64,000 bases of DNA from Dyadobacter sp. 50-39 (GTDB lineage: Bacteria > Bacteroidota > Bacteroidia > Cytophagales > Spirosomataceae), in contig MKSR01000012.1 of the NCBI GenBank assembly GCA_001898145.1, forward strand, positions 62,001-126,000, read 5' to 3'. How positions within the stretch are numbered: position 1 is the first letter of the stretch; every line of letters starts with the position of its first letter. Shown here piece after piece: positions 1-64,000 of this stretch. The translations under genes and the position numbers were made by a program. The notes below the pieces were generated by a model that saw only the letters and a program-made list of their open reading frames with translations, did no database searches and was not told the DNA's origin.

Positions 1-2
1 GC

Positions 3-284
3 TACGATTTTGCCCCTGGTCACGAAATCTGGTCAGTCCGGGACAAGGGCTGGCTTGGGAAAAAGAATGGGGAGCTACTTCGACTCATGAAACAAGAGGG
101 CTTCGAGGTATTTGTGACAGTAGATCGAAATTTACCCTATCAACAAAATATTCAAAAGTTACCCGTGTCCATCTTTGTACTTTGTGCCTACAACAACCGC
201 AGGGAAACGCTCAAAAAACTAATTCCCAAAATCTTGGAGAGAATCGCACAGGGCATCACCGAAAATGTAACCGAAATCTATTGA
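3..284 (+). CDS. PIN-like toxin-family protein (DUF5615-like), 5' truncated by window edge
   Basis: The reading frame is open from base 3 and ends at TGA 282-284, so the 5' end lies outside the window. The visible 93 residues begin YDFAPGHEIWSVRDKGWLGK and include TVDRNLPYQQN, followed by a hydrophobic strand and a basic C-terminal helix. This matches the C-terminal half of the short PIN-like/Mut7-C proteins called DUF5615, which in other genomes are usually paired with a small DUF433-type antitoxin gene just upstream. A partner here would be off the window. The ATG at 87 is internal and is not the real start. The gene converges on mtgA with no gap between the two stop codons. A nuclease activity is inferred from the family only. 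Confidence 0.6.
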   Translation, partial: YDFAPGHEIWSVRDKGWLGKKNGELLRLMKQEGFEVFVTVDRNLPYQQNIQKLPVSIFVLCAYNNRRETLKKLIPKILERIAQGITENVTEIY

Positions 285-971
285 TCACAAGTCATCCAGA
301 TACTTCTGCCCGCCCAGGTACCGCATTTGGCGAACGATCTGATTGGTACGCTTGTTCACATACGCAGACGGATTCTTGATCGAAAAACGGATCGGGTTGG
401 GTAGCACGGCCGCAATGCGGGCTGCCTCGTAGCGCGTGAGGCGCTTCGCAGATTTATTGTAATAACGCAGTGAAGCAGCTTCGACCCCGAAAGTCATTTT
501 CCCCATTTCAGCCACATTCAAATACACTTCCAGAATCCGTTCCTTACTCCACAGCACTTCGATGAGGACGGTGAAGTAGGCTTCCAGGCCTTTCCGGACA
601 AAACTCCGCCCATGCCAGAGAAAGACATTCTTCGCAACCTGCTGGGTGATGGTACTCGCCCCGCGGGCCCGCTTGCGATCCTCGGTCATGGCATTGTAAA
701 TCTGGTCAAAATCGAAACCCCAGTGGTTGGGAAAATTCTGGTCTTCGGAGGCAACAACGGCGAGGGCCGCTTCTTTGGAAATGTTCTCGTACGGCTCCCA
801 ATCATGGTATATCTCGGTATCCTCATCCGCCCTGAATGCGTCTATCTTCCGGGAAATCATATAAGGCGTCACCCAAACGGGCAAAAACCTCAGAATAATC
901 ACCCAAACGATGGAAAGCACGATAAAAGCGAGGAAGACTTTGAGCGCAATAAATTGCAGACGGCGGAGCAT
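285..971 (-). CDS. mtgA: Monofunctional biosynthetic peptidoglycan transglycosylase
   Basis: This enzyme polymerises lipid II into glycan strands at the periplasmic face of the inner membrane (GT51 family). A single membrane anchor spans roughly residues 8-30. The GT51 domain follows with the catalytic motif ASEDQNFPNHWGFD (catalytic Glu near residue 76) and the second signature GASTITQQVAKNVFLWHGR near residues 104-122. The later segment RKGLEAYFTVLIEVLWSKER carries the second conserved acidic region. The length of 228 residues is typical for MtgA, which lacks the transpeptidase domain of class A PBPs. The start ATG is immediately followed by the basic MLRRLQF leader. It is monocistronic and convergent with the partial PIN-like gene. 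Confidence 0.93.
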   Translation of the reverse strand: MLRRLQFIALKVFLAFIVLSIVWVIILRFLPVWVTPYMISRKIDAFRADEDTEIYHDWEPYENISKEAALAVVASEDQNFPNHWGFDFDQIYNAMTEDRKRARGASTITQQVAKNVFLWHGRSFVRKGLEAYFTVLIEVLWSKERILEVYLNVAEMGKMTFGVEAASLRYYNKSAKRLTRYEAARIAAVLPNPIRFSIKNPSAYVNKRTNQIVRQMRYLGGQKYLDDL

Positions 972-1094
972 AAAACTTTTTTACTTCTACAAATAGAAAC
1001 CAAGTAACAAAAACAGCGTACAAAGAACAGAAACTAATCAGGTTTAGGCAAAGAAATATGCGCCTTAATCGCCAAATTTTTAAACACGCTGTTT

Positions 1095-2375
1095 ATGAAT
1101 GAAGATTTACTGAGTTTCATCTGGCGCTTCCAGTATTTCGAAAAGAAGGGGCTGGAAACCGACGAGCATATGCCGCTTTCTATTCTCCGGCCCGGCCACC
1201 GCAACACAAACGCCGGTCCGGACTTTTCCGAAGCGCGGGTTTCGATTGACGGCGTATTATGGGTCGGAAGTGTCGAAATCCATGTGAAATCATCGGACTG
1301 GCGCCTGCACGAACACCAGCATAATGGCGCCTACGATGGTGTAATACTCCACGTGGTTTGGGAGAATGACCAACCGGCGATGCGGCGGGACGGTACTGCC
1401 GTGCCGACGCTCACGTTGGACGGACTGGTGAAAGCATCGACAATCGAACGCTACCGCTGCCTGCTCGACGAGAGAGACACCGTTCCATGCAACCGCCAGT
1501 TCGGCGACGTGGATTCAATCCGAAAATATGCCATGCTGGACAGGGTATTGCTCGAAAGACTTGAACGTAAGGCAATGGAAATTCAGCAGTTGCTCGAAAC
1601 GAATCAGCAGGACTGGGAGCAGACAGCCTACCAATGGCTCGGGCGGCATTTTGGCTTTAAACTTAATGACGCCCCGTTTCAAAGACTTACTACCATTGTC
1701 CCCTGGAAAATCCTCCGTAAACACACCGATCGCCTCATTCAGGTAGAAGCGCTGCTTTTCGGCTGCTCGGGGCTTGTTCCTCCTGATTCAGAGGATATCT
1801 ATGTTCGCCAGCTCCAACAGGAGTTCCGGTTTCTGAGCGCCAAGTACCGGCTGGGCGACGATGTCATGCGTTTGCATGAATGGAAGTACGCCAGGTTGCG
1901 GCCGGCAGGCTTCCCTACGGTCAGGCTGGCGCAGTTCGCGCGGCTGCTGTGCAACACCGGTGGCTTTTTGAGCCGGTTCGTTGTTTCGGAACATTTCGAT
2001 GAAATACGCGGGCTGTTCCGGATCGAACAATCGGCCTATTGGCGGGAGCATTATTTATTTGAAAAGAAGGCCAGGGCACAGGTGCCGGTACTGGGCGCCG
2101 ATTCGGCCCATTTGCTGATCGTCAATGCCGCGGTACCGTTGCTGGTTGCCTACTCCAAGCAGAGGCAGCAGCCCGACCTGCTCGATAAAGCCATATACTG
2201 GCTTTCGGAGATCCCTGCCGAAGACAACCGAATCACCCGCGAGTGGGCGTCGCTGGGTATGCGCGTGAAAACCGCCGCAGATTCGCAGGCCCTGATCGAG
2301 TGGTTCAACAATTATTGCACGCCCAGGCAATGCCTGGAATGCATGGTAGGAGCGTCGCTCGTGCGGGACGCCTAG
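1095..2375 (+). CDS. DUF2851 family protein
   Basis: The 426-residue protein matches the Bacteroidota-specific DUF2851 family by its N-terminal block (MNEDLLSFIWRFQYF, LRPGHRNTNAGPDFSEARV, GSVEIHVKSSDW, HNGAYDGVILHVVW). The C-terminus contains WFNNYCTPRQCLECMVG with clustered cysteines. No signal peptide or membrane segment is visible, so it is probably cytoplasmic. The early region with alternating strands and the G-x-EIH/K-x-SDW motif looks like a PD-(D/E)XK nuclease-like core, but this is my reading and not an established function. It is full length and monocistronic, and its TAG stop lies in the first unit of a short tandem repeat. Confidence 0.85.
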   Translation: MNEDLLSFIWRFQYFEKKGLETDEHMPLSILRPGHRNTNAGPDFSEARVSIDGVLWVGSVEIHVKSSDWRLHEHQHNGAYDGVILHVVWENDQPAMRRDGTAVPTLTLDGLVKASTIERYRCLLDERDTVPCNRQFGDVDSIRKYAMLDRVLLERLERKAMEIQQLLETNQQDWEQTAYQWLGRHFGFKLNDAPFQRLTTIVPWKILRKHTDRLIQVEALLFGCSGLVPPDSEDIYVRQLQQEFRFLSAKYRLGDDVMRLHEWKYARLRPAGFPTVRLAQFARLLCNTGGFLSRFVVSEHFDEIRGLFRIEQSAYWREHYLFEKKARAQVPVLGADSAHLLIVNAAVPLLVAYSKQRQQPDLLDKAIYWLSEIPAEDNRITREWASLGMRVKTAADSQALIEWFNNYCTPRQCLECMVGASLVRDA

Positions 2376-2433
2376 CCGGTTGCACCTAGTCGGCTGCATC
2401 TAGCCGGCTGCACCTAGCCGGCGGCGCCTAGCC
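2368..2433. repeat. Short tandem repeat, ~14-bp unit, between convergent genes
   Basis: About 4.5 imperfect copies of a 14-base unit close to GCACCTAGCCGGCT run across the gap between the DUF2851 gene and the small membrane-protein gene. Each unit carries the palindrome CTAG, so the array offers TAG stops on both strands. The + strand gene stops in the first unit (2373-2375) and the - strand gene stops in the last (2428-2430). Confidence 0.8.
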
Positions 2434-2625
2434 TTTAACCAGGTTTACGCCTGTCAAAAGAAATACGGTACCCACCAGGAACGGCACGATCGATTCCCAT
2501 TTGGAAACCATGAGACCCAATACGGGTTTGTCTGATAAAAATGCGACGCATGCGAACAGCAACACCGCAATGCCTAAAATCGTGAGCAGCGAGCCGAAAA
2601 AACGTTTGAACTGAGCGTTTTCCAT
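2428..2625 (-). CDS. Small two-helix membrane protein, unknown function
   Basis: The 65-residue protein has a short charged N-terminus (MENAQFKRF) and two hydrophobic helices at about residues 10-30 and 45-62, separated by a loop with SDKP and KWES. I do not recognise a family. It is kept as a gene because it has an ATG start, good coding composition and a start followed by a free upstream region. Its stop codon sits in the 14-bp repeat array. Function unknown. Confidence 0.6.
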   Translation of the reverse strand: MENAQFKRFFGSLLTILGIAVLLFACVAFLSDKPVLGLMVSKWESIVPFLVGTVFLLTGVNLVKG

Positions 2626-2709
2626 GAAAGTATCTATGAGGAGATTAAAAAGTTCGCAAAAATATCAAATATGCGCTGGCATTGACGAGGTTGCTATAAA
2701 AAATGTGCC

Positions 2710-4125
2710 TTACGCGCGGGTGAGGCCCATTTTTTCGCCTTCTGCGATCATAAATGCAAAAGCCGGCTCAAATTCATTGGGCACAATGCCTTCCAGGATC
2801 GCCTCGCGCACCGCTTCTTTGATAATCCCCACTTCCCGCGCTGGTTTCAGCCCGAACGCCTCCATGATCATTTCTCCGGTAATCACCGGCTGGAAATTGC
2901 GGAGCTTGTCACGTTCTTCGAGGTCTTTCAATTTCTGCTCCACCAGGTCGAAATTGTTAATGAAGCGCCGAACCTTTTCCGGGTTTTTAGAAGTAATGTC
3001 CGCGCGGCACAGATTCATCAGCGCCTCGATATCCTCTCCTGCCTCGACCAGCAAACGTCGCATAGCCGAATCGGTGATTTCTTCCTTGGAAAGGACGATC
3101 GGCCGCAAATGCAGCCTCACGAGTTTTTTCACAAACCGCATTTTCTCGTTCAGCGGTAGCTTCATCCGGCGGAAAATCACCGGCACCATCCGCGCGCCGA
3201 TTTCTTCGTGGTTGTGGAACGACCAGCCGTGGCGTTTATCGAACTTTTTGGTAGCCGGTTTGGCAATATCGTGCAGGATAGCCGCCCAGCGCAGCCACAG
3301 GTCGTCGGATACCTGGCACACATTGTCGAGCACCTGCAAGGTATGGTAAAAATTATCCTTATGCCCCTTGCCCTCAATGTGCTCTACCCCCTGCAATTCC
3401 ACCATTTCGGGGAATATAATGTTCAGCAGGCCCGCATGATAAAGCAATTTGAAACCGTAGGAAGGGATTTTGGAAAGAATGATTTTATTCAGCTCATCTG
3501 AGATCCGTTCCATCGACACGATGCTGATACGGTCTTTCATTTTAACAATTGCATCGAACGTGTCGGGTTCGATATCGAAATTGAGCTGGCTAGCGAACCG
3601 GATCGCCCGCATCATCCGCAGCGGATCATCCGAGAATGTAATTTCCGGGTCGAGCGGCGTGCGGATGATTTTCTTACGGAGATCACTCATGCCCTCAAAC
3701 GGGTCGACGAGGTTTCCGAAAGTGCCTGCGTTGAGGCTGATACCCATCGCATTTATGGTGAAATCGCGGCGGTTCTGGTCGTCGGCGAGCGTGCCGTCTT
3801 CGACAGCCGGCTTGCGTGAATCGGAGCGGTAGGATTCTTTCCGGGCACCGACAAACTCTATTTCGAGATCACCCTGGCGGATCTGAGCTGTCCCGAAATT
3901 TTTAAATACACTCACATGAACATCCGGCCCAAGCCTGCCGGCTACCATTTCTGCCAGCTCGATACCGCTGCCGATCGAGACGATATCGATGTCCTTGCTA
4001 TTCCTTTTGAGTATCAGGTCCCTGACGAACCCGCCGATTATATATGCTTCCACACCCAGCTCCTTCGCAGCGCCGGCTACTTTTTCCAGAACGGGGTATG
4101 GTGTTAATTGCTCTTTGAAATTCAT
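2710..4125 (-). CDS. cca: CCA tRNA nucleotidyltransferase / poly(A) polymerase family with HD domain
   Basis: The protein probably adds or repairs the 3' CCA end of tRNAs using CTP and ATP. The N-terminal class II nucleotidyltransferase domain shows IIGGFVRDLILKRNSKDIDIV (residues about 29-49), with GG-x-VRD and the metal-binding DxD (D45, D47). The RRDFTINAM motif (template-reading region) and the RNA-binding repeat (DPLRMMRAIRFASQLNF) follow. A C-terminal HD phosphohydrolase motif is present (LHDIAKPATKKF, with NHEEIGA). The 471-residue length fits the Bacteroidota CCA enzyme with HD extension. PcnB-type poly(A) polymerase shares the fold, but the HD domain favours CCA addition. It is transcribed alone. 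Confidence 0.9.
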   Translation of the reverse strand: MNFKEQLTPYPVLEKVAGAAKELGVEAYIIGGFVRDLILKRNSKDIDIVSIGSGIELAEMVAGRLGPDVHVSVFKNFGTAQIRQGDLEIEFVGARKESYRSDSRKPAVEDGTLADDQNRRDFTINAMGISLNAGTFGNLVDPFEGMSDLRKKIIRTPLDPEITFSDDPLRMMRAIRFASQLNFDIEPDTFDAIVKMKDRISIVSMERISDELNKIILSKIPSYGFKLLYHAGLLNIIFPEMVELQGVEHIEGKGHKDNFYHTLQVLDNVCQVSDDLWLRWAAILHDIAKPATKKFDKRHGWSFHNHEEIGARMVPVIFRRMKLPLNEKMRFVKKLVRLHLRPIVLSKEEITDSAMRRLLVEAGEDIEALMNLCRADITSKNPEKVRRFINNFDLVEQKLKDLEERDKLRNFQPVITGEMIMEAFGLKPAREVGIIKEAVREAILEGIVPNEFEPAFAFMIAEGEKMGLTRA

Positions 4126-4170
4126 GCCGCAAAGGTAGGGAATTCTTGGTTGGCATGAAGCGGGGCGGGA

Positions 4171-4536
4171 TTACTGTGCTAGTTGATAATCGCGGATAAG
4201 TGTGTTTACAGATATATTAAGACGCTCCGAGAGGTTTCTGATCATTTCAAGACTAAGCTTTCTCTTTCTGCCAAGCACTTCCGAAACTCTGCTTCTGCTA
4301 CCGATTACATCCACCAAATCCACCTGCCTGAGCTGCATTTGCTCCATTCTGATCTTAATTGCGTCGATGGGATCCGGTGACTCAACGGGATAATGCTCAT
4401 CCTCATAGGCGCCGACTATCAATGCCAGTAAATCGCATTCATCGCCTTCAGGTGTGCCTTCGGGCGCGTTGAAAACCTCACCTAGTCGATTCAATGCTAC
4501 CTTATACTCTTCTTCTGTTTTGATCAGTTTTAGCAT
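4171..4536 (-). CDS. higA: HigA-type antitoxin (HTH, transcriptional repressor)
   Basis: The 121-residue protein has a C-terminal Xre-type helix-turn-helix (QLRQVDLVDVIGSRSRVSEVLGRKRKLSLEMIRNLSERLNI) and an acidic N-terminal half, as in the larger HigA antitoxins that neutralise the HigB RNase and repress their own promoter. It lies 2 bases downstream of higB, in the toxin-first order typical of higBA. The only doubt is whether the pair is active. No frameshift or truncation is visible. Confidence 0.85.
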   Translation of the reverse strand: MLKLIKTEEEYKVALNRLGEVFNAPEGTPEGDECDLLALIVGAYEDEHYPVESPDPIDAIKIRMEQMQLRQVDLVDVIGSRSRVSEVLGRKRKLSLEMIRNLSERLNISVNTLIRDYQLAQ

Positions 4537-4538
4537 AG

Positions 4539-4835
4539 TTAAATTGAGTTAGCGTCTATTTTGTCGTATTCCTTGTGCGAGCCGATGAAACGTATATAAA
4601 CCATCTGTCTCACAAAATCAAAATGGGCCACCAGCCTGAATGAATTGCCCCGAATGTTGAAAACGATCCTCCCGTTTTTCAAGATACTGGCTGTTGCGTA
4701 CTGCATCTTCACATCTGCAGGTGACTTCCAATCCGCCGCGAGTACATCTTCGTACCAAACTTTCAAATGCTGCTCAATCTCGGGGTGTCGCTCCCAAAAC
4801 TCACGAAGCGTACCTTTCACAAAGATTCTTTTCAT
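4539..4835 (-). CDS. higB: HigB-type toxin, mRNA interferase
   Basis: The 98-residue basic protein carries the HigB/RelE-fold features LREFWERHPEIEQHLKVWYEDV, W-K-SPADVK, GNSFRLVAHFDFVRQMVYIRFIGSHKEYD. The C-terminal FIGSHKEYDKID segment is characteristic of HigB-2/HigB_toxin proteins that cleave mRNA on translating ribosomes. It is the first gene of the higBA operon, and a perfect inverted repeat lies just upstream of its start, in a position suitable for autoregulation. Confidence 0.87.
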   Translation of the reverse strand: MKRIFVKGTLREFWERHPEIEQHLKVWYEDVLAADWKSPADVKMQYATASILKNGRIVFNIRGNSFRLVAHFDFVRQMVYIRFIGSHKEYDKIDANSI

Positions 4836-4861
4836 CTCGATTCAGTTTACAAATCTACAAT

Positions 4862-4878
4862 GTTCCCAAATATGGAAC
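4862..4878. promoter_or_regulatory. Candidate HigA operator (GTTCC-N7-GGAAC)
   Basis: A perfect 5+5 inverted repeat, GTTCCCAAATATGGAAC, begins 27 bases upstream of the higB start codon, where a promoter would lie. HigA proteins repress higBA by binding palindromes of this kind. The assignment is inferred from position and symmetry. Confidence 0.45.
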
Positions 4879-4932
4879 ACCATTTAGACGTCAGAATATC
4901 AAAAAGGTAACGCGATGTAGAATGGTCTTTCC

Positions 4933-5304
4933 CTAAGTATTCACCATAAAAAACGCCGTGCGCGGAAAACGGTCGAATAGCTCGTCCTTCAATTCTTTGC
5001 TGAGCGGAAGCGATTCTACGGCGGAGGCCATGCATTGTAGCCAGGCAACGGCATCGTCTTCGGTGATGGTGTGGGGCATGTGGCGGGCGCGCATCATGGG
5101 GTGGCCGTATACTTCGGAGTAAAGCTGGGGGCCGCCAAGGAATTGGGTGAGGAAGAGGCGTTGCTTTTCTTTAATGAGGTCCTTATCTGTTTTGAAAAGC
5201 CTGGAAATGAGCTCGTGGTTGAATACGAGGTCGTAAAACTGATCGGTGAGTTGCCGAAGCGCGGCGTCGCCGCCGATACGCTCGTATAATGTCGGATGTT
5301 CCAT
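4933..5304 (-). CDS. Truncated haemoglobin, group II (TrHbO-like)
   Basis: This is a single-domain 2-on-2 globin that binds haem and O2 or NO. From the start MEHPTLYERIGG it is 123 residues. Visible features are the N-terminal YERIGG, the F-helix region GHPMMRARHMPH with the likely proximal His near residue 75, and a Trp in AVAWLQCM (G8 Trp, near residue 88) typical of group II. The frame is open 57 bases further upstream, but the only earlier start there is a GTG encoding a non-conserved leader, so the ATG at 5304 is preferred. It sits downstream of the AMP nucleosidase gene on the same strand, about 85 bp away. Confidence 0.87.
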   Translation of the reverse strand: MEHPTLYERIGGDAALRQLTDQFYDLVFNHELISRLFKTDKDLIKEKQRLFLTQFLGGPQLYSEVYGHPMMRARHMPHTITEDDAVAWLQCMASAVESLPLSKELKDELFDRFPRTAFFMVNT

Positions 5305-5388
5305 AAAATAACGGGCGGAAAACGGTTGGCCGCCGAAGTTAAACTCCCGACAAGCCTCCACAGGTTCCCGCCCCTGCTATGACAATTA

Positions 5389-6162
5389 TCAGTTCTCGAA
5401 ACGCAAGTGCTTCACGGATTCTCCGGAGCGTGCCAGTTCGGTCAGCGCTTCGATGCCGATATCGAGATGCTGCTTCACGTAGCTGGCTGTCACTTTCTTG
5501 TCGCTTTCCTCCGTTTTCACGCCCTCCGGTACAAGCGGATTATCCGAAACGAGCAGCAATGCACCGTGCGGAATGGAGTTGGCGAAACCGACAATGAATA
5601 TCGTGGCCGTTTCCATGTCGATGGCCATTGCGCGAACGGCCTGCAGGTATTCCTTGAAACTGGCGTCGTGCTCCCAGATGCGGCGGTTGGTGGTGTAGAC
5701 GGTACCGGTCCAGTAGTCGAGTTTTTGCTTTTTGATGGCAGCGGAAACCGTACTTTGCAGGCGGAATGAGGGCAATGCCGGAATTTCAGGCGGCATATAG
5801 TCGTCGCTGGTGCCCTCTCCGCGGATCGCGGCAATGGGCAGGATCAGGTCACCGACCTGTGTTTTTTTCAATCCGCCGCATTTGCCCAAAAACAGGACGG
5901 CCTTCGGATTAATGGCTGACAACAGGTCCATCACCGTAGCCGCCATCGGACTACCCATTCCGAAATTGATGATGGTAATATCTTTCGCAGTGGCGGTTTG
6001 CATGGCCCGGCCCAGGCCCCGTACCTCCACCCCGAATTTCTCGGCAAACATGGTGACATAGTTTCCGAAGTTGGTCAGGAGAATGTAATTCCCAAACTCC
6101 TCCACAGGCGTGCCCGTGTAGCGTGGAAGCCAGTTTTCAACGATCTGTTCTTTGGTGGTCAT
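5389..6162 (-). CDS. amn: AMP nucleosidase
   Basis: The enzyme hydrolyses AMP to adenine and ribose 5-phosphate. The 257-residue protein belongs to the nucleoside phosphorylase (PNP/UDP) fold. Visible motifs are GMGSPMAATV (phosphate/ribose loop), FLGKCGGL, GEGTSDDYMPPEIPA, and AMAIDMETATIF, with the substrate-binding Met-Glu pair, then LLVSDNPL. Bacteroidota carry this short form rather than the longer E. coli Amn with its extra N-terminal domain. The gene is divergent from the HSDR_N-like gene, with a gap of about 50 bp. Confidence 0.9.
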   Translation of the reverse strand: MTTKEQIVENWLPRYTGTPVEEFGNYILLTNFGNYVTMFAEKFGVEVRGLGRAMQTATAKDITIINFGMGSPMAATVMDLLSAINPKAVLFLGKCGGLKKTQVGDLILPIAAIRGEGTSDDYMPPEIPALPSFRLQSTVSAAIKKQKLDYWTGTVYTTNRRIWEHDASFKEYLQAVRAMAIDMETATIFIVGFANSIPHGALLLVSDNPLVPEGVKTEESDKKVTASYVKQHLDIGIEALTELARSGESVKHLRFEN

Positions 6163-6213
6163 GAAATCAGCAGGTTTGTTGGCGGGGCAACCAGGGGTTC
6201 ATTATCTTCGTTG

Positions 6214-6663
6214 ATGGAATCATTAAACCTTCCCGGATTTGCTTACAAAGTTAAGCAGGTTAACGGGAAACCGCATATTTTCGACATTATCCGCAGGAAA
6301 TTCGTGACCCTCACGCCCGAGGAATGGGTAAGACAGCATTTCATCCATTTGCTCATCACCCACTACGGTTACCCGAAGTCCCTCTTTGCCGTAGAGACCG
6401 GCTTACAATACAACACACTCGCCAAACGCACCGATATCATGGTGCTTTCAAACAATGCATTGCCGTTCCTCCTCGTCGAATGCAAGGCTCCGTTCGTAGC
6501 CGTTACCGATGCCACTTTTGCACAAATCAGCCGCTACAATTTTACATTACAGCCTCAATATCTTGCAGTTACCAACGGCCTGGCACATTATTGCTTCCAG
6601 GCGGTGAACGGACAGATCCACTTCATGGACGATTTCCCACAATACCGCGACTTTAATTTCTGA
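6214..6663 (+). CDS. Orphan type I restriction R-subunit N-terminal domain protein (HSDR_N)
   Basis: The 149-residue protein contains a PD-(D/E)XK-like core: EEWVRQHFIHLLITHYGYPKSLFAVETGLQ, then KRTDIMVLSNNALPFLLVECKAP, with the acidic residue in RTDI and the ECK triplet forming the usual metal site, then QISRYNF. This matches the N-terminal nuclease-like domain of HsdR, but there is no helicase domain and no hsdS or hsdM nearby. Such single-domain proteins are widespread in Bacteroidota and their role is unknown. The start at 6214 was chosen because the longer open frame reads back into the divergent amn gene. Confidence 0.75.
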   Translation: MESLNLPGFAYKVKQVNGKPHIFDIIRRKFVTLTPEEWVRQHFIHLLITHYGYPKSLFAVETGLQYNTLAKRTDIMVLSNNALPFLLVECKAPFVAVTDATFAQISRYNFTLQPQYLAVTNGLAHYCFQAVNGQIHFMDDFPQYRDFNF

Positions 6664-6667
6664 ACAC

Positions 6668-6700
6668 AAAAAAACCTGCCCAACACGGACAGGTTCTTTT
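6668..6700. terminator. Bidirectional intrinsic terminator
   Basis: AACCTGCCC and GGACAGGTT form a hairpin with one mismatch, flanked by an A tract on the left and TTCTTTT on the right. It can therefore end transcription both of the HSDR_N gene (+) and of marR-yceI (-). Confidence 0.75.
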
Positions 6701-6757
6701 CAAATTCAGGTCATACAAACGCAGGACGGCTGATACCAGGCAACCGCCTGCGGGTAA

Positions 6758-7366
6758 TTATTTTGCAGCAACCAGTTTCACGTCGATAGAGAAATCGTCG
6801 TGGATCATTTTGTCGCCAAGGTTATCGAAGAATGACTTCGAGTTGTATTTGATGTCGTATTTCGAGCGGTCAACAACCAGTTTACCAGTAGCTTCTGCAC
6901 CGGCCGCAGTGGTTTTCACTGTTACAGGGAAAGTAACGGGTTTGGTAATACCCTTGATAGTCAGATCACCAGTCACATCGTAAACACCGGTTGCTTTTGG
7001 CGTAGCTTTGGTCACAACGAAAGTTGCGGTTGGGTGTTTTTCCACACTGAAGAAATCGTCCGACTTCAGGTGACCGATCAATTTTGCATTGTATTCTTTA
7101 TCGGTAAGGTCGGTACAAGTGATGCTGGTCAGGTCGGCAACGAATTTACCGCCGGTCAGTTTTGCTCCGTCCAGTACGATGGTACCTTCTTTCAAGGCAA
7201 TTTTACCTGTGTGCTCACCGGTAACTTTTTTACCCAGCCAGGTCAGCTCGCTTTTCGCGGGGTTCACTTTCAGGTTAGTAGCTTTTTTACCATTGTCTGC
7301 TGAAACAGAAGAAGATACAAACAATGCTACTGCAAGAGATGCGACAAAAAATTTAACTGATTTCAT
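6758..7366 (-). CDS. YceI family periplasmic lipid-binding-fold protein
   Basis: The 202-residue protein has a Sec signal peptide (about residues 1-23, ending SSVSA) and a YceI domain: NPAKSELTWLGKKVTGEHTGKI, GGKFVADLTSITCTDL, HLKSDDFFSVEKHPTATF, and DVTGDLTIKGITKPVTF. YceI proteins form a lipocalin-like barrel that binds isoprenoid or other lipidic ligands in the periplasm. It lies 58 bp downstream of a marR gene on the same strand, a pairing common in Bacteroidota, so it is likely controlled by that regulator. Its precise ligand is unknown. Confidence 0.9.
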   Translation of the reverse strand: MKSVKFFVASLAVALFVSSSVSADNGKKATNLKVNPAKSELTWLGKKVTGEHTGKIALKEGTIVLDGAKLTGGKFVADLTSITCTDLTDKEYNAKLIGHLKSDDFFSVEKHPTATFVVTKATPKATGVYDVTGDLTIKGITKPVTFPVTVKTTAAGAEATGKLVVDRSKYDIKYNSKSFFDNLGDKMIHDDFSIDVKLVAAK

Positions 7367-7424
7367 TGTAGTTTTGATTAGAAATTAAATTGAATTATGG
7401 ATTTGTGTTAATTGTGTTTCAAGC

Positions 7425-7883
7425 TTAATCTTCATTTTCCCGCAGCTTGTCGAGCAATGCGCTGATCTGCTCGGCCTCCGCTTCGGAAATAATATTGAAC
7501 CGGTTTTCCCAATCCTCGATAAACGGATCGAGCACTTTAAGCAATTCAAGCCCTTCTTCGGTAATCACGACGTCCACAGCACGGCGGTCGCTCTCACACG
7601 ATGTCCGTTTCGCCAGGTTCTTCGCCAGCAGCTTGTCTACCAGCCGGGATGTGTTGGAACTCTTGTCGAGCATGCGCTCGGTAATGTCGCTCACCTTGAT
7701 AGGGTTGCCTTGCTGTCCCCTAAGAATCCTCAGCACGTTGTACTGCTGCGGCGTAATGTCGTGTTCCTTGAAAGATTCAAGCTGCTTATATTCGAGCCAC
7801 TTGGTGGTATACACCAGGTTGAGTGCCAACTTTTGGTAAGGGCTCCGAAATTTTTTCTGCTTTATATCAGTTTCAATAGACAT
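7425..7883 (-). CDS. MarR family transcriptional regulator
   Basis: The 152-residue protein has the winged-helix MarR layout: an N-terminal dimerisation helix, the recognition region (ITPQQYNVLRILRGQ, IKVSDITERMLDKSSNTSRLVDKLLAKNLAKRTSCESDRRAVDVVITEEG) with the wing DRR, and a C-terminal helix pair. The start at 7883 (MSIETDIKQ) is preferred. Upstream codons in the frame overlap the promoter palindrome. It probably represses itself and the adjacent yceI. The inducer is not evident. Confidence 0.88.
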   Translation of the reverse strand: MSIETDIKQKKFRSPYQKLALNLVYTTKWLEYKQLESFKEHDITPQQYNVLRILRGQQGNPIKVSDITERMLDKSSNTSRLVDKLLAKNLAKRTSCESDRRAVDVVITEEGLELLKVLDPFIEDWENRFNIISEAEAEQISALLDKLRENED

Positions 7884-7916
7884 AGCCAATCGTGTTAAAT
7901 GCAATAATGATGTACA

Positions 7917-7947
7917 TACATTTAATGTAGAAACATTTATTGGCAAA
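7917..7947 (-). promoter_or_regulatory. Candidate marR promoter with overlapping palindromic operator
   Basis: On the minus strand, TTTG (7944-7947) is followed after 19 bases by TAAATGTA (7917-7924), close to the Bacteroidota TTTG-N19-TAnnTTTG promoter. The -7 element overlaps the 13-base perfect palindrome TACATTTAATGTA (7917-7929), a plausible MarR binding site for autorepression. This is inferred from sequence only. Confidence 0.45.
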
Positions 7948-7996
7948 GAAATAGTTCAGCCGGGGGAAAAATATTTTCAGAAATTTTTAATTGAAC

Positions 7997-8572
7997 ATGA
8001 TCGAACTCCAAAAACCCCTGATTCTCGCCTCCAATTCGCCCAGAAGAAAACAGTTACTACAAGAAGCCGGCTTTGCGTTCACCATCGAAGTACTTCCAAC
8101 CGATGAAAGTTATCCGCCCGACCTCCCCGCCGAAGCAGTAGCAGGCCACATTTCGAGGGAGAAGGCCGAACAGTTCCGCGGCATCCGCCCCGGCTCACTG
8201 GTCCTGACGGCCGACACGGTGGTGATCGCCGACCACCATATTTTAGGTAAACCCACCAATGCCTCCGATGCATTCCGGATGATCGGAATGCTCTCAGGGA
8301 GAAGCCACAAGGTGGTAACTGCGGTAAGTTTGCTATCTGATAGCGGGATCGAAACCGTGTCGGACGTGGCAGAAGTTTATTTCCGCGACTTGGAAGATTG
8401 GGAGATCAACCACTATATTAAGGAGTACAAACCCTTCGATAAGGCCGGTTCCTACGGCATTCAGGAATGGATCGGTATGGTAGGCATCGAAAAGATCGAG
8501 GGTTCGTTTTACACCATCATGGGCTTGCCGGTCCAGGTGGTTTACCAGCTGTTGAAACCGCATTTCCGCTAA
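7997..8572 (+). CDS. maf: Maf family nucleoside triphosphate pyrophosphatase
   Basis: The protein hydrolyses non-canonical or excess nucleotides (dTTP/UTP type) to monophosphates. The 191-residue sequence shows the Maf N-terminal signature LILASNSPRRKQLL, the FTIEVLPTDESYPPDLPAEAV region, the LVLTADTVV motif with the catalytic Asp, ILGKPTNASDAFRMIGMLSGRSHKVVTAV, and the C-terminal KAGSYGIQEW. The ATG at 7997 is preferred over the TTG two codons earlier. The GH13 gene starts directly after its stop codon with no spacer, so the two are co-transcribed. Confidence 0.92.
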   Translation: MIELQKPLILASNSPRRKQLLQEAGFAFTIEVLPTDESYPPDLPAEAVAGHISREKAEQFRGIRPGSLVLTADTVVIADHHILGKPTNASDAFRMIGMLSGRSHKVVTAVSLLSDSGIETVSDVAEVYFRDLEDWEINHYIKEYKPFDKAGSYGIQEWIGMVGIEKIEGSFYTIMGLPVQVVYQLLKPHFR

Positions 8573-10111
8573 ATGCCGCCTATGTTCGCCGACAAGCCCG
8601 CCAGCATCCCGAAAGTCTGTTATGAGATATTCGTCCGTTCTTTCTGCGATTCGAACGGCGACGGCATCGGCGATCTCAACGGCATTATCTCCAGGCTCGA
8701 CTACCTGGCCGACCTGGGGATCGAGGCGATCTGGCTCACGCCGGTACATCCTTCGCCAAGCTATCACAAATACGACGTCACCGATTACTACGCAATCGAC
8801 CCCGAATTCGGGACTATGGACGATTTCCGCCGCTTGCTCGCGGCTGCGCACGAGCGGGACATCGCCATTTACCTAGACCTGATCGTGAACCACACCAGCA
8901 CCCTGCATCCCTGGTTCACGGAAGCCCGAAAAAGCAAGGATAACCCCTACCGGCAGTTTTACTGGTGGATGACCGAAGATCAGATCGACCACCTGGGCAT
9001 CCAGGAACGGGAGACGTCGGACGACTCGCAGGTGGTGTATCCGTGGCATGCAAATGCCGGCGATGACGAGAAGTATTATGGCCTTTTCTACAAAGGCATG
9101 CCCGATCTGAACTTTCATTCCGAGGCATTGCGCGGGGAAATGGCGAAAATTATACGTTTCTGGCTGAATGAGGTGGGCGTCGACGGGTTCCGGCTCGACG
9201 CTGCCCGGCATATTTACCCGGCGTGGGACAAGGAGCAGAGCACCAGTTTCTGGGACTTTTTTTCCAAAATCGTGGGAGACGCGAAGCCGGGTGCATTTAC
9301 CGTGGGCGAAGTGTGGGCCGAAACCGAAGAAGTAGCACCCTATTTCCGAAACCTGAACGCGACCTTCCACTTTGACCTCAGTTTTGCACTGCAGCGCATG
9401 CTCATAACCGGGCGGGACGAACAGATCGTCGATAAGCTGCTGGCGAGTTTCAACCTATTTCAGAAATACAACCCACTGTTTGTCAATGCGATCATGCTCA
9501 CCAATCACGATCAGGAGCGGATCGGGAGCGTGGTGGGGGGCATAACCGCCAAGATGAAGCTGGCGGCCAGCATTCTACTCACGTTACCCGGCCAGCCTTA
9601 TCTCTATTATGGAGAGGAAATAGGTATGCTGGGCATGAAGCCCGATCCGTACATCCGCGAGCCGTTCCTCTGGACGGGCGATCTCGACGATCCGCAATGC
9701 ACGCATTGGATCACACCCGAGTTTACCACCCTGAAAACAGTGGCGCCCCTCTCGGAACAAACAGGCAATGCACATTCTGTTTTCAACCATTATAAAACCC
9801 TCATACACCTGCGCAAGGCCGAGCCCGCGCTGAGCCAGATACTGGCCCCCAACCTCCAACCCATGCGCCTGGGCGACGATCAGCTGCTCGGTTATTTCCG
9901 GCCGCACGTCGACCGGTCGCTCATTGTCGTTCACAATCTGGGAGATACTGAAAAGGAATTCCGGCTACCGGAAGATAAATCGCTGTTCACGGAAGTACTC
10001 TTCACAACGGATGGGATGCAGGAAAATGCCCTGCTGACGGGGCGGTTGGCACCGCATTCCACGATTATTCTCGCCCCGGCACGCCATAGCCCGGCAATCG
10101 AAAACCAGTAG
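8573..10111 (+). CDS. GH13 alpha-amylase family glycosidase (trehalose synthase / alpha-glucosidase-like)
   Basis: The 512-residue protein has a complete GH13 barrel with no signal peptide, so it acts in the cytoplasm on alpha-glucans or alpha-glucosides. Conserved regions: DLIVNHTS (residues 102-109), GFRLDAARH with nucleophile D209, GEVWAE with acid/base E246, and TNHDQER with D313. The C-terminal beta domain spans about residues 420-512. NGDGIGDLNGIISRLDYLADLGIEAIWLTP and HKYDVTDYY resemble oligo-1,6-glucosidase and trehalose synthase subfamilies, but I cannot choose between hydrolysis and isomerisation. Its start codon follows the maf stop directly. Confidence 0.87.
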   Translation: MPPMFADKPASIPKVCYEIFVRSFCDSNGDGIGDLNGIISRLDYLADLGIEAIWLTPVHPSPSYHKYDVTDYYAIDPEFGTMDDFRRLLAAAHERDIAIYLDLIVNHTSTLHPWFTEARKSKDNPYRQFYWWMTEDQIDHLGIQERETSDDSQVVYPWHANAGDDEKYYGLFYKGMPDLNFHSEALRGEMAKIIRFWLNEVGVDGFRLDAARHIYPAWDKEQSTSFWDFFSKIVGDAKPGAFTVGEVWAETEEVAPYFRNLNATFHFDLSFALQRMLITGRDEQIVDKLLASFNLFQKYNPLFVNAIMLTNHDQERIGSVVGGITAKMKLAASILLTLPGQPYLYYGEEIGMLGMKPDPYIREPFLWTGDLDDPQCTHWITPEFTTLKTVAPLSEQTGNAHSVFNHYKTLIHLRKAEPALSQILAPNLQPMRLGDDQLLGYFRPHVDRSLIVVHNLGDTEKEFRLPEDKSLFTEVLFTTDGMQENALLTGRLAPHSTIILAPARHSPAIENQ

Positions 10112-10171
10112 GGAAGTGCCGCATGGGGTCTTTATTGCTAAATCGCTGTCGGAACCGCTAATGCATTCCCT

Positions 10172-11182
10172 ATGAAATCCGGTATTATTTTCACTTGTCT
10201 GACTGTCCTGCTGACCTGTACTGCTATGGCCCAAAAGTCCTACCCTACCATAGGCAAGATCGTTGTTGAAGATCCTTCTTTCGAGAAATTGTTGTCCAAA
10301 GACGCTAAAATCGAAGTACTGGCCTCAGGATTTGACTGGTCGGAAGGGCCTGTATGGGTGAAGGACGGTGACTATCTGCTGTTTTCGGACGTTCCGAAGA
10401 ATAAGGTTTACAAATGGGACGAAAAAGAGGGACTTTCGGTCTTTCTGGAACCGTCGGGTTACACCGGACGGGGCATTTACAGCGACGAACCCGGCAGCAA
10501 CGGCCTTATTATCGACAATAAAGGCCGTCTCGTTTCCTGCGAGCACGGCGACCGCCGCATTTCGGCGATGCCGCTGAATGTGGGCGGAAAAATTACATTG
10601 GCGGATAAATGGGAAGGCAAGCGCTTCAACAGTCCTAACGACGTGGTACAGCACAGCAACGGCGACTACTATTTCACCGACCCAACTTATGGACTCGCTA
10701 AAAAGCATGAAGATCCGACCCGCGAGATCAACGAGTTCGGCGTGTACCGCATTCATAAAGACGGGAAGGTAACGATGCAGGTGAGCGACCTCAGCCGCCC
10801 GAACGGCCTCGCGTTTTCGCCGGATGGCAAGATGTTGTACGTAGCGCAGTCCGATCCCGAAAAGTCGATCTGGATGGCATACCCGCTCGACGCGGACGGT
10901 AATGCAGGGAAAGGCAAACTTCTTTACGATGCTACGCCGATGGGCAAAAAGGGCATCCCCGGCCTGCCCGACGGCCTCAAAATCGATAAGGACGGCAACT
11001 TATGGTCGTCAGGCCCAGGCGGAATGCTCATTATCAGCCCGGCCAGTAAACTCCTGGGGCGAATTGAAATGGGCGAACTGACTTCCAATTGTGCGTGGGG
11101 CAATGACGGCTCTACATTATATATGACTGTCGACGGCTACGTATGCCGCATTAAAACCAACACCAGGGGCGCCGGCTGGTAA
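10172..11182 (+). CDS. SMP-30/gluconolactonase/LRE family protein, exported
   Basis: The 336-residue six-bladed beta-propeller has a Sec signal peptide ending AMA-QKS (about residue 20). Metal-site residues of the SMP-30 family are visible: E58 in WSEGPVW, the NDV pair in FNSPNDVV, and Asp in LPDGLKID, with DPTYG and SRPNGLAFSPDG between. Members hydrolyse sugar lactones such as glucono-1,5-lactone. Because it is exported, it would act in the periplasm, the site where PQQ sugar dehydrogenases produce lactones. Two such dehydrogenases lie about 18 kb downstream, but a link is inference. The exact substrate is unknown. Confidence 0.85.
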   Translation: MKSGIIFTCLTVLLTCTAMAQKSYPTIGKIVVEDPSFEKLLSKDAKIEVLASGFDWSEGPVWVKDGDYLLFSDVPKNKVYKWDEKEGLSVFLEPSGYTGRGIYSDEPGSNGLIIDNKGRLVSCEHGDRRISAMPLNVGGKITLADKWEGKRFNSPNDVVQHSNGDYYFTDPTYGLAKKHEDPTREINEFGVYRIHKDGKVTMQVSDLSRPNGLAFSPDGKMLYVAQSDPEKSIWMAYPLDADGNAGKGKLLYDATPMGKKGIPGLPDGLKIDKDGNLWSSGPGGMLIISPASKLLGRIEMGELTSNCAWGNDGSTLYMTVDGYVCRIKTNTRGAGW

Positions 11183-11728
11183 TCAGTTTTTCTTCCGGTA
11201 TTCGCGGAGGGTGTTCTCCACATCGCGTTTTACATTTATCCAATCGGATTTGCCATTCCGGTAAATGCTGGTGTATGCCTTGTATAGCATGACCCGGTCA
11301 TCGCTGATCTTGTCGAGCTCCATTGCCATCACCTGCCGCGACGAAGATTTGGCATTCTTGTATTCGTTGAGCAAGGTATTATACCTGTTTTCGAGGTTGT
11401 CCAATTCATAAAGTACCACCTCGGCCAGCTTATCCATATCGGCATACTGGTTGAGCAGGCGCTGGTTATAATCTGCATTTCCGCCCACAGACGTGCTTCC
11501 GGTACCTGCGGCTCCACTGTTGTCCACCACGCGGTCGTAATCCTTCCGGTAGGTAGGGTCTACCGCCTGATTGTCCCGGTCGTAATCCGGATCGCGGGAC
11601 GAGCGCTCCGTCGATGATGCTGATGAAGTGCCATGCATGCGGTCGTATCGCCGTTGCAGCGTGGCTGAGCAGGAGAAAGTGAGGGCGGCAAATGCCGTCG
11701 TTGCGGCCCAGATGCAGAGTTTTTTCAC
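11183..11728 (-). CDS. Putative lipoprotein, unknown function
   Basis: The 181-residue protein has a lipobox-type signal (AFAALTFSC, Cys about residue 20) and so is probably lipidated. The mature part is a Ser/Asp/Arg-rich linker (about residues 30-85, with GTGSTSVGG) followed by a charged alpha-helical region (LAEVVLYELDNLENRYNTLL onward) likely to form a coiled coil. It ends directly against the convergent gluconolactonase-like gene. It lies 10 bp downstream of the outer-membrane protein gene on the same strand, so they form an operon. No domain recognised. Confidence 0.7.
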   Translation of the reverse strand: MKKLCIWAATTAFAALTFSCSATLQRRYDRMHGTSSASSTERSSRDPDYDRDNQAVDPTYRKDYDRVVDNSGAAGTGSTSVGGNADYNQRLLNQYADMDKLAEVVLYELDNLENRYNTLLNEYKNAKSSSRQVMAMELDKISDDRVMLYKAYTSIYRNGKSDWINVKRDVENTLREYRKKN

Positions 11729-11738
11729 GATAATCCCG

Positions 11739-12257
11739 TTAGAAGTTATGCCTCAGTCCCAGGCTGAGATTGGGATTAAAGTAAAAGAATTTAGGGATAA
11801 ATTCCAGATAACCACCCCCTTCGACAAAAAATGAGGTCGGCTTTTGGGCAAAGAAAAATTCCAGGCCGGCCGTAGCGGAAGGGCCGGTGGAAATATTGGT
11901 TGTGTATACCGATTTTACATTCCGGTCGGGGTAGTACCGTCGCGAATTCACCTGCACGCCCGGCCCCGCGTAGGCGATCATCCGCTCGTTGAATAAGGGC
12001 GCATACCACAGGTAAGTTACATTGAACATCACGCCGACCCCACCAAGGTCGTCGTTGCTGACTTTGTAATTTTCCTTCGATTTGAACATGCCGAGGTAAG
12101 TACCAAAGCTCACATCCAGCGCATTTCTGTCACCATATTTCCTCAAACTGACGGCAATCGGCTCACCTACTTCGAAACCAACCGCCCATTTCTGCGCTTG
12201 ACCGAAACACGCGAATACGCATAAAAGCAGCGGGAGTAGTAAACACAACTTCTTCAT
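11739..12257 (-). CDS. Outer-membrane beta-barrel-like protein
   Basis: From the ATG at 12257 the product is 172 residues: a signal peptide (MKKLCLLLPLLLCVFACFGQA) followed by alternating beta-strand segments rich in aromatic residues and ending LSLGLRHNF, with a terminal Phe as in outer-membrane barrels. The frame remains open 86 codons further upstream, but that stretch lacks a signal sequence and overlaps the divergent gtrA-like gene. It heads the operon with the lipoprotein gene. Specific function unknown. Confidence 0.72.
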   Translation of the reverse strand: MKKLCLLLPLLLCVFACFGQAQKWAVGFEVGEPIAVSLRKYGDRNALDVSFGTYLGMFKSKENYKVSNDDLGGVGVMFNVTYLWYAPLFNERMIAYAGPGVQVNSRRYYPDRNVKSVYTTNISTGPSATAGLEFFFAQKPTSFFVEGGGYLEFIPKFFYFNPNLSLGLRHNF

Positions 12258-12468
12258 AATGATGCCGATTGGGGTTAAACGAACCGCCCGCCACAATGTG
12301 CGACGATAGGCGACTTTAACCAGAAGGCTGCAAAAACGGTACCATCGGGACACATGATCTTCATGCACCCACTTACTCAAAATCGCGGGGTCTGTTTTGT
12401 TTCGAGACCATTTTCTTTCTAATATTGGGCCGCAATCCAGTTTGCCGTTCCCATAAACTAACACACCA

Positions 12469-12972
12469 GTGACCCAAATCAAGCAGAACAAGATCTTCAA
12501 TCCCAAAGATATCATTGCCTATTTTCTTGTCGCGGGTACCGGTGCATTGATCCAGTTAGTTTCCAGCAGTCTTATCCAGGACTGGTTCAACATTACGTGG
12601 AGCGACTCCATTGTCCCTTCATACATCATCGGTTTTTTCTGGGGCTTTACCCTCACCAAACTGTTCGCATTCGACGCGCGCCGAAGCAATCAGACGCGCC
12701 GCGAGATGGTAAAATTCCTGATGGTATCCGGTGTTTCGCTCTTCATCACCTGGGCATTCACCATCGGTTCGTCGAAATTCCTGATCGATTACCTGGGCAT
12801 GGAGGTGTATAAAGTGAAGTTCTCCTTTGCAAAAAAAGAGATGAATGTAACCGAAATGGTCTGCTATGTGATCGGGATGGGTTTCAGTTTTGTGAGCAAC
12901 TACATTCTGCACAAGACCTTCACTTTCAAGAGCACCGGTTTTTACAATCGCCTGAAAGTCCTGATCCGCTGA
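12469..12972 (+). CDS. GtrA-like membrane protein
   Basis: The 167-residue protein has four predicted membrane helices (about residues 18-38, 47-67, 82-102, 129-150). It has the GtrA layout, with FLVAGTGALIQLV at the start and FSFVSNYILHKTFTFKS at the end; the C-terminal N-Y-x-x-H-K-x-F-x-F motif is characteristic. GtrA proteins are thought to help move lipid-linked sugars across the inner membrane. No glycosyltransferase gene is adjacent, so the sugar is unknown. It converges on the thiolase gene with only a 3-bp gap. Confidence 0.8.
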   Translation: MTQIKQNKIFNPKDIIAYFLVAGTGALIQLVSSSLIQDWFNITWSDSIVPSYIIGFFWGFTLTKLFAFDARRSNQTRREMVKFLMVSGVSLFITWAFTIGSSKFLIDYLGMEVYKVKFSFAKKEMNVTEMVCYVIGMGFSFVSNYILHKTFTFKSTGFYNRLKVLIR

Positions 12973-12975
12973 TCG

Positions 12976-14157
12976 TTACAGTCTTTCCACGATCATAGCG
13001 GAAGCACCGCCGCCGCCATTACAAATCGCGGCGAGGCCGTATCTGCCGTTATTTTTCTCCAAAACAGAAAGCAAAGTGGTGATAATGCGCGCGCCCGATG
13101 CGCCCAGCGGGTGCCCGAGTGACACTGCGCCACCAAAGACATTTACCCGATCCACATTGAGGTTCAGCGCCTGAATGTAGGCCAATGCCACCACCGCAAA
13201 TGCTTCATTTACTTCGAAATAGTCGATATCGGAAATTTTCAATCCCGCTTTTTGCAACACTTTTTCGGTCGCCAGCACAGGCGTGGTCGTAAACCAGGCC
13301 GGTTCCTGCTCGGCATCGGCGTAAGCCACAATACGGGCGACGGGTTTAAGGTTCCGCGCATTCACGGCCTTACCGCCCGCAAGCACAAGCCCCGCGCCGC
13401 CATCGTTGATGGTGGAAGCATTTGCAGCGGTTACCGTTCCATCTTTGGAGAATACAGGTTTTAGAGTGGGGATTTTATCGAACTTAACGCGCTTGTATTC
13501 CTCATCCTCGCCTATAACTGTCGTTTCTCCTTTTGCGAAAACGATTTCAACAGGCACGATTTCGCCCGCAAACGAGCCATTCGCCGTCGCCTCGGCCGAG
13601 CGTTGGTACGAACGGATTGCGAATTCATCCTGCGCTTCCCTCGAAATATTGTATTTCAATGCAGTTTTGTCGCCGCACACGCCCATCCCGATCTGGTCGT
13701 ACACATCAGTCAGACCGTCTTTCAGAAGCCCGTCGATAATCTCACCGTGGCCGTATCCGTATCCATTCCTACCTTTGGGTAAATAGTAAGGAATTTGAGA
13801 CATATTCTCCATTCCGCCGGCCACTACGATCTCCGCGTCGCCCAGCTGAATCGCCTGCGCGCCCAAAGCCGTAGCCTTCATACCGGAAGCACAAACCTTG
13901 TTAACCGTCGTACAAATCACCGAAACCGGCAAGCCCGCATAAATAGCTGCCTGCCGGGCAGGCGCCTGGCCGAGATTGGCCGACACCACATTGCCCATCA
14001 GCACCTCATCCACCGAATCCGGATCGATGCCGGATTTTGTCAATGCACCCTGAATGGCGGTAGCACCCAATTTTGGCGCATGTACAGAAGAAAGAGCACC
14101 ACCAAAACTGCCAATAGGCGTACGTGAAGCGGAAAGAATAAAGACGTCAGTTTGCAT
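12976..14157 (-). CDS. Acetyl-CoA C-acetyltransferase (thiolase)
   Basis: The enzyme condenses two acetyl-CoA or cleaves acetoacetyl-CoA in the cytoplasm. The 393-residue protein has the thiolase signatures VNKVCASGMKA with the nucleophilic Cys (near residue 87), NVNEAFAV-like FEVNEAFAVVALA, NVFGGAVSLGHPLGASGARI with the catalytic His, and CNGGGGASAMIVERL with the second Cys and GGG. The start is set at MQTDVFILSASRTPIG; the upstream extension in the same frame is unrelated. It is probably transcribed with the small membrane protein and MHS transporter genes upstream on the same strand, gap 52 bp. Confidence 0.93.
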   Translation of the reverse strand: MQTDVFILSASRTPIGSFGGALSSVHAPKLGATAIQGALTKSGIDPDSVDEVLMGNVVSANLGQAPARQAAIYAGLPVSVICTTVNKVCASGMKATALGAQAIQLGDAEIVVAGGMENMSQIPYYLPKGRNGYGYGHGEIIDGLLKDGLTDVYDQIGMGVCGDKTALKYNISREAQDEFAIRSYQRSAEATANGSFAGEIVPVEIVFAKGETTVIGEDEEYKRVKFDKIPTLKPVFSKDGTVTAANASTINDGGAGLVLAGGKAVNARNLKPVARIVAYADAEQEPAWFTTTPVLATEKVLQKAGLKISDIDYFEVNEAFAVVALAYIQALNLNVDRVNVFGGAVSLGHPLGASGARIITTLLSVLEKNNGRYGLAAICNGGGGASAMIVERL

Positions 14158-14209
14158 GATGAATTTTGAATGAACCAGATTATAACGTGAGGTTGCCAAT
14201 GAAGGCAAG

Positions 14210-14461
14210 TTACAACTCCTTCGAACTCTCCGGCAAATGGTCATACTCGCCCTTCCAGGCATAGTAGCCGAAAATCACCAGACCGGTACAGATGGGAATG
14301 AAAATCAGGATAATGATCGCCCATTGCAGGGTTGTGTTCGTGCGGGCGATGCCGTCGGTTGCGGCGCCGATTTTGTCGGCTGCCTGCATGAAAAGGAATA
14401 TGATGATGACCGGACCCAATGCGATCCAGAGCAAACCTAGTATTTTCTTTAAACCACTCAT
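14210..14461 (-). CDS. Small two-helix membrane protein next to MHS transporter (DUF6814-like)
   Basis: The 83-residue protein starts MSGLKKILGLLWIALGP and has two membrane helices (about residues 8-28 and 44-66) with a short soluble tail (AWKGEYDHLPESSKEL). Similar small proteins sit beside MFS transporter genes in many Bacteroidota and I believe are listed as DUF6814, though I cannot confirm the name. It lies 42 bp after the transporter gene and may be an accessory subunit. That role is inference. Confidence 0.65.
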   Translation of the reverse strand: MSGLKKILGLLWIALGPVIIIFLFMQAADKIGAATDGIARTNTTLQWAIIILIFIPICTGLVIFGYYAWKGEYDHLPESSKEL

Positions 14462-14503
14462 TTTATATCGGTTATATAATGTCAAAAATGTTTTCAGTAA
14501 AAC

Positions 14504-16039
14504 TCAATCCGTCACATTTTCGTCGCGGCGGTTGTCGATATAAACCGCTCCGATGACAAAGGACAATGCCGCAATCCCGATCGGATACCAAAGCCCGGAA
14601 AGCGGCGTGGAGCCCTGGAACGAGGCGATGAGCGTAGCGATAAACGGCACCAATCCACCGAAAACACCATTTCCGATGTGGTAAGGCAGCGACATGGAAG
14701 TATAACGGATCTGCGTAGGGAAAAGCTCCACGAGGAATGCGGCGATCGGTCCGTAAACCATCGTTACCAGCACCACCTGGAAGAACACGAGCAAAATAAC
14801 CATGATATACGACTGCCTGGAAAGCGTCACGTCCTTGATCACCGTCTGCACCGCCGGCACTTCCGCCAGCACGTCTTCGGTAGTTACTTCCACCTTCGAC
14901 TCCTTGAAGGTCATCCCGTTGGTCAGCGTTTTTGCAACGGTCGTCGTGATCAGGGAATCGGCCTTGCCGGGTACCAAACCGCGCTCGACTACCGGCTCCG
15001 ATTCGCTCAGGAGCATGGTTTTCTGCATTTCCTTCACGTTGGTCACGTCGAGGAAATACTGGTAAATGGGCCGGTAGCAGATCACACCGAGCAGCATTCC
15101 GGTGAGCATGATCCATTTGCGGCCTACCCTATCGCTCCACGAACCGAAAATCACAAAGAAAGGGGTCGCGAAAACGATCGCCCAAAGAAGAATGTACCGC
15201 GATTCGTTGAAATCAAGTTTGCAGGTATTTTCAAGAAATGACTGTGCATAAAACTGGCCCGTGTACCACACTACCCCCTGCCCCATCGTTGCTCCAAACA
15301 GGGCGACCAGCACCATTTTAAAATTCGCCTTCTTTTGGAAACTTTCTTTCAATGGGTTCGCGGACACTTTCCCTTCCGCTTTCAGCTTGGAGAATACCGG
15401 CGACTCGTGCATTTTCATCCGGATGTAAATCGACACGACTACCAGGAGGATTGAAACGAGGAACGGGATACGCCATCCCCAATCGGCGAAATTTTTGGCG
15501 CCCAGGATATTTTTGGTCAAAACGATCACACCGAGCGAAAGAAACAGCCCCAATGTGGCCGTAGTCTGAATCCAGCTCGTAAAAAAGCCGCGCTTACCCA
15601 CGGGCGCATGCTCGGCTACATACGTGGCTGCGCCGCCGTATTCGCCCCCAAGCGCAAGCCCCTGCACGAGACGGAGGATCAGCACGAGGATGGGCGCTGC
15701 ATAACCTATGCTGGAATAGGAAGGAATGAGACCAATGAGGAAAGTTGAACCGCCCATCAAAACGAGCGTCAGCAGGAAGGTGTATTTACGTCCAATTAAG
15801 TCGCCAAGCCGACCGAACACTAATGCGCCAAAGGGGCGTACAATAAATCCTGCGGCGAAGATCGCCAGCGTATTGATCAGCGCCGAAGCCCCGGCATCGC
15901 TGGGAAACAGCTGCTGGCCGATGATGACCGCGAGGCTTCCGAAAATGTAGAAATCGTACCACTCAATTAAAGTACCTAATGAAGAAGCAGCGATTACCTG
16001 TGTAATGCTTTGTGTAACATTGGATTCGGTGGAACGCAT
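14504..16039 (-). CDS. MFS transporter, metabolite:H+ symporter (MHS) family
   Basis: The 511-residue inner-membrane protein has 12 predicted helices and MHS signatures: ASSLGTLIEWYDFYIFG in helix 1, RPFGALVFGRLGDLIGRKYTF in the first cytoplasmic loop, and RLVQGLALGGEYGGAATYVAEHAP. These resemble the ShiA/ProP/KgtP symporters for organic acids or betaines. A loop of roughly 80 residues after helix 8 (Ser/Thr/Val/Glu-rich) is longer than in ProP. The substrate is unknown; the neighbouring thiolase suggests a carboxylate, weakly. Confidence 0.88.
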   Translation of the reverse strand: MRSTESNVTQSITQVIAASSLGTLIEWYDFYIFGSLAVIIGQQLFPSDAGASALINTLAIFAAGFIVRPFGALVFGRLGDLIGRKYTFLLTLVLMGGSTFLIGLIPSYSSIGYAAPILVLILRLVQGLALGGEYGGAATYVAEHAPVGKRGFFTSWIQTTATLGLFLSLGVIVLTKNILGAKNFADWGWRIPFLVSILLVVVSIYIRMKMHESPVFSKLKAEGKVSANPLKESFQKKANFKMVLVALFGATMGQGVVWYTGQFYAQSFLENTCKLDFNESRYILLWAIVFATPFFVIFGSWSDRVGRKWIMLTGMLLGVICYRPIYQYFLDVTNVKEMQKTMLLSESEPVVERGLVPGKADSLITTTVAKTLTNGMTFKESKVEVTTEDVLAEVPAVQTVIKDVTLSRQSYIMVILLVFFQVVLVTMVYGPIAAFLVELFPTQIRYTSMSLPYHIGNGVFGGLVPFIATLIASFQGSTPLSGLWYPIGIAALSFVIGAVYIDNRRDENVTD

Positions 16040-16117
16040 GGGTTTAGGAAAGGTGAGGAATTGAACAATTTAGGTGAATAAGGCACAACCTTTGCTTCAT
16101 TACTCATAGCCCGTGCA

Positions 16118-16148
16118 TAAAAAAGCCCCTGGAAATGATCCAGAGGCG
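16118..16148 (-). terminator. Intrinsic terminator of the acidic-protein gene
   Basis: GCCCCTGGA (16125-16133) and TCCAGAGGC (16138-16146) pair with one mismatch. On the minus strand the hairpin is followed by a T tract (A tract 16119-16124 on the plus strand), which suits the gene ending at 16169. Confidence 0.7.
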
Positions 16149-16168
16149 CGTATTATTTTTAACGATTA

Positions 16169-16456
16169 TCAGAAATCGTCGTCGTCGTCGTCGAAAGTTT
16201 CGAGTCTTCTAAGCAACTCATCACCATCTTCGATCACAATTTCACGATCGTCTATATCTTCATCGAACTCATCGATGACTTTTTCATCATCGGTTTCCTC
16301 ATCTATATCCTCATCTTCTTCGTCATCATCCTCGCGAGGACCTTGCGCTACCGGACGGGTCTTTTTAGTGCTCCCTTGGTAGTCAGGGAAAACAGCTGGT
16401 TCCAAAATCGCCTCGCTGATGTCAGCAAAGGCCAGTTCTCCACTTTCGCGTATCAT
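16169..16456 (-). CDS. Highly acidic small protein, unknown function
   Basis: The 95-residue protein is extremely acidic: after a neutral head (MIRESGELAFADISEAILEP) nearly every residue from about 43 to 95 is Asp or Glu, ending in DDDDDDF. It is likely disordered. A dedicated terminator follows the gene, which supports real expression. Similar short acidic proteins occur in Cytophagales, but I know of no function. A nucleic-acid mimic or chaperone-like role is possible but unsupported. Confidence 0.65.
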   Translation of the reverse strand: MIRESGELAFADISEAILEPAVFPDYQGSTKKTRPVAQGPREDDDEEDEDIDEETDDEKVIDEFDEDIDDREIVIEDGDELLRRLETFDDDDDDF

Positions 16457-16745
16457 GACAGTGTTTTGTTAAATGTTTTCAATTTTAAACGTACGACCTA
16501 AATTATTAAAATATTTCGCTACCCTATCTTCTTTCCTGCCGAAAGATTTCATCAATAATTGACACTACAAAAATAATGATTTGGTAAAATGTAAAAACCT
16601 CTTGAAATTGCCAGCAAGAAAAAAAAACATCGCCTTTTGCCCCGGAATGCCCGCATCACCGGATATTGATCAGCACATCTGACTGCAAATGAACACACTT
16701 GGCCATACCTGAACCTGTTTTCCCAATCCTAACCCTTTTTGCTGA

Positions 16746-17483
16746 ATGTTGAAAAAATTTGTTCTCATGGGACTGCTCACGTGCGGCCTCATGTACCGGG
16801 GACACGCTGCCAGCCCCATTCCCGACTCCTCCCTGACGGTCCGGAAAACGACAGACTTCAAAGTGAACGGCGAAGGCACCGCACCCAACTGGTCGGCCGC
16901 GCAGTGGTTCAACATCACCGTCCAGAAAGGCCCTAACCAGGCCGCACCGGGCAAGCAGCTTCCCACCCGTGTCAAGATCATGTACTCCGATAAGGGTATG
17001 TATTTCCTTTTCGACTGTACCGACACCAAGCTTACCTCGACCATTATGGAGGATTTTGGTGCGCTGTTTAAAGAGGATGTCGTGGAAGTATTCCTCTGGC
17101 CGGACACCTCGGTCCCTATTTACCTTGAATATGAAATTTCGCCGCTGAATTACGAGCTGGCCATCCTGGTCCCGAACATCCAAGGCCGTGCGCAAGGCTG
17201 GAAACCATGGCATTACAATGAGCGCAACCGCGTACAGCACGAAACCAGCGCGCAAGGCGGCCAGAAGAAGAGTATGGGTGCCGTCGAAGGCTGGAAAGCC
17301 GAATTCTTCATTCCTTTCGCGCTTATGAACCCCATTGCCAATGCGGCGCCCAAACCCGGCGACAAATGGCGCGGCAACTTCTACCGCATCGATTACGACG
17401 GCGAAACAGCCTATTATTCATGGCAAAAAACCGGCGGCAGCTTCCACGAATTTCAAAAATTCGGCACCTTAATCTTTGAATAA
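16746..17483 (+). CDS. Exported carbohydrate-binding family 9-like protein
   Basis: The 245-residue protein has a signal peptide (MLKKFVLMGLLTCGLMYRGHA) and a CBM9-like beta-sandwich: DFKVNGEGTAPNWSAAQWF, TRVKIMYSDKGMYFLFDCTDTKLTST, EDVVEVFLWPDTSVPIYLEYEISPLN, and WKAEFFIPFALM with NFYRIDY. Such stand-alone domains in Bacteroidota are predicted to bind or act near carbohydrate at the cell envelope. The lactonase-family gene follows after 29 bp on the same strand, so they are probably co-transcribed. Confidence 0.8.
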   Translation: MLKKFVLMGLLTCGLMYRGHAASPIPDSSLTVRKTTDFKVNGEGTAPNWSAAQWFNITVQKGPNQAAPGKQLPTRVKIMYSDKGMYFLFDCTDTKLTSTIMEDFGALFKEDVVEVFLWPDTSVPIYLEYEISPLNYELAILVPNIQGRAQGWKPWHYNERNRVQHETSAQGGQKKSMGAVEGWKAEFFIPFALMNPIANAAPKPGDKWRGNFYRIDYDGETAYYSWQKTGGSFHEFQKFGTLIFE

Positions 17484-17512
17484 CAACCTGTTACAATTCT
17501 CAATCATTTATC

Positions 17513-18616
17513 ATGAAACGGACCATTCTTTCATTCATCCTTTTATTGACGGCCATGACAGCTTTTGCCCAGAAACCTAAAAAGGAAATATTGTACCTGG
17601 GCACCTATACGCAGAAAGGCGAGGGCATTTATGTATATGAGTTCGACCGCAGTAATTACTCGTTTAAGGAGTTGCAGGTTCTGACGAGCAAGACCAGCCC
17701 TTCGTTTCTGGAATTTCACCCAAGCAAAAAGTACCTCTACGCAGCCAACGAAGGCAACAGCACCGTTTCGGCCTATGCGATCGACCAGACTTCCGGCAAA
17801 CTCACCGCATTAAACACGCAGCCCGCCCAGGGCCGTGGTCCGTGCCACGTGAGTGTTGATCCGAAGGGACGTTTCATTTATCTATCGAACTACGGAAGCG
17901 GTGACCTCGCGGTGTACAAGCTGAATGCAGACGGCAGCATCGGTGCATTGGCGGATACCATTCAGGATAAGGGCCGGCCGGACCAGAAGCCGCATATGCA
18001 CTCCATTACCCCTTCTGCCGACGGCAAATTCATTTATGCGTCCGACCTGGGTATCGACAAAATCATGGTATATGCAGTTGATCCACAGACCGGTAAACTA
18101 ACGCCCGGCGCCGTTCCCTACGCGGAAGTGAAGGCCGGAGACGGCCCGCGCCACTTTGCCATCCACCCCAACGGCAACTTTGGCTATTCTGCCTGCGAAC
18201 TGGCTTCGGTGGTCAATTCATTCAAGATTGTGAAAGGTAGCGGTGCATTGGTACCGTTCGAGCGCGTGACTATGCTCCCTTCTGACTTTACGGGCAAAAG
18301 CTACGCAGCGGATATTCATTTTTCACCCGACGGCAAGTTTCTCTATGCCTCCAACCGGGGCCATGAAAGCCTCGCTATTTACGCAGTGGATGCCAAAACC
18401 GGCAAACTTACGGTTGCCGGACATGCCGATACGCACGGCAAACACCCGCGCAATTTCCTGATCGATGCGAAGGGCGAATTTGCGATCGTGACCAACCGGG
18501 ACAACGACAATGCCGTGTTCTTCAAACGCGACGCCGCAACGGGACAATTGACTTATACCGGGAAAGAGATCAGCGCCCCTACGCCCGTGTGCGTGAAGCA
18601 GTTGTTCCTCAACTAG
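17513..18616 (+). CDS. Lactonase family protein (6-phosphogluconolactonase-like seven-bladed propeller), exported
   Basis: The 367-residue protein has a signal peptide ending AFA-QKP (about residue 20) and repeated propeller blades: YLGTYTQKGEGIYVYEFD, SPSFLEFHPSKKYLYAANE, GPCHVSVDPKGRFIYLSNYGSGDLAVY, GDGPRHFAIHPNG, and HPRNFLIDAKGEF. This is the YbhE/Pgl-type lactonase fold. Because it is exported, cytosolic 6-phosphogluconolactone is an unlikely substrate, and a periplasmic sugar lactone is more probable. No metal ligands can be assigned with confidence. It follows the CBM9-like gene. Confidence 0.85.
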   Translation: MKRTILSFILLLTAMTAFAQKPKKEILYLGTYTQKGEGIYVYEFDRSNYSFKELQVLTSKTSPSFLEFHPSKKYLYAANEGNSTVSAYAIDQTSGKLTALNTQPAQGRGPCHVSVDPKGRFIYLSNYGSGDLAVYKLNADGSIGALADTIQDKGRPDQKPHMHSITPSADGKFIYASDLGIDKIMVYAVDPQTGKLTPGAVPYAEVKAGDGPRHFAIHPNGNFGYSACELASVVNSFKIVKGSGALVPFERVTMLPSDFTGKSYAADIHFSPDGKFLYASNRGHESLAIYAVDAKTGKLTVAGHADTHGKHPRNFLIDAKGEFAIVTNRDNDNAVFFKRDAATGQLTYTGKEISAPTPVCVKQLFLN

Positions 18617-18915
18617 CGATTTATCGCCGCCGAGTCCGATGGAAGTGAGTACCGATGGCCGAAAGAACAAACCGGAAGAATATTTTCAGCGATTGGTGCT
18701 TATTTCCATCAACTTTTCTAATTTTAGAATTCTTAGTGTTATTCTTCGTTATAATTTAAAATACACCAAAGAAAATATTACTATTTTAATATCTGACACT
18801 AAAATAAACTTGTGCAGTTGTTAAATTAAGTGATACAAGCCGATCACTCCAGACGCTCGATACGATCATTGCATAAAGTTTTGGAATTACCTGATACCCA
18901 ATTTAGCCACAGTTT
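18617..18915. other. AT-rich intergenic region ahead of the first ECF sigma gene
   Basis: The 299-bp stretch is markedly AT-rich from about 18700 to 18830 compared with the flanking genes. It must hold the promoter of the sigma gene. A 61-codon open frame inside it has no family features and looks like chance. No clear terminator was seen after the lactonase gene. Confidence 0.5.
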
Positions 18916-19458
18916 ATGATGAACGGCCAGGATGATTTGCTTCTTATTTCCCTGATCAAACAAGGAGATAACCGGGCGCTGGATTGCCTTTTCCGGAAAT
19001 ACTATTACTCGCTATGCCGTTTTGCCACTTACCTCAACAACCGTAAGGACCTCGCCGAGGAGATCGTAGCCGACGTTTTTTTCAGGATATGGGAAAAGCG
19101 GGATAGTCTGACGGTAGAAAAGAATGTCCGCTCTTACCTTTTCACGGCCACCCGGCACACCTGCATCAACTACATGAAGCAGGAGAAACACATCATGGAA
19201 GAGCTCAGCGACGATATCATCGAAGAAACGCCCGGCCCGGACGATGAACTGATGTACCATGAGCTCGAAAGCCGCATTACCGACCTGATCAATTATCTCC
19301 CCCAAAAAAGAAAGGCGATCTTCCAGCTCAACCGCTTCGAAGGTTTCACCTACAACGAAATCGCCGAAATCCTCTCCCTTTCCGCCAAAACAGTAGAAAA
19401 CCAAATGGGTAAGGCTATTAAACAGCTGAAACTTCTGCAAAAAACTTATCAGATTTAA
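18916..19458 (+). CDS. ECF RNA polymerase sigma factor (FecI-like, SusCD-associated)
   Basis: The 180-residue protein has sigma region 2 (NRALDCLFRKYYYSLCRFATYL, DLAEEIVADVFFRIWEKR, NVRSYLFTATRHTCINYMK) and region 4 (LINYLPQKRKAIFQLNRFEGFTYNEIAEILSLSAKTVENQMGKAIKQL). It is followed by fecR, susC and susD in the classical order, so it should direct transcription of the downstream transport genes when released by the FecR protein. Two adjacent ATG codons occur at 18916 and 18919. Confidence 0.92.
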   Translation: MMNGQDDLLLISLIKQGDNRALDCLFRKYYYSLCRFATYLNNRKDLAEEIVADVFFRIWEKRDSLTVEKNVRSYLFTATRHTCINYMKQEKHIMEELSDDIIEETPGPDDELMYHELESRITDLINYLPQKRKAIFQLNRFEGFTYNEIAEILSLSAKTVENQMGKAIKQLKLLQKTYQI

Positions 19459-19524
19459 AAAATATTCTGAAAGGATGGGGGTATGCCTATTTTTTATTTG
19501 TCCTAACATTAGAAAGCTCTGAAT

Positions 19525-20562
19525 TTGATGTCCGATCACACACCATGGCCCCTTATCGCCAAGTATCTCGCTGGCGAGTGCAGCCCGGAAGAAAAACTGG
19601 CGATGGAATGGTGGCTTGAAGAATACGATAACATGCTATTGTTCAGGCAGATAGAAGCGGCGTGGAAGCAAGAAAAGGAACCGGAAAACGATCCGGCATT
19701 CAATCTGGAAAACGGGATTTCAAGGCTGCACGCCAAAATGGCGGAGCAGGAAGAAACGACCGGCGAGGAGACGTTTGAAAGCTCCCGTTATCTTAAAATC
19801 GGCTCCTGGCTGGCCGCAGCGAGCATTTTGCTGGCTACGGGACTGGGCTACATGTTCGTAGGCAAGCAGCATGGGGCCCACTACGCAGCCGGCGTGGCCC
19901 TGGAAACCAAAACGAGCGGTCCAAAGGATGTCGTGAGCATAGAACTGCCCGACGGAACGCAGGTCTGGCTCAACAAAAACAGTAAAATCGAATTCCCTAA
20001 AGCGTTCAGCGAGGACGAAAGGCAGGTTTACCTGCAGGGAGAAGCGTTTTTCGAAGTGGTACCGAACCCCGAAAAGCCGTTCATCGTAAAGAGCGACCGG
20101 ATTTCGACGAGGGTTTTGGGCACGTCGTTCGATGTAAAAGCCTATAATGGGGACGAGACTGCATCGGTGTCGGTTGCGACCGGGAAAGTTGAGGTGAGCA
20201 AAGAGATCGGGGAAGGCGAACCGGTCCGGATTACGCAACTGACCCCCGAGCAGGAACTTGTGATCAATACAGAAAAAGACGAAACGTATATTAATATCGT
20301 TAGCGTCGCAAACATAGCTCCGTGGCACCTCGGCCAGCTTGTTTTCAGGGACAACACCTATGACGAAGTAATGCGGGTACTGCATGAGCGCTTCGGTAAG
20401 CGTATTGTCTTCAAAAGCAGCATTGGCAAATGCCGCGTCATGGCCAGTTTCAATTCCACTGCATCATTGAATGATGTGCTAAAATTGTTGAGTATGTCCA
20501 ATTCATTCGAGTACGTGATCGGTAAGGACGTTGTTACCATCACCGGGGGCACGTGCCATTAG
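19525..20562 (+). CDS. FecR family anti-sigma/sigma-regulator protein
   Basis: The 345-residue protein has an N-terminal cytoplasmic region (IAKYLAGECSPEEKLAMEWWLEE), a membrane helix at about residues 92-111, a periplasmic FecR domain (DVVSIELPDGTQVWLNKNSKIEFPKAF, VYLQGEAFFEVVPNPEKPFIV, VLGTSFDVKAY), and a DUF4974-like C-terminal domain (FRDNTYDEVMRVLHERFGKRI). It relays the state of the SusC transporter to the sigma factor. It lies 66 bp after the sigma gene and 162 bp before susC. Confidence 0.93.
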   Translation: MMSDHTPWPLIAKYLAGECSPEEKLAMEWWLEEYDNMLLFRQIEAAWKQEKEPENDPAFNLENGISRLHAKMAEQEETTGEETFESSRYLKIGSWLAAASILLATGLGYMFVGKQHGAHYAAGVALETKTSGPKDVVSIELPDGTQVWLNKNSKIEFPKAFSEDERQVYLQGEAFFEVVPNPEKPFIVKSDRISTRVLGTSFDVKAYNGDETASVSVATGKVEVSKEIGEGEPVRITQLTPEQELVINTEKDETYINIVSVANIAPWHLGQLVFRDNTYDEVMRVLHERFGKRIVFKSSIGKCRVMASFNSTASLNDVLKLLSMSNSFEYVIGKDVVTITGGTCH

Positions 20563-20724
20563 GCGCCCCGTTCCATCCTACTTTTTGTGCATCCCTACCG
20601 AATCCTGGAAGCTGCCGGCTGTGTACCGTGCGGTATGGGAGGTGTTTTGACTATGAATTATTATCAGTTTACTATAATAATTGAATCCCTCAAATCCATT
20701 TAACCTCAATCTACTCAAAACAGT

Positions 20725-23700
20725 ATGCAAAAAAAGTTACCCGACACCCGACTGAAAACAGGCACGGCGCTCAGGCGAAGCCTGGCGATGCTCCTGGCAT
20801 GTTTGATGTTCGTTCAGCCGCTTCTCGCGGCCCGCTCCGTGCAAGGCATTGAGGAAGTGAAAATTTCGCTGGACCTGAAAGACGTGACGCTGCAGAATGC
20901 GTTCATCGCGATCGAAAAGCGGAGCGATTTCAAATTCATTACCAGCATCGAACGCATCGACAAGAAAAGGAAAGTGTCGATCCACGCCGAGAAAAAGCCG
21001 GTGAAAGAAGTGCTCGAAACGATCCTCAATGGCACGGGCCTGGGCTACACGCAGGTCGACAACAACATTGTAATCAGCAACAAGCAGGAAAGAGCAACGG
21101 GCCAGGTGATTCAGCCTGCGGCGGCTGTAAATGCTGCAAAAGAGATCAACGGTACGGTGAAAGACAATGCCGGATCGGGCATTCCCGGCACGAACATTCT
21201 CGTGAAAGGTACCAACCAGGGCACCACAACCGGCGCGGACGGCACCTACAAGATCAATGTACCTGACGAAAATGCCGTGCTGGTGTTTTCGTCTATCGGG
21301 TATATATCGCAGGAGATCGCCGTGGGCGGCAAGACGACTATCGACGTGACGCTCCTGGAAGATGTGAAGCAACTGGGCGAAGTGGTGGTAACCGCATTGG
21401 GTATCGAGCGTAATGCTAAAACACTCACCTACGCGACCCAGCAGATCGACGGTAAAAAGCTCACCGACGTGCGCGACGCAAACTTTGTAAACACGCTGTC
21501 CGGTAAAGTCGCCGGCGCGGTGATCACGCAGGGTTCGTCGGGCCCTGGCTCGGCTACGCGCGTGGTACTGCGCGGTAACCGCTCCATCGCGGGAAACAAC
21601 AATGCATTGTTTGTAGTGGACGGCGTGCCCATCGACAACACCGCGCGCGGCCAGGTGACGAGCGATTTCGGAGGTATCAACGGCTCCGACGGTGCGGCGA
21701 ACATCAACCCGGACGACATCGAATCGATGAACATCCTGAAAGGCGCTGCCGCATCGGCATTGTACGGTAGCCGCGCCGCCAACGGGGTGATCATGATCAC
21801 GACCAAAAAAGGTAAAGCGGGCAAGGTATCGGCCGACATTAACTCCGGTGTGGTGGTAGAGACGCCTTTTTTGCTTCCTAAACTGCAAAATACCTACGGA
21901 CAAGGCAGCGGCGGCGTGGAAAGCACCAATTCCAGCATGAGCTGGGGCCCCGCCACCCAAACCTTCCCGAACAATATCAAGGATTTCTACCGCAACGCGA
22001 TTTCCACCAACAACTCGATCGGCGTTTCGGCAGGTTCCGAGAAGATCCAGACTTATTTGTCTTATACCAATAACTACAACCAGGGTATCCTGCCCAACAA
22101 CAAGCTGATGCGCCACACGTTCAACCTGCGCCTGAACACGCAGATCACGAAGCGCCTCTCTGCCGATGCCAAAATCACCTATATCAACTCCGACATCCAG
22201 AACAAACCCCGTTCCGGTGAAGAGAGCTCCGTGACCATGAACTTGTACAAAATCCCGCGCAGTGTGGATTTGAACAAATACAAAACTTTTGAAGACGCTT
22301 CCGGGAAACCTACCTACTGGGCCAGCTCGGGTATCTATATGAACCCTTACTGGACGATCAACCGGACGTTCGAATCTGAAAAACGCAACCGCGTAATTTC
22401 ATTGGGTTCGGTAAAATATGAGCTTACCGACTGGCTGAATGTACAGGGACGTATCAGCTACGACTGGTATGCCGATCGCGTAAACCGCGGTTTTTACAAC
22501 AATACCCTGCTTTTCGCGGGATCGGGTGGTTCATACGCCGACTGGACTGCAGAAACAACAGAGCGGAACATGGACGTGATCGTATCCGGTAACAACAATC
22601 TCGGCAAAGACCTGCATTTGACCTACAACTTCGGTGCCGGCCAGACTTACCAGAAATATTCGCAGGTAGGCGGTACAACGACCGGTTTGACCGTACCTAA
22701 CTTCTTTGACCTGTCTTTCGCAGCTGCATTGACACAAATGACCGCATTCAGCCAGAAAGAATTGCAATACGCGTTCGGAACGGCGTCATTGTCGTACCGC
22801 GACTTCATTACCATCGACGGCTCGGTCCGCAACGACTGGTCATCGACTTTGCCTAAACCCTATTCTTACGCCTACTTCTCATTCGGCGGTAACGTGATCC
22901 TCACCGAAGCATTCAAACTGCCGGAAGTGATCAGTTTCGCAAAATTGCGCGGATCGTGGGCGCAGGTAGGTAACGATACTGATCCGTATCGTTTGCTCCA
23001 AACTTATACATTCACGCAGGGCGGCCGCGGCGGCGGTTACATTTCCCGCAATACCACGCGTCCGGCAGAGAACCTGAAACCCGAGATTTCCTCGTCGACG
23101 GAATTTGGCCTCGACCTTCGTTTGTTCGCCGGAAAATTGGGCGTAGATTTTACTTACTACAACACCAACACGGTGAACCAGCTGCTGACGTTGCCGCAAG
23201 CGACGCCAACCGGCTTCCAGAACCAGTTCATCAATGCGGGTAAGATCAATAACAAAGGTTTCGAGATTTCATTGACTGCCTCCCCATTGAAAGGCAAAGC
23301 GCTTACCTGGGACGCGACACTGAACTTCGCACGCAACGTGAACAAGATCATAGAGCTGCACCCGAGCGTAAAAACGGCTAACCTTGGCGGTAACACCCGT
23401 ACCACTACGGCCATTGTCCGTGAAGGCGGCTCCTATGGCGATTTGCAGGCATTCGGCTGGAAAAAAGATGCGAACGGAAACTACGTCGTGAATGCAAAAG
23501 GGCTTCCGGTTGCGACTGCATTCGACAACATCGTGGGTAACTTCAACCCTAAATTCACATTGGGCCTGAATAACTCGTTCTCGTACAAAAACTTCGTGTT
23601 CAGCTTCCTCGTGGATGGCCGCGTGGGCGGTGTCATGACCTCCGGTACCGATGGCAACCTCGCTTACGACGGAACCGCCGACTACACCGAAGCACACCGT

Positions 23701-24102
23701 CAGGGCGGCTGGGTATTGCCTGCCGTAACCGAAACCGGCGAACAGAATGCCGTAGCGATCGACGCACAGACTTTCTGGCAAACCGTTTCGCAGGGCCGCT
23801 ATACCTGGGGCGAGTTCTTCACTTACTCCACCACGAACTTCCGTTTGAGAGAGGCCACATTGGGCTACAATATCCCTACCCCTCCGGGCATGTTCATCAA
23901 ATCGCTGCGCCTGTCGCTCACGGCCCGCAACCTGTTCTGGCTGTATCGTGGTTATGCCAAAATGGATATTCCAGGTCTGGAAAAACGTAAACTTCCATTC
24001 GATCCGGATGTGAACCTGGGTGCAGGCAACTACCAGGGATCGGAATATGGAGCCCTCCCTTCCACACGTACTGTTGGTTTGAATTTGAAAGTTGGATTCT
24101 AA
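20725..24102 (+). CDS. SusC/RagA family TonB-linked outer-membrane transporter with STN domain
   Basis: The 1125-residue protein has a signal region (about residues 18-36), an STN signalling domain (about 47-118: VKISLDLKDVTLQNAFIAIE) that contacts FecR, a carboxypeptidase-regulatory-like domain (about 137-212: INGTVKDNAGSGIPGTNILVKG), the SusC plug (GEVVVTALGIERNAKTLTYA; LRGNRSIAGNNNALFVVDGVPIDN; NPDDIESMNILKGAAASALYGSRAANGVIMITTKKG), and a C-terminal 22-strand-type barrel ending NLKVGF. It imports a substrate captured by the following SusD lipoprotein. The STN domain fits the upstream sigma/FecR pair. Confidence 0.96.
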   Translation: MQKKLPDTRLKTGTALRRSLAMLLACLMFVQPLLAARSVQGIEEVKISLDLKDVTLQNAFIAIEKRSDFKFITSIERIDKKRKVSIHAEKKPVKEVLETILNGTGLGYTQVDNNIVISNKQERATGQVIQPAAAVNAAKEINGTVKDNAGSGIPGTNILVKGTNQGTTTGADGTYKINVPDENAVLVFSSIGYISQEIAVGGKTTIDVTLLEDVKQLGEVVVTALGIERNAKTLTYATQQIDGKKLTDVRDANFVNTLSGKVAGAVITQGSSGPGSATRVVLRGNRSIAGNNNALFVVDGVPIDNTARGQVTSDFGGINGSDGAANINPDDIESMNILKGAAASALYGSRAANGVIMITTKKGKAGKVSADINSGVVVETPFLLPKLQNTYGQGSGGVESTNSSMSWGPATQTFPNNIKDFYRNAISTNNSIGVSAGSEKIQTYLSYTNNYNQGILPNNKLMRHTFNLRLNTQITKRLSADAKITYINSDIQNKPRSGEESSVTMNLYKIPRSVDLNKYKTFEDASGKPTYWASSGIYMNPYWTINRTFESEKRNRVISLGSVKYELTDWLNVQGRISYDWYADRVNRGFYNNTLLFAGSGGSYADWTAETTERNMDVIVSGNNNLGKDLHLTYNFGAGQTYQKYSQVGGTTTGLTVPNFFDLSFAAALTQMTAFSQKELQYAFGTASLSYRDFITIDGSVRNDWSSTLPKPYSYAYFSFGGNVILTEAFKLPEVISFAKLRGSWAQVGNDTDPYRLLQTYTFTQGGRGGGYISRNTTRPAENLKPEISSSTEFGLDLRLFAGKLGVDFTYYNTNTVNQLLTLPQATPTGFQNQFINAGKINNKGFEISLTASPLKGKALTWDATLNFARNVNKIIELHPSVKTANLGGNTRTTTAIVREGGSYGDLQAFGWKKDANGNYVVNAKGLPVATAFDNIVGNFNPKFTLGLNNSFSYKNFVFSFLVDGRVGGVMTSGTDGNLAYDGTADYTEAHRQGGWVLPAVTETGEQNAVAIDAQTFWQTVSQGRYTWGEFFTYSTTNFRLREATLGYNIPTPPGMFIKSLRLSLTARNLFWLYRGYAKMDIPGLEKRKLPFDPDVNLGAGNYQGSEYGALPSTRTVGLNLKVGF

Positions 24103-24130
24103 TTAAACAGACATTCTAAAATACTGTAAC

Positions 24131-25705
24131 ATGAAATTATCATTCAATAAATATATCAGAGCAACCACATTCGGTATCCTTACCGGCTCGGCACTGGCAT
24201 TGAGCAGCTGTACCGGCGATTTCGAAGAACTGAACACGAGCCGCACGGCACTCACATCCATTTCCGACGCCGAGCTTCCCTACGTGTTCTCACGCGCCCA
24301 GCAGCAGGCATCCTACGCGGCGGGCACTTACCAAACGGCACAAAACCTCTTCGCGGATTTGTACGCACAATACTTCGCGACTACGACGCCCAACTTCCAG
24401 TCTGACCGCTACTTCATGCACCCTACCTGGATCGACAGCCATTGGAACCCGGTGTACGTACAGGTGGTACCGCAGCTCAAAACCTTGTTTGAACGCGTAG
24501 CGCCCGGCACGTCGCAATATGCATTGGCCAGCATCTGGTGGGTGTACTCGTTCCACCGCGTTACGGATTACTATGGCCCGATCCCCTATTCGGAAGCTGG
24601 TAACCCGGGCTCGACAGTGAAGTACGATTCGCAGGAAGAGATTTACAATGATTTTTTCAAACGGCTTGCCGAAGCAACAGAAGCATTGAAATCCAAAACT
24701 TCCGAGAAGCCATATGGTAACTACGACATCATCTATGCCGGTGATGTGAAGAAATGGATCAAGTTCGCCAACACGCTACGGCTGCGCCTGGCTCTCCGCA
24801 TTTCGAAGGTAAATCCTGCGAAAGCCAAGACGGAGGCCGAAGCGGCCATTGCCGGAGGCGTGCTTACTGACGTGGCGGACAATGCTTATATGGTCAAAAG
24901 CCTCCTCGGTGGCGACAACAACGGCCTTGCCACGATATCGGGCTGGGGCGAGTTCCGCATGAGCGCCGCCATGGAATCGGTACTGAAAGGCTACGACGAT
25001 CCGCGTATCGGCATTTTCTTCCAGCCTGCATTCAATTCCAAGTCTTATGAAGGATTGAGAAACGGCCTCGGCCCGACCGAGCTGGCCGTGGCTGCCAACA
25101 GCAACGATAACAACTCGAACATCGGCGAACGCTGGATCCGCAACACGGGCGGCGGCTCGGCCTGGGATCGCCAGCTGGCTGTTCAGCAGGACGTGATGCA
25201 CACCGCCGAAGCGTATTTCCTGCTTGCGGAAGCAGCCCTCAATGGCTGGACCGCGGGAGGGACCGCCCAATCGTTCTACGAAAAGGGCATCCAGGCTTCC
25301 ATGGAAGGCTGGGGCATTACCGGCGCTGCTGTGACTACTTACATTAACAGCACCAAAACGCCTGTTGCTCCCGGAGACCAGCAGCAATCGCCGGCGCTGT
25401 CGAGCATCCCTGTCAAATGGGGCGCGACCGAGGCCATTCAGCGCGAACAGATCGCCACCCAGAAATGGCTGGCGTTGTATCCGGACGGCATCGAGGCCTG
25501 GGCCGAATTCCGCAGAACGCGACTGCCGAAACTTTATCCGGTGGTCAACTCTGTAAACTCGGACGTTCCTACTACCGCGGTAGTGCGGCGAATCCCATTC
25601 CTTTTGCAGGAAAAACAAAACAATGGCGCTGCGGTAGAAGCAGCCGTGAAACTCCTCGGGGGCGCGGACAATGCCGCCACACCGCTATGGTGGGATAAGA
25701 ATTAG
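24131..25705 (+). CDS. SusD/RagB family nutrient-binding outer-membrane lipoprotein
   Basis: The 524-residue lipoprotein has a lipobox (ALALSSC, Cys about residue 27) and the SusD-like_2 pattern: FEELNTSRTALTSIS, ASIWWVYSFHRVTDYYGPIPYSEAG, YDSQEEIYNDFFKRLAEATEAL, DVKKWIKFANTLRLRLALRIS, and a C-terminal block with IQREQIATQKWLALYPDGIEAWAEFRRTRLPKLYP and TPLWWDKN. It caps the SusC barrel and binds ligand. It begins 28 bp after susC. An intrinsic terminator follows, closing the transport operon. Confidence 0.94.
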   Translation: MKLSFNKYIRATTFGILTGSALALSSCTGDFEELNTSRTALTSISDAELPYVFSRAQQQASYAAGTYQTAQNLFADLYAQYFATTTPNFQSDRYFMHPTWIDSHWNPVYVQVVPQLKTLFERVAPGTSQYALASIWWVYSFHRVTDYYGPIPYSEAGNPGSTVKYDSQEEIYNDFFKRLAEATEALKSKTSEKPYGNYDIIYAGDVKKWIKFANTLRLRLALRISKVNPAKAKTEAEAAIAGGVLTDVADNAYMVKSLLGGDNNGLATISGWGEFRMSAAMESVLKGYDDPRIGIFFQPAFNSKSYEGLRNGLGPTELAVAANSNDNNSNIGERWIRNTGGGSAWDRQLAVQQDVMHTAEAYFLLAEAALNGWTAGGTAQSFYEKGIQASMEGWGITGAAVTTYINSTKTPVAPGDQQQSPALSSIPVKWGATEAIQREQIATQKWLALYPDGIEAWAEFRRTRLPKLYPVVNSVNSDVPTTAVVRRIPFLLQEKQNNGAAVEAAVKLLGGADNAATPLWWDKN

Positions 25706-25725
25706 GATTCTGATGGACAAACCCC

Positions 25726-25759
25726 TGCCCTCCGGAATAATTTACCGGAGGGCACTTTT
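25726..25759 (+). terminator. Intrinsic terminator after the first SusCD operon
   Basis: TGCCCTCCGG (25726-25735) and CCGGAGGGCA (25745-25754) form a perfect 10-bp stem with a 9-base loop, followed by CTTTT. The downstream enzyme genes therefore probably have their own promoter. Confidence 0.85.
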
Positions 25760-25949
25760 AAAAATGCTTCAATCGGAATAAAAAGGCATCAAAACCTGTA
25801 TCGACCAAAGTTTATTTTTTATTTTTCTGATTATTGAAAAAATAATCCCATAAAACAGAGTATCAAGCCCCATAAAAAGCATCTTTTGTCTGCATACTGT
25901 CTAAACCGTTTTGTAAAGCCTTAACCAATCTATTCAGTCCTTAACCATT

Positions 25950-27170
25950 ATGATAAACCGTAGAGATTTAATCAAGCATCTGTCCACGTTCCCTCTTCTG
26001 GGCGGGTTTCTGGGCAATGGCACCGCTGAGGCTGCCGGCCTGCTGGCCAATGCACCGGTGCGCAACCTCGCCAAGGAGCTGGGCATCCGTACATTTATTA
26101 ATGCAGCGGGTACCTACACTATGATGACCGGCTCACTGATGCAGGACGACGTGGTGGCGACGATCCAGGGTGCCGCGAAGGAATTTATGATGCTTGATGA
26201 AGTCCAGACCAAAGTAGGCGAGAAAATCGCCGCCATTACGCATGCCGAATCAGCGGTGGTGACTGCCGGCTGCTTTTCGGCGCTGACGCTCGGCCTCGCA
26301 GGCGTGCTCACGGGCATGGACCAGAAAAAAGTGGAAGCGCTGCCGCATTTGGAAGGCACCGGTATGAAGTCGGAAGTAATTATTCAGAAAGGCCACAACA
26401 TCGGCTACTCACATGCATTGACCAACACAGGCTGCAAAATTGTACAGGTCGAAACGGCGGAAGAATTGCAGAAGGCGATCAACGAAAAGACTGCATTGAT
26501 GTGGTTCCTGCACATTCAGTCGGACAAAGGACAAATCAAGCATGAGCAATGGATCGAGATTGCCAGAAAAAACGGCATTCCGACGATGATCGACATGGCT
26601 GCCGATGTGCCGCCGGTTGAAAACCTCTGGCGTTTCAACGACCTGGGCTTCGACCTCGTGTGCGTATCGGGCGGGAAAGCAATGCGCGGACCGCAAAGCG
26701 CGGGTATCCTCATGGGTAAAAAGCAATACATCGACGCCGCCCGCCTCAGCATGCCGCCACGTGGCTCCACCATCGGCCGCGGAATGAAAGTGAATAAAGA
26801 AGAAATCCTCGGCATGTATGTCGCGCTGGACAACTTCGTGAAGATGGACCACAAGAAAGAATGGAAAATCTGGGAAGACCGCGTGGCTACTATCGAAAAT
26901 GCCGTGAAAAGCGTGAAAGGTGTTGTCACCGAAGTGACTGTCCCTGAACTGGGTAACCACACCCCCACATTGAAAGTGTCGTGGGATGCCGCCAAAGTAA
27001 GCCTGCCTGTGAAGACATTACAGGAAAGCCTGCGCAAAGGCAACCCGTCGATTGAAGTAATGCCGGCCGAAAACAATTCGCTGACCATTACCACCTGGAT
27101 GCTCAAACCGGGCGAGGAGAAAATCGTAGCATCCAGATTGAAAGAAGAACTGTCGAAAGCAGTTGTTTAA
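25950..27170 (+). CDS. SelA-like PLP-dependent enzyme with Tat-type signal peptide
   Basis: The 406-residue fold-type-I PLP protein belongs to the SelA-related group that includes D-glucosaminate-6-phosphate ammonia-lyase. Visible features: TFINAAGTYTMMTGSLM, ESAVVTAGCFSALTLGLAGVL, PTMIDMAADVPP with D215 for the pyridine nitrogen, and CVSGGKAMRGPQSAGIL with the Schiff-base K243. The N-terminus MINRRDLIKHLSTFPLLGGF carries a twin-arginine motif (RR-x-LIK) and hydrophobic stretch, implying export as a folded holoenzyme, unusual for this family. Next to it is an EF_0837-type amidohydrolase, its usual genomic partner. A lyase acting on a 2-amino acid or sugar acid is likely, but the substrate is unknown. 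Confidence 0.85.
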   Translation: MINRRDLIKHLSTFPLLGGFLGNGTAEAAGLLANAPVRNLAKELGIRTFINAAGTYTMMTGSLMQDDVVATIQGAAKEFMMLDEVQTKVGEKIAAITHAESAVVTAGCFSALTLGLAGVLTGMDQKKVEALPHLEGTGMKSEVIIQKGHNIGYSHALTNTGCKIVQVETAEELQKAINEKTALMWFLHIQSDKGQIKHEQWIEIARKNGIPTMIDMAADVPPVENLWRFNDLGFDLVCVSGGKAMRGPQSAGILMGKKQYIDAARLSMPPRGSTIGRGMKVNKEEILGMYVALDNFVKMDHKKEWKIWEDRVATIENAVKSVKGVVTEVTVPELGNHTPTLKVSWDAAKVSLPVKTLQESLRKGNPSIEVMPAENNSLTITTWMLKPGEEKIVASRLKEELSKAVV

Positions 27171-27222
27171 ATATGTACAGTACCATTTAACATTCCTAAA
27201 CCCAACCTTTTCAAAAAGTAAA

Positions 27223-28476
27223 ATGCAACACAGGTCTATCCTTTTCACATTTCTGGCATGTTTGCTCGGCGTGGCTTCCCATGCCCAGACGTACAGCATA
27301 CTGATCAAGGGCGGCACGGTGATCGACCCGAAGAACAATATCAATCAGGTGATGGATGTCGGTATTTTCGAAGGGAAAATCAAAAAAGTGGCGAAGGATA
27401 TCGATCCGAAGGAGGCCCGCCAGGTGGTGGATGCCAAAGGGATGTATGTCACACCCGGATTGATCGATATCCATGGACACGTGTTTTTTGGCACCGAACC
27501 AAACCATTACCTCAGTAATGGTTTGGTAGCGGTTCCACCCGACGGCTTCACCTTCCGCGTGGGCGTGACGACCATCGTCGATGCGGGCGGAGCCGGCTGG
27601 GATTCGTTTTCCGAGTTCAAAAACAATGTGATTTTCAATTCCAAAACCCGCGTCCTTTCCTTCCTCAACATCGTCGGACAAGGCATGCGCGGCGGAAACT
27701 GGGAGCAGGACACGGCCGATATGGACCCGACCCTCGCTGCGGGTGTTGCCATCAAGAACCGCAACGACGTAGTCGGTTTCAAAGTGGCGCATTTCCAGGG
27801 TAAAGACTGGAAACCGGTTGACAATGCCGTCAAAGCGGGGAAACTGGCGAATATGCCGGTAATGGTCGATTTCGGGGGCAGTACCCCTCCGCTTCCGCTC
27901 GAAGAGCTGTTCATGAAACACCTCCGCCCGGGTGACATTTATACACATGCATACACCTTGCTCGAAGGTAATATCCGCGAAACCATTGTAGATGAAGCCA
28001 CCCGGAAAGTGAAACCGTTCGCGATCGAAGCGCGGAAACGGGGCATTGTTTTCGACGTCGGCTACGGCGGCGCGAGCTTCAATTACTCTCAGGCGATTCC
28101 GGCCATGAAAGCGGGTTTCTACCCCACTACCATCAGTACCGACCTTCATACCGGCAGTATGAACGGCTCCATGAAGGATATGCTGAGCATTATGTCGAAA
28201 TTCTATAATATGGGTATGGACCTGCCGTCCGTTATCAAAGCCAGCACCTGGGAGCCTGCCAAGGTGATCCACCGCGAGCAGTTGGGCCACATCACCGAAG
28301 GCGCGATCGCCGACGTTGCCGTGTTCTCCATGCGCCAGGGCAATTTTGGTTTTTATGACAAAACCGGCTACAAAGTAACTGGCAAAGAAAAACTGGAATG
28401 CGAGCTGACTGTCATGGGCGGAAAAATAGTTTATGATTTGAACGGAATTACGGAGCCGATCTATTTGACGAAATAA
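27223..28476 (+). CDS. Exported amidohydrolase/deacetylase family metallohydrolase (EF_0837/cog3964 type), copy 1
   Basis: The 417-residue protein has a signal peptide (about 1-21, ending HAQ) and an amidohydrolase-superfamily barrel: IKGGTVIDPKNNINQVMDV, PGLIDIHGHVFFG with metal ligands H84 and H86, VGFKVAHF with the bridging Lys187, DIYTHAY with H242, and ISTDLHTGSM with D307. The segment FDVGYGG carries Tyr281 where the family usually has His. Relatives (Atu3266, EF0837) were once called dihydroorotases and were shown to hydrolyse acetyl-(R)-mandelate, so an acyl-ester or acyl-amide of a hydroxy/amino acid is likely. The start ATG 27223 begins the signal sequence. It is 52 bp after the SelA-like gene. 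Confidence 0.87.
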   Translation: MQHRSILFTFLACLLGVASHAQTYSILIKGGTVIDPKNNINQVMDVGIFEGKIKKVAKDIDPKEARQVVDAKGMYVTPGLIDIHGHVFFGTEPNHYLSNGLVAVPPDGFTFRVGVTTIVDAGGAGWDSFSEFKNNVIFNSKTRVLSFLNIVGQGMRGGNWEQDTADMDPTLAAGVAIKNRNDVVGFKVAHFQGKDWKPVDNAVKAGKLANMPVMVDFGGSTPPLPLEELFMKHLRPGDIYTHAYTLLEGNIRETIVDEATRKVKPFAIEARKRGIVFDVGYGGASFNYSQAIPAMKAGFYPTTISTDLHTGSMNGSMKDMLSIMSKFYNMGMDLPSVIKASTWEPAKVIHREQLGHITEGAIADVAVFSMRQGNFGFYDKTGYKVTGKEKLECELTVMGGKIVYDLNGITEPIYLTK

Positions 28477-28564
28477 GCTGTAAGCAATAAGCTTTTAAGC
28501 CATAGGCAATAAGCTGTAAATTTAGAAGCCTATTGCTTATAGCCTAAAGCTTATAGCTTGCAGC
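28477..28564. repeat. Imperfect long inverted repeat in intergenic gap
   Basis: Starting immediately after the amidohydrolase stop, two arms of about 40 bases (28477-28516 and 28525-28564) are imperfect reverse complements built from the words AAGCTATAAGC, AAGCAATA and AGCCTA. The RNA would form a long bulged hairpin, possibly an attenuator or mRNA-stability element. It resembles dispersed intergenic repeats of Cytophagales. Confidence 0.7.
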
Positions 28565-28600
28565 CTACAACAACATCCCTGAACCCCTCTTAATTGACCT

Positions 28601-30334
28601 ATGTTGAAGAAACGTTTAAAACTTTCTGCTTCCCTGCTTATGCTGCTTGCATTGGGATTTACGCAGCATTCCGACCGGGACTTACCGGTTGTTAATACCA
28701 AAAATGGCGGCCTTTTCCTTCCGGATGGATTTGAGGCTACGGTGGTGGTCGATAGTCTTCCCGGCCGCGCGCGGCACATTGCCGTGAATGACAATGGCGA
28801 CATTTATGTAAAAGCAAGATTTGCCGATAAAGGAGAGTCCGTGATCGCACTGCGCGACACGAACAACGACGGCCGGGCCGACATTATCAAGCGTTTCGGC
28901 GGTGCTGCCAAAGAACGTGCCTACGGTACTGCTATGCGCATTTACAAAGGATATCTCTATTTCAGCTCCGAATTGGTCGTTTACAGATACAAGCTCACGC
29001 CGGGCAAACTCGTTCCTGAAAGCCCGGAAGAAGTGATTCTGACGGACGATCACCCGCACGGTATGCACGAACACATCGCCAAACCGATCACATTCGACGA
29101 TAAAGGCTTCATGTACGTGCCATTCGGTGCAAACTCAAACTGCTGCCAGGAGCAAAACCGCACACCGGGTTCGAAAGGGATGATGCCCTGCCCTATCCTG
29201 GAAGACCACGGCGGCATCTGGAAATTTGACGCCAACAAAACCGGCCAGTTACAGAAGGACGGTACCAAGTTTGCGACGGGCCTCCGAAGCGTAGTGGCAT
29301 TGGACTGGAATTTCCAGGATAACAACCTCTATGCAGTACAGCACGGCCGCGACGACCTGCTGCGACTCTGGCCACAGCTGTACAATGGCTGGCAGAGCGC
29401 ATTGCTGCCGTCGGAAGAATTCCTGAGGGTCAAAGAAGGTACCCACGCCGGCTGGCCGTACTGCTACTGGGACCAGATGCAATCCAAAAAGGTACTGAAC
29501 CCCGAATACGGTGGTGACGGTAAAATTGTTGGCGATTGCGACCAGTACGAGAAGCCGCTCATCGGTTTCCCTGGTCACTGGGCACCAAATGATATTCTTT
29601 TCTACCAGGGCAGCCAGTTTCCAGAGCATTACAAAAACGGTTCTTTCATCGCATTCCACGGATCGACCAACCGCGCGCCTTATCCGCAATCGAGCTACTT
29701 TATTGGATTTGTTCCATTCAAAAATGGCCAGGTTGCCGGGGAATATGAGATTTTCGCCGACGGTTTCGCCGGCCTGGACCCGATCGTGAACGTGAGCGAC
29801 GCCGTATACCGACCGATGGGGATCGCCATGGGTCCCGATGGTGCCATCTACATTGCTGAAACAGAAAAAGGCAAAATCTGGAAGGTGACCTACAAAGGCA
29901 ATAAAAAGAAATTCGCCAAAGCCGCATTGGCAAAAATGGAGCAGCGTAAAACAATGACGCACATCCGCACACCGGATTTCGTAAACGATAATCTGGACAA
30001 GGACAAACCCGTGGCAGGCGGAAAGGTTTACAGCGTGTACTGCACGGCCTGCCACCAGCGCAACGGGATGGGTGATTCACAGCGCTTCCCGCCGCTGGGA
30101 GGGGCTGAATGGGTTACGGGCGACAAAGAACGGCTGATCAAAGTGTTGCTCAACGGCCTGGAAGGTCCGATTGAGGTGAAAGGCCAGGCCTATAACAATG
30201 TGATGCCTCAGCACAGTTTTTTGAAAGACGACGAAATTTCAGAGGTACTGACCCACATCCGGAGCAATTTCGGAAACAATGCGAGCCCGGTGACAACCGA
30301 TGAGGTGGCCAAAGTAAGGGCGTCGCTCAAATAG
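28601..30334 (+). CDS. PQQ-type sugar (sorbosone/glucose) dehydrogenase fused to cytochrome c domain
   Basis: The 577-residue exported protein starts with a signal sequence (MLKKRLKLSASLLMLLALGF). A six-bladed beta-propeller of the soluble glucose/sorbosone dehydrogenase type (about residues 35-430) includes ARHIAVNDNGDIYV, HPHGMHEHIAKPITFDDKGFMYV, GTHAGWPYCYW and YRPMGIAMGPDGAIYIAE. A C-terminal class I cytochrome c domain has the haem motif CTACH (residues 481-485) and likely axial Met in NNVMPQHSFL. The fusion would pass electrons from sugar or alcohol oxidation directly to haem. The substrate cannot be read from sequence. Cysteines near 181-197 suggest a disulfide loop. Confidence 0.87.
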   Translation: MLKKRLKLSASLLMLLALGFTQHSDRDLPVVNTKNGGLFLPDGFEATVVVDSLPGRARHIAVNDNGDIYVKARFADKGESVIALRDTNNDGRADIIKRFGGAAKERAYGTAMRIYKGYLYFSSELVVYRYKLTPGKLVPESPEEVILTDDHPHGMHEHIAKPITFDDKGFMYVPFGANSNCCQEQNRTPGSKGMMPCPILEDHGGIWKFDANKTGQLQKDGTKFATGLRSVVALDWNFQDNNLYAVQHGRDDLLRLWPQLYNGWQSALLPSEEFLRVKEGTHAGWPYCYWDQMQSKKVLNPEYGGDGKIVGDCDQYEKPLIGFPGHWAPNDILFYQGSQFPEHYKNGSFIAFHGSTNRAPYPQSSYFIGFVPFKNGQVAGEYEIFADGFAGLDPIVNVSDAVYRPMGIAMGPDGAIYIAETEKGKIWKVTYKGNKKKFAKAALAKMEQRKTMTHIRTPDFVNDNLDKDKPVAGGKVYSVYCTACHQRNGMGDSQRFPPLGGAEWVTGDKERLIKVLLNGLEGPIEVKGQAYNNVMPQHSFLKDDEISEVLTHIRSNFGNNASPVTTDEVAKVRASLK

Positions 30335-30354
30335 CAGGATATTACGCCATTCAT

Positions 30355-30423
30355 CTTCCAACCCCGTTTAAGCGGATATTACTCTCCGGCAATTGAGTAT
30401 TCCTTTATAGGGGTTGGAGGAAG
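30355..30423. repeat. Inverted repeat in the gap before the cytochrome c gene
   Basis: CTTCCAACCCC (30355-30365) is complementary to GGGGTTGGAGGAAG (30410-30423) apart from a small bulge, leaving a loop of about 44 bases. It lies in a 127-bp gap between two co-oriented genes and may be a terminator-like or processing hairpin; no T tract follows. Confidence 0.5.
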
Positions 30424-30461
30424 AATGGCAAACGTAACTCGTTCACCATTTCTGTAATTAC

Positions 30462-30893
30462 ATGTTGAAAAACAATATTTTAGCCGCAAGCTTTATCATT
30501 CTTTCCGGAATCGGCCTCGTCGGGTTTTCTTCCGGAAAGCGCAATTTCACACACACAAGCCAGGATCCCTGGAAAGCTCCAGCCTGGGCCGATACCCTGA
30601 AAAGCCCCTATCACGAAGAGCCGCTGACACTAGCTCAGGGCGAAGAGCTGTTCACCTTATATTGCTCTTCCTGCCATGGCGAAGGTGGTTACGGCGACGG
30701 GGCCGCGGGCGGCGCACTGGGTCAGAAGCCCGCCAACTTTCACGATACGCTCGTGAAGGCACAAAGCGATGGTTCGCTGTTCTGGAAAATGTCCAACGGC
30801 CGTGGCAACATGCCGCCGTTCCAGGATGTATTTACCGCCGAGCAGCGCTGGCAGCTAGTGGCTTACATCCGGCATTTGGGTAAAATAGAGTAG
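30462..30893 (+). CDS. Small exported c-type cytochrome
   Basis: The 143-residue protein has an N-terminal hydrophobic signal/anchor (about residues 5-24) and one class I cytochrome c domain with CSSCH (C68, C71, H72) and the axial Met117 in GRGNMPPF, ending in the usual C-terminal helix QRWQLVAYIRHL. It lies between two PQQ-type dehydrogenase genes and is the obvious electron acceptor for them. A terminal oxidase connection is inferred. Confidence 0.9.
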   Translation: MLKNNILAASFIILSGIGLVGFSSGKRNFTHTSQDPWKAPAWADTLKSPYHEEPLTLAQGEELFTLYCSSCHGEGGYGDGAAGGALGQKPANFHDTLVKAQSDGSLFWKMSNGRGNMPPFQDVFTAEQRWQLVAYIRHLGKIE

Positions 30894-30906
30894 TACTTCG
30901 GCAATC

Positions 30907-30950
30907 GGCTGTCGGCTATCGGCACTTTTTTAGCTTAACAGCCGACAGCC
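30907..30950. repeat. Perfect 11-bp stem inverted repeat
   Basis: GGCTGTCGGCT (30907-30917) and AGCCGACAGCC (30940-30950) form a perfect stem around a 22-base loop that contains TTTTTT. It lies between the cytochrome c gene and the second dehydrogenase. It may act as a terminator or stability hairpin and resembles the other intergenic repeats of this locus. Confidence 0.65.
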
Positions 30951-30977
30951 AAAATCCTAAACCCCATAAAAAACACT

Positions 30978-32459
30978 ATGTTACATTACAGCCGCATTAT
31001 CAGGTCCGGATTCACTTCAGCGCTTGCCCTGGGCATGGCGTTTTCTGTTTTCGGACAACAACGGGAGGTGTCCACCTCCGTCCCAAAACCACTTCGCGAC
31101 GACATTACTATTGAGGAGTACATGAAAGTAGAGCCGGAAGCGGTCCGCCTCATCCAGCATCCGGTTACCGGTGAGATCTACTACACCACATTCTTCGGCG
31201 ATGTGGTTAAAATTGTGATCGAAAACGGAAAGCCCGTGAGCAAAAAACTGCTTTCTGTCGAAGATCACGGCATTCCCCGTCTGCAAGGCGCTGCATTCCA
31301 TGGCAATACCCTCTTCCTGGCCGGAAATGTGAGCGTGAACAACAACAAGGGCAACAAAGGCCGGATGGTCCGTTACGAAATGACGCCCGGCGCGGACAAA
31401 CCCGAAATGACGGTGGTATTCAACACCGTGGAATACGGGGCCAACAAAACTACTTTCGATCACGGTTGGAACGCCCTGGAAATCAGCCCGGACGGTAAAT
31501 ACATCTACGTAAACACCGGCGCCCGCACGGATCACGGCGAAGTTCAGGATAATGGAGGCGAGTATCCCAATGCACGTGACAATGCACTCACGGCCAACAT
31601 CTTCCGTTTCCCTATCAATTCCAAAGACCTCCTGCTGTCGACGGACCTGGCTAAACTGAAAGCCGACGGGTACATTTTCGCGGAAGGCATCCGTAATGCC
31701 TACGATATGGCTTTCGATGCAAAGGGTAATCTTTTCGCCGTTTCCAATTCCGGCGATTACGACCATCCCGAGGACATGTTCTGGGTTCGCAAAGGCCGCC
31801 ATTATGGCTTCCCGTGGGTAATGGGCGGTATCGAAAACCCTCAGCAGTTCCCGGATTTCCAGGCCGATCCTGAGAAAGACCCGTTCCTCAGCAAATTTGC
31901 ATTCGCCTTTCTTATGAAATACTTTCACAACGACCCGGATTTCCCGAAACCTCCGGCCGGTGTGAAGTTCACCCCATCTGTTCAAAACCTGGGCCCGGAT
32001 GCCAACGAATACCGCGACCGAAAAACTGGTGTGGTGATGGACGGTGATACGACCGGCGTCACAGTGGGTACATTCAACGCGCATTCGTCGCCGCTTGGCA
32101 TTTTCTTCGATACCCACAATGCGCTGGGCAAAGACCTTACCGGCGATGGCTTCGTGATCCGCTATACCGGTGGCCCGCGTAATGGTGTCGTGAACCCCAA
32201 CCCGCTGCGCAGATATGGCAAGGACCTGCTGCACCTGGAAATGACGTACGACAAGAAGACCGACAATTTCAAAACCAAAACCACCAGCATAATTAACAAC
32301 TTCACAGCCCCTACCGACGCATTGCTCGTGGGCAATACGCTGTACGTCATTGAATACGGCGGCAAGCAGGGCGGTAACAAGGCCGGAGGAAGCCTTTGGA
32401 AGATTACGCTTCCTGCTAATGACAAGCTGGTGAAAAAAGCCAAAAAGAAAACTTCGTAA
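30978..32459 (+). CDS. PQQ-dependent sugar dehydrogenase (GSDH/YliI-like), exported
   Basis: The 493-residue protein has a signal peptide (about residues 1-27) and a soluble-glucose-dehydrogenase-type propeller: RLIQHPVTGEIYYTTFFGDVVKI, FDHGWNALEISPDGKYIYVNTGAR (catalytic-His type HxW region), GIRNAYDMAFDAKGNLFAVSNSGD, GRHYGFPWVMGG, and PLGIFFDT. No haem motif is present, unlike the fused homologue upstream. It probably oxidises a sugar or polyol with PQQ and hands electrons to the small cytochrome c encoded just upstream. PQQ synthesis genes are not in the window. Confidence 0.85.
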   Translation: MLHYSRIIRSGFTSALALGMAFSVFGQQREVSTSVPKPLRDDITIEEYMKVEPEAVRLIQHPVTGEIYYTTFFGDVVKIVIENGKPVSKKLLSVEDHGIPRLQGAAFHGNTLFLAGNVSVNNNKGNKGRMVRYEMTPGADKPEMTVVFNTVEYGANKTTFDHGWNALEISPDGKYIYVNTGARTDHGEVQDNGGEYPNARDNALTANIFRFPINSKDLLLSTDLAKLKADGYIFAEGIRNAYDMAFDAKGNLFAVSNSGDYDHPEDMFWVRKGRHYGFPWVMGGIENPQQFPDFQADPEKDPFLSKFAFAFLMKYFHNDPDFPKPPAGVKFTPSVQNLGPDANEYRDRKTGVVMDGDTTGVTVGTFNAHSSPLGIFFDTHNALGKDLTGDGFVIRYTGGPRNGVVNPNPLRRYGKDLLHLEMTYDKKTDNFKTKTTSIINNFTAPTDALLVGNTLYVIEYGGKQGGNKAGGSLWKITLPANDKLVKKAKKKTS

Positions 32460-32496
32460 TACATCTCGTTCTACATATAACTTTAATTATTCTGTT

Positions 32497-32964
32497 ATGA
32501 AATCTGAAAGAAGATCTCTAATCAAAAAACTTTTTGCCTCCGTAGCCGGCATTGCAGGCATCGGCGCGGCGTCCAAAGTGCAGGCGGAAGCTGCTGCTCC
32601 TGCGCCTCAAAAAGAAGTAGGTGATGTCGAAATGTATCAGGACGTTCCTCTTTTCTCGGGCCATACCAAGTATAACAACCTCGTTTTCGTAGCTGGAAAA
32701 GGCGCTCACTTCGACGGAGACATTACCGCTCACACCAAACACGTCCTGGACGAGTTGGAAAAAGAACTCATCAAAGCAGGTTCTTCAATGGAAAAAGTGC
32801 TGAAATGTTCCGTTTTCCTTCACGACCTGAATGACTACAAAGCTATGAACGAAGCCTACAAAGGCCGTTTTGGCAGCAAACCGCCATGCCGTACCACCGT
32901 AGCGGTATATGGCGGCGTGCCAGGCGATTCACTCGTTGAAATCGACTGTATCGCTTACGTTTAA
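32497..32964 (+). CDS. RidA family protein with Tat-type signal peptide
   Basis: The 155-residue protein is a RidA/YjgF enamine/imine deaminase preceded by an unusual leader MKSERRSLIKKLFASVAGIAG with a twin-arginine motif and AxA-like cleavage region (about residues 1-33). The RidA domain includes YNNLVFVAGKGAHFDGDITAHTKHVLDELEKELIKAGSSMEKVLKCSVFLHDLNDY, then the catalytic R132 in PCRTTVAVYG and E148 in LVEIDCIAYV. RidA normally hydrolyses reactive enamines released by PLP enzymes in the cytosol. Here it is encoded in the same locus as a Tat-signal PLP enzyme, so it may do this in the periplasm. Confidence 0.9.
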   Translation: MKSERRSLIKKLFASVAGIAGIGAASKVQAEAAAPAPQKEVGDVEMYQDVPLFSGHTKYNNLVFVAGKGAHFDGDITAHTKHVLDELEKELIKAGSSMEKVLKCSVFLHDLNDYKAMNEAYKGRFGSKPPCRTTVAVYGGVPGDSLVEIDCIAYV

Positions 32965-32984
32965 CATAACGCTTTGCATTACCC

Positions 32985-33036
32985 CTTCGGCTCCGCTCAG
33001 GTTGATATCCCGATGTCATCCGAGGCGGAGTCGAAC
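32985..33036. repeat. Dispersed-type intergenic inverted repeat
   Basis: TTCGGCTCCGCTCAG (32986-33000) and the reverse complement of GTCATCCGAGGCGGAGTCGAA (33015-33035) form an imperfect hairpin. The word TTCG-CTCCGCTCAGG-TGA is familiar as a dispersed intergenic element in many Bacteroidota genomes. The remaining gap to the sigma gene holds AT-rich sequence only. Confidence 0.6.
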
Positions 33037-33256
33037 CATTTTTCACCCCCTCCTGGATCCTCCTTTTCCCTTTTTCCTCCAAATCTCAAAAGTCACCAAC
33101 GCCTCACAAGAGCTTACTTACAGTGGTTTTACCAAATTTTTATTTTGGAATAATACAATTAACCAGGATTAAATTCGCTGACAAAAAATAAAGTCGTACT
33201 TATATTTTAGATTATGGCGATTAAACAGTTAATTTGTTCAACTGACCCGACAAGAA

Positions 33257-33868
33257 TTGAACAAGAAACAACGTATCGCTGAAGAGAATGAAGTTCTTAT
33301 CAATCTCTGGCACCAAAGCCAGGCAGGGGACAGTCTGGCATTTTGCCAGCTAGTCGACAAGCAATACCGTACGTTGTTCAATTACGCCTGCAACTTCACA
33401 TCCGACCGCGAGTTTATTAAAGATGCCATCCAGGACCTGATGATCCACATCTGGGAAAGGCGTCAGAACATTCAGATCCAGTTTGTTACCATTTACTTCC
33501 TGCGCGCACTGCGTAACCAGCTCATGCAGGAGTTCCGCCGGAACAACAGCTCGCACCCACTCCTCGACATCGACGAAGCAAGCCATGTTTCCGACTATCA
33601 GACAATCGAAACCGAGATCGAGCGAAACGAACTGCTGAATGAGAATCAGGTCAAAGTACGCTGCGCGATCGAAGAGCTGCCCCGTCGCCAAAAAGAAGCG
33701 GTCTTTCTGAAATACTTCGAAGGCATGGACAACGAGCAGATAGCCGACCTGATGCAGGTCAACCGCCAATCTGTCGCCAACCTGCTTTTCAAAGCCATCT
33801 CTGCGCTCAAACAGCACATTCACCCGATCAGCAATTTGCTTTTGCTCTGCTTAACATTCCCCTTCTAG
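33257..33868 (+). CDS. ECF RNA polymerase sigma factor, second copy
   Basis: The 203-residue protein has sigma region 2 (DSLAFCQLVDKQYRTLFNYACNF, EFIKDAIQDLMIHIWERRQNI, VTIYFLRALRNQLMQEFRR) and region 4 (AIEELPRRQKEAVFLKYFEGMDNEQIADLMQVNRQSVANLLFKAISALK). The likely start is TTG at 33257; no ATG is available before conserved region 2 and a stop codon lies at 33230. The matching fecR gene lies 2.2 kb downstream, separated by an acyltransferase and HicAB. The last ~12 residues are hydrophobic (PISNLLLLCLTFPF), unusual for an ECF factor. Confidence 0.85.
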   Translation: MNKKQRIAEENEVLINLWHQSQAGDSLAFCQLVDKQYRTLFNYACNFTSDREFIKDAIQDLMIHIWERRQNIQIQFVTIYFLRALRNQLMQEFRRNNSSHPLLDIDEASHVSDYQTIETEIERNELLNENQVKVRCAIEELPRRQKEAVFLKYFEGMDNEQIADLMQVNRQSVANLLFKAISALKQHIHPISNLLLLCLTFPF

Positions 33869-33991
33869 CCTTCCTGCACCGTAAAAAATCTAACCTAAAA
33901 CCGCGAGTATCTTTCCATCCTCTTAGAAAGCCTCTGCTGGCATGCAACTGAAAGTTCATTTGTTGCATCCTTTCGGTAACAAAATATAACC

Positions 33992-35224
33992 ATGCAACAA
34001 ACCACCAGCCGAACCCTCTGGATCGATTACCTCCGTTCTTTTCTGACCATTCTCGTGGTCGCACACCATTCTTCCCTGGCCTACACCACGTTCGCAAGTT
34101 TCGACAAAGTTGCTTACATCCGCTCCACGCATCCGGTTGTCGACAGCCGCAGGTGGATCGGAATGGACATTTTCGAAAACTTCAACGACGTGTTCTTCAT
34201 GTCGCTCATGTTCCTGATAGCCGGGCTGTTTGTCATCAGGAGCATTGAACGAAAGGGTGTTGCGGCATTCATCCGTGATAGGTTTTACCGACTCTTCATT
34301 CCTTTCCTCGTCGGCGGGACCATTCTGAACCTCCTCGCCCATTATCCCGCATACCGCCTCGCTCACGGGAGCGCGCCAGTTGCCGCATACGTAACGGATT
34401 TCTTCCTAATTGAGCAATGGCCGGTAGGCCCGCCCTGGTTCATTTGGGTACTCTTCGTGTTCAATGTGTTATTCGCATTTCTTTATCGCCCGGGCCGGGC
34501 GAAAGGCTCCGACGCGGTCGCCGAACCCATATCCGCCACCTCGCCTGCCCTTGCAGGCGCACTTCCGCACGCACTTATTCCCGCGGCTCGCGCGTACAAG
34601 CCCGCAAAAGTCATCCTCTTTACATTTTGCTTCACATTTGTCCTGTACGTACCGTTTGCATTCTGGCTTGGCCCCGGCAAATGGACGGGCTTCGGTCCGT
34701 TCGACTTCCAGGTTAGCCGTGCCGCCTGGTATTTTGGCTACTTTCTGTTGGGTGCCCGGCTGGGCAAAATGCAATTCAATGACGCTTTGTTCAACGCGTC
34801 CGCTCCGCTAGTCCGCCTTTGGCCAATATGGCTGTCGTTGTGCGCTATTATATATACGTTACTAACGATCGTACCTCCTTTCCTCACCAAGTCCGTCGAA
34901 GAGGGCACCCTATCGGAGTTTACAGGCTACCTGATTTACTTCTCCATCTACGTAATGTCATGCACATTCAGTTGCATCGCATTTCTGACAACATTTCGCG
35001 CGCTCGTTCACAGAGCAAATGCCATGTGGGATTCCCTGGCAGAACATGCCTACCTGATCTACCTGTTACATTATCCGTTTGTCATCTGGACCCAGTACTC
35101 TTTAATGGATGTACCAGTTTCCGCATTCGCTAAGTTCCTCATCACTTTCGTTGCATCAGCAGCCGGCAGCTGGCTATTAGCCGTTCAATTGCGGAAAATA
35201 CCTCTGATCAAAAAATACCTGTAA
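33992..35224 (+). CDS. Acyltransferase 3 family membrane protein
   Basis: The 410-residue inner-membrane protein has about ten hydrophobic helices. The N-terminus RTLWIDYLRSFLTILVVAHHSSLAY carries the family's conserved Arg-Asp and the catalytic-type His in the first helix, and RDRFYRLFIPFLVGG follows. Members transfer acyl groups to sugars, glucans or antibiotics at the membrane. A Pro/Ala-rich cytoplasmic insert occurs about residues 168-208. The acceptor is unknown. It lies between the second sigma gene and its presumed fecR and does not obviously belong to that operon. Confidence 0.82.
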   Translation: MQQTTSRTLWIDYLRSFLTILVVAHHSSLAYTTFASFDKVAYIRSTHPVVDSRRWIGMDIFENFNDVFFMSLMFLIAGLFVIRSIERKGVAAFIRDRFYRLFIPFLVGGTILNLLAHYPAYRLAHGSAPVAAYVTDFFLIEQWPVGPPWFIWVLFVFNVLFAFLYRPGRAKGSDAVAEPISATSPALAGALPHALIPAARAYKPAKVILFTFCFTFVLYVPFAFWLGPGKWTGFGPFDFQVSRAAWYFGYFLLGARLGKMQFNDALFNASAPLVRLWPIWLSLCAIIYTLLTIVPPFLTKSVEEGTLSEFTGYLIYFSIYVMSCTFSCIAFLTTFRALVHRANAMWDSLAEHAYLIYLLHYPFVIWTQYSLMDVPVSAFAKFLITFVASAAGSWLLAVQLRKIPLIKKYL

Positions 35225-35239
35225 AAATTTCGCCCCTCC

Positions 35240-35431
35240 TCAGAGCTTGTCAATACCCAACTGTTTGAAAATCGCGTCGCAAAGTGATTTGTCCAACCTG
35301 GGATGCCTGGGAACCGTCGTGGCGAGGTTTCGATCCAGATTCATAAACAAGTCGTGCTTTGCCCCATGACGCTTGAGAAAACATCCTTGTTTTTCAAGAT
35401 GCCTTAGAAGCTCATTACGCTTGACAGACAT
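35240..35431 (-). CDS. hicA: HicA-type toxin, mRNA interferase
   Basis: The 63-residue basic protein fits the HicA double-stranded-RNA-binding fold: NELLRHLEKQGCFLKRHGAKHDLF, with His in the GAKHD segment, then TTVPRHPRLDKSLCDAIFKQLGI. HicA toxins cleave mRNA. The gene is second in the pair, overlapping the stop of the upstream antitoxin gene by one base (TGATG). It ends close to the convergent acyltransferase gene. Confidence 0.85.
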   Translation of the reverse strand: MSVKRNELLRHLEKQGCFLKRHGAKHDLFMNLDRNLATTVPRHPRLDKSLCDAIFKQLGIDKL

Positions 35432-35655
35432 CAGGCAAACTCCAATTCCTGAGTAGAGATGACATTTTTCAATTCGAGTTGCCGGTGTCCCTCCTCCAAC
35501 ACGACATCTGAATCCAGGAAATAGAGCTCTAGTGCGTCTTGGATATTCTCCATCACTTCCGCTACGTCTTTTCCCTGGCTTAAAACTCCGGGCACTTCCT
35601 GCACTTGCCCGACCAGCATCTCCTCGCCTTGTGTAATTATAACCGTTAGTTTCAT
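35431..35655 (-). CDS. hicB: HicB-type antitoxin
   Basis: From MKLTVIITQGEEM the product is 74 residues with the HicB partial RNase-H fold: MLVGQVQEVPGVLSQGKDVAEVMENIQDALELYFLD. No C-terminal DNA-binding domain is evident beyond the short LELKNVISTQELEFA tail. It precedes hicA, the reverse of the more usual hicA-hicB order but common in Bacteroidota. An ATG 11 codons upstream is possible. Confidence 0.8.
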   Translation of the reverse strand: MKLTVIITQGEEMLVGQVQEVPGVLSQGKDVAEVMENIQDALELYFLDSDVVLEEGHRQLELKNVISTQELEFA

Positions 35656-36040
35656 CTTCTCCTGATCTAAAATCCTGGCCAACACCAAGTAAAGTTACAA
35701 AATTCTAAGCATCACATGCGCTTTACATCGCCGCATCGGATCCTGATAAAATCCCAAGGAAAAGCTTCTAAGGATTTCACCAGCGCCAAGCTGGTCCCGA
35801 CTACTCTCATAAAAATACCTAGTGATATCACACCAATCAAATTTTTGATACCCTAAAAATCAACCAATGAATATCCGGCAGCTATTGCTGGATTAACGGC
35901 TGAACAGATGCCTTCGCGCAGCGCTTTGCTCCGCTGTAACCACTTCTTTAACATTTTCGAAAATTAATTTCCGAAAGGAGAGTATTGACCCAATGATCTC
36001 GCATCCTTATTAAAATTAGCCATATTATTATTTGCCTGAT
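35656..36040. other. 385-bp gap between hicB and the second fecR
   Basis: No open frame with family features was found on either strand. The segment 35710-35880 is AT-leaning and repetitive only by short words. The stretch must contain the hicBA promoter (minus strand) and the promoter for fecR (plus strand). I saw no convincing TTTG/TAnnTTTG pair, consistent with ECF-sigma control of the fecR side. Confidence 0.4.
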
Positions 36041-37138
36041 ATGCTCCATTACCGCAATTTTCTTCCGGAGGAACTGGCCGCCGATCCATCTTTCAGACGC
36101 TGGGTGTTGTTCAACATCCCCGCGGATGAGGCCATATGGACCGAATGGCTGGAACATAATCCGGACAAACAAGATCTCGTCCGTTACGCCCGGAACTTCC
36201 TGACGGCGACGGAAGCGGTATTCGATCGCATTTCGGACGAAGAAGTGGCTAATGAAATTTACCGGCTCTCGCATGCGATCGGTGAAAACCATGCAAAAAA
36301 ATCTTCTGTTTGGCTGCGTTTCAGGCCCAACTGGTACCATATGGCCGCTTCGGTGCTGATCCTCCTGTTTGCAGGGTGGTGGTACAACAAACAAACGCTT
36401 TCGCAGAAGCAGTCGGACCAATACAAAGTAATCCTGAGCCAGATCAAGGAGCCGTTGATCGAGGCTGTGAACACGGGCAATGAAGCTAAACTGGTGATCC
36501 TGGAAGACGGCAGCTCGGTACTTTTGCAGCCCGACAGCCGCATTACCTACCCCCGCCGTTTCGAAGGGCGGAAACGGGAAGTGTTCCTGAAAGGGGAGGC
36601 ATTTTTTGAAGTGGCCAAAAATCCCGACAAGCCTTTCTATGTGTATGCACATACGCTGGCTACCAAAGTGTTGGGTACGAGCTTCAAGGTGAGTGCATTT
36701 GACGGTCAGGAGGTGAAAGTGGTGGTGAAGACGGGTAAGGTGTCGGTATTTCCGATGACGAAAGAAGCCATTGCCAGCCAGCATGCCGACGATAAGCTCG
36801 GTGGAATGGTGCTCACACCCAACCAGCAGATCACCTTCGCTCCCAACGAGTTACGCTTAACCAGAAGCCTTATTCCGGATCCCAAACTGCTGGAATTACC
36901 GATACAGCGCCAATCATTCGAATTCAAGGGAACGCCAATCACCGAGGTGTTTGCCGCATTGGAAAAATCATACGGTGTGAAGATCGTGTTCGATGCCGAG
37001 GTAATGCAGAATTGCTATCTCACCGCTTCGCTCTCCGACGAGCCGCTTTTTGAAAAGATCAACCTGATTTGCAAGACGATCGGCGCACAGTATGAACAGC
37101 TCGATGCGAGCATCATCATCAATAGTAAGGGATGCTAA
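36041..37138 (+). CDS. FecR family anti-sigma/sigma-regulator protein, second copy
   Basis: The 365-residue protein starts at ATG 36041 (MLHYRNFLPEELAADPSFRRWV); the TTG nine bases earlier is less likely. It has a cytoplasmic N-domain, a membrane helix at about residues 103-118 (WYHMAASVLILLFAGWWY), a periplasmic FecR domain (NEAKLVILEDGSSVLLQPDSRITYPRRF, VFLKGEAFFEVAKNPDKPFYVYAHTLATKVLGTSFKV), and a DUF4974-like end (FKGTPITEVFAALEKSYGVKI). It lies 210 bp before the second susC and probably answers to the sigma gene at 33257. Confidence 0.92.
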   Translation: MLHYRNFLPEELAADPSFRRWVLFNIPADEAIWTEWLEHNPDKQDLVRYARNFLTATEAVFDRISDEEVANEIYRLSHAIGENHAKKSSVWLRFRPNWYHMAASVLILLFAGWWYNKQTLSQKQSDQYKVILSQIKEPLIEAVNTGNEAKLVILEDGSSVLLQPDSRITYPRRFEGRKREVFLKGEAFFEVAKNPDKPFYVYAHTLATKVLGTSFKVSAFDGQEVKVVVKTGKVSVFPMTKEAIASQHADDKLGGMVLTPNQQITFAPNELRLTRSLIPDPKLLELPIQRQSFEFKGTPITEVFAALEKSYGVKIVFDAEVMQNCYLTASLSDEPLFEKINLICKTIGAQYEQLDASIIINSKGC

Positions 37139-37348
37139 TGAAAACACCTTTCTCTCAATACTTTATGACAAATTCACCCGTGCCTATGACCCAAAACGAC
37201 TACTGATTACTATTCCACAAAAAGGTCGATGATGCTGCAACACCACCGACCCGATCAATCCCCCATGCTTGTGTACGCTTAACAGCATCTGAATGAGGCT
37301 GCTGTGGGAATCATTATGCCGAATTTTAACCCGACAAAAATCAAAATT

Positions 37349-40300
37349 ATGTCAAAAAGAGTACAATTTCACCATGCTTTACAGAAAATCATGCGCATTA
37401 CTCTGTATCAAGCCCTGCTCTCCATCGCGTTCAGCACTTTCGTTCATGCGAACGATGTGCGCGGACAACGTGTGCTGGAACAAAAAGTGACTTTGCGTTT
37501 AGCCAATTCCGAGATTGACAAGGCGTTGGAAAAGATCGAGAATGCGACGAAGGTTAAGTTCATGTACAATCCTCAGATCTTCAATAATCAGAAAGCATCC
37601 TATAAGTTTCAGGACGAATCATTATCCGAAGTTCTCAGTAAAATTCTGACCCCGCATAAAGTTACTTACGAAGTGGTACAGGACCGCATTATCCTGCGCC
37701 GCGAACAGGCCCCTGTTGAAGAAAATGCCACCAAAACTTCACCGAAACGCAATGTTACGGGAAGCGTAAAGGATGAGACCGGTTCCGGCCTCCCGGGCGT
37801 AAGCGTGCTCGTAAAAGGTACCCAGAGAGGTACTTCGAGCGACGCTGATGGTAAATTCTTTCTCGATATTCCCGATGGCGAAGTGGCTTCCGCGGTGCTG
37901 GTTTTCAGCTTTGTAGGTTACACCACACAGGAAGTTACCGTGGGAAGCCAAACGAGCGTAGACGTTCAGCTCGTGCCGGAAGCCAAGGCACTGAACGAGG
38001 TGGTGGTGACGGCTTTGGGTATTTCCAAAGAGAAAAAGGCACTTGCTTACGCGGTGACCGAGGTAAAAGGAAGCGAGTTTACACAGGCCCGCGAAAACAA
38101 CGTAGCCAATGCATTGACAGGTAAAATTGCCGGCGTTAACGCCACCGGTATGTCTACCGGCCCTGGCGGTTCGAGCCGCATCATCATCCGCGGTAACGGC
38201 TCTTTGAGCGGTAATAACCAGCCTCTTTACGTGATCAACGGTATGCCCATGGACAACAGCGTACCGGGCGGCGGCAACGCTTCCGACGGTAACGGTAACA
38301 ACACCGACCGCGGTGACGGTATCGGCGGTATTAACCCCGACGATATCGAGTCGATCTCCGTTTTGAAAGGCGGTCCTGCGGCTGCGCTTTACGGTGCCCG
38401 CGCTTCCAATGGTGTGATTTTGATTACAACCAAAAAAGGCCGCGCACAAAAAGGCATCGGTGTGGAATACAACGGGAACTTCTCGGTAGACAACCTTTCG
38501 ATCATTCCTGACTGGCAATATGAGTACGGTCAAGGTGTGGACGGTGTAAAGCCTACCACCCAAACGCAGGCAAAAAGCTCGGGACGTTTGTCATACGGTG
38601 CTAAAATGGACGGCTCGCCCGTAGTTCAGTTCGACGGTGTGGAGCGCCCTTATTCGCCTCAGAAAAACAACCTGAAAAACTTCTATCGCACCGGTACCAA
38701 CTACATTAATTCCATCTCATTCACAGGGGGTAATGAAACCGTGAACTTCCGTTTCGGTCTGAACAACACCAGCTCGAACAGCATCGTACCTAATTCGTCT
38801 TTCAACAGAAGGATCGCTAACCTGAACCTGAATGCGTTTCTGGGTAAAAAACTGAGCATTGAAACCGTCGTTCAGTATAACATCGAAAACGGCCACAACC
38901 GTCCGAAAGTAGGTTATGCCGACTACAACCCGCACTGGGCAACCTACCTGGTAGCCAATACCGTGGATATCAGAAGCCTTTCCCCGGGTTATGATGCGAC
39001 AACCGGCAAAGAGATCGAATGGAACCCTGTTCCCGCTGCTCCGAACCCTTATTTCGTGATCAATAAGTTCAAGAATGAGGATACCAAAAACCGCTTCCTT
39101 GGACAGGCAAACATCAAGTACGACATTCTCGACAACCTGTTCATTAAAGGTAGCGTGAGCCGCGACTACTACAACTTCAACTATGAATTCGTAGTACCGA
39201 CCAACAACGCTTACCAGCCGCTCGGAACGTATGAAGCGAAGAAAGTGACGTCTTCTGAAACCAACGGTATGCTGACTTTGAACTACTCGAAAGATTTTTC
39301 AGAGAACCTTAACTTCTCAGCACTCGTGGGTGGTAATATCCAGCGCAGCATCTACGACCAGACCGCGTTCAACGGAGCAGAATTTACAATCCCGGGCTTT
39401 TACAGCTTTACCAACCTGGCTACATCGACGGTCGTTCCTACCTACAACAAAAGCGGAATCAACTCCGTGTTCGGTTCGGCAGACATTGGCTACAAAGGAT
39501 TTGCCTATCTGACCGTTTCAGGCCGTCAGGACTGGTTCTCGGTATTGAACAGCAAAAGCAACAGCATTTTCTACCCGGCCATCGGCGGATCATTGATCCT
39601 CTCCGAAGCATTCACGCTTCCTGCCGCGGTCAGCTTCGCGAAGTTGCGCGGTTCTTGGGCTCAGGTAGGTGGCGCTACGGTAGTCCCTTACCAGATCTAC
39701 CAAAGCTACGCTATGGCAGTGGGTGGCCACAACGGCCGTCCGGTACAGCAGCTGTCTTCTTCCGTGGTACCTAACCCGGATTTGAAACCACTGACTTCTA
39801 CTACCTATGAGGCAGGTTTGGAAGCGAAATTCCTGCAAAACCGCCTGGGTATCGACATTACCCTGTACAACCGCAAGACGACCAACGACATTGTGCAAAG
39901 CAACATCGCATCGTCGGCTGGTTATACGGCTGCATTGCTGAACGTAGGTGAACTGAGCAACAAGGGTGTTGAACTTTTGCTGACCGGAACGGCCATCAAG
40001 CAAAGCAACTTCATGTGGGACATCAGCTACAACATGGCTTACAACAAGAGTGAGATCGTTCAGCTGGCTCCTAACCTGAACCAGCTGAGTATCGGAACCG
40101 GTGTGGGCGGCGGTTTGATCAACAACGTGGTAGGCGGTACTTACGGTGAAGTGTGGGGCTACAACAAGCTGAAAGACGCCAGCGGCAACACGGTATTCAA
40201 TACGGCCAGCGGCTATGCGGTACGCGGTAACCTCGAAAAACTGGGTAACGGAACACCTCCATGGACGATGGGTATTACCAACAACTTCAAATACAAAAAC

Positions 40301-40783
40301 TTCTCGCTGAACATTCTCATCGACGGCAAGTTCGGAAGTGTGGTTTACTCCAACCTGTACCAGTATGCCTACCGCTTCGGTTTGCCGAAAGAAACACTTC
40401 CTGGTCGTGAAACCGGCTTGACTGTGACCGGAGTAACACCGGAAGGAGCGCCATTCAGCAAAACCTGGGAGAAGAAAGACATTGATACTTACTATGACAA
40501 TGACAAGAACTACACAGGTATGTTCGTGTTCAACAATGACTTCATTAAGCTGCGTCAGGTGATTCTGAGCTACAACCTGCCTGCTTTCTCAGTCTTCGGT
40601 GCCAAGCTGCAAAGTGCTTCCGTATCGATCGTGGGACGTAACCTGGCGCTGCTTTACAAGGATAAGCGTAACAAATACTTCGATCCGGAGTCGAGCTACA
40701 CCAACGGCAACGCGCAAGGTCTGGAAGCATTCGGTGTGCCTAGAACGAGAAACCTCGGCGTGAACCTGACAGTGAAGTTTTAA
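37349..40783 (+). CDS. SusC/RagA family TonB-linked outer-membrane transporter with STN domain, second copy
   Basis: From ATG 37349 (MSKRVQFHHALQKIM) the protein has 1144 residues: signal sequence (about 16-34), STN domain (VTLRLANSEIDKALEKIENATKVKFMY), carboxypeptidase-regulatory-like domain (VTGSVKDETGSGLPGVSVLVKG), plug (NEVVVTALGISKEKKALAYA; IRGNGSLSGNNQPLYVINGMPMDN; NPDDIESISVLKGGPAAALYGARASNGVILITTKKG) and barrel ending VNLTVKF. The GTG and ATG codons further upstream give extended leaders and are not preferred. It forms the second transport pair with the SusD gene 21 bp downstream. Confidence 0.95.
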   Translation: MSKRVQFHHALQKIMRITLYQALLSIAFSTFVHANDVRGQRVLEQKVTLRLANSEIDKALEKIENATKVKFMYNPQIFNNQKASYKFQDESLSEVLSKILTPHKVTYEVVQDRIILRREQAPVEENATKTSPKRNVTGSVKDETGSGLPGVSVLVKGTQRGTSSDADGKFFLDIPDGEVASAVLVFSFVGYTTQEVTVGSQTSVDVQLVPEAKALNEVVVTALGISKEKKALAYAVTEVKGSEFTQARENNVANALTGKIAGVNATGMSTGPGGSSRIIIRGNGSLSGNNQPLYVINGMPMDNSVPGGGNASDGNGNNTDRGDGIGGINPDDIESISVLKGGPAAALYGARASNGVILITTKKGRAQKGIGVEYNGNFSVDNLSIIPDWQYEYGQGVDGVKPTTQTQAKSSGRLSYGAKMDGSPVVQFDGVERPYSPQKNNLKNFYRTGTNYINSISFTGGNETVNFRFGLNNTSSNSIVPNSSFNRRIANLNLNAFLGKKLSIETVVQYNIENGHNRPKVGYADYNPHWATYLVANTVDIRSLSPGYDATTGKEIEWNPVPAAPNPYFVINKFKNEDTKNRFLGQANIKYDILDNLFIKGSVSRDYYNFNYEFVVPTNNAYQPLGTYEAKKVTSSETNGMLTLNYSKDFSENLNFSALVGGNIQRSIYDQTAFNGAEFTIPGFYSFTNLATSTVVPTYNKSGINSVFGSADIGYKGFAYLTVSGRQDWFSVLNSKSNSIFYPAIGGSLILSEAFTLPAAVSFAKLRGSWAQVGGATVVPYQIYQSYAMAVGGHNGRPVQQLSSSVVPNPDLKPLTSTTYEAGLEAKFLQNRLGIDITLYNRKTTNDIVQSNIASSAGYTAALLNVGELSNKGVELLLTGTAIKQSNFMWDISYNMAYNKSEIVQLAPNLNQLSIGTGVGGGLINNVVGGTYGEVWGYNKLKDASGNTVFNTASGYAVRGNLEKLGNGTPPWTMGITNNFKYKNFSLNILIDGKFGSVVYSNLYQYAYRFGLPKETLPGRETGLTVTGVTPEGAPFSKTWEKKDIDTYYDNDKNYTGMFVFNNDFIKLRQVILSYNLPAFSVFGAKLQSASVSIVGRNLALLYKDKRNKYFDPESSYTNGNAQGLEAFGVPRTRNLGVNLTVKF

Positions 40784-40804
40784 TCATTCAAAATTCCAGT
40801 GACG

Positions 40805-42367
40805 ATGAACAAATTCCTGAAACTATCATATATGGCTGCCCTGGCCGCCTTGATCTCCTCTTGTGACAACGGGTTTGAAGAAATGAATGTGAACCCTAAT
40901 GCATCCGTCGAGGCTGTACCAGGCTACCTGTTTACCCGGGCACAGCTGACCACCGTGAGCAACAACTTCACCGGTGCGGCGTACCTGACGATCGGAGGCT
41001 CCATGCAGCATTTTGCAACTTACAAAGAGGTACCTGCGGCAGGTGACAAATATTTCAATTATTCCTACTCTACCGGAAGCTGGGCATTGTATGGCGGTGA
41101 CCCTGCCACTGCCGGTGCGGTAATCGACATCCTGCAAGTGATCGACGCGGTGAAGGTTTCGCCGGAAGACGTGAACAAACTGTCGGTGTCGCGTATCTGG
41201 AAAGCCTACCTTTTCCACCGCCTCACCGATATGTACGGCGACATTCCGTACTCGGAAGCGGGCCGCGGGTTGAGCGACAAAAACTACACGCCCAAATACG
41301 ATACCCAGGCGGCCATTTATGCTGACTTGCTGAAAGAGCTGGACGAGTCGATCGCCGCCTTCAATCCGGCAAAAGCAACATTCGGCAACTCCGACCTCGT
41401 ATATGGTGGCGACGTTACCAAATGGAAAAAATTTGCCTACTCGCTTATGCTCCGCCTGGGCATGCGTCTTACCGAAGTGGATCCGGCATCGGCTGAAACA
41501 TGGGTGAAGAAAGCGATAGCCGGTGGTGTGATCACGGCCGATTCCGACCTTGCCAAAATCGACTACGTGGATGGCTCTATCACCGCAAGCCGTAACTTCA
41601 TCGCGGCGGGCCTGATGGGTACCGATTATGTAAACCCCGGCGGCGACAATGTGGAAGGCGGAAAATTCGCCAAAACGCTCATCGACCATTTGAAGGACAC
41701 CAAAGACCCGCGCCTGAATGTGATCTCGATCGTATGGGTTCCGTCTGCGGACGGCAAGACATTCACTGCCGATACCACCACTGCATTGCAGAAAGGTATG
41801 CCGAACGCCGCGTTCAACAACCTTCCCGGCGATTTCAACAGCTATTCGGAGCCTAACCCGGCGACGATCCTGAAATACAGCGCGCCATTGCTGGTACTCA
41901 CACCGGCCGAAATGCACCTGTTGCTGGCTGAGGCGAACCTCAGAGGCTGGTACAGCGGAGCCACTGCCGAAGCTTCCTACAACACGGCCGTTACTTCGGG
42001 CCTGAAACAATGGGCATTGTTCGGATCGGCGGGCGTTATTTCGGATGCCAGAATCGCGGCTTACCTGAAAAACAATCCATTCAACACCGGCGGTACGATG
42101 GCGCAGAAAATGGAGCAGATCGGTACGCAGAAATGGGTAACGCTCTTCCTCGAAGACGAATACGAGATATTCTCCAACTGGCGCCGCACAGGCTATCCCA
42201 AGCTGACGCCGACCAATTATCCGGGTAACCTCACAGGCGGCAAGATCCCTACTCGCTTCGTGATCCCCGATTCGGAAGAGCAATACAACAAAGATAATTT
42301 CTACGAAGCCCGTACACGCCAGGGCGGTACGAACACGCTTTCGAGTGTAGTTTGGTGGGATAAATAA
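40805..42367 (+). CDS. SusD/RagB family nutrient-binding outer-membrane lipoprotein, second copy
   Basis: The 520-residue protein starts MNKFLKLSYMAALAALISSC with lipobox Cys about residue 20 and follows the SusD-like_2 pattern: FEEMNVNPNASVEAVPGYLFTRAQ, VSRIWKAYLFHRLTDMYGDIPYSEAGRG, YDTQAAIYADLLKELDESIAAF, DVTKWKKFAYSLMLRLGMRLTEV, and KMEQIGTQKWVTLFLEDEYEIFSNWRRTGYPKLTP, ending SSVVWWDK. The end VWWDK mirrors the first SusD (LWWDK), suggesting related ligands. A strong terminator follows. Confidence 0.94.
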   Translation: MNKFLKLSYMAALAALISSCDNGFEEMNVNPNASVEAVPGYLFTRAQLTTVSNNFTGAAYLTIGGSMQHFATYKEVPAAGDKYFNYSYSTGSWALYGGDPATAGAVIDILQVIDAVKVSPEDVNKLSVSRIWKAYLFHRLTDMYGDIPYSEAGRGLSDKNYTPKYDTQAAIYADLLKELDESIAAFNPAKATFGNSDLVYGGDVTKWKKFAYSLMLRLGMRLTEVDPASAETWVKKAIAGGVITADSDLAKIDYVDGSITASRNFIAAGLMGTDYVNPGGDNVEGGKFAKTLIDHLKDTKDPRLNVISIVWVPSADGKTFTADTTTALQKGMPNAAFNNLPGDFNSYSEPNPATILKYSAPLLVLTPAEMHLLLAEANLRGWYSGATAEASYNTAVTSGLKQWALFGSAGVISDARIAAYLKNNPFNTGGTMAQKMEQIGTQKWVTLFLEDEYEIFSNWRRTGYPKLTPTNYPGNLTGGKIPTRFVIPDSEEQYNKDNFYEARTRQGGTNTLSSVVWWDK

Positions 42368-42406
42368 GCAGAGCCCATGCGCTGCCTGTTTATGAATTAA
42401 ATGACC

Positions 42407-42450
42407 GATACGGATTGCCGACCAAAATCGGCAGTCCGTATCGCATTTTA
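42407..42450 (+). terminator. Strong intrinsic terminator after the second SusCD operon
   Basis: GATACGGATTGCCGA (42407-42421) and TCGGCAGTCCGTATC (42428-42442) form a 15-bp stem with one G-T wobble and a CCAAAA loop, followed by GCATTTTA. It separates the transport genes from the second amidohydrolase gene. Confidence 0.85.
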
Positions 42451-42535
42451 AGCCTAAAAATTTTCGATGGTTGAATGAGGAATTCTAATGTGTTTTTTGT
42501 CTTAACTATAATAATTGTCTCCTAAACCAAAACCC

Positions 42536-43810
42536 ATGATCAAAAAAGTATTTATCGCCGCCGCCCTCTTCTGCTCTGCCGGTTTTGCCGCACACGCACA
42601 GAAGTACTCGATCGTCATCAAAGGCGGTCACGTGATTGACCCGAAAAACAATATCAACAGCATTATGGATGTGGCGTTGAAAGGCGACACGGTCATGCTC
42701 GTTGCAAAAAACATCGACGCCAAGGAAGGCGTGCAGGTGGTGAATGCCAAAGGCCTTTTCGTAACGCCCGGCCTGATCGACATGCATTCGCACAACTTCT
42801 TCGGGACCAAAATGGACCAGACTTACAGCAACGGGCCTAATGCCCTCCCACCGGACGGTTTCACCTTCCGCACAGGGGTTACCACGGTGGTGGACGCAGG
42901 CTGCGCCGGCTGGAAATCATTCCCCGATTTCAAAAAACAGACCATTGACGCTTCGCGCACCCGCGTGCTCTCGTTCCTGAACATCGTAGGCGAAGGCATG
43001 CGCGGCGGCACCTACGAGCAGAACGTGGAAGACATGGACGCGGCCGCTACCGCCAAAGTCGCGAAAGAGTATCCCGAATATATCGTAGGCATTAAGCTCG
43101 CGCACTTCAACGGGTACAACTGGACGCCCACCGACCGTGCCGTGGAAGCCGGCAGGCTGGCCAATATCCCCGTCATGATCGACTTCGGCGGAAGCCAGCC
43201 GGTTTTGCCGATCGAAGAGCTGTTTATGAAACACCTTCGCCCGGGCGACATTTTCACGCACTGCTTCGGCCAGCTCGCCAGCCGCGAGCCGATCGTGGAT
43301 GTGAAGGCGGGTAAAGTGAAGCCGTTCGTCTATGAAGCCCGCAAGAAAGGCATCATTTTCGACGTAGGTTACGGCGGTATCAGCTTCGCATTCTCACAGG
43401 CAATACCGGCCATTAAAACCGGTTTCTACCCCAACACCATCAGCACCGACATCCACACCGGCAGCATGAACAATGCGATGAAAGACATGCTTAATGTGAT
43501 GTCCAAATTCCTGGCGATGGGTATGGACCTGCCGGCGGTGATCAAGGCCAGCACCTGGGCCCCCGCACAAGCCATTCACCGCGAAGAGCTGGGTAACCTT
43601 TCCGTGGGCTCACGGGCGGACGTTTCCGTACTGCGCGTGCTCGATGGCAAGTTCATGATGAACGACACCGGCACTTTCGGTTTCTTCGATTACACCGGTA
43701 CCAAGGTGACCGGCAAACAGAAACTCGAAGCCGAAGTGACGATCCGCGCGGGTAAAGTGGTGTACGACCTCAACGGCCTGACCAACCCCATCGTCGTTTC
43801 AAGAAGATAA
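42536..43810 (+). CDS. Exported amidohydrolase/deacetylase family metallohydrolase (EF_0837/cog3964 type), copy 2
   Basis: The 424-residue protein is a close paralogue of the one at 27223: signal peptide (MIKKVFIAAALFCSAGFAAHAQ), IKGGHVIDPKNNINSIMDVAL, PGLIDMHSHNFFG with H84 and H86, VGIKLAHF with Lys187, DIFTHCF with H242, FDVGYGG with Tyr279 in place of the expected His, and ISTDIHTGSM with D305. It also has an insertion near residues 350-365 absent from copy 1. Like copy 1 it follows a SusCD operon, so each uptake system has its own secreted hydrolase. The substrate is unknown; an N- or O-acyl acid is inferred. Confidence 0.87.
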   Translation: MIKKVFIAAALFCSAGFAAHAQKYSIVIKGGHVIDPKNNINSIMDVALKGDTVMLVAKNIDAKEGVQVVNAKGLFVTPGLIDMHSHNFFGTKMDQTYSNGPNALPPDGFTFRTGVTTVVDAGCAGWKSFPDFKKQTIDASRTRVLSFLNIVGEGMRGGTYEQNVEDMDAAATAKVAKEYPEYIVGIKLAHFNGYNWTPTDRAVEAGRLANIPVMIDFGGSQPVLPIEELFMKHLRPGDIFTHCFGQLASREPIVDVKAGKVKPFVYEARKKGIIFDVGYGGISFAFSQAIPAIKTGFYPNTISTDIHTGSMNNAMKDMLNVMSKFLAMGMDLPAVIKASTWAPAQAIHREELGNLSVGSRADVSVLRVLDGKFMMNDTGTFGFFDYTGTKVTGKQKLEAEVTIRAGKVVYDLNGLTNPIVVSRR

Positions 43811-43816
43811 AACCGC

Positions 43817-43858
43817 CCATGGAAGCCCTGTAACCGCGCGGGGCTTCCATGGATATTT
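43817..43858 (+). terminator. Intrinsic terminator after amidohydrolase copy 2
   Basis: CCATGGAAGCCC (43817-43828) and GGGCTTCCATGG (43841-43852) make a perfect 12-bp stem followed by ATATTTTG. Confidence 0.8.
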
Positions 43859-43908
43859 TGCCTAATTTTACCTACTCAATATATCCCTGCCGTACATTTT
43901 CCAGTCTT

Positions 43909-44841
43909 ATGAAACTACCGATTCTCTCTTTAACGACGATCCTGACCCTGACATTCGGAGGCTTGCAAACTGCCGAGGCGCAGACCATCCCGAAAGAAGA
44001 ACTGATTTTCCTGACCTCCGAATGGAAAGGCGAGCGCTTCCCCGACGGCCGCCCGAAAATCTCCGACGAGCTCGTCCGCCGCGCCAGGGAAATCAATATC
44101 GAAGAAGCCTGGGTAGTGCTCAAAAACGAAGGCTATAACTGCCAGTTCGAAGGTAACTGGAAGATCGTACACGACGACGTGGTGATTGCCGGCCGTGCAC
44201 TGACGGCGCAGTTCATGCCGTCGCGTCCGGATATCGAGAAAAACATCAAGGACCGCGGTGCCAAGCAGGGCCGCATTGGAAACACCAACTCCTGGCCGAT
44301 CGACATGCTCGGCAAAGGCGACGTATACGTGGCCGACGGCATGGGCAAAATCGTGGAAGGAACGCTGATCGGCGATAACTTGGCGAATTCTATTTATGCC
44401 AAAACGGGCAATGGCGTGGTATTCGATGCCGGCGTGCGTGATCTTGACGGCCTTTCCAAAATTCCTGGCTTCAATGCATTCGTGCGCGATTTTGACCCGT
44501 CCTATCTGAAAGATGCCGTGGTAACCGGCATCAATACGCCCATCCGCATCGGCCGTGCCGTGGTGCTTCCCGGCGACCTGGTTTTGGCCAAAAAAGAAGG
44601 GGTAATTTTTGTACCTGCGCACATGGTCGAGAAAGTGGTGCAAACCGCGGAATTCATCGCGCTGCGTGACAAATTCGGCATTCAAATGCTGAAGGAAGGC
44701 AAATACACCCCGGGCCAGATCGACAGCCAATGGACCGATGCCCTCAAAAATGATTTCCTGAAATGGCTCGATAAAAACCCGAACGAGATTCCCATGAAGC
44801 GCTCGGAACTCGACGAATACATGAAAAAAAGAACCTGGTAA
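43909..44841 (+). CDS. Exported RraA-like protein (HMG/CHA aldolase-oxaloacetate decarboxylase fold)
   Basis: From ATG 43909 the protein has 310 residues: a signal peptide (about 1-24, ending AEAQ), an N-terminal helical extension, and an RraA-fold domain: VIAGRALTAQF, DVYVADGMGKIVEGTLIGDNLANSIYAKTGNGVVFDAGVRDLDGL, containing the family motif G-D-N-L (155-158) and the R177-D178 pair that binds substrate and Mg2+ in HMG aldolase. VLPGDLVLAKKEGVIFVPAHMVEKVV follows. An active aldolase or 2-oxoacid decarboxylase is therefore likely, rather than an RNase E regulator, but in the periplasm. The C-terminal ~60 residues are an extension of the usual family length. Confidence 0.82.
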   Translation: MKLPILSLTTILTLTFGGLQTAEAQTIPKEELIFLTSEWKGERFPDGRPKISDELVRRAREINIEEAWVVLKNEGYNCQFEGNWKIVHDDVVIAGRALTAQFMPSRPDIEKNIKDRGAKQGRIGNTNSWPIDMLGKGDVYVADGMGKIVEGTLIGDNLANSIYAKTGNGVVFDAGVRDLDGLSKIPGFNAFVRDFDPSYLKDAVVTGINTPIRIGRAVVLPGDLVLAKKEGVIFVPAHMVEKVVQTAEFIALRDKFGIQMLKEGKYTPGQIDSQWTDALKNDFLKWLDKNPNEIPMKRSELDEYMKKRTW

Positions 44842-44869
44842 GCGAGTAATCCGGCCTGGTTTTCAGCAT

Positions 44870-44902
44870 TTCCTGTTTGGTAAAACAGACAGGAATTTTC
44901 TT
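44870..44902 (+). terminator. Intrinsic terminator after the RraA-like gene
   Basis: TTCCTGTTTG (44870-44879) and CAGACAGGAA (44886-44895) form a 10-bp stem with one G-T pair, followed by TTTTC. It may still allow partial read-through to the transporter gene 35 bp further on. Confidence 0.7.
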
Positions 44903-44937
44903 TCGCATTTTCAAAATTGCATTTTAAATACATTAAT

Positions 44938-46044
44938 ATGAATATTTACAAGCTCATGTCTGGCGTCGCCGTGGTTTGCCTGGTGATAGCGCTATACTTC
45001 GCTTTCACGGGTAACCTGCCATCGGCCGGTCCCTTCTTTATCGCATTCTTTTTGTCGCTGGCCATCAGTTTCAGGGGTTACGAAAAGCTGAAAGGCTTTA
45101 CCTACACCACCGTCATTTTTGCGGCGGTTACCACAGCATTGTATTATCCCCAGCATTTCCTTACCGTAGGCGATTTCAAACTTTCTACCCTCATTACCCC
45201 CCTGATCCAGATCATCATGTTCGGGATGGGAACTTCCATGAGCTTCGGTGATTTTGTGGGTGTGGTTAAAATGCCCAAAGGCGTGCTGATCGGCGTAGTG
45301 AGCCACTTTATCATTATGCCCACGATTGGTTATACGCTAGCCAACATCAGCGGTTTCCCGCCTGAAATTGCAGCGGGTATCATCCTCATCGGTTGCTCGC
45401 CGAACGGTATGGCCTCCAATGTGATTTCATATCTTGCAAAGGCAAACCTGGCTTTGTCCATCACGATTACCGCCATTTCTACCATGCTCGCACCGATCGT
45501 AACGCCGGTACTCATGAGCATGCTCGCGGGCGCATTCGTGAAGATCGACACGCTGCATATGATGTGGGATATTATCAAAATGGTGATTATTCCTATCGGC
45601 GCCGGATTGCTTTTCAACAAGCTTTTCAGCGGAAAGGTAAAATGGCTCGACGCCGCCATGCCGCTGGTATCGATGGGCGGGATCGCATTCATTATCGTGA
45701 TCATTACGGCCGCGGGCCGCGACAGCCTGCTTTCCATCGGGCCCGCATTGCTGCTCCTCGTATTGATTCACAACCTTTCCGGCTACACGTTGGGTTACTG
45801 GTCGGGACGGCTGTTCCGCATGAGCGAACGCGACTGCCGTACGATAGCCATTGAAGTAGGAATGCAAAATGGTGGTCTGGCTTCGGGTATCGCCAAGGAA
45901 ATGGGTAAAATGGCCACCGTAGGCCTCGCCCCAGCGATCTTCGGGCCACTGATGAACATCACCGGCTCCATCCTGGCCTCCTGGTGGCAAGGCAAGCCAA
46001 CCGGGGATGAAGATACTTATGTAGAAACGGGCAGGGCCCATTAA
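44938..46044 (+). CDS. Bile acid:sodium symporter (BASS) family transporter
   Basis: The 368-residue inner-membrane protein has about ten helices and BASS motifs: QIIMFGMGTSMSFGDF, PKGVLIGVVSHFIIMPTIGYTLA, IILIGCSPNGMASNVISYLAKANLALSITITAISTMLAPIVTPVLM, and RTIAIEVGMQNGGLASGIAKE. BASS proteins import organic anions with Na+, including keto acids and pantothenate as well as bile acids. As the only cytoplasmic-membrane carrier in this enzyme locus, it is a candidate importer of the final keto-acid product. That role is inferred from context. Confidence 0.88.
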   Translation: MNIYKLMSGVAVVCLVIALYFAFTGNLPSAGPFFIAFFLSLAISFRGYEKLKGFTYTTVIFAAVTTALYYPQHFLTVGDFKLSTLITPLIQIIMFGMGTSMSFGDFVGVVKMPKGVLIGVVSHFIIMPTIGYTLANISGFPPEIAAGIILIGCSPNGMASNVISYLAKANLALSITITAISTMLAPIVTPVLMSMLAGAFVKIDTLHMMWDIIKMVIIPIGAGLLFNKLFSGKVKWLDAAMPLVSMGGIAFIIVIITAAGRDSLLSIGPALLLLVLIHNLSGYTLGYWSGRLFRMSERDCRTIAIEVGMQNGGLASGIAKEMGKMATVGLAPAIFGPLMNITGSILASWWQGKPTGDEDTYVETGRAH

Positions 46045-46085
46045 AAGCAAACGAGGCGCAGCTGAATACTGCGCCTTGTTTGCTT
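46045..46085. terminator. Bidirectional terminator between BASS and GNAT genes
   Basis: AAGCAAACGAGGCGCAG (46045-46061) and CTGCGCCTTGTTTGCTT (46069-46085) form a 17-bp stem with one mismatch, a 7-base loop and flanking A and T tracts, serving two convergent genes. Confidence 0.88.
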
Positions 46086-46100
46086 TTACATATCTATCAA

Positions 46101-46604
46101 TTAGTCTTCTTCCAACAACAGCTGCATATAAACCAGATCCAGCCACTGGTCGAACTTATAGGCTACCTCTTTGAGATAGCCCTTCTCCACAAATCCATAC
46201 TTCTTGTGAAATTCAATACTCGCGCGATTAGAAGCATCGATGCAGCCGATCATCGTATGCAGGCCCGATTCCTTCGCGCGCTGGATGAGGCTGCCGAGCA
46301 ACTTACCGCCTACGCCCATCCCGCGTGACTTTTCGTCGAGGTAAATGGAATGCTCCACGCTGAACTTGTACCCGATTTTAGGACGGAAAATATTGTAGGA
46401 ACCATAACCGATCACTTCGCCTTCCAGCTCCGCCACAATCACCGGCATGCCGTCATAGAACATCTGCTCAAACCAGGCCTTTTGTTGTTCCAAGGTCCGG
46501 GGTTCGTAATCGTAAATAGCCGTGGTGTTCAGAATAGCGTGGTTGATAATTTCCAACAGTGAAGGCAGATCCTTAGGAGCGGCACTTCTGATGATCAAAT
46601 CCAT
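46101..46604 (-). CDS. GNAT family N-acetyltransferase (phosphinothricin acetyltransferase-like)
   Basis: The 167-residue protein has the PAT-like GNAT layout: MDLIIRSAAPKDLPSLLEIINHAILNTTAIYDYEPRTLEQ, then the acetyl-CoA-binding segment SVEHSIYLDEKSRGMGVGGKLLGSLIQRAKESG (R-G-x-G-x-G), and IDASNRASIEFHKKYGFVEKGYLKEVAYKFDQWLDLVYMQL. The start is set at MDLIIRSA; upstream codons are hydrophobic and unlike the family. It probably acetylates a small amine such as an amino acid analogue. The in vivo substrate is unknown. Confidence 0.88.
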   Translation of the reverse strand: MDLIIRSAAPKDLPSLLEIINHAILNTTAIYDYEPRTLEQQKAWFEQMFYDGMPVIVAELEGEVIGYGSYNIFRPKIGYKFSVEHSIYLDEKSRGMGVGGKLLGSLIQRAKESGLHTMIGCIDASNRASIEFHKKYGFVEKGYLKEVAYKFDQWLDLVYMQLLLEED

Positions 46605-46714
46605 CAAAATAAAGCAGGTCGTTATTAGGTTTATTATTAAGGTCAAAAATACCTTATTATTTTAAAAAATTTCACGCCCAAACCCACATCCGCTTTACGT
46701 TTTTTTCTAATTCT

Positions 46715-46744
46715 TTTGAAAATCCTGAATTTCGAATAGCTTTG
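46715..46744 (+). promoter_or_regulatory. Bacteroidota-type promoter of the thiamine operon
   Basis: TTTG (46715-46718), an 18-base spacer and TAGCTTTG (46737-46744) match the primary-sigma consensus TTTG-N17-23-TAnnTTTG exactly. Transcription would start near 46750, just before the riboswitch. Confidence 0.8.
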
Positions 46745-46752
46745 TCTCAACT

Positions 46753-46828
46753 TTAGGGGTGTCCCGACATGCGGACTGAGATCATACCCTTTGAACCTGA
46801 TGCAGCTAGTACTGCCGAAGGGAAAAGC
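46753..46828 (+). promoter_or_regulatory. TPP riboswitch (thi-box)
   Basis: The leader carries the conserved thi-box elements in order: AGGGGTGTC (P1/P2 entry), CTGAGATCATACCC, TTTGAACCTGATGCAG, and AGTACTGCCGAAGGGAA. This RNA binds thiamine pyrophosphate and shuts off thiamine biosynthesis genes. It lies about 85 bases ahead of thiS and controls the thiS-thiC-thiE-thiG-thiH-thiF operon. Confidence 0.95.
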
Positions 46829-46912
46829 AGGAGTTACTGTGCACGTAGCTCCGTCTATTCTTTCTTCATAGGTCCATTCCTAAGGTTTTTTGTATTTAAA
46901 ACTGTATTTGGA

Positions 46913-49046
<2,134 letters not shown>

Positions 49047-50306
49047 ATGAAAGAGCTTATCGTCATCACCCATCCCGAAATGCTGCCCGGAGAAGCCGGT
49101 ATCATCAACCGGCTCTTCGGGCATGGCCTGGCGCGCCTGCATATACGCAAGCCCGGCGCGTCGGAGGCGCAACTCCGCGCATTGCTGGAACAGGTCGATA
49201 GGCAGTACTCCAACCGCATTGCATTGCATCAACACCATAAACTGGCTGCTGCATTCGGCATTACCGGGCTGCATTTTCCTGAAAGCGACAGGCTGGCGCA
49301 GAGCGGGAAGCATTGGAAGAAATTGCAAAGCGAAGGCTTCGTCATCAGCACTTCACTGCACGCTGCTGCTGATGTTGAAAATCTGTCGGATTGCTTTGAT
49401 TATGTTTTCCTGGGGCCTGTTTTTGATAGCATTTCGAAGAAAGGTTACCGTGGCAGGATGGCTGCTGATTTTAGATTGGAAAAACATCATTATGCTGGGA
49501 AAGTGATTGCCTTGGGCGGTATTGAAGCAGATAACTTGCCATCAGTATTTAAAATGGGCTTTGATGGTGCTGCACTGCTGGGAAGCATTTGGCAAGATCC
49601 CGAGAATGCTCTTACCCGATTTCAACAATGCCAGTTATTGCAATCATCTTCTTTTCATCCAGCGGATAGTGAGATAGCAACTGGTGTGGCCAAATTTCAT
49701 TTTATATCCCAGGAAACGGCCACAATGTCCCATATCGATAGCATTCGCCTCGCCTTGCAAGCCGGCTGCCGGTGGATTCAGCTGCGGGTGAAAAACCGGC
49801 CGGAGGAGGAAGTACTGGCGATGGCGTGGGAAGCTAGCCGCTTGTGCGACAGCTATGGTGCCAAACTCATTATCAATGATTTCCCGCGTGTAGCGCTGGC
49901 GGTGGATGCCTGCGGATTGCACCTGGGCCTCACGGATATGCCCGTACCCGAGGCGCGTGCGCTCGTGGGTGAGCGAATGATCATCGGCGGCACAGCCAAT
50001 ACCTGGGCGGATATCGTACTGCGGATTAACGAAGGTGCCGATTACATTGGCCTCGGGCCGTTTCGTTTTACCAATACCAAACAGAATCTCAGTCCTATTG
50101 TAGGCATTGAAGGCTATGGTACGCTAATGCGCCAAATGGAGGAAGCAGGACACATTACGCCCATTATTGCGATCGGCGGCATTACGCCGGAAGATATCGG
50201 CCCCATACGCGCGACCGGCATTTACGGCGTAGCGATGTCGGGCGCGTTGATCGGCGCAGCTGACCCCCGGGAGACTTTTTACCAAATCCAACAAACATTA
50301 TGCTGA
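49047..50306 (+). CDS. thiE: Fused double-domain ThiE: TenI-like N-domain plus thiamine phosphate synthase
   Basis: The 419-residue protein holds two TIM-barrel ThiE-family domains in one frame. The C-terminal domain (about 216-419) looks active: IQLRVKN (Gln-x-Arg and Lys), LIINDFP (Asn-Asp), [19 protein letters not shown] with Lys345, and [12 protein letters not shown]. It joins HMP-PP and thiazole phosphate to thiamine phosphate. The N-domain (1-200) keeps [29 protein letters not shown] and [10 protein letters not shown] but lacks the Asn-Asp pair, as in TenI-like proteins. These are normally separate genes. The linker has no stop codon; a GTG at codon 214 could allow internal initiation. 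It overlaps thiG by 7 bases. Confidence 0.9.
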
Positions 50307-51067
50307 CTATCGCAGATAAAACATTCCAATCCAGGCTCTTCACCGGCACCGGCAAATTCAGTTCGGCGGCGGTGATGGAAAATGCATTGCTGGCCTCGGG
50401 TTCCGAGCTGGTAACGGTGGCTTTGCGTCGTGTAGATGTACATGACGACGCCGACGACATCCTGAGCCATTTGTCGCACCATCACATTCACTTGCTACCC
50501 AATACCTCAGGCGTACGCACAGCCAAAGAAGCTGTTTTCGCCGCCCAGCTTGCCAGGGAGGCATTGGAAACCCACTGGCTGAAACTGGAAATCCATCCGG
50601 ACCCGAAGTACCTTATGCCCGATCCGATCGAGACGCTCAGAGCGACAGAGGAACTGGCCAAACTGGGTTTCGTGATATTGCCCTACATCCACGCCGACCC
50701 GGTGCTTTGCAAACGGCTGGAAGCGGCCGGTGCGTCGGCAGTGATGCCGCTGGGCTCGCCTATTGGAAGCAACAAGGGATTAAAAACCATCGATTTTCTG
50801 GAAATTATCATCGAGCAAAGTAAGGTACCGGTAGTTGTGGACGCGGGCATTGGAGCGCCGTCAGATGCCGCGAAAGCGATGGAGATCGGGGCTGATGCCG
50901 TACTGGTGAACACGGCGATTGCCGTTGCCGGCGATCCGGTGGCGATGGCAGAGGCATTCAGGCTCGCCGTGCAAGCAGGGAGAATGGCCTACGAGGCCCG
51001 ACTAGGATCCAAAAGTAACCTGGCCGAGGCCAGCAGCCCATTAACCGCATTTCTGGATGAGCTTTAA
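50300..51067 (+). CDS. thiG: Thiazole synthase ThiG
   Basis: ThiG forms the thiazole phosphate ring from DXP, dehydroglycine and ThiS thiocarboxylate. The 255-residue barrel shows [47 protein letters not shown] with the Schiff-base-forming Lys, [49 protein letters not shown], and [13 protein letters not shown]. It overlaps both neighbours (7 bp with thiE, 11 bp with thiH), implying translational coupling. Confidence 0.96.
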
Positions 51068-52187
51068 AGAAGAATTTGCCCGGTACTCCTGGGATTCCGT
51101 GAAAGAGGATATTTATGCCAAAACAGCGGCTGACGTAGAAAGGGCATTGACCGTTCCTAAAAGAACATTGGAAGATTTCAAGGCACTAGTTTCGCCGGCT
51201 GCGGCGGCATGCCTGGAACCTATGGCAAGGTTAAGCCGGCAGCTGACCCGGAAACGCTTTGGTAATACCATTCAAATGTATGTGCCGCTGTATTTGTCCA
51301 ACGAATGCACGAACATATGTACTTACTGCGGGTTTAGTCTGGATAACAAGGTGCGCCGCCGCACTTTGACCGACCACGAAATCCTGCTGGAAGTGGAGGT
51401 CATCAAAAGTATGGGCTACGGACACGTGCTGCTCGTCACCGGCGAAGCGAATCAGACGGTGCATGTGCCGTATTTCAAAAGAGTACTTGAACTGATCCGC
51501 CCGCATTTCGCCCAGGTATCCATGGAAGTGCAGCCGCTCGACCGGGATGAATATGAAGAACTGATCCCGCTCGGCTTGCATTCGGTGCTGGTTTACCAGG
51601 AAACCTATCATCAGGACGACTACCGGAAGCATCACCCCAAAGGCAAAAAAGCAAATTTCAACTACCGGCTCGAAACGCCCGACAGGCTCGGCCAGGCAGG
51701 TATCCATAAGATGGGGCTGGGTGTACTGATCGGTTTGGAAGATTGGCGCACAGACAGCTTTTTCACGGCCCTGCATCTGGATTATCTTGAAAAAACTTAC
51801 TGGCAAACGCGATACAGCCTGTCCTTCCCCCGCCTGCGGCCCTTTTCCGGGGGCCTCGAACCGAAGGTAGAAATGAGCGACAGGGAACTGGTACAACTCA
51901 TTTGTGCTTACCGGATTTTCAATGGGGAAGTCGAGCTGTCGCTGTCGACGCGCGAATCCGAGAAGTTCAGGAACCATTGCATCCAATTGGGTGTAACATC
52001 CATTAGCGCCGGCTCCAAAACCAATCCCGGCGGCTACGCTGTCGAGCCGGAATCTCTCGAACAATTCGAGATCTCCGACGAGCGGACACCCGCCGAGATC
52101 GCCCGGATGATACGCAATGCGGGTTACGAGCCGGTTTGGAAGGATTGGGACGCTTCTTTAATTCAATCATTATGTTCACACCGATAG
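51057..52187 (+). CDS. thiH: 2-iminoacetate (dehydroglycine) synthase ThiH, radical SAM
   Basis: ThiH cleaves tyrosine to p-cresol and dehydroglycine for ThiG, the anaerobic-type route in place of ThiO. The 376-residue protein has the [4Fe-4S] radical-SAM motif C84-x3-C88-x2-C91 ([13 protein letters not shown]), [43 protein letters not shown] and [13 protein letters not shown], and a C-terminal GSKTNPGGY segment. It overlaps thiG by 11 bp and thiF by 16 bp. Confidence 0.95.
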
Positions 52188-53218
52188 AGCGAAAACGATA
52201 CGCCCGGCAGATCATCATGCCGGAAATGGGTTTAAAAGGCCAGGAGAAACTGTGCGCGGGCAAGGTGGTAGTGGTAGGTGCGGGCGGCCTGGGATGCCCG
52301 ATACTGCAATATCTCGTGGCGGCTGGGATCGGTGAAATCGGTGTAATTGATGACGACACGGTCGACCTCACCAACCTGCACCGGCAAATACTGTACTCCG
52401 CCGATGATGTGGGGAAAAACAAAGCCATTACGGCAGTCGAGAAACTCTCTGTCCTCAATCCGTTTGTAAACCTCACAGCCTACCCCGATCGCCTCAGCGC
52501 GGAAAATGCGGCGGACTTGCTCCATGGATATGACCTGGTGATCGACGGTTCCGATAATTTCGAAACGCGTTACCTGGTCAATGATTTTTGCGTGAAACTG
52601 AACAAGCCCTTCGTCTTCGGCTCCATTCTGCGGTTCGAGGGGCAGGTTTCCGTGTTCAACTACCAGGGCGGCCCCACTTACAGATGCCTTTTCCCCGATG
52701 CCGAGGAGGGAAACAATTGTGCGGAGGCAGGGGTAATGGGCGTTTTGCCCGGCATCATCGGTACTTACATGGCCAATGAGGCAATAAAAGTTCTCGCCGG
52801 TATCGGCGAGCCGTTGTCCGGCAAGCTGCTGGTGATCAATACGCTTTCGAATAGTCAATCTGTTTTCGAGTTTTCAAGATCCTTCGCACCAGCTCCTTCA
52901 AAATCAGGGAAAGCCGCTGCGAACCAGCCGGCGGAAGCAAGCACAAGGGAAATGTCGCTCGATGAGTATGAAGCTTTGCAAGAAGCCGATCCAGGGCAGG
53001 TTTTGCTTGTGGATGTTCGCGAATATTATGAATTTGAGGCAGATAACTTCGGCGGTGAGAATATCCCCCTTTCCGAAATTCCTGAAAGCATCGAAACGTT
53101 TCCTTCGGGTAAAAAAGTGGTATTCTACTGCAACAGCGGCAAACGCAGCCTGCAAGCTGCCAAGCTCCTGGCGCAAAGCGGCTACGAGGGACAGAGTTTC
53201 TGGGCGCAGCATTGGTAA
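52172..53218 (+). CDS. thiF: ThiF/MoeB-type adenylyltransferase with C-terminal rhodanese domain
   Basis: The enzyme adenylates the Gly-Gly tail of ThiS. The 348-residue protein starts [20 protein letters not shown] and has the nucleotide loop GAGGLG (residues 36-41), TNLHRQILY, DGSDNFETRYLVND, and NNCAEAGVMG with the likely catalytic Cys183. Of the four zinc-site cysteines normal in MoeB/ThiF only one is left (Cys172 in TYRCLFP); the CPxC-type second pair is replaced by a Ser/Ala/Lys linker (about 234-256). A rhodanese domain (about 260-348) has the active-site loop YCNSGKRS with Cys320 and may supply sulfur. It is the last gene of the thiamine operon. Confidence 0.92.
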   Translation: MFTPIERKRYARQIIMPEMGLKGQEKLCAGKVVVVGAGGLGCPILQYLVAAGIGEIGVIDDDTVDLTNLHRQILYSADDVGKNKAITAVEKLSVLNPFVNLTAYPDRLSAENAADLLHGYDLVIDGSDNFETRYLVNDFCVKLNKPFVFGSILRFEGQVSVFNYQGGPTYRCLFPDAEEGNNCAEAGVMGVLPGIIGTYMANEAIKVLAGIGEPLSGKLLVINTLSNSQSVFEFSRSFAPAPSKSGKAAANQPAEASTREMSLDEYEALQEADPGQVLLVDVREYYEFEADNFGGENIPLSEIPESIETFPSGKKVVFYCNSGKRSLQAAKLLAQSGYEGQSFWAQHW

Positions 53219-53224
53219 TCGAAT

Positions 53225-54031
53225 ATGCAGGTCAAACCAAACCCACTCCTTTCCGGCATCGTGCGGCATTTTCTGGCCATAGAAAGTGATACGCAGTCAG
53301 CCATGCGAATTTTTTCGGATGGAAATACTGGATTGGTATTCAATTACGGCGATCCGCTTTTTTTCCGGAATGAAATGGATTTGGGTACCACTGCTCTGCC
53401 TGCCAGCTTTGTTTACGGCCAGCTCGACTCATACCGCAACGTTTCAAGCCAGGGGCGCATTCGGTTGCTGATTGCCGTGCTTCATCCTTTCGGCGCATCG
53501 ACACTGCTAAAATTCCCCGCATCGGAATTGAGGAACCAGACCATCGCCTTCGAAGATTGCTTCGGTGTCCAAGCGGATTCTGTGGATGATCAAATTGCTT
53601 CCTTATCTTCCCTTCACGACAAAATACGCGCGGCGGAGCATTTTTTGCTACGCCAGTCGAACGGCTTATGCGACAATAGTCCATTGATAGCCAATGCCAT
53701 CCGCATTATCCATGCGCAAAATGGCCTTATCCCTGTGGTGCAACTCGCCACGCTTAGCGGCACCCATGAGCGCCAGCTGCAACGCAAGTTCGAGGAGCAG
53801 ATCGGCGTCTCGCCCAAACGCTACTCGGGCATTATCCGTATGCAGCATGCATTGCGGATGCTGCGCAAAAATTCTGGCAATTTATCACTGGCCGGCATTG
53901 CTTGCGAATCCGGCTTCTTCGACCAGGCACATCTCACCCGCGAAATGAAGCACATTTCGGGACTCACGCCGGGCCAGTACCTTAGCCCGGAAAACGTGCT
54001 CGCCGCCAATCTGATCCGGCTCGGACATTAG
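53225..54031 (+). CDS. AraC family transcriptional regulator
   Basis: The 268-residue protein has an N-terminal ligand-sensing region (about 1-150, of the DUF6597-like type: GIVRHFLAIES, GNTGLVFNYGDP, FVYGQLDSYR) and a C-terminal AraC domain with two helix-turn-helix motifs: LATLSGTHERQLQRKFEEQIGVSPKRYSGIIRMQHAL and LAGIACESGFFDQAHLTREMKHISGLTPGQYL. It starts 6 bp after thiF and may be read through from the thi operon, but there is no reason to tie it to thiamine. The likely target is the downstream nitrilase gene or itself. Confidence 0.87.
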   Translation: MQVKPNPLLSGIVRHFLAIESDTQSAMRIFSDGNTGLVFNYGDPLFFRNEMDLGTTALPASFVYGQLDSYRNVSSQGRIRLLIAVLHPFGASTLLKFPASELRNQTIAFEDCFGVQADSVDDQIASLSSLHDKIRAAEHFLLRQSNGLCDNSPLIANAIRIIHAQNGLIPVVQLATLSGTHERQLQRKFEEQIGVSPKRYSGIIRMQHALRMLRKNSGNLSLAGIACESGFFDQAHLTREMKHISGLTPGQYLSPENVLAANLIRLGH

Positions 54032-54104
54032 TTTCGGTTGCTTGTCGGGTTTGTACAATACAGATAATTCCCTGGCATTTACTTTTGAGCAAAAAAGTAC
54101 AGCT

Positions 54105-55046
54105 ATGAAACCGATTAAAATCGCAACAGCCCAGTTTGAAAACAAAAGCGGGGACAAGGAACACAACCTCGGCATAATCCGCCAGCTTGCAGGAGAAGCG
54201 TCGAAAGCAGGCGCGCAAGTCATTGCATTTCATGAGTGCTCGGTTACGGGCTACACATTTGCCCGGCATTTGTCGCGCGAGCAAATGCTCAAGGTCGCGG
54301 AACTTGTCCCCGGCGGTCCGAGTATCAATGCATTACAGCACATCGCCGCTGAGCACAACATCGTGGTGCTGGCAGGGCTGTTCGAAAAAGATGCGGATGA
54401 TAAAATGTACAAAGCCTATGTGTGCGTGGACCGGAACGGGCTCGTCGCCAGATACCGTAAGCTGCACCCGTTCATCAATCCGCACCTCACGCCAGGCGAT
54501 CAATACGTGGTTTTTGACCTACTGGGCTGGAAATGCGGCATCCTGATCTGCTACGACAACAACATCATCGAGAACGTAAGAGCAACCAAACTGCTGGGTG
54601 CCGACATTATTTTCATGCCGCACGTAACCATGTGTACGCCTTCCACGCGGCCGGGCGCCGGGTTTGTGGATCCCGCTCTCTGGCACAACCGCGAAGCCGA
54701 TCCGACGTCACTCCGCCAGGAGTTCGATGGTCTCAAAGGCCGCGCCTGGCTGATGAAATGGCTTCCTGCCCGCGCCTATGACAACGCCGTGTATGCGGTA
54801 TTCTCCAACCCCATCGGCATGGACGACGACCAGCTCAAAAACGGCTGCTCCATGATCCTCGACCCATTCGGCGACATCATCGCAGAGTGCCGCAAGCTCG
54901 ACAACGACTTCACTATCGCCACCCTTACGCCCGAAAAACTCCGCCAAGCCGGCGGTCACCGTTACATCCAGGCCCGCAGACCGGAACTTTACGGAGATAT
55001 TATCGGCCGGGATCATATTTCGGAGCAAAGAGTGGTCTGGCTTTAA
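54105..55046 (+). CDS. Nitrilase/carbon-nitrogen hydrolase family protein
   Basis: The 313-residue cytoplasmic enzyme has the Glu-Lys-Cys triad: E44 in FHECSVTGY, K119 in RYRKLHPF and C149 in GILICYDNN. It begins MKPIKIATAQFENKSGDKEHNL; the upstream codons in frame are not conserved. The family hydrolyses nitriles, amides or carbamoyl groups; MCTPSTRPGAGFVDPALW and the C-terminal ARRPELYGDIIGRD do not let me name the subfamily with certainty. The preceding AraC regulator is 73 bp away on the same strand. Confidence 0.85.
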   Translation: MKPIKIATAQFENKSGDKEHNLGIIRQLAGEASKAGAQVIAFHECSVTGYTFARHLSREQMLKVAELVPGGPSINALQHIAAEHNIVVLAGLFEKDADDKMYKAYVCVDRNGLVARYRKLHPFINPHLTPGDQYVVFDLLGWKCGILICYDNNIIENVRATKLLGADIIFMPHVTMCTPSTRPGAGFVDPALWHNREADPTSLRQEFDGLKGRAWLMKWLPARAYDNAVYAVFSNPIGMDDDQLKNGCSMILDPFGDIIAECRKLDNDFTIATLTPEKLRQAGGHRYIQARRPELYGDIIGRDHISEQRVVWL

Positions 55047-55097
55047 AACGAAGCTCATCTGGTCTGCTCAAAAAACGAAGCTCATCTAGTCTGCTCA
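55046..55097. repeat. Two-copy 25-bp direct repeat after the nitrilase gene
   Basis: Copies at 55046-55070 and 55073-55097 differ at a single base (GGTCTGCTCA versus AGTCTGCTCA at their ends) and both begin AAACGAAGCTCATCT. The repeat starts at the nitrilase stop codon. Function unknown; it could be a recent small duplication. Confidence 0.75.
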
Positions 55098-55276
55098 ATA
55101 AGTTTAGCAAAACTGGTTGAATGGGCCCTTAATCGGACTTTGGGACGGACAAACGAGCCAATAGCAGCCAGCGGATATCAGAGTTTAAGCAAAATTTAAT
55201 AATCTATCAATTACGTAGATTAAATAGTTTTGCTATTTTTGTAACTCCATATTCCAAAATTCTAAAATTCACGGTA

Positions 55277-56158
55277 ATGCTTGCCAAAGTGCTCTCACTT
55301 AAATTGCCCTCGTCGCCTACCTGGTATATCGTCCCGGTTGCTGCTGTGTTGATATTACTTGGATTACTTCTGACTAATGGGGTTATCAGCGTCAACACCG
55401 AAGCCGTGTCTGACTTCCTGACGGGCGAATTTGCACTATATGTGTTGGTGGGATTGGCGGCGCAACTCGTGGACGGCGCATTGGGAATGGCCTATGGCGT
55501 GACTTCCAACTCGTTTTTGCTTAGCCTCGGCGTAACGCCCGCAGTAAGCAGCGCGAGTGTGCATTTTGCAGAAATGTTTACCACAGGAGCTTCGGCCATT
55601 TCGCATTTCCGCTTTAAAAACATTAACAAAAAGCTTTTTAAAAGCCTGCTTATTCCCGGGGTACTTGGTTCTATTACCGGGGCTTACCTCCTTTCCGACG
55701 TCATCGACGGCAATGCTATCAAGCCGTTTATTGCCTTTTATATGCTGATTCTTGGCGTGATCATCATCCGCAAAGCGATTCAAAAGACCTTTGTTAAGAA
55801 TAAGACCAAACGCATCAGCATTCTGGCTGCGACCGGCGGCTTTCTGGATTCGGTTGGCGGCGGTGGCTGGGGACCGATCGTTACTTCTACCCTGCTCGGT
55901 CAGGGCCGTGACCCGCGTTATACCATCGGGTCTGTGAATGCGGCCGAGTTTGCCGTGGCATTCGCCAGCGGCATTACCTTTATGCTTTTCACGGGCGTCG
56001 ACAGCTGGAAGGTGGTGTTAGGGCTGATCGTCGGGGGTGTAATGGCTGCTCCTTTCGGCGCTATGCTCGTAGGAAAAATCAAGCGCAAGCCGCTGATGCT
56101 TATTGTGGGAATTCTTGTGATCGGGCTGAGCATCCGTACTATCCTACTCAGCATTTAG
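55277..56158 (+). CDS. TSUP (TauE/SafE) family membrane permease
   Basis: The 293-residue inner-membrane protein has about eight helices in two homologous halves. TauE/SafE features are LAAQLVDGALGMAYGVTSNSFLLSLGVTPAVSSASVHFAEMFTTGASAISHFRFKNI in half one and ATGGFLDSVGGGGWGPIVTSTLLGQGRDPRYTIGSVNAAEF in half two. Members export or import sulfite, sulfoacetate or related organosulfur anions. The substrate here is unknown. A 230-bp AT-rich gap with a direct repeat precedes the gene. Confidence 0.88.
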   Translation: MLAKVLSLKLPSSPTWYIVPVAAVLILLGLLLTNGVISVNTEAVSDFLTGEFALYVLVGLAAQLVDGALGMAYGVTSNSFLLSLGVTPAVSSASVHFAEMFTTGASAISHFRFKNINKKLFKSLLIPGVLGSITGAYLLSDVIDGNAIKPFIAFYMLILGVIIIRKAIQKTFVKNKTKRISILAATGGFLDSVGGGGWGPIVTSTLLGQGRDPRYTIGSVNAAEFAVAFASGITFMLFTGVDSWKVVLGLIVGGVMAAPFGAMLVGKIKRKPLMLIVGILVIGLSIRTILLSI

Positions 56159-56192
56159 TCGTCCTATCTCACCATATCCGGCGCATTTTGCC

Positions 56193-56200
56193 TAGTTTTG
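56193..56200 (+). promoter_or_regulatory. Candidate -7 element of the nuoA promoter (TAGTTTTG)
   Basis: TAGTTTTG matches the Bacteroidota -7 consensus TAnnTTTG and lies 21 bp before the nuoA start codon. No TTTG lies at the ideal upstream spacing. The same TAGTTTTGCA string occurs ahead of nuoB. Confidence 0.4.
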
Positions 56201-56221
56201 CATTCAAACAGGCACATTATT

Positions 56222-56698
56222 ATGCTCACCGATTTCGGTTACATCCTGCTCTTCATCATTGCCGCCCTGATACTGCTCGGCGTGATGCTCACCATTGCGA
56301 AGTTTCTGCGCCCGAATAATCCCAATGAAGAGAAGCTAGCTACCTACGAATCCGGGGAAGAGCCGCTGGGCAATGCGAATATCCAATTCAATGTGCGGTT
56401 CTATGTCGTAGCGCTGATTTTTGTGCTGTTTGAAGTAGAGCTCCTGTTTCTCTTCCCGTGGTCGGTCGTGTTCGGAAGTAAAGAGCTAATCGAGCAAACC
56501 AATGGTCAATGGGGCTGGTTTGCCATGGCTGAAATGACCGTATTCATCGGCATTCTCATTTTCGGCCTCGCCTACGCCTGGGCGAAAGGCTATCTCGACT
56601 GGGTCCTGCCCAAACCGCAAATCCCGGAAGTCAAATCCCCCGTCCCCGCGGATTTGTACGCGAAGGTAAATGAGAGGTATGCAAGAAAGAATCGCTAA
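56222..56698 (+). CDS. nuoA: NADH-quinone oxidoreductase subunit A
   Basis: NuoA is a membrane subunit of respiratory complex I near the quinone-binding cavity. The 158-residue protein has three helices (about 3-25, 65-88, 98-120) and the family motif TYESGEEPLGNANIQFNVRFYVVALIFVLFEVELLFLFPW. The C-terminal ~35 residues (Pro-rich tail) extend beyond typical NuoA. The start ATG 56222 gives MLTDFGYILLF. Unlike the usual order, nuoB does not follow; a VapBC-like pair, an XRE gene and an outer-membrane protein gene come between. The stop overlaps the convergent vapC-like stop by 4 bases. Confidence 0.93.
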   Translation: MLTDFGYILLFIIAALILLGVMLTIAKFLRPNNPNEEKLATYESGEEPLGNANIQFNVRFYVVALIFVLFEVELLFLFPWSVVFGSKELIEQTNGQWGWFAMAEMTVFIGILIFGLAYAWAKGYLDWVLPKPQIPEVKSPVPADLYAKVNERYARKNR

Positions 56699-57102
56699 TC
56701 AACCCAGTTTTCCAGCCTGATATTTGCGAGATTTCGAAAGTCCCGCGTATTGCGTGTTACTAGCGTCAGGTCACCGGAGACAGCTGTGGACCCGATTAGC
56801 AAGTCAAATTCTCCGGTCGGAAGTCCTGCCTGACGCAGCGCGACCTTTTGCCGCGCATATTCTTCAAAGCACTCTCCTACCAGCAATATCCTGCCTGAAA
56901 ATGCGGCGCGGAGCCAGTCGAGGTTATCACGGTTAGCTGACCGACGACTCGCCGCGCTATTCTCCACCCCGAACATGAGTTCTAAAATTGTGATTTCGGA
57001 TAGGTAACAGGAGTTAAGTCCGACTGAATCGAGCTTGCTCACCAGCCCATCGTGGCCCTTAAACAAATGAATGCAGATATTGGTATCCAGCAAGTAGCTC
57101 AT
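56695..57102 (-). CDS. vapC: VapC-type PIN-domain toxin (RNase)
   Basis: The 135-residue PIN protein shows the metal-binding acidic residues D6 (YLLDTNICIHLF), E41 (EITILELMFG), D100 (GEFDLLIGSTAV) and D121 (TRNTRDF). These match VapC/FitB-type endoribonucleases that cut tRNA or rRNA. The start overlaps the antitoxin gene by 4 bases (ATGA-type coupling), and its stop overlaps that of nuoA. Confidence 0.9.
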   Translation of the reverse strand: MSYLLDTNICIHLFKGHDGLVSKLDSVGLNSCYLSEITILELMFGVENSAASRRSANRDNLDWLRAAFSGRILLVGECFEEYARQKVALRQAGLPTGEFDLLIGSTAVSGDLTLVTRNTRDFRNLANIRLENWVD

Positions 57103-57341
57103 AGCTCAACATCCCGCGAACGGTCGCTACGGGCATTATAGATCATCGCTTCCAGTTCCTCGGCAGTTTCTTCTCCTCGCCAACTGCCGATGAATTTCCG
57201 CAATGCAGCCTTCTGCTCAGCATCCCGAACAGATTTGCTGCCCTGGGCTTCATTCACGGTCAAGCCCAGGCGCTCCGCTAATCCTTTTAACAGGGCAAAA
57301 TCGTTGTCGCTTTCTGTCTGAATAGTGATTGTATGTACCAT
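57099..57341 (-). CDS. VapB-like antitoxin of the PIN toxin
   Basis: The 80-residue protein (MVHTITIQTESDNDFALLKGLAERLGL onward) has a strand-helix N-terminus suited to DNA-binding dimerisation and an acidic, flexible C-terminus (GEETAEELEAMIYNARSD) that would wrap the toxin. It lies upstream of and overlaps the vapC gene. The family is not named with confidence; the role is inferred from position, size and coupling. An imperfectly assigned inverted repeat lies 22 bp upstream. Confidence 0.75.
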   Translation of the reverse strand: MVHTITIQTESDNDFALLKGLAERLGLTVNEAQGSKSVRDAEQKAALRKFIGSWRGEETAEELEAMIYNARSDRSRDVEL

Positions 57342-57362
57342 AGTCGCCTTTTACTGGAAAAC

Positions 57363-57376
57363 CCGCATCCTTGCGG
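57363..57376. promoter_or_regulatory. Candidate operator CCGCA-N4-TGCGG upstream of the VapBC-like pair
   Basis: The perfect 5+5 palindrome CCGCATCCTTGCGG lies 22 bp before the antitoxin start, where an autoregulatory complex could bind. Inferred from position and symmetry only. Confidence 0.3.
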
Positions 57377-57570
57377 ATACAGTTCAAAGATACGTCAAAT
57401 ACCTTATTTGGGCAATGCGTAGGCATCTCTCTTAAATATATAACTTTCTGATAAACAACCCACTAAATTACTAAAAGGTAGAGTTGTTTTATCGAATTAT
57501 ATTGACAGTTACTTAAAAAATGCCGACTTTTCGGGCTTGTTACCATTCTCTCATCATCAACAAAAATCGT

Positions 57571-57906
57571 ATGGAAGCTTTCACAAAAAACTTGCGCGAC
57601 CAGCGTGAACGCAAAGGATTTTCAGCAGCCCAGATGGCCTCGTCACTCCAGATCACCGAAACACAATACGGCGAACTCGAAAACGGGCAGACAGACCCTT
57701 CCGTAGAAACCCTGAAGCGGCTCTCTGATATCCTGAACACGACGGTACCCGAGCTGATCACCGATCGCCAGGTCCAACAGATCGTTAAGGATGTGCCGTT
57801 GGGGCATTTTTCCCCCGAATCGCTCAGTGAAATGGATAAGGATACCTACATTAAAATCCTGGAAAATCTGCTGCGAACGTTGCTAGCCGAGAAAAAAGGC
57901 GCCTGA
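57571..57906 (+). CDS. XRE family helix-turn-helix protein
   Basis: The 111-residue protein has an N-terminal HTH_XRE domain (LRDQRERKGFSAAQMASSLQITETQYGELENGQTDPSVETLKRLSDILNTTVPELI, about residues 8-63) and a helical C-terminal part (MDKDTYIKILENLLRTLLAEKKG). The start at ATG 57571 is chosen over an upstream in-frame codon. It stands alone between a 229-bp AT-rich gap and a convergent gene. Its target is unknown. Confidence 0.82.
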   Translation: MEAFTKNLRDQRERKGFSAAQMASSLQITETQYGELENGQTDPSVETLKRLSDILNTTVPELITDRQVQQIVKDVPLGHFSPESLSEMDKDTYIKILENLLRTLLAEKKGA

Positions 57907-58650
57907 TCAATGCATTCCAGCCCATTTTTTCATGTGCGGACGCGGGAAGAATACCAGTCCGACCTGTACATACACCTGGTTTACTTTTAACCTCGACAGG
58001 TCATCCACGGTCACATTATCGCCCTTCCACTTGCGCCTTCCTAGAATAGGCTGGTGGTAAGTAAGCTTGCCGCTGAGGTACACTTTTTCGTGAATTTTGG
58101 GAAGGAAATCCATTTTGTAATCGACCCCGATCCCGCCGTGCAGGTTGATATTGCCGGTATACAGCTTAACCGCCTGGTAGGCCGAGGGGTTGTTCAGCAA
58201 CTGCTGCGCCGACACGGAAGCATTACTTTTGATATTCATCCTGTACAGCATGAAATCGGCCCCGAGCGGTATGATTACGTTCCAGCGCGCATTGTTTACC
58301 AGCTTGGGCCCGCCGTCGGTACCGATGCCCAGCCCATTCAGGTAAGCCTTCCGCACATCACGGTCGGAGGTGTAATTGGTGCTGTTCATAATGATGATCC
58401 TGCCTTCGGAGAACCACCGCTGCGACTCCGTGCGCCGAGCGAGTACAAGGTTCCCCATAACCGATGTAAACGGTTTGACCTGCAACCGTGAAAGCTGGTC
58501 ACGCAAGGCCTTGTTGTTGGGAAGCATTCCGAACTCCGCGTAAACGGCCATGCCGCTTTTGAATATCCTGACGGTTGAATCGGACTGGGCCGAGGCGCTT
58601 CCGGCGCAAAAGGCTGAAAACAGGAAACTGATGAGTAATTTGTGTTTCAT
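57907..58650 (-). CDS. Exported outer-membrane beta-barrel-like protein
   Basis: From ATG 58650 the product is 247 residues: a signal peptide (MKHKLLISFLFSAFCAGSASAQ) followed by a region of alternating strands with aromatic residues (SVMGNLVLARRTESQRWFSEGRIII, WNVIIPLGADFMLYRM, VYLSGKLTYHQPIL, VYVQVGLVFFPRPH), typical of small outer-membrane barrels. No named family is recognised. The stop abuts the XRE gene stop. It is divergent from nuoB, with about 130 bp between the starts. Confidence 0.7.
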   Translation of the reverse strand: MKHKLLISFLFSAFCAGSASAQSDSTVRIFKSGMAVYAEFGMLPNNKALRDQLSRLQVKPFTSVMGNLVLARRTESQRWFSEGRIIIMNSTNYTSDRDVRKAYLNGLGIGTDGGPKLVNNARWNVIIPLGADFMLYRMNIKSNASVSAQQLLNNPSAYQAVKLYTGNINLHGGIGVDYKMDFLPKIHEKVYLSGKLTYHQPILGRRKWKGDNVTVDDLSRLKVNQVYVQVGLVFFPRPHMKKWAGMH

Positions 58651-58712
58651 ATAGTTGAAGTCTTGTGTTTGTTTTGTAACGTGCCCTGAAACCGAATCTT
58701 GCCAAATATGGT

Positions 58713-58720
58713 TAGTTTTG
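58713..58720 (+). promoter_or_regulatory. Candidate -7 element of the nuoB promoter (TAGTTTTG)
   Basis: TAGTTTTG, matching TAnnTTTG, lies 60 bp before the nuoB start; the same TAGTTTTGCA context occurs ahead of nuoA. No good -33 element is visible. Confidence 0.4.
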
Positions 58721-58780
58721 CAGACGGCCAATGCATATTAAAGCAATATCCGTACCAAAATCCGGCATTTTACAATTTTC

Positions 58781-59311
58781 ATGAGCGAACGAATCAAAAC
58801 GGGCGACGGCGGCATTATCCTGACCAATGCAGATGACCTGATGAACTGGGCCAGGCTGTCGTCTTTGTGGCCAATGGGGTTCGGTCTGGCATGCTGTGCG
58901 ATTGAAATGATGGCTACCTATGCAGCCAACTATGACCTTGAACGTTTCGGCATCATGCCCCGGCCTTCGCCCCGGCAGTCGGACGTGATGATCGTGGCCG
59001 GCACCGTCACATTCAAAATGGCCGACCGTATCCGCAGGCTGTACGAGCAGATGCCGGAGCCGCGTTATGTGATTTCAATGGGCAGCTGCTCCAACTGCGG
59101 CGGCCCGTACTGGGAGCATGGCTACCACGTGGTGAAAGGCGTCGACCGCATTATTCCCGTAGATGTGTATGTCCCGGGATGCCCGCCCCGGCCCGAGGCG
59201 CTGATCGGCGGTTTTATGAAACTGCAGGAGAAAATCCGCGGCAAACAAGAAACTGTTCCCGGCCTGTTTCTTGAAATGGAAGCTGCCGGAGAAAAAGCCG
59301 TTTTATCGTAA
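58781..59311 (+). CDS. nuoB: NADH-quinone oxidoreductase subunit B
   Basis: NuoB carries the N2 [4Fe-4S] cluster that passes electrons to quinone. The 176-residue protein has the four ligands C38-C39 ([11 protein letters not shown]), C103 (MGSCSNCGG) and C134 ([10 protein letters not shown]), plus [23 protein letters not shown]. It is complete. It is followed after 8 bp by nuoC, but no nuoD follows, so the remaining subunits must be elsewhere. Confidence 0.96.
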
Positions 59312-59319
59312 TCTTCAAG

Positions 59320-59862
59320 ATGACTTTTCAGGAAATCACCGATATCGTTACCAGCCAGTTCCCGGAATACGACATGACCGCCGAAACCAGGAATCCACAG
59401 CCCGCATTGTTGCTGCCGGCCCGGGGAATTGCGGCTGTCTGCCGGTTTTTGCATGAAGACGAAAGGCTGTATTTCGATTACCTGGCCTGCATTACCGCCA
59501 TTGATAACGGTGCCACTGCCGATACAATGGAGCTGATCTACAACCTCACTTCCATCCCCTACGGCCTGGACCTGACCCTGAAAACCGTTTTCCCAAGAAA
59601 TACCTCCGGAGCCGCATTGCCTTCCGTTCCCACCGTGAGCCACATATGGCGTACCGCCGACTGGCATGAGCGTGAGGCCTATGACCTGATGGGTATCACC
59701 TTCGAAGGTCATCCCGATCTCCGGCGAATCCTGCTTCCCGAAGACTGGGAAGGCCACCCGCTTCGCAAAGATTATGATGCCCAGGAAAGGTACCACGGCA
59801 TCCACGTTCGCTATGAAGACGGCAAGGCTTTGGAACCGTCCAATGACCCGGACAGGGTTTAA
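59320..59862 (+). CDS. nuoC: NADH-quinone oxidoreductase subunit C
   Basis: NuoC is a peripheral subunit of complex I. The 180-residue protein contains LYFDYLACITAIDNG, YNLTSIPYGLDLTLKTVFPR, the signature TADWHEREAYDLMGITFEGHPDLRRILLPEDWEGHPLRKDY. It is a stand-alone NuoC, not fused to NuoD. It ends the short nuoBC transcription unit. Confidence 0.95.
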   Translation: MTFQEITDIVTSQFPEYDMTAETRNPQPALLLPARGIAAVCRFLHEDERLYFDYLACITAIDNGATADTMELIYNLTSIPYGLDLTLKTVFPRNTSGAALPSVPTVSHIWRTADWHEREAYDLMGITFEGHPDLRRILLPEDWEGHPLRKDYDAQERYHGIHVRYEDGKALEPSNDPDRV

Positions 59863-59946
59863 CACATACGCCCGTGCATTCCGGCAAAAAAACGCGCATA
59901 TTTGGTAGCATAAAAAAGCCTCGCTATTTTTCGTTACTAAATTCTA

Positions 59947-61638
59947 ATGATCACCCGCATGCGCTTCATCATACTCACAGCCCTCTTTCTTGGCTTTTTG
60001 CATTCAGCATTCGCAGTCACCGATTCCCTTATTATTAAAGGGAGGATCAATAACCTGAATGGCAGGCTTTACCGCCAGGCCCCCTTTATTACTTTTTCCC
60101 GCAATAATATCCTGCAACCCCAGTCGGAGCTGAGCAAACAGGCCGATTTACAGGCCGACGGCACTTTTCGCGTGTCGCTGCCGATGCTGTTCCCGCAGGA
60201 GGAAATCTACATGGATTATGGCGGGAAGGCGTTCACGACATTTCTCGGATCGCCGGGAACGGTCGAAATCACTTTTAATGGCGATTCTATCGGAAAGGCT
60301 AAAAAACTGTTCTATTTTGCCGGTGCCAATGCGGATGCCAACAATCAATATCCTTTGTACCTCGCCGCCGAAAATCAGCGGTTGAACAGCAGCCGCACAT
60401 TGGGTACTGAATTTTTCAAATCATTCTGGGAAAAAAGCCCTTCGGATGCACGCTTTATCGCCGAAAGCCGTGGAGAGTTGCGGCTTGGCTCCGTAAAGGC
60501 AGCCACCCAGAATACCGTAGCGTCGCCTGTTTTATACAACTGGGTGAAATCGGTAACGGATGAGGAGCAGTTGCAGATTTTGTATGAACACGCAATGGGC
60601 AATCAGTACCAGGTAAGCAAGGCATTGCTCGACAGCCTGAAACGGCTGGATAAAGCGCCGCTTACCGGCCAGCGGGTGATTTGGGCCAACCGGTTCGGTA
60701 ACTATGCCGACCAACTGGTAGAAGGTAAAAAATTCGATAACCCGAGCCGTACCAACTCCCTTCCGGTAAAACTCATGGCTGCCCTGATCCGCGATAATTC
60801 GAAAAACCTCTCGGCAGACGACCGCCAGCACCTTAACCAGATCAGCGAAAATGGCCTTGCCGAAAAGGGAGAGCTGGATTTCATGAATAAGCTCTTCGCC
60901 CGCAATGAATTGGTACTCAACCTGCTGTTCAACTACGAGCGTGAAAGCCGCATTTACGGCGACCTCTTCGATAGCACGGCCACCGAGTTCCTGAAAGTGC
61001 GCTACCTGGCCAAAAATCTTTATAAATACACCTATCCGCAGCAACTGCTGCTCAACAAACACATTCAATCCCGCACGGGCATCCCGCAGTTCAAGCAATC
61101 GCTGGACGAGATTGTTCAGCTGGAAGTGAAGGACAGCGCGAATATCCGTAAGCTGGTCGATTTCAAAAATGTGCGGACGGCACCTGTAGAAGCATTGCCG
61201 GGCTACTATCTCACGGCATCCAACGACCGGGGAACTTCCTGGTTCAATGGGATCGTGGACGGCCTGAAAGGAAAAACGATTTACATTGTCAAATGGAATA
61301 TCGAGGACGTCAAGAGCCGCGAAGAACTGGATTTCATTCCTGCATTACAAGCCAGGCTGCCTGACGATGTCGTATTTCTCTTCGTGCACCTTTCCACCGA
61401 TGATTACATGATATCGGACGCGCTGCTGCGGCAATATATAGTGAGGCACAGGCTGAAAGGCATTCACATGTCGCTGAACGACAACCAGGCCATGGACCTG
61501 CTGTTCCGCCTCAATCCGCTCGACTATGCGACATTCTCCATTATCCGGCCCAATGGCAAGTTCGCCACCAAAAATTCCCCGCCACCAAGTGATACGGAAA
61601 AGACGGCCAAGGCGCTGATCGAGGTGAATAGCCAGTAA
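59947..61638 (+). CDS. Exported TlpA-like thioredoxin-fold protein lacking the CxxC motif
   Basis: The 563-residue protein has a signal peptide (about 1-23, ending AFA-VTD), an N-terminal DUF4369-like strand region (SLIIKGRINNLNGRLYRQAPFITF), a long helical middle part, and a C-terminal thioredoxin-like domain (about 420-550). The TlpA hallmark K-G-K-x-x-Y-I-x-x-W is preserved (LKGKTIYIVKWNIEDVKS), but the redox WCxxC is replaced by NIEDVK, so it cannot act as a thiol oxidoreductase. It may be a structural or binding protein at the envelope. It starts about 85 bp after nuoC and is not obviously part of complex I. Confidence 0.75.
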   Translation: MITRMRFIILTALFLGFLHSAFAVTDSLIIKGRINNLNGRLYRQAPFITFSRNNILQPQSELSKQADLQADGTFRVSLPMLFPQEEIYMDYGGKAFTTFLGSPGTVEITFNGDSIGKAKKLFYFAGANADANNQYPLYLAAENQRLNSSRTLGTEFFKSFWEKSPSDARFIAESRGELRLGSVKAATQNTVASPVLYNWVKSVTDEEQLQILYEHAMGNQYQVSKALLDSLKRLDKAPLTGQRVIWANRFGNYADQLVEGKKFDNPSRTNSLPVKLMAALIRDNSKNLSADDRQHLNQISENGLAEKGELDFMNKLFARNELVLNLLFNYERESRIYGDLFDSTATEFLKVRYLAKNLYKYTYPQQLLLNKHIQSRTGIPQFKQSLDEIVQLEVKDSANIRKLVDFKNVRTAPVEALPGYYLTASNDRGTSWFNGIVDGLKGKTIYIVKWNIEDVKSREELDFIPALQARLPDDVVFLFVHLSTDDYMISDALLRQYIVRHRLKGIHMSLNDNQAMDLLFRLNPLDYATFSIIRPNGKFATKNSPPPSDTEKTAKALIEVNSQ

Positions 61639-61700
61639 GTTATACCTCGTATCGGTGCGTTTGCGTTTAGAAACAGTTGATTTGGAATCCGGATAGCCCC

Positions 61701-63536
61701 ATGTGTAGATATTTGCTGTTGTTTCTGATGCTTTCCTTTTGCGCGTCGGCACAAAACCCCGACAGCCTGGAAATGCACAGCCGCGACAGTATCCGCTACA
61801 CCAACCTCAAAGCCCGGATGTCGAAAACCAAGTTCTCACGGGCGGTTTACCGGCTGCTGTTCAGGGACGTATACAACCAGGGAAAGGTGAAGGAGGTCAA
61901 GGAGATCGAGACTAACCCGTTTACGCCCTACGAAGGTATGGTGATCCGGAAAATTTACATCCGCCAGCTCAATATCCTCGGCGAATCGGTTTATGACACG
62001 ACCCGCAAAGGCAATCAGCTCGAAAGATTTTTGAGCAAAAGTGTCCATACCAACACGCGGGAGGGCATTATACGGAAGTCATTCCTGCTGTTTTCGGAAG
62101 GCGACGACATTCAGGCGCACGTCCTGAAAGACACCGAGCGCCTGCTGCGCTCCAACCGGATGTTCGTCGATGCGCGTATCATTGTCATACCGCGGAAAGA
62201 TGTAACCTGGATGGCCGACGTCATGGTGTTGATACAGGATGCCTGGTCGCTCAACTTTTCGGGTAGTTTTAGTTCCTTCAATAAATTTGGTATCGGGCTT
62301 GAAAACATCAACGTCAGGGGAACGACGCATTCCCAGCGAACGGCCATCCGCTGGGATTCAAAAGATTCTGTACGAAAATTTCAGTTCCGGGCCATTTACA
62401 CGGTTCCCTATATAGGTAAAACCTTCATCACCGCCCAGGCCAGCCTGATTTTTGAGCGCGATCTTCAGGAGCAATCCATCCGTTTCAACCGCCGGTTTAT
62501 TACCACAGAAACCAAATATGCGGGCGCGCTGGAAGTGGGCCATTACAATACCAGGCAAGTGAAGCGGGAACTCGAATCCAAAGATTCCGTGACATTGCTG
62601 CTGACCGACTACAAGTACTACGATTTCTGGATCGGGCGGGCGTTTAAATTTCCCTTCGCAGGCAGCAAGCTGGCCCAGAATTCCCGGATCGTAACCGCAT
62701 TCAGGCACAACAAATACAACTACGACGAGCGCCCCGAAGTAGCCCCGAACCTGAACAAGAATTACTGGAACCGCACCGCAACGCTGCTGAGCCTGGGTTT
62801 TTCAAACCGGAACTACAAGCGCGATGTTTTGATCTACGGCTTCGGGCGGACGGAGGACGTGCCCGTCGGTAGTCTTTTCGCGCTCACGATCGGGCGCGAG
62901 AACACCGAGTTCGGGGCACGCGGCTACGGCGGCATTCAGTTTGCTACGGGCAAATACCTGCCCCATAACCTGGGCTATTTTTATGGGCTGGCCAACCTGG
63001 GCAGTTATTCCAAAAACGGTACTGCGCAACAGGGCGTCATCAACGGGGAAGTCACTTACATCAGCAACCTGATCCCCTTCCGGTACAGCTTCTTCCGGCA
63101 GTTCGTCAATGTGCGCTTTGCCAAAGGCATCAACCGCGACCCGCTTGATTACCTCAATATCAGCGGCGACCGGGGTATCCGGGGCATTAACAACGACCGG
63201 CTGATTGGGACCAAGAAGCTCACCATTGGAACCGAAACTGTGTTTTTTTCCGACAAAAGCCTTTTGGGCTTCCGGATCGCCTATTTTGTATTCGCCGATT
63301 TCGGACTGGTCAACGGCGTGCCGCACCTTTGGAAAAGCCCCTTGTACCAGGGGTACGGGCTCGGCCTGAGGCTCCGGAATGAAAATCTTACCTTCAATAC
63401 ATTGCAAGTCCGCTTCGGATATTACGTCAATATCCCCGAACTCTCCTCACCTACCCGGTTCGCGGCTTCGGGCAATGTTCCGCTGCGTCTGCGCGACTTT
63501 GACATCTCCGCTCCCGCTATTGCGCCGTTTCAGTAG
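61701..63536 (+). CDS. BamA/TamA-like (Omp85 superfamily) outer-membrane protein
   Basis: From ATG 61701 (MCRYLLLFLMLSFCASAQ) the protein has 611 residues: signal peptide, a POTRA-like region (about 60-180: IRKIYIRQLNILGESVYDTTRKG, REGIIRKSFLLFSEGDDIQAHVLKDTERLLRSNRMFVDARI) and a C-terminal beta-barrel (about 190-600) with DRGIRGINNDRLIGTKKLTIGTETVFF near the end, reminiscent of the conserved barrel loop of Omp85 proteins. It is shorter than BamA, closer to TamA/surface-antigen variants. Role in protein or lipid insertion is inferred. Confidence 0.75.
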   Translation: MCRYLLLFLMLSFCASAQNPDSLEMHSRDSIRYTNLKARMSKTKFSRAVYRLLFRDVYNQGKVKEVKEIETNPFTPYEGMVIRKIYIRQLNILGESVYDTTRKGNQLERFLSKSVHTNTREGIIRKSFLLFSEGDDIQAHVLKDTERLLRSNRMFVDARIIVIPRKDVTWMADVMVLIQDAWSLNFSGSFSSFNKFGIGLENINVRGTTHSQRTAIRWDSKDSVRKFQFRAIYTVPYIGKTFITAQASLIFERDLQEQSIRFNRRFITTETKYAGALEVGHYNTRQVKRELESKDSVTLLLTDYKYYDFWIGRAFKFPFAGSKLAQNSRIVTAFRHNKYNYDERPEVAPNLNKNYWNRTATLLSLGFSNRNYKRDVLIYGFGRTEDVPVGSLFALTIGRENTEFGARGYGGIQFATGKYLPHNLGYFYGLANLGSYSKNGTAQQGVINGEVTYISNLIPFRYSFFRQFVNVRFAKGINRDPLDYLNISGDRGIRGINNDRLIGTKKLTIGTETVFFSDKSLLGFRIAYFVFADFGLVNGVPHLWKSPLYQGYGLGLRLRNENLTFNTLQVRFGYYVNIPELSSPTRFAASGNVPLRLRDFDISAPAIAPFQ

Positions 63537-63644
63537 CTGACAAAATTGCCACATAAGTAGCTGTACAACAACCATTTAATGGCTCAATTTTAAAAATTTA
63601 CACTTATTTCGGTGTACTTCCTGTCCTTTTTCGGATATGAGGAT

Positions 63645-63652
63645 TAACTTTG
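63645..63652 (+). promoter_or_regulatory. Candidate -7 element of the carB promoter (TAACTTTG)
   Basis: TAACTTTG matches TAnnTTTG and lies 93 bp before the carB start, with no clear TTTG upstream at the ideal spacing. A leader of roughly 85 bases would result. Confidence 0.4.
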
Positions 63653-63745
63653 TGGAATTTTTGGACGTACCCCTGCTCTCAATCGTCAGGCAACTGCCAA
63701 AAGTTGTTCAAGTATTTCCTTCATTTCTACAAATTACCATTTACT

Positions 63746-64000
63746 GTGCCCAAAAATACGAATATCAATTCCGTTCTGATTATCGGTTCAGGTCCCATCG
63801 TCATCGGTCAGGCGTGCGAGTTTGACTACTCCGGCTCTCAGGCAGCCCGTTCACTACGCGAAGAAGGGATTGAGGTAGTTCTGATCAACTCCAATCCTGC
63901 AACAATCATGACTGACCCCATCAGTGCAGATCATGTGTACCTGTTGCCGCTGGAAAAGAAGTACATCGTTGAAATTCTGGAAAAACACAAGGCGATGGGC
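63746..64000 (+). CDS. carB: Carbamoyl-phosphate synthase large subunit, 3' truncated by window edge
   Basis: The frame begins at GTG 63746 and runs off the window after 85 codons. It reads [20 protein letters not shown], then [34 protein letters not shown] and [17 protein letters not shown], the unmistakable start of CarB (ATP-grasp, pyrimidine and arginine biosynthesis). GTG is chosen because the residues after it match the usual MPK start and no ATG precedes it in frame. No carA lies upstream within the window. Confidence 0.95.

Follow-up and report, generated by a model that had tools for sequence, protein, structure and literature searches.

The window analysed here is the whole stretch of DNA under study, 64,000 nucleotides from Dyadobacter sp. 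50-39, a soil bacterium. Table 1 lists the features of the locus. All of the genes named in the first-pass annotation of positions 25950..46044 were found in the sequence, and of the two SusCD pairs placed within that range, SusC2 and SusD2 lie inside it while SusC1 and SusD1 are located just upstream (20725-25705).

Table 1. Features of the locus (window coordinates)
Feature	Position	Strand	Family	Description
Lactonase	17513..18616	+	PF10282	7-bladed, exported
ECF sigma factor 1	18916..19458	+		
FecR 1	19525..20562	+		
SusC1	20725..24102	+		TonB-dependent transporter, variable partner
SusD1	24131..25705	+		Variable partner
SelA-like	25950..27170	+	SelA/DgaE-like fold-type-I PLP enzyme	Tat leader; probable ammonia-lyase for an unphosphorylated 2-amino-3-hydroxy acid
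AmH1	27223..28476	+	COG3964/PRK09237-type amidohydrolase	Sec leader; probable N-deacylase
PQQ1	28601..30334	+	AA12/aldose-dehydrogenase-like propeller	C-terminal cytochrome c domain
Cytochrome c	30462..30893	+		
PQQ2	30978..32459	+	Soluble-glucose-dehydrogenase-like propeller	
RidA	32497..32964	+		Tat leader; probable periplasmic enamine/imine deaminase
ECF-type sigma factor 2	33257..33868	+	Sigma-70 region 4	
FecR 2	36032..37138	+		
SusC2	37304..40783	+		TonB-dependent transporter
SusD2	40799..42367	+		
AmH2	42536..43810	+	COG3964-type amidohydrolase	Second copy, 62% identical to AmH1; Sec leader
RraA-like	43909..44841	+	Aldolase/decarboxylase	Sec leader; D-X20-R-D motif
BASS carrier	44938..46044	+	BASS/PanS-like	

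AmH1 and AmH2 exceeded the cut-off (371 bits) of the NCBIfam model NF006689, which we take to correspond to COG3964, with scores of 449.8 and 451.5 bits. Assuming that the six metal ligands (HxH, K, H, H, D) are assigned as in Atu3266, five are kept in both window copies and the beta-5 His is replaced by Asp. Across 76 aligned rows, this position is Asp in 71 and Glu in one, and the His is kept only in four cytosolic-type rows (one protein being counted twice). RidA matched PF01042 (70.4 bits, cut-off 27.3) and scored below the cut-off of NCBIfam TIGR00004 (63.2 vs. 106.25 bits); the motifs PP(C/V)R(T/S)TV and (V/I)E(I/M)DCIA, which presumably hold the active-site Arg and Glu, each occur in 45 of 45 Tat-type RidA homologues. 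The RraA-like protein matched PF03737 (65.7 bits, cut-off 24.5), and the D-X20-R-D motif, which we take to mark RraA-like aldolases/decarboxylases, is present in the window copy and all 20 locus homologues and absent from the Granulicella RraA. The BASS carrier matched PF01758, its nearest NCBIfam model being PanS (232.7 bits, below the cut-off of 400). The annotation of two PQQ-type dehydrogenases is firmer for PQQ1, which lies over the PF07995 cut-off, than for PQQ2 (23.9 vs. 25 bits). Low-confidence structural models (pLDDT 67.6 and 66.0) ranked PQQ sugar dehydrogenases at the top for both, with best fold matches to AA12 for PQQ1 and soluble glucose dehydrogenase for PQQ2. A search for PqqC (PQQ synthesis) returned no match, but none of 14 controls matched either.

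The cassette genes behave as a unit. The order SelA-AmH1-PQQ1-cytc-PQQ2-RidA is kept in all 29 Dyadobacter loci, and SelA, amidohydrolase and RidA are jointly present or jointly absent in 58 of 59 genomes (own included), where the amidohydrolase occurs in exactly the 34 SelA-bearing genomes and RidA in these 34 plus genome G010. In G010, all that occupies the slot between the MFS and GNAT-ThiC orthologues is a single Tat-RidA (61% identical). A match to the lactonase at 17513 occurs in all 29 Dyadobacter loci, in 12 of them starting less than 2 kb from SelA. An SGL/SMP-30 lactonase at 10172, which had been proposed as a contributor, was rejected as a cassette member and placed outside the block because it is still present in G010, the genome that lost the cassette. 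SusC1 is at least 75% identical in nine of the 29 loci, approximately 40% identical in five, and undetected in the stretch in 15. SusC genes running off a stretch were left uncounted.

Outside Dyadobacter, SelA, amidohydrolase and RidA recur with their order reshuffled, both in further families of Bacteroidota and on a plasmid from Acidobacteriota; a sugar oxidase and a lactonase often accompany them. Among 18 non-Dyadobacter SelA loci, 15 contain an amidohydrolase, 13 a Rid gene, 11 a sugar-dehydrogenase-like gene and eight a lactonase; these loci are not independent events, since two (L119 and L120) come from one genome and several share a genus or family. The Granulicella plasmid (order RraA-SelA-RidA-PLP-AmH-lactonase-FAD oxidase) was entered in this tally from its annotation; a SelA-like match was present in 238 plasmid records, and the survey examined 12 among the 40 of these that were listed. 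RidA relatives on two other plasmids (Natrialba, Roseibium) do not adjoin SelA-like genes. The first-pass annotation had named absence of co-occurrence in related genomes as grounds for abandoning its proposal; the check found the genes together beyond Dyadobacter in shuffled order, and those grounds therefore did not arise. Exported SelA-like genes with no cassette partner in the stretch were seen at L072, L073, L076, L120 and L128-L130. RraA (four of 18 loci) and BASS (five of 18) are optional cassette members. Elsewhere in the window's own genome, a second exported RraA adjoins a Tat-leader gene that was considered as an oxidoreductase, a candidate rejected because the product belongs to the enolase superfamily (PF13378). 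This class includes many sugar-acid dehydratases, and such a neighbour fits an exported RraA acting on 2-keto-3-deoxy acids.

The SelA-like protein (N-terminus MINRRDLIKHLS, gene at 25950-27170) and RidA (N-terminus MKSERRSLIKKLF, gene at 32497-32964) both carry twin-arginine leaders, and with TatC encoded in the same genome both are predicted to be exported as Tat substrates. The twin-arginine motif was found in 59 of 61 SelA-like proteins (Dyadobacter 41/42, other 18/19) and 41 of 45 RidA proteins (Dyadobacter 30/30, other 11/15), compared to 20 of 644 unlabelled ORFs, an enrichment that, judged from these sequence counts, is beyond chance. Of the two SelA-like misses, L091 has an incorrectly called ORF start and L121 a variant motif, MINRRKTLK; the four RidA misses comprise L067 (no RR), L118 (TTRRATFKK), and L119 and L121 (RK forms). 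A stricter leader rule assigned Tat to just 41 of 61 SelA-like and 37 of 45 RidA proteins. Sec-type leaders were judged by eye to be present on AmH1 (ATG 27223), PQQ1, cytochrome c, PQQ2, AmH2 (ATG 42536) and RraA (ATG 43909), and a home-made rule recognised them in 68 of 70 amidohydrolases and 20 of 20 RraA proteins (controls: ThiC 0/10, GNAT 0/14, ECF 1/48). Relatives thus conserve the export signals first noticed on the PLP enzyme, RidA, the amidohydrolases and RraA. Among the matches listed from the open-access literature searched, no title or abstract opening described an exported RidA or SelA-like enzyme and, to our knowledge, RidA and enamine stress have been studied as cytosolic matters.

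The closest solved enzyme to the SelA-like protein is an amino-sugar-acid lyase, the second-best solved chain being PDB 8t7j. All 31 unfused exported homologues retain the catalytic Lys213 and Asp189 (7lc0 chain numbering), the arginines at DGL positions 301, 332 and 346 are found in none of the 31, and the His162-His163 pair of DGL is absent in all 31; in one exported member (L121 at 4976) a His falls in the 163 column, whose alignment is uncertain owing to loop gaps. The partial sequence L133 was left out of the tree. The arginine roles in DGL derive from manual docking, and its H163A variant releases the enamine (PMC9529869). Identification of the exported enzyme as DgaE was rejected because the phosphate site is missing and the scores fall below the NCBIfam cut-offs (156.3 vs. 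600 bits for DgaE, 189 vs. 385 for its subfamily). The idea that loss of His163 explains RidA was retained only in part: RidA also lies beside cytosolic SelA-like enzymes that keep the His pair, in five of five Rhizobiaceae/Burkholderiaceae loci, and the loss is therefore not required to explain RidA.

Several known systems resemble the cassette. The ong cluster of Pseudoalteromonas, which catabolises GlcNAc1A, encodes a deacetylase for this compound and a PLP deaminase together with OngD, an essential RidA protein whose role was stated as unknown (PMC9537276). It shares with the cassette outer-membrane import, an amidohydrolase-type deacetylase, a PLP deaminase, RidA and an unphosphorylated amino-sugar acid (PMC9537276); however, OngB and OngC are predicted to be cytoplasmic whereas the Dyadobacter COG3964-type and SelA-like enzymes carry export leaders, and OngB (D-aminoacylase type) and OngC (fold type III) belong to other families than the window proteins. 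The dga/DgaE system has a SelA-like lyase with the same catalytic Lys and Asp, and in Enterococcus the DgaE-type lyase gene adjoins a COG3964 amidohydrolase, but its substrate is phosphorylated and intracellular, while the Dyadobacter enzyme lacks the phosphate arginines and His pair; no Rid gene was found in the Enterococcus and Niallia stretches examined. Rhizobiaceae ABC-transporter loci contain the trio of COG3964 amidohydrolase, RidA and SelA-like enzyme (L099, L155, L156, L160), although their SelA-like proteins are leaderless and keep the His pair in all five aligned; no COG3964-type amidohydrolase was found in the L098 and L154 (Paraburkholderia) stretches. Cytosolic SelA-like relatives have amino-sugar genes in their vicinity, such as a nagB-type gene in Phyllobacterium. 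Haloarchaeal chitin clusters contain DGA, a glucose dehydrogenase and RutC (PMC12343721). They, including that of Haladaptatus, where the cytosolic relative lies near glucose dehydrogenase, Rid and a PIG-L deacetylase, share a SelA-like lyase, a sugar dehydrogenase and Rid with the cassette, and the His pair is absent in both aligned haloarchaeal proteins. In contrast, their SelA-like proteins have no leader, and one of the two stretches has no Rid; neither stretch contained a COG3964 amidohydrolase annotation.

On balance, we favour by a modest degree the interpretation that the cassette encodes an extracytoplasmic amino-sugar-acid pathway that parallels the ong (oxidised chitin) and dga systems. 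SusCD would import an amino sugar bearing an N-acyl group, or the corresponding aldonate, to the periplasm, where the PQQ-type dehydrogenases may oxidise C1 to a lactone, passing electrons to cytochrome c, and a lactonase could open the ring. The amidohydrolases would then strip the N-acyl group from the N-acyl-D-amino-acid-like aldonate, the SelA-like lyase would release an enamine, and the Tat-exported RidA would hydrolyse it to a 2-keto-3-deoxy acid and ammonia. RraA might cleave this acid, or it might enter the cell uncleaved; BASS would transport the oxo-acid through the inner membrane. The single exported route originally envisaged thus agrees with the export signals and co-occurrence, and amino-sugar acids fit the sugar dehydrogenases, lactonases and kinship to DgaE; its RraA and BASS steps have become optional. 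A further proposal, held more tentatively, is that the full PLP deamination is extracytoplasmic, Tat exporting both the lyase and a dedicated enamine deaminase in folded form. The enamine would then arise and be removed within the periplasm, out of contact with cytosolic PLP enzymes, and the oxo-acid would be the sole import, so that no ATP would be needed to phosphorylate the substrate.

There are several potential alternative explanations. The strongest, although unlikely, is that the same exported deacylation, elimination and deamination serve to break down D-amino acids derived from peptides, or N-acyl-D-beta-hydroxy amino acids. The substrates of COG3964 enzymes are acyl compounds of D configuration, and one Dyadobacter variant cassette contains a gamma-glutamyltranspeptidase and an M81 peptidase, which hints at amino-acid substrates. 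In addition, OngC accepts D-Ser and D-Thr as further deamination substrates (PMC9537276). However, the sugar-dehydrogenase-like genes and lactonases of the non-Dyadobacter loci argue for sugar acids, as do the Granulicella locus, which has an FAD oxidase as well as a lactonase, and the nearest enzyme of known structure. Somewhat less probable still is that the exported SelA-like clade catalyses another PLP reaction (e.g., racemisation, breakage of a C-C bond or elimination of a different group) and that RidA serves general periplasmic clean-up. The low DgaE scores would allow this, as would a related fused form clustered with PEP mutase in Sinorhizobium and another exported Rid in the window's own genome (L151) away from any SelA. 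The conserved catalytic Lys and Asp and the repeated pairing with amidohydrolase and RidA speak against it. It is very improbable that the leaders are non-functional and the PLP enzyme and RidA cytoplasmic: the home-made rule failed on the leaders of 19 of 61 SelA-like and five of 45 RidA proteins, but the twin-arginine motif is conserved across families, the partners carry Sec leaders, the cassettes also contain a second Rid subtype whose leaders resemble Sec or lipoprotein signals, and the phosphate site of the PLP enzyme is lost. Least credible of all is chance neighbourhood with no common pathway, which was rejected on the reshuffled sets in other families and Acidobacteriota, alongside the block loss in G010, because synteny within Dyadobacter also keeps unrelated GNAT and ThiC genes.

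If the favoured extracytoplasmic amino-sugar-acid pathway is correct, the conserved exported lyase-RidA pair would mean that some bacteria keep enamine chemistry outside the cytoplasm, and the cassette would represent a periplasmic parallel, operating without phosphorylation, to the oxidised-chitin and D-glucosaminate pathways. In addition, the role of the RidA protein OngD becomes testable in a natural system in which lyase and RidA are predicted to be co-exported.

The cassette genes are arranged as shown in the table, with an ECF/FecR/SusCD set forming the border on one side and a GNAT-ThiC block on the other.

Arrangement of the cassette genes, all on the plus strand, and of the flanking GNAT gene
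Genes	Location	Strand	Remarks
SelA-like, AmH1, PQQ1, cytochrome c, PQQ2, RidA	first block	+	intergenic gaps of 37-127 bases
ECF, acyltransferase, FecR, SusC2, SusD2	after RidA	+	between RidA and AmH2
AmH2, RraA, BASS	downstream end	+	gaps of 98 and 96 bases, ATG starts assumed
GNAT	46101-46646	-	flank conserved in Dyadobacter; closest models are ArsN1 and phosphinothricin acetyltransferase, with scores below both cut-offs

The first block, from the SelA-like PLP enzyme (SelA) through the amidohydrolase AmH1, PQQ1, cytochrome c and PQQ2 to RidA, was kept in all 29 Dyadobacter loci. Among 17 downstream regions from this genus, the RraA-like aldolase was found in 17, the PanS-like carrier BASS in 15 and the second amidohydrolase, AmH2, in 14, with two regions (L089 and L090) carrying an extra RidA-SelA pair adjoining AmH2. 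SelA was detected in 34 of 59 genomes, that of the window included (E up to 1e-20), AmH in the identical 34 (E up to 1e-60), and RidA in these 34 plus the cassette-less genome G010 (E up to 1e-25). G010 retains orthologues of the window MFS, GNAT and ThiC genes (86, 82 and 88% identical), and no window gene of 16746-46044 was detected between its MFS and GNAT-ThiC orthologues except Tat-RidA, which stands alone in the MFS-GNAT slot (L159, 8851-10271). A Dyadobacter variant of the cassette (L124, 9767-18332; L125 and L127 alike) includes a gamma-glutamyltranspeptidase, a peptidase of the M81/MlrC type and a 455-aa protein that has a Tat leader and matches no Pfam family. SelA is up to 99% identical in named Dyadobacter-group relatives. 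Because conservation within the genus reflects shared ancestry, the evidential weight falls on loci outside Dyadobacter.

The first-pass annotation had proposed that these genes form one extracytoplasmic route, and the co-occurrence expected of such a set was found in relatives: 18 non-Dyadobacter SelA loci contained AmH (15), Rid (13), sugar-dehydrogenase-like (11), lactonase (8), BASS (5) and RraA (4) genes, with Granulicella entered in this tally from its annotation. No cassette partner was seen within the stretch examined at L072, L073 or L120, of which L072 and L120 lie close to contig ends. The 7.7 Mb Dyadobacter genome holds six RidA-family hits, four proteins over the cut-off of the amidohydrolase model NF006689 and two RraA-like genes; members of these families should therefore seldom fall within 20 kb of each other by chance. 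The distribution of the SelA-like gene is patchy: an even draw of 296 Bacteroidota genomes, including that of the window, had it in 7. A Granulicella plasmid encodes in a row RraA, SelA-like, RidA, a second PLP enzyme, an amidohydrolase, a lactonase and a BBE-domain oxidase, and its RidA is the best plasmid match to the window RidA (64% identity over 105 residues). This different oxidase takes the place that PQQ-type enzymes have elsewhere, as would be expected if the pathway includes oxidation at C1. Other SelA-like genes were seen in different settings. In L070, whose gene sizes are shared by L071, the gene adjoins a sodium:solute symporter and an L-lactate permease instead of BASS, with AmH and PQQ2 present and Rid not found on the stretch examined. 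A Tat paralogue adjoins a GH92 glycosidase (PF07971), with cassette partners not seen nearby (L076, 6626-10168), and a fused protein on a Sinorhizobium plasmid adjoins PEP mutase and other phosphonate-type genes (L101, 6935-8530). Tat-leader enzymes with a C-terminal extension form a separate subfamily (L077, 8746-10422), also found in Granulicella, beside the cassette in L117 and, split in two ORFs, in L133.

Export is predicted for most of the cassette enzymes. The SelA-like protein and RidA begin with the twin-arginine motifs RRDLIK and RRSLIK, and across related loci such a motif occurs in 59/61 SelA-like and 41/45 RidA proteins (18/19 and 11/15 outside Dyadobacter) compared with 20/644 unlabelled ORFs. 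TatC is encoded in the same genome. Leaders were called by a home-made hydrophobicity rule rather than SignalP, giving Sec-type leaders for 68/70 AmH, 45/46 PQQ1 (one of them called Tat), 33/36 PQQ2 and 20/20 RraA proteins, compared with 1/48 ECF, 0/14 GNAT and 0/10 ThiC controls; the rule is loose, passing a leaderless Rhizobium Rid and 145/357 unlabelled ORFs longer than 200 aa. Just 41/61 SelA and 37/45 RidA proteins were called Tat by this rule; Tat leaders are less hydrophobic. Many cassettes also contain another Rid subtype, whose leader resembles that of Sec substrates or lipoproteins, frequently adjoining Tat-RidA (L117, L118, L119, L121, L122, L123-L125 and L127; in Dyadobacter, L055, L056, L058 and L060-L062).

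The exported SelA-like enzymes differ at the active site from DGL, the solved lyase used for numbering. All 31 unfused exported homologues retain Lys213 and Asp189 and lack Arg301, Arg332 and Arg346, which manual docking described in PMC9529869 places near the substrate phosphate; this loss of the phosphate site fits a compartment without sugar phosphates. The His162-His163 pair is also missing from all 31, one of which has His in the 163 column, and the loop is gapped. In the tree, exported forms fell in one clade (support 0.999, 36/46 tips) that includes one leaderless Sinorhizobium relative, with leaderless haloarchaeal forms next to it and His-pair forms outside. The DGL H163A variant is reported to release an enamine, and its authors name RidA among enzymes breaking down such compounds (PMC9529869); by analogy, enamine release here would fit the co-exported RidA. 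The link between His-pair loss and RidA is not exclusive, since a Rid gene likewise lies close to each of the five Rhizobiaceae/Burkholderiaceae enzymes in which the two histidines are retained.

AmH1 and AmH2 both pass the NF006689 cut-off, and the beta-5 metal-ligand His position is Asp in both and in 71/76 aligned rows, with His kept in four rows (three proteins), all of cytosolic type. A second AmH-AmH-PQQ1 group in the genome has no SelA or RidA nearby (L147, contig C13, 7303-11608). The predicted PQQ1 structure (pLDDT 67.6) best matches AA12 of Trichoderma (E 3.6e-18) and that of PQQ2 (pLDDT 66.0) soluble PQQ glucose dehydrogenase (E 1.1e-14); both proteins are putative PQQ-type sugar dehydrogenases. 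The RraA motif D-X20-R-D was present in 20/20 RraA locus homologues. The genome's second Sec-leader RraA-like gene adjoins a Tat-leader enolase-superfamily (MR_MLE) enzyme (L148, 9272-11779). Sugar-acid dehydratases are numerous in this class, and the pair is possibly an exported sugar-acid dehydratase with its aldolase; this neighbour fits RraA acting on 2-keto-3-deoxy acids. A KDPG-aldolase homologue above cut-off is encoded in the genome; therefore, imported 2-keto-3-deoxy acids, a candidate BASS cargo, could be used.

Comparisons with known systems converge on amino-sugar acids as the probable substrate. The ong cluster of Pseudoalteromonas, described in PMC9537276, imports oxidised chitooligosaccharides and encodes the deacetylase OngB, the PLP deaminase OngC and the RidA-family OngD; OngB and OngC are predicted there to be cytoplasmic and the role of OngD is stated as unknown. 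A D-aminoacylase origin of OngB is supported by a later paper, PMC12017989. According to PMC12343721, chitin clusters of haloarchaea contain genes for DGA, glucose dehydrogenase and RutC. In Phyllobacterium a glucosamine-6-phosphate deaminase gene lies near amidohydrolase, RidA and SelA-like genes. The main dissent comes from the peptide-type enzymes of the one Dyadobacter variant cassette. The analysis shows the gene set, its leaders, its co-conservation and the changes at the active sites, whereas the substrate, the order of steps, enamine release, the RraA step, the BASS cargo and the true localisation are presumed. The cassette works like the ong and phosphorylating D-glucosaminate (dga) pathways but is a member of neither, and it is a real, recurring catabolic cassette, predicted to be exported.
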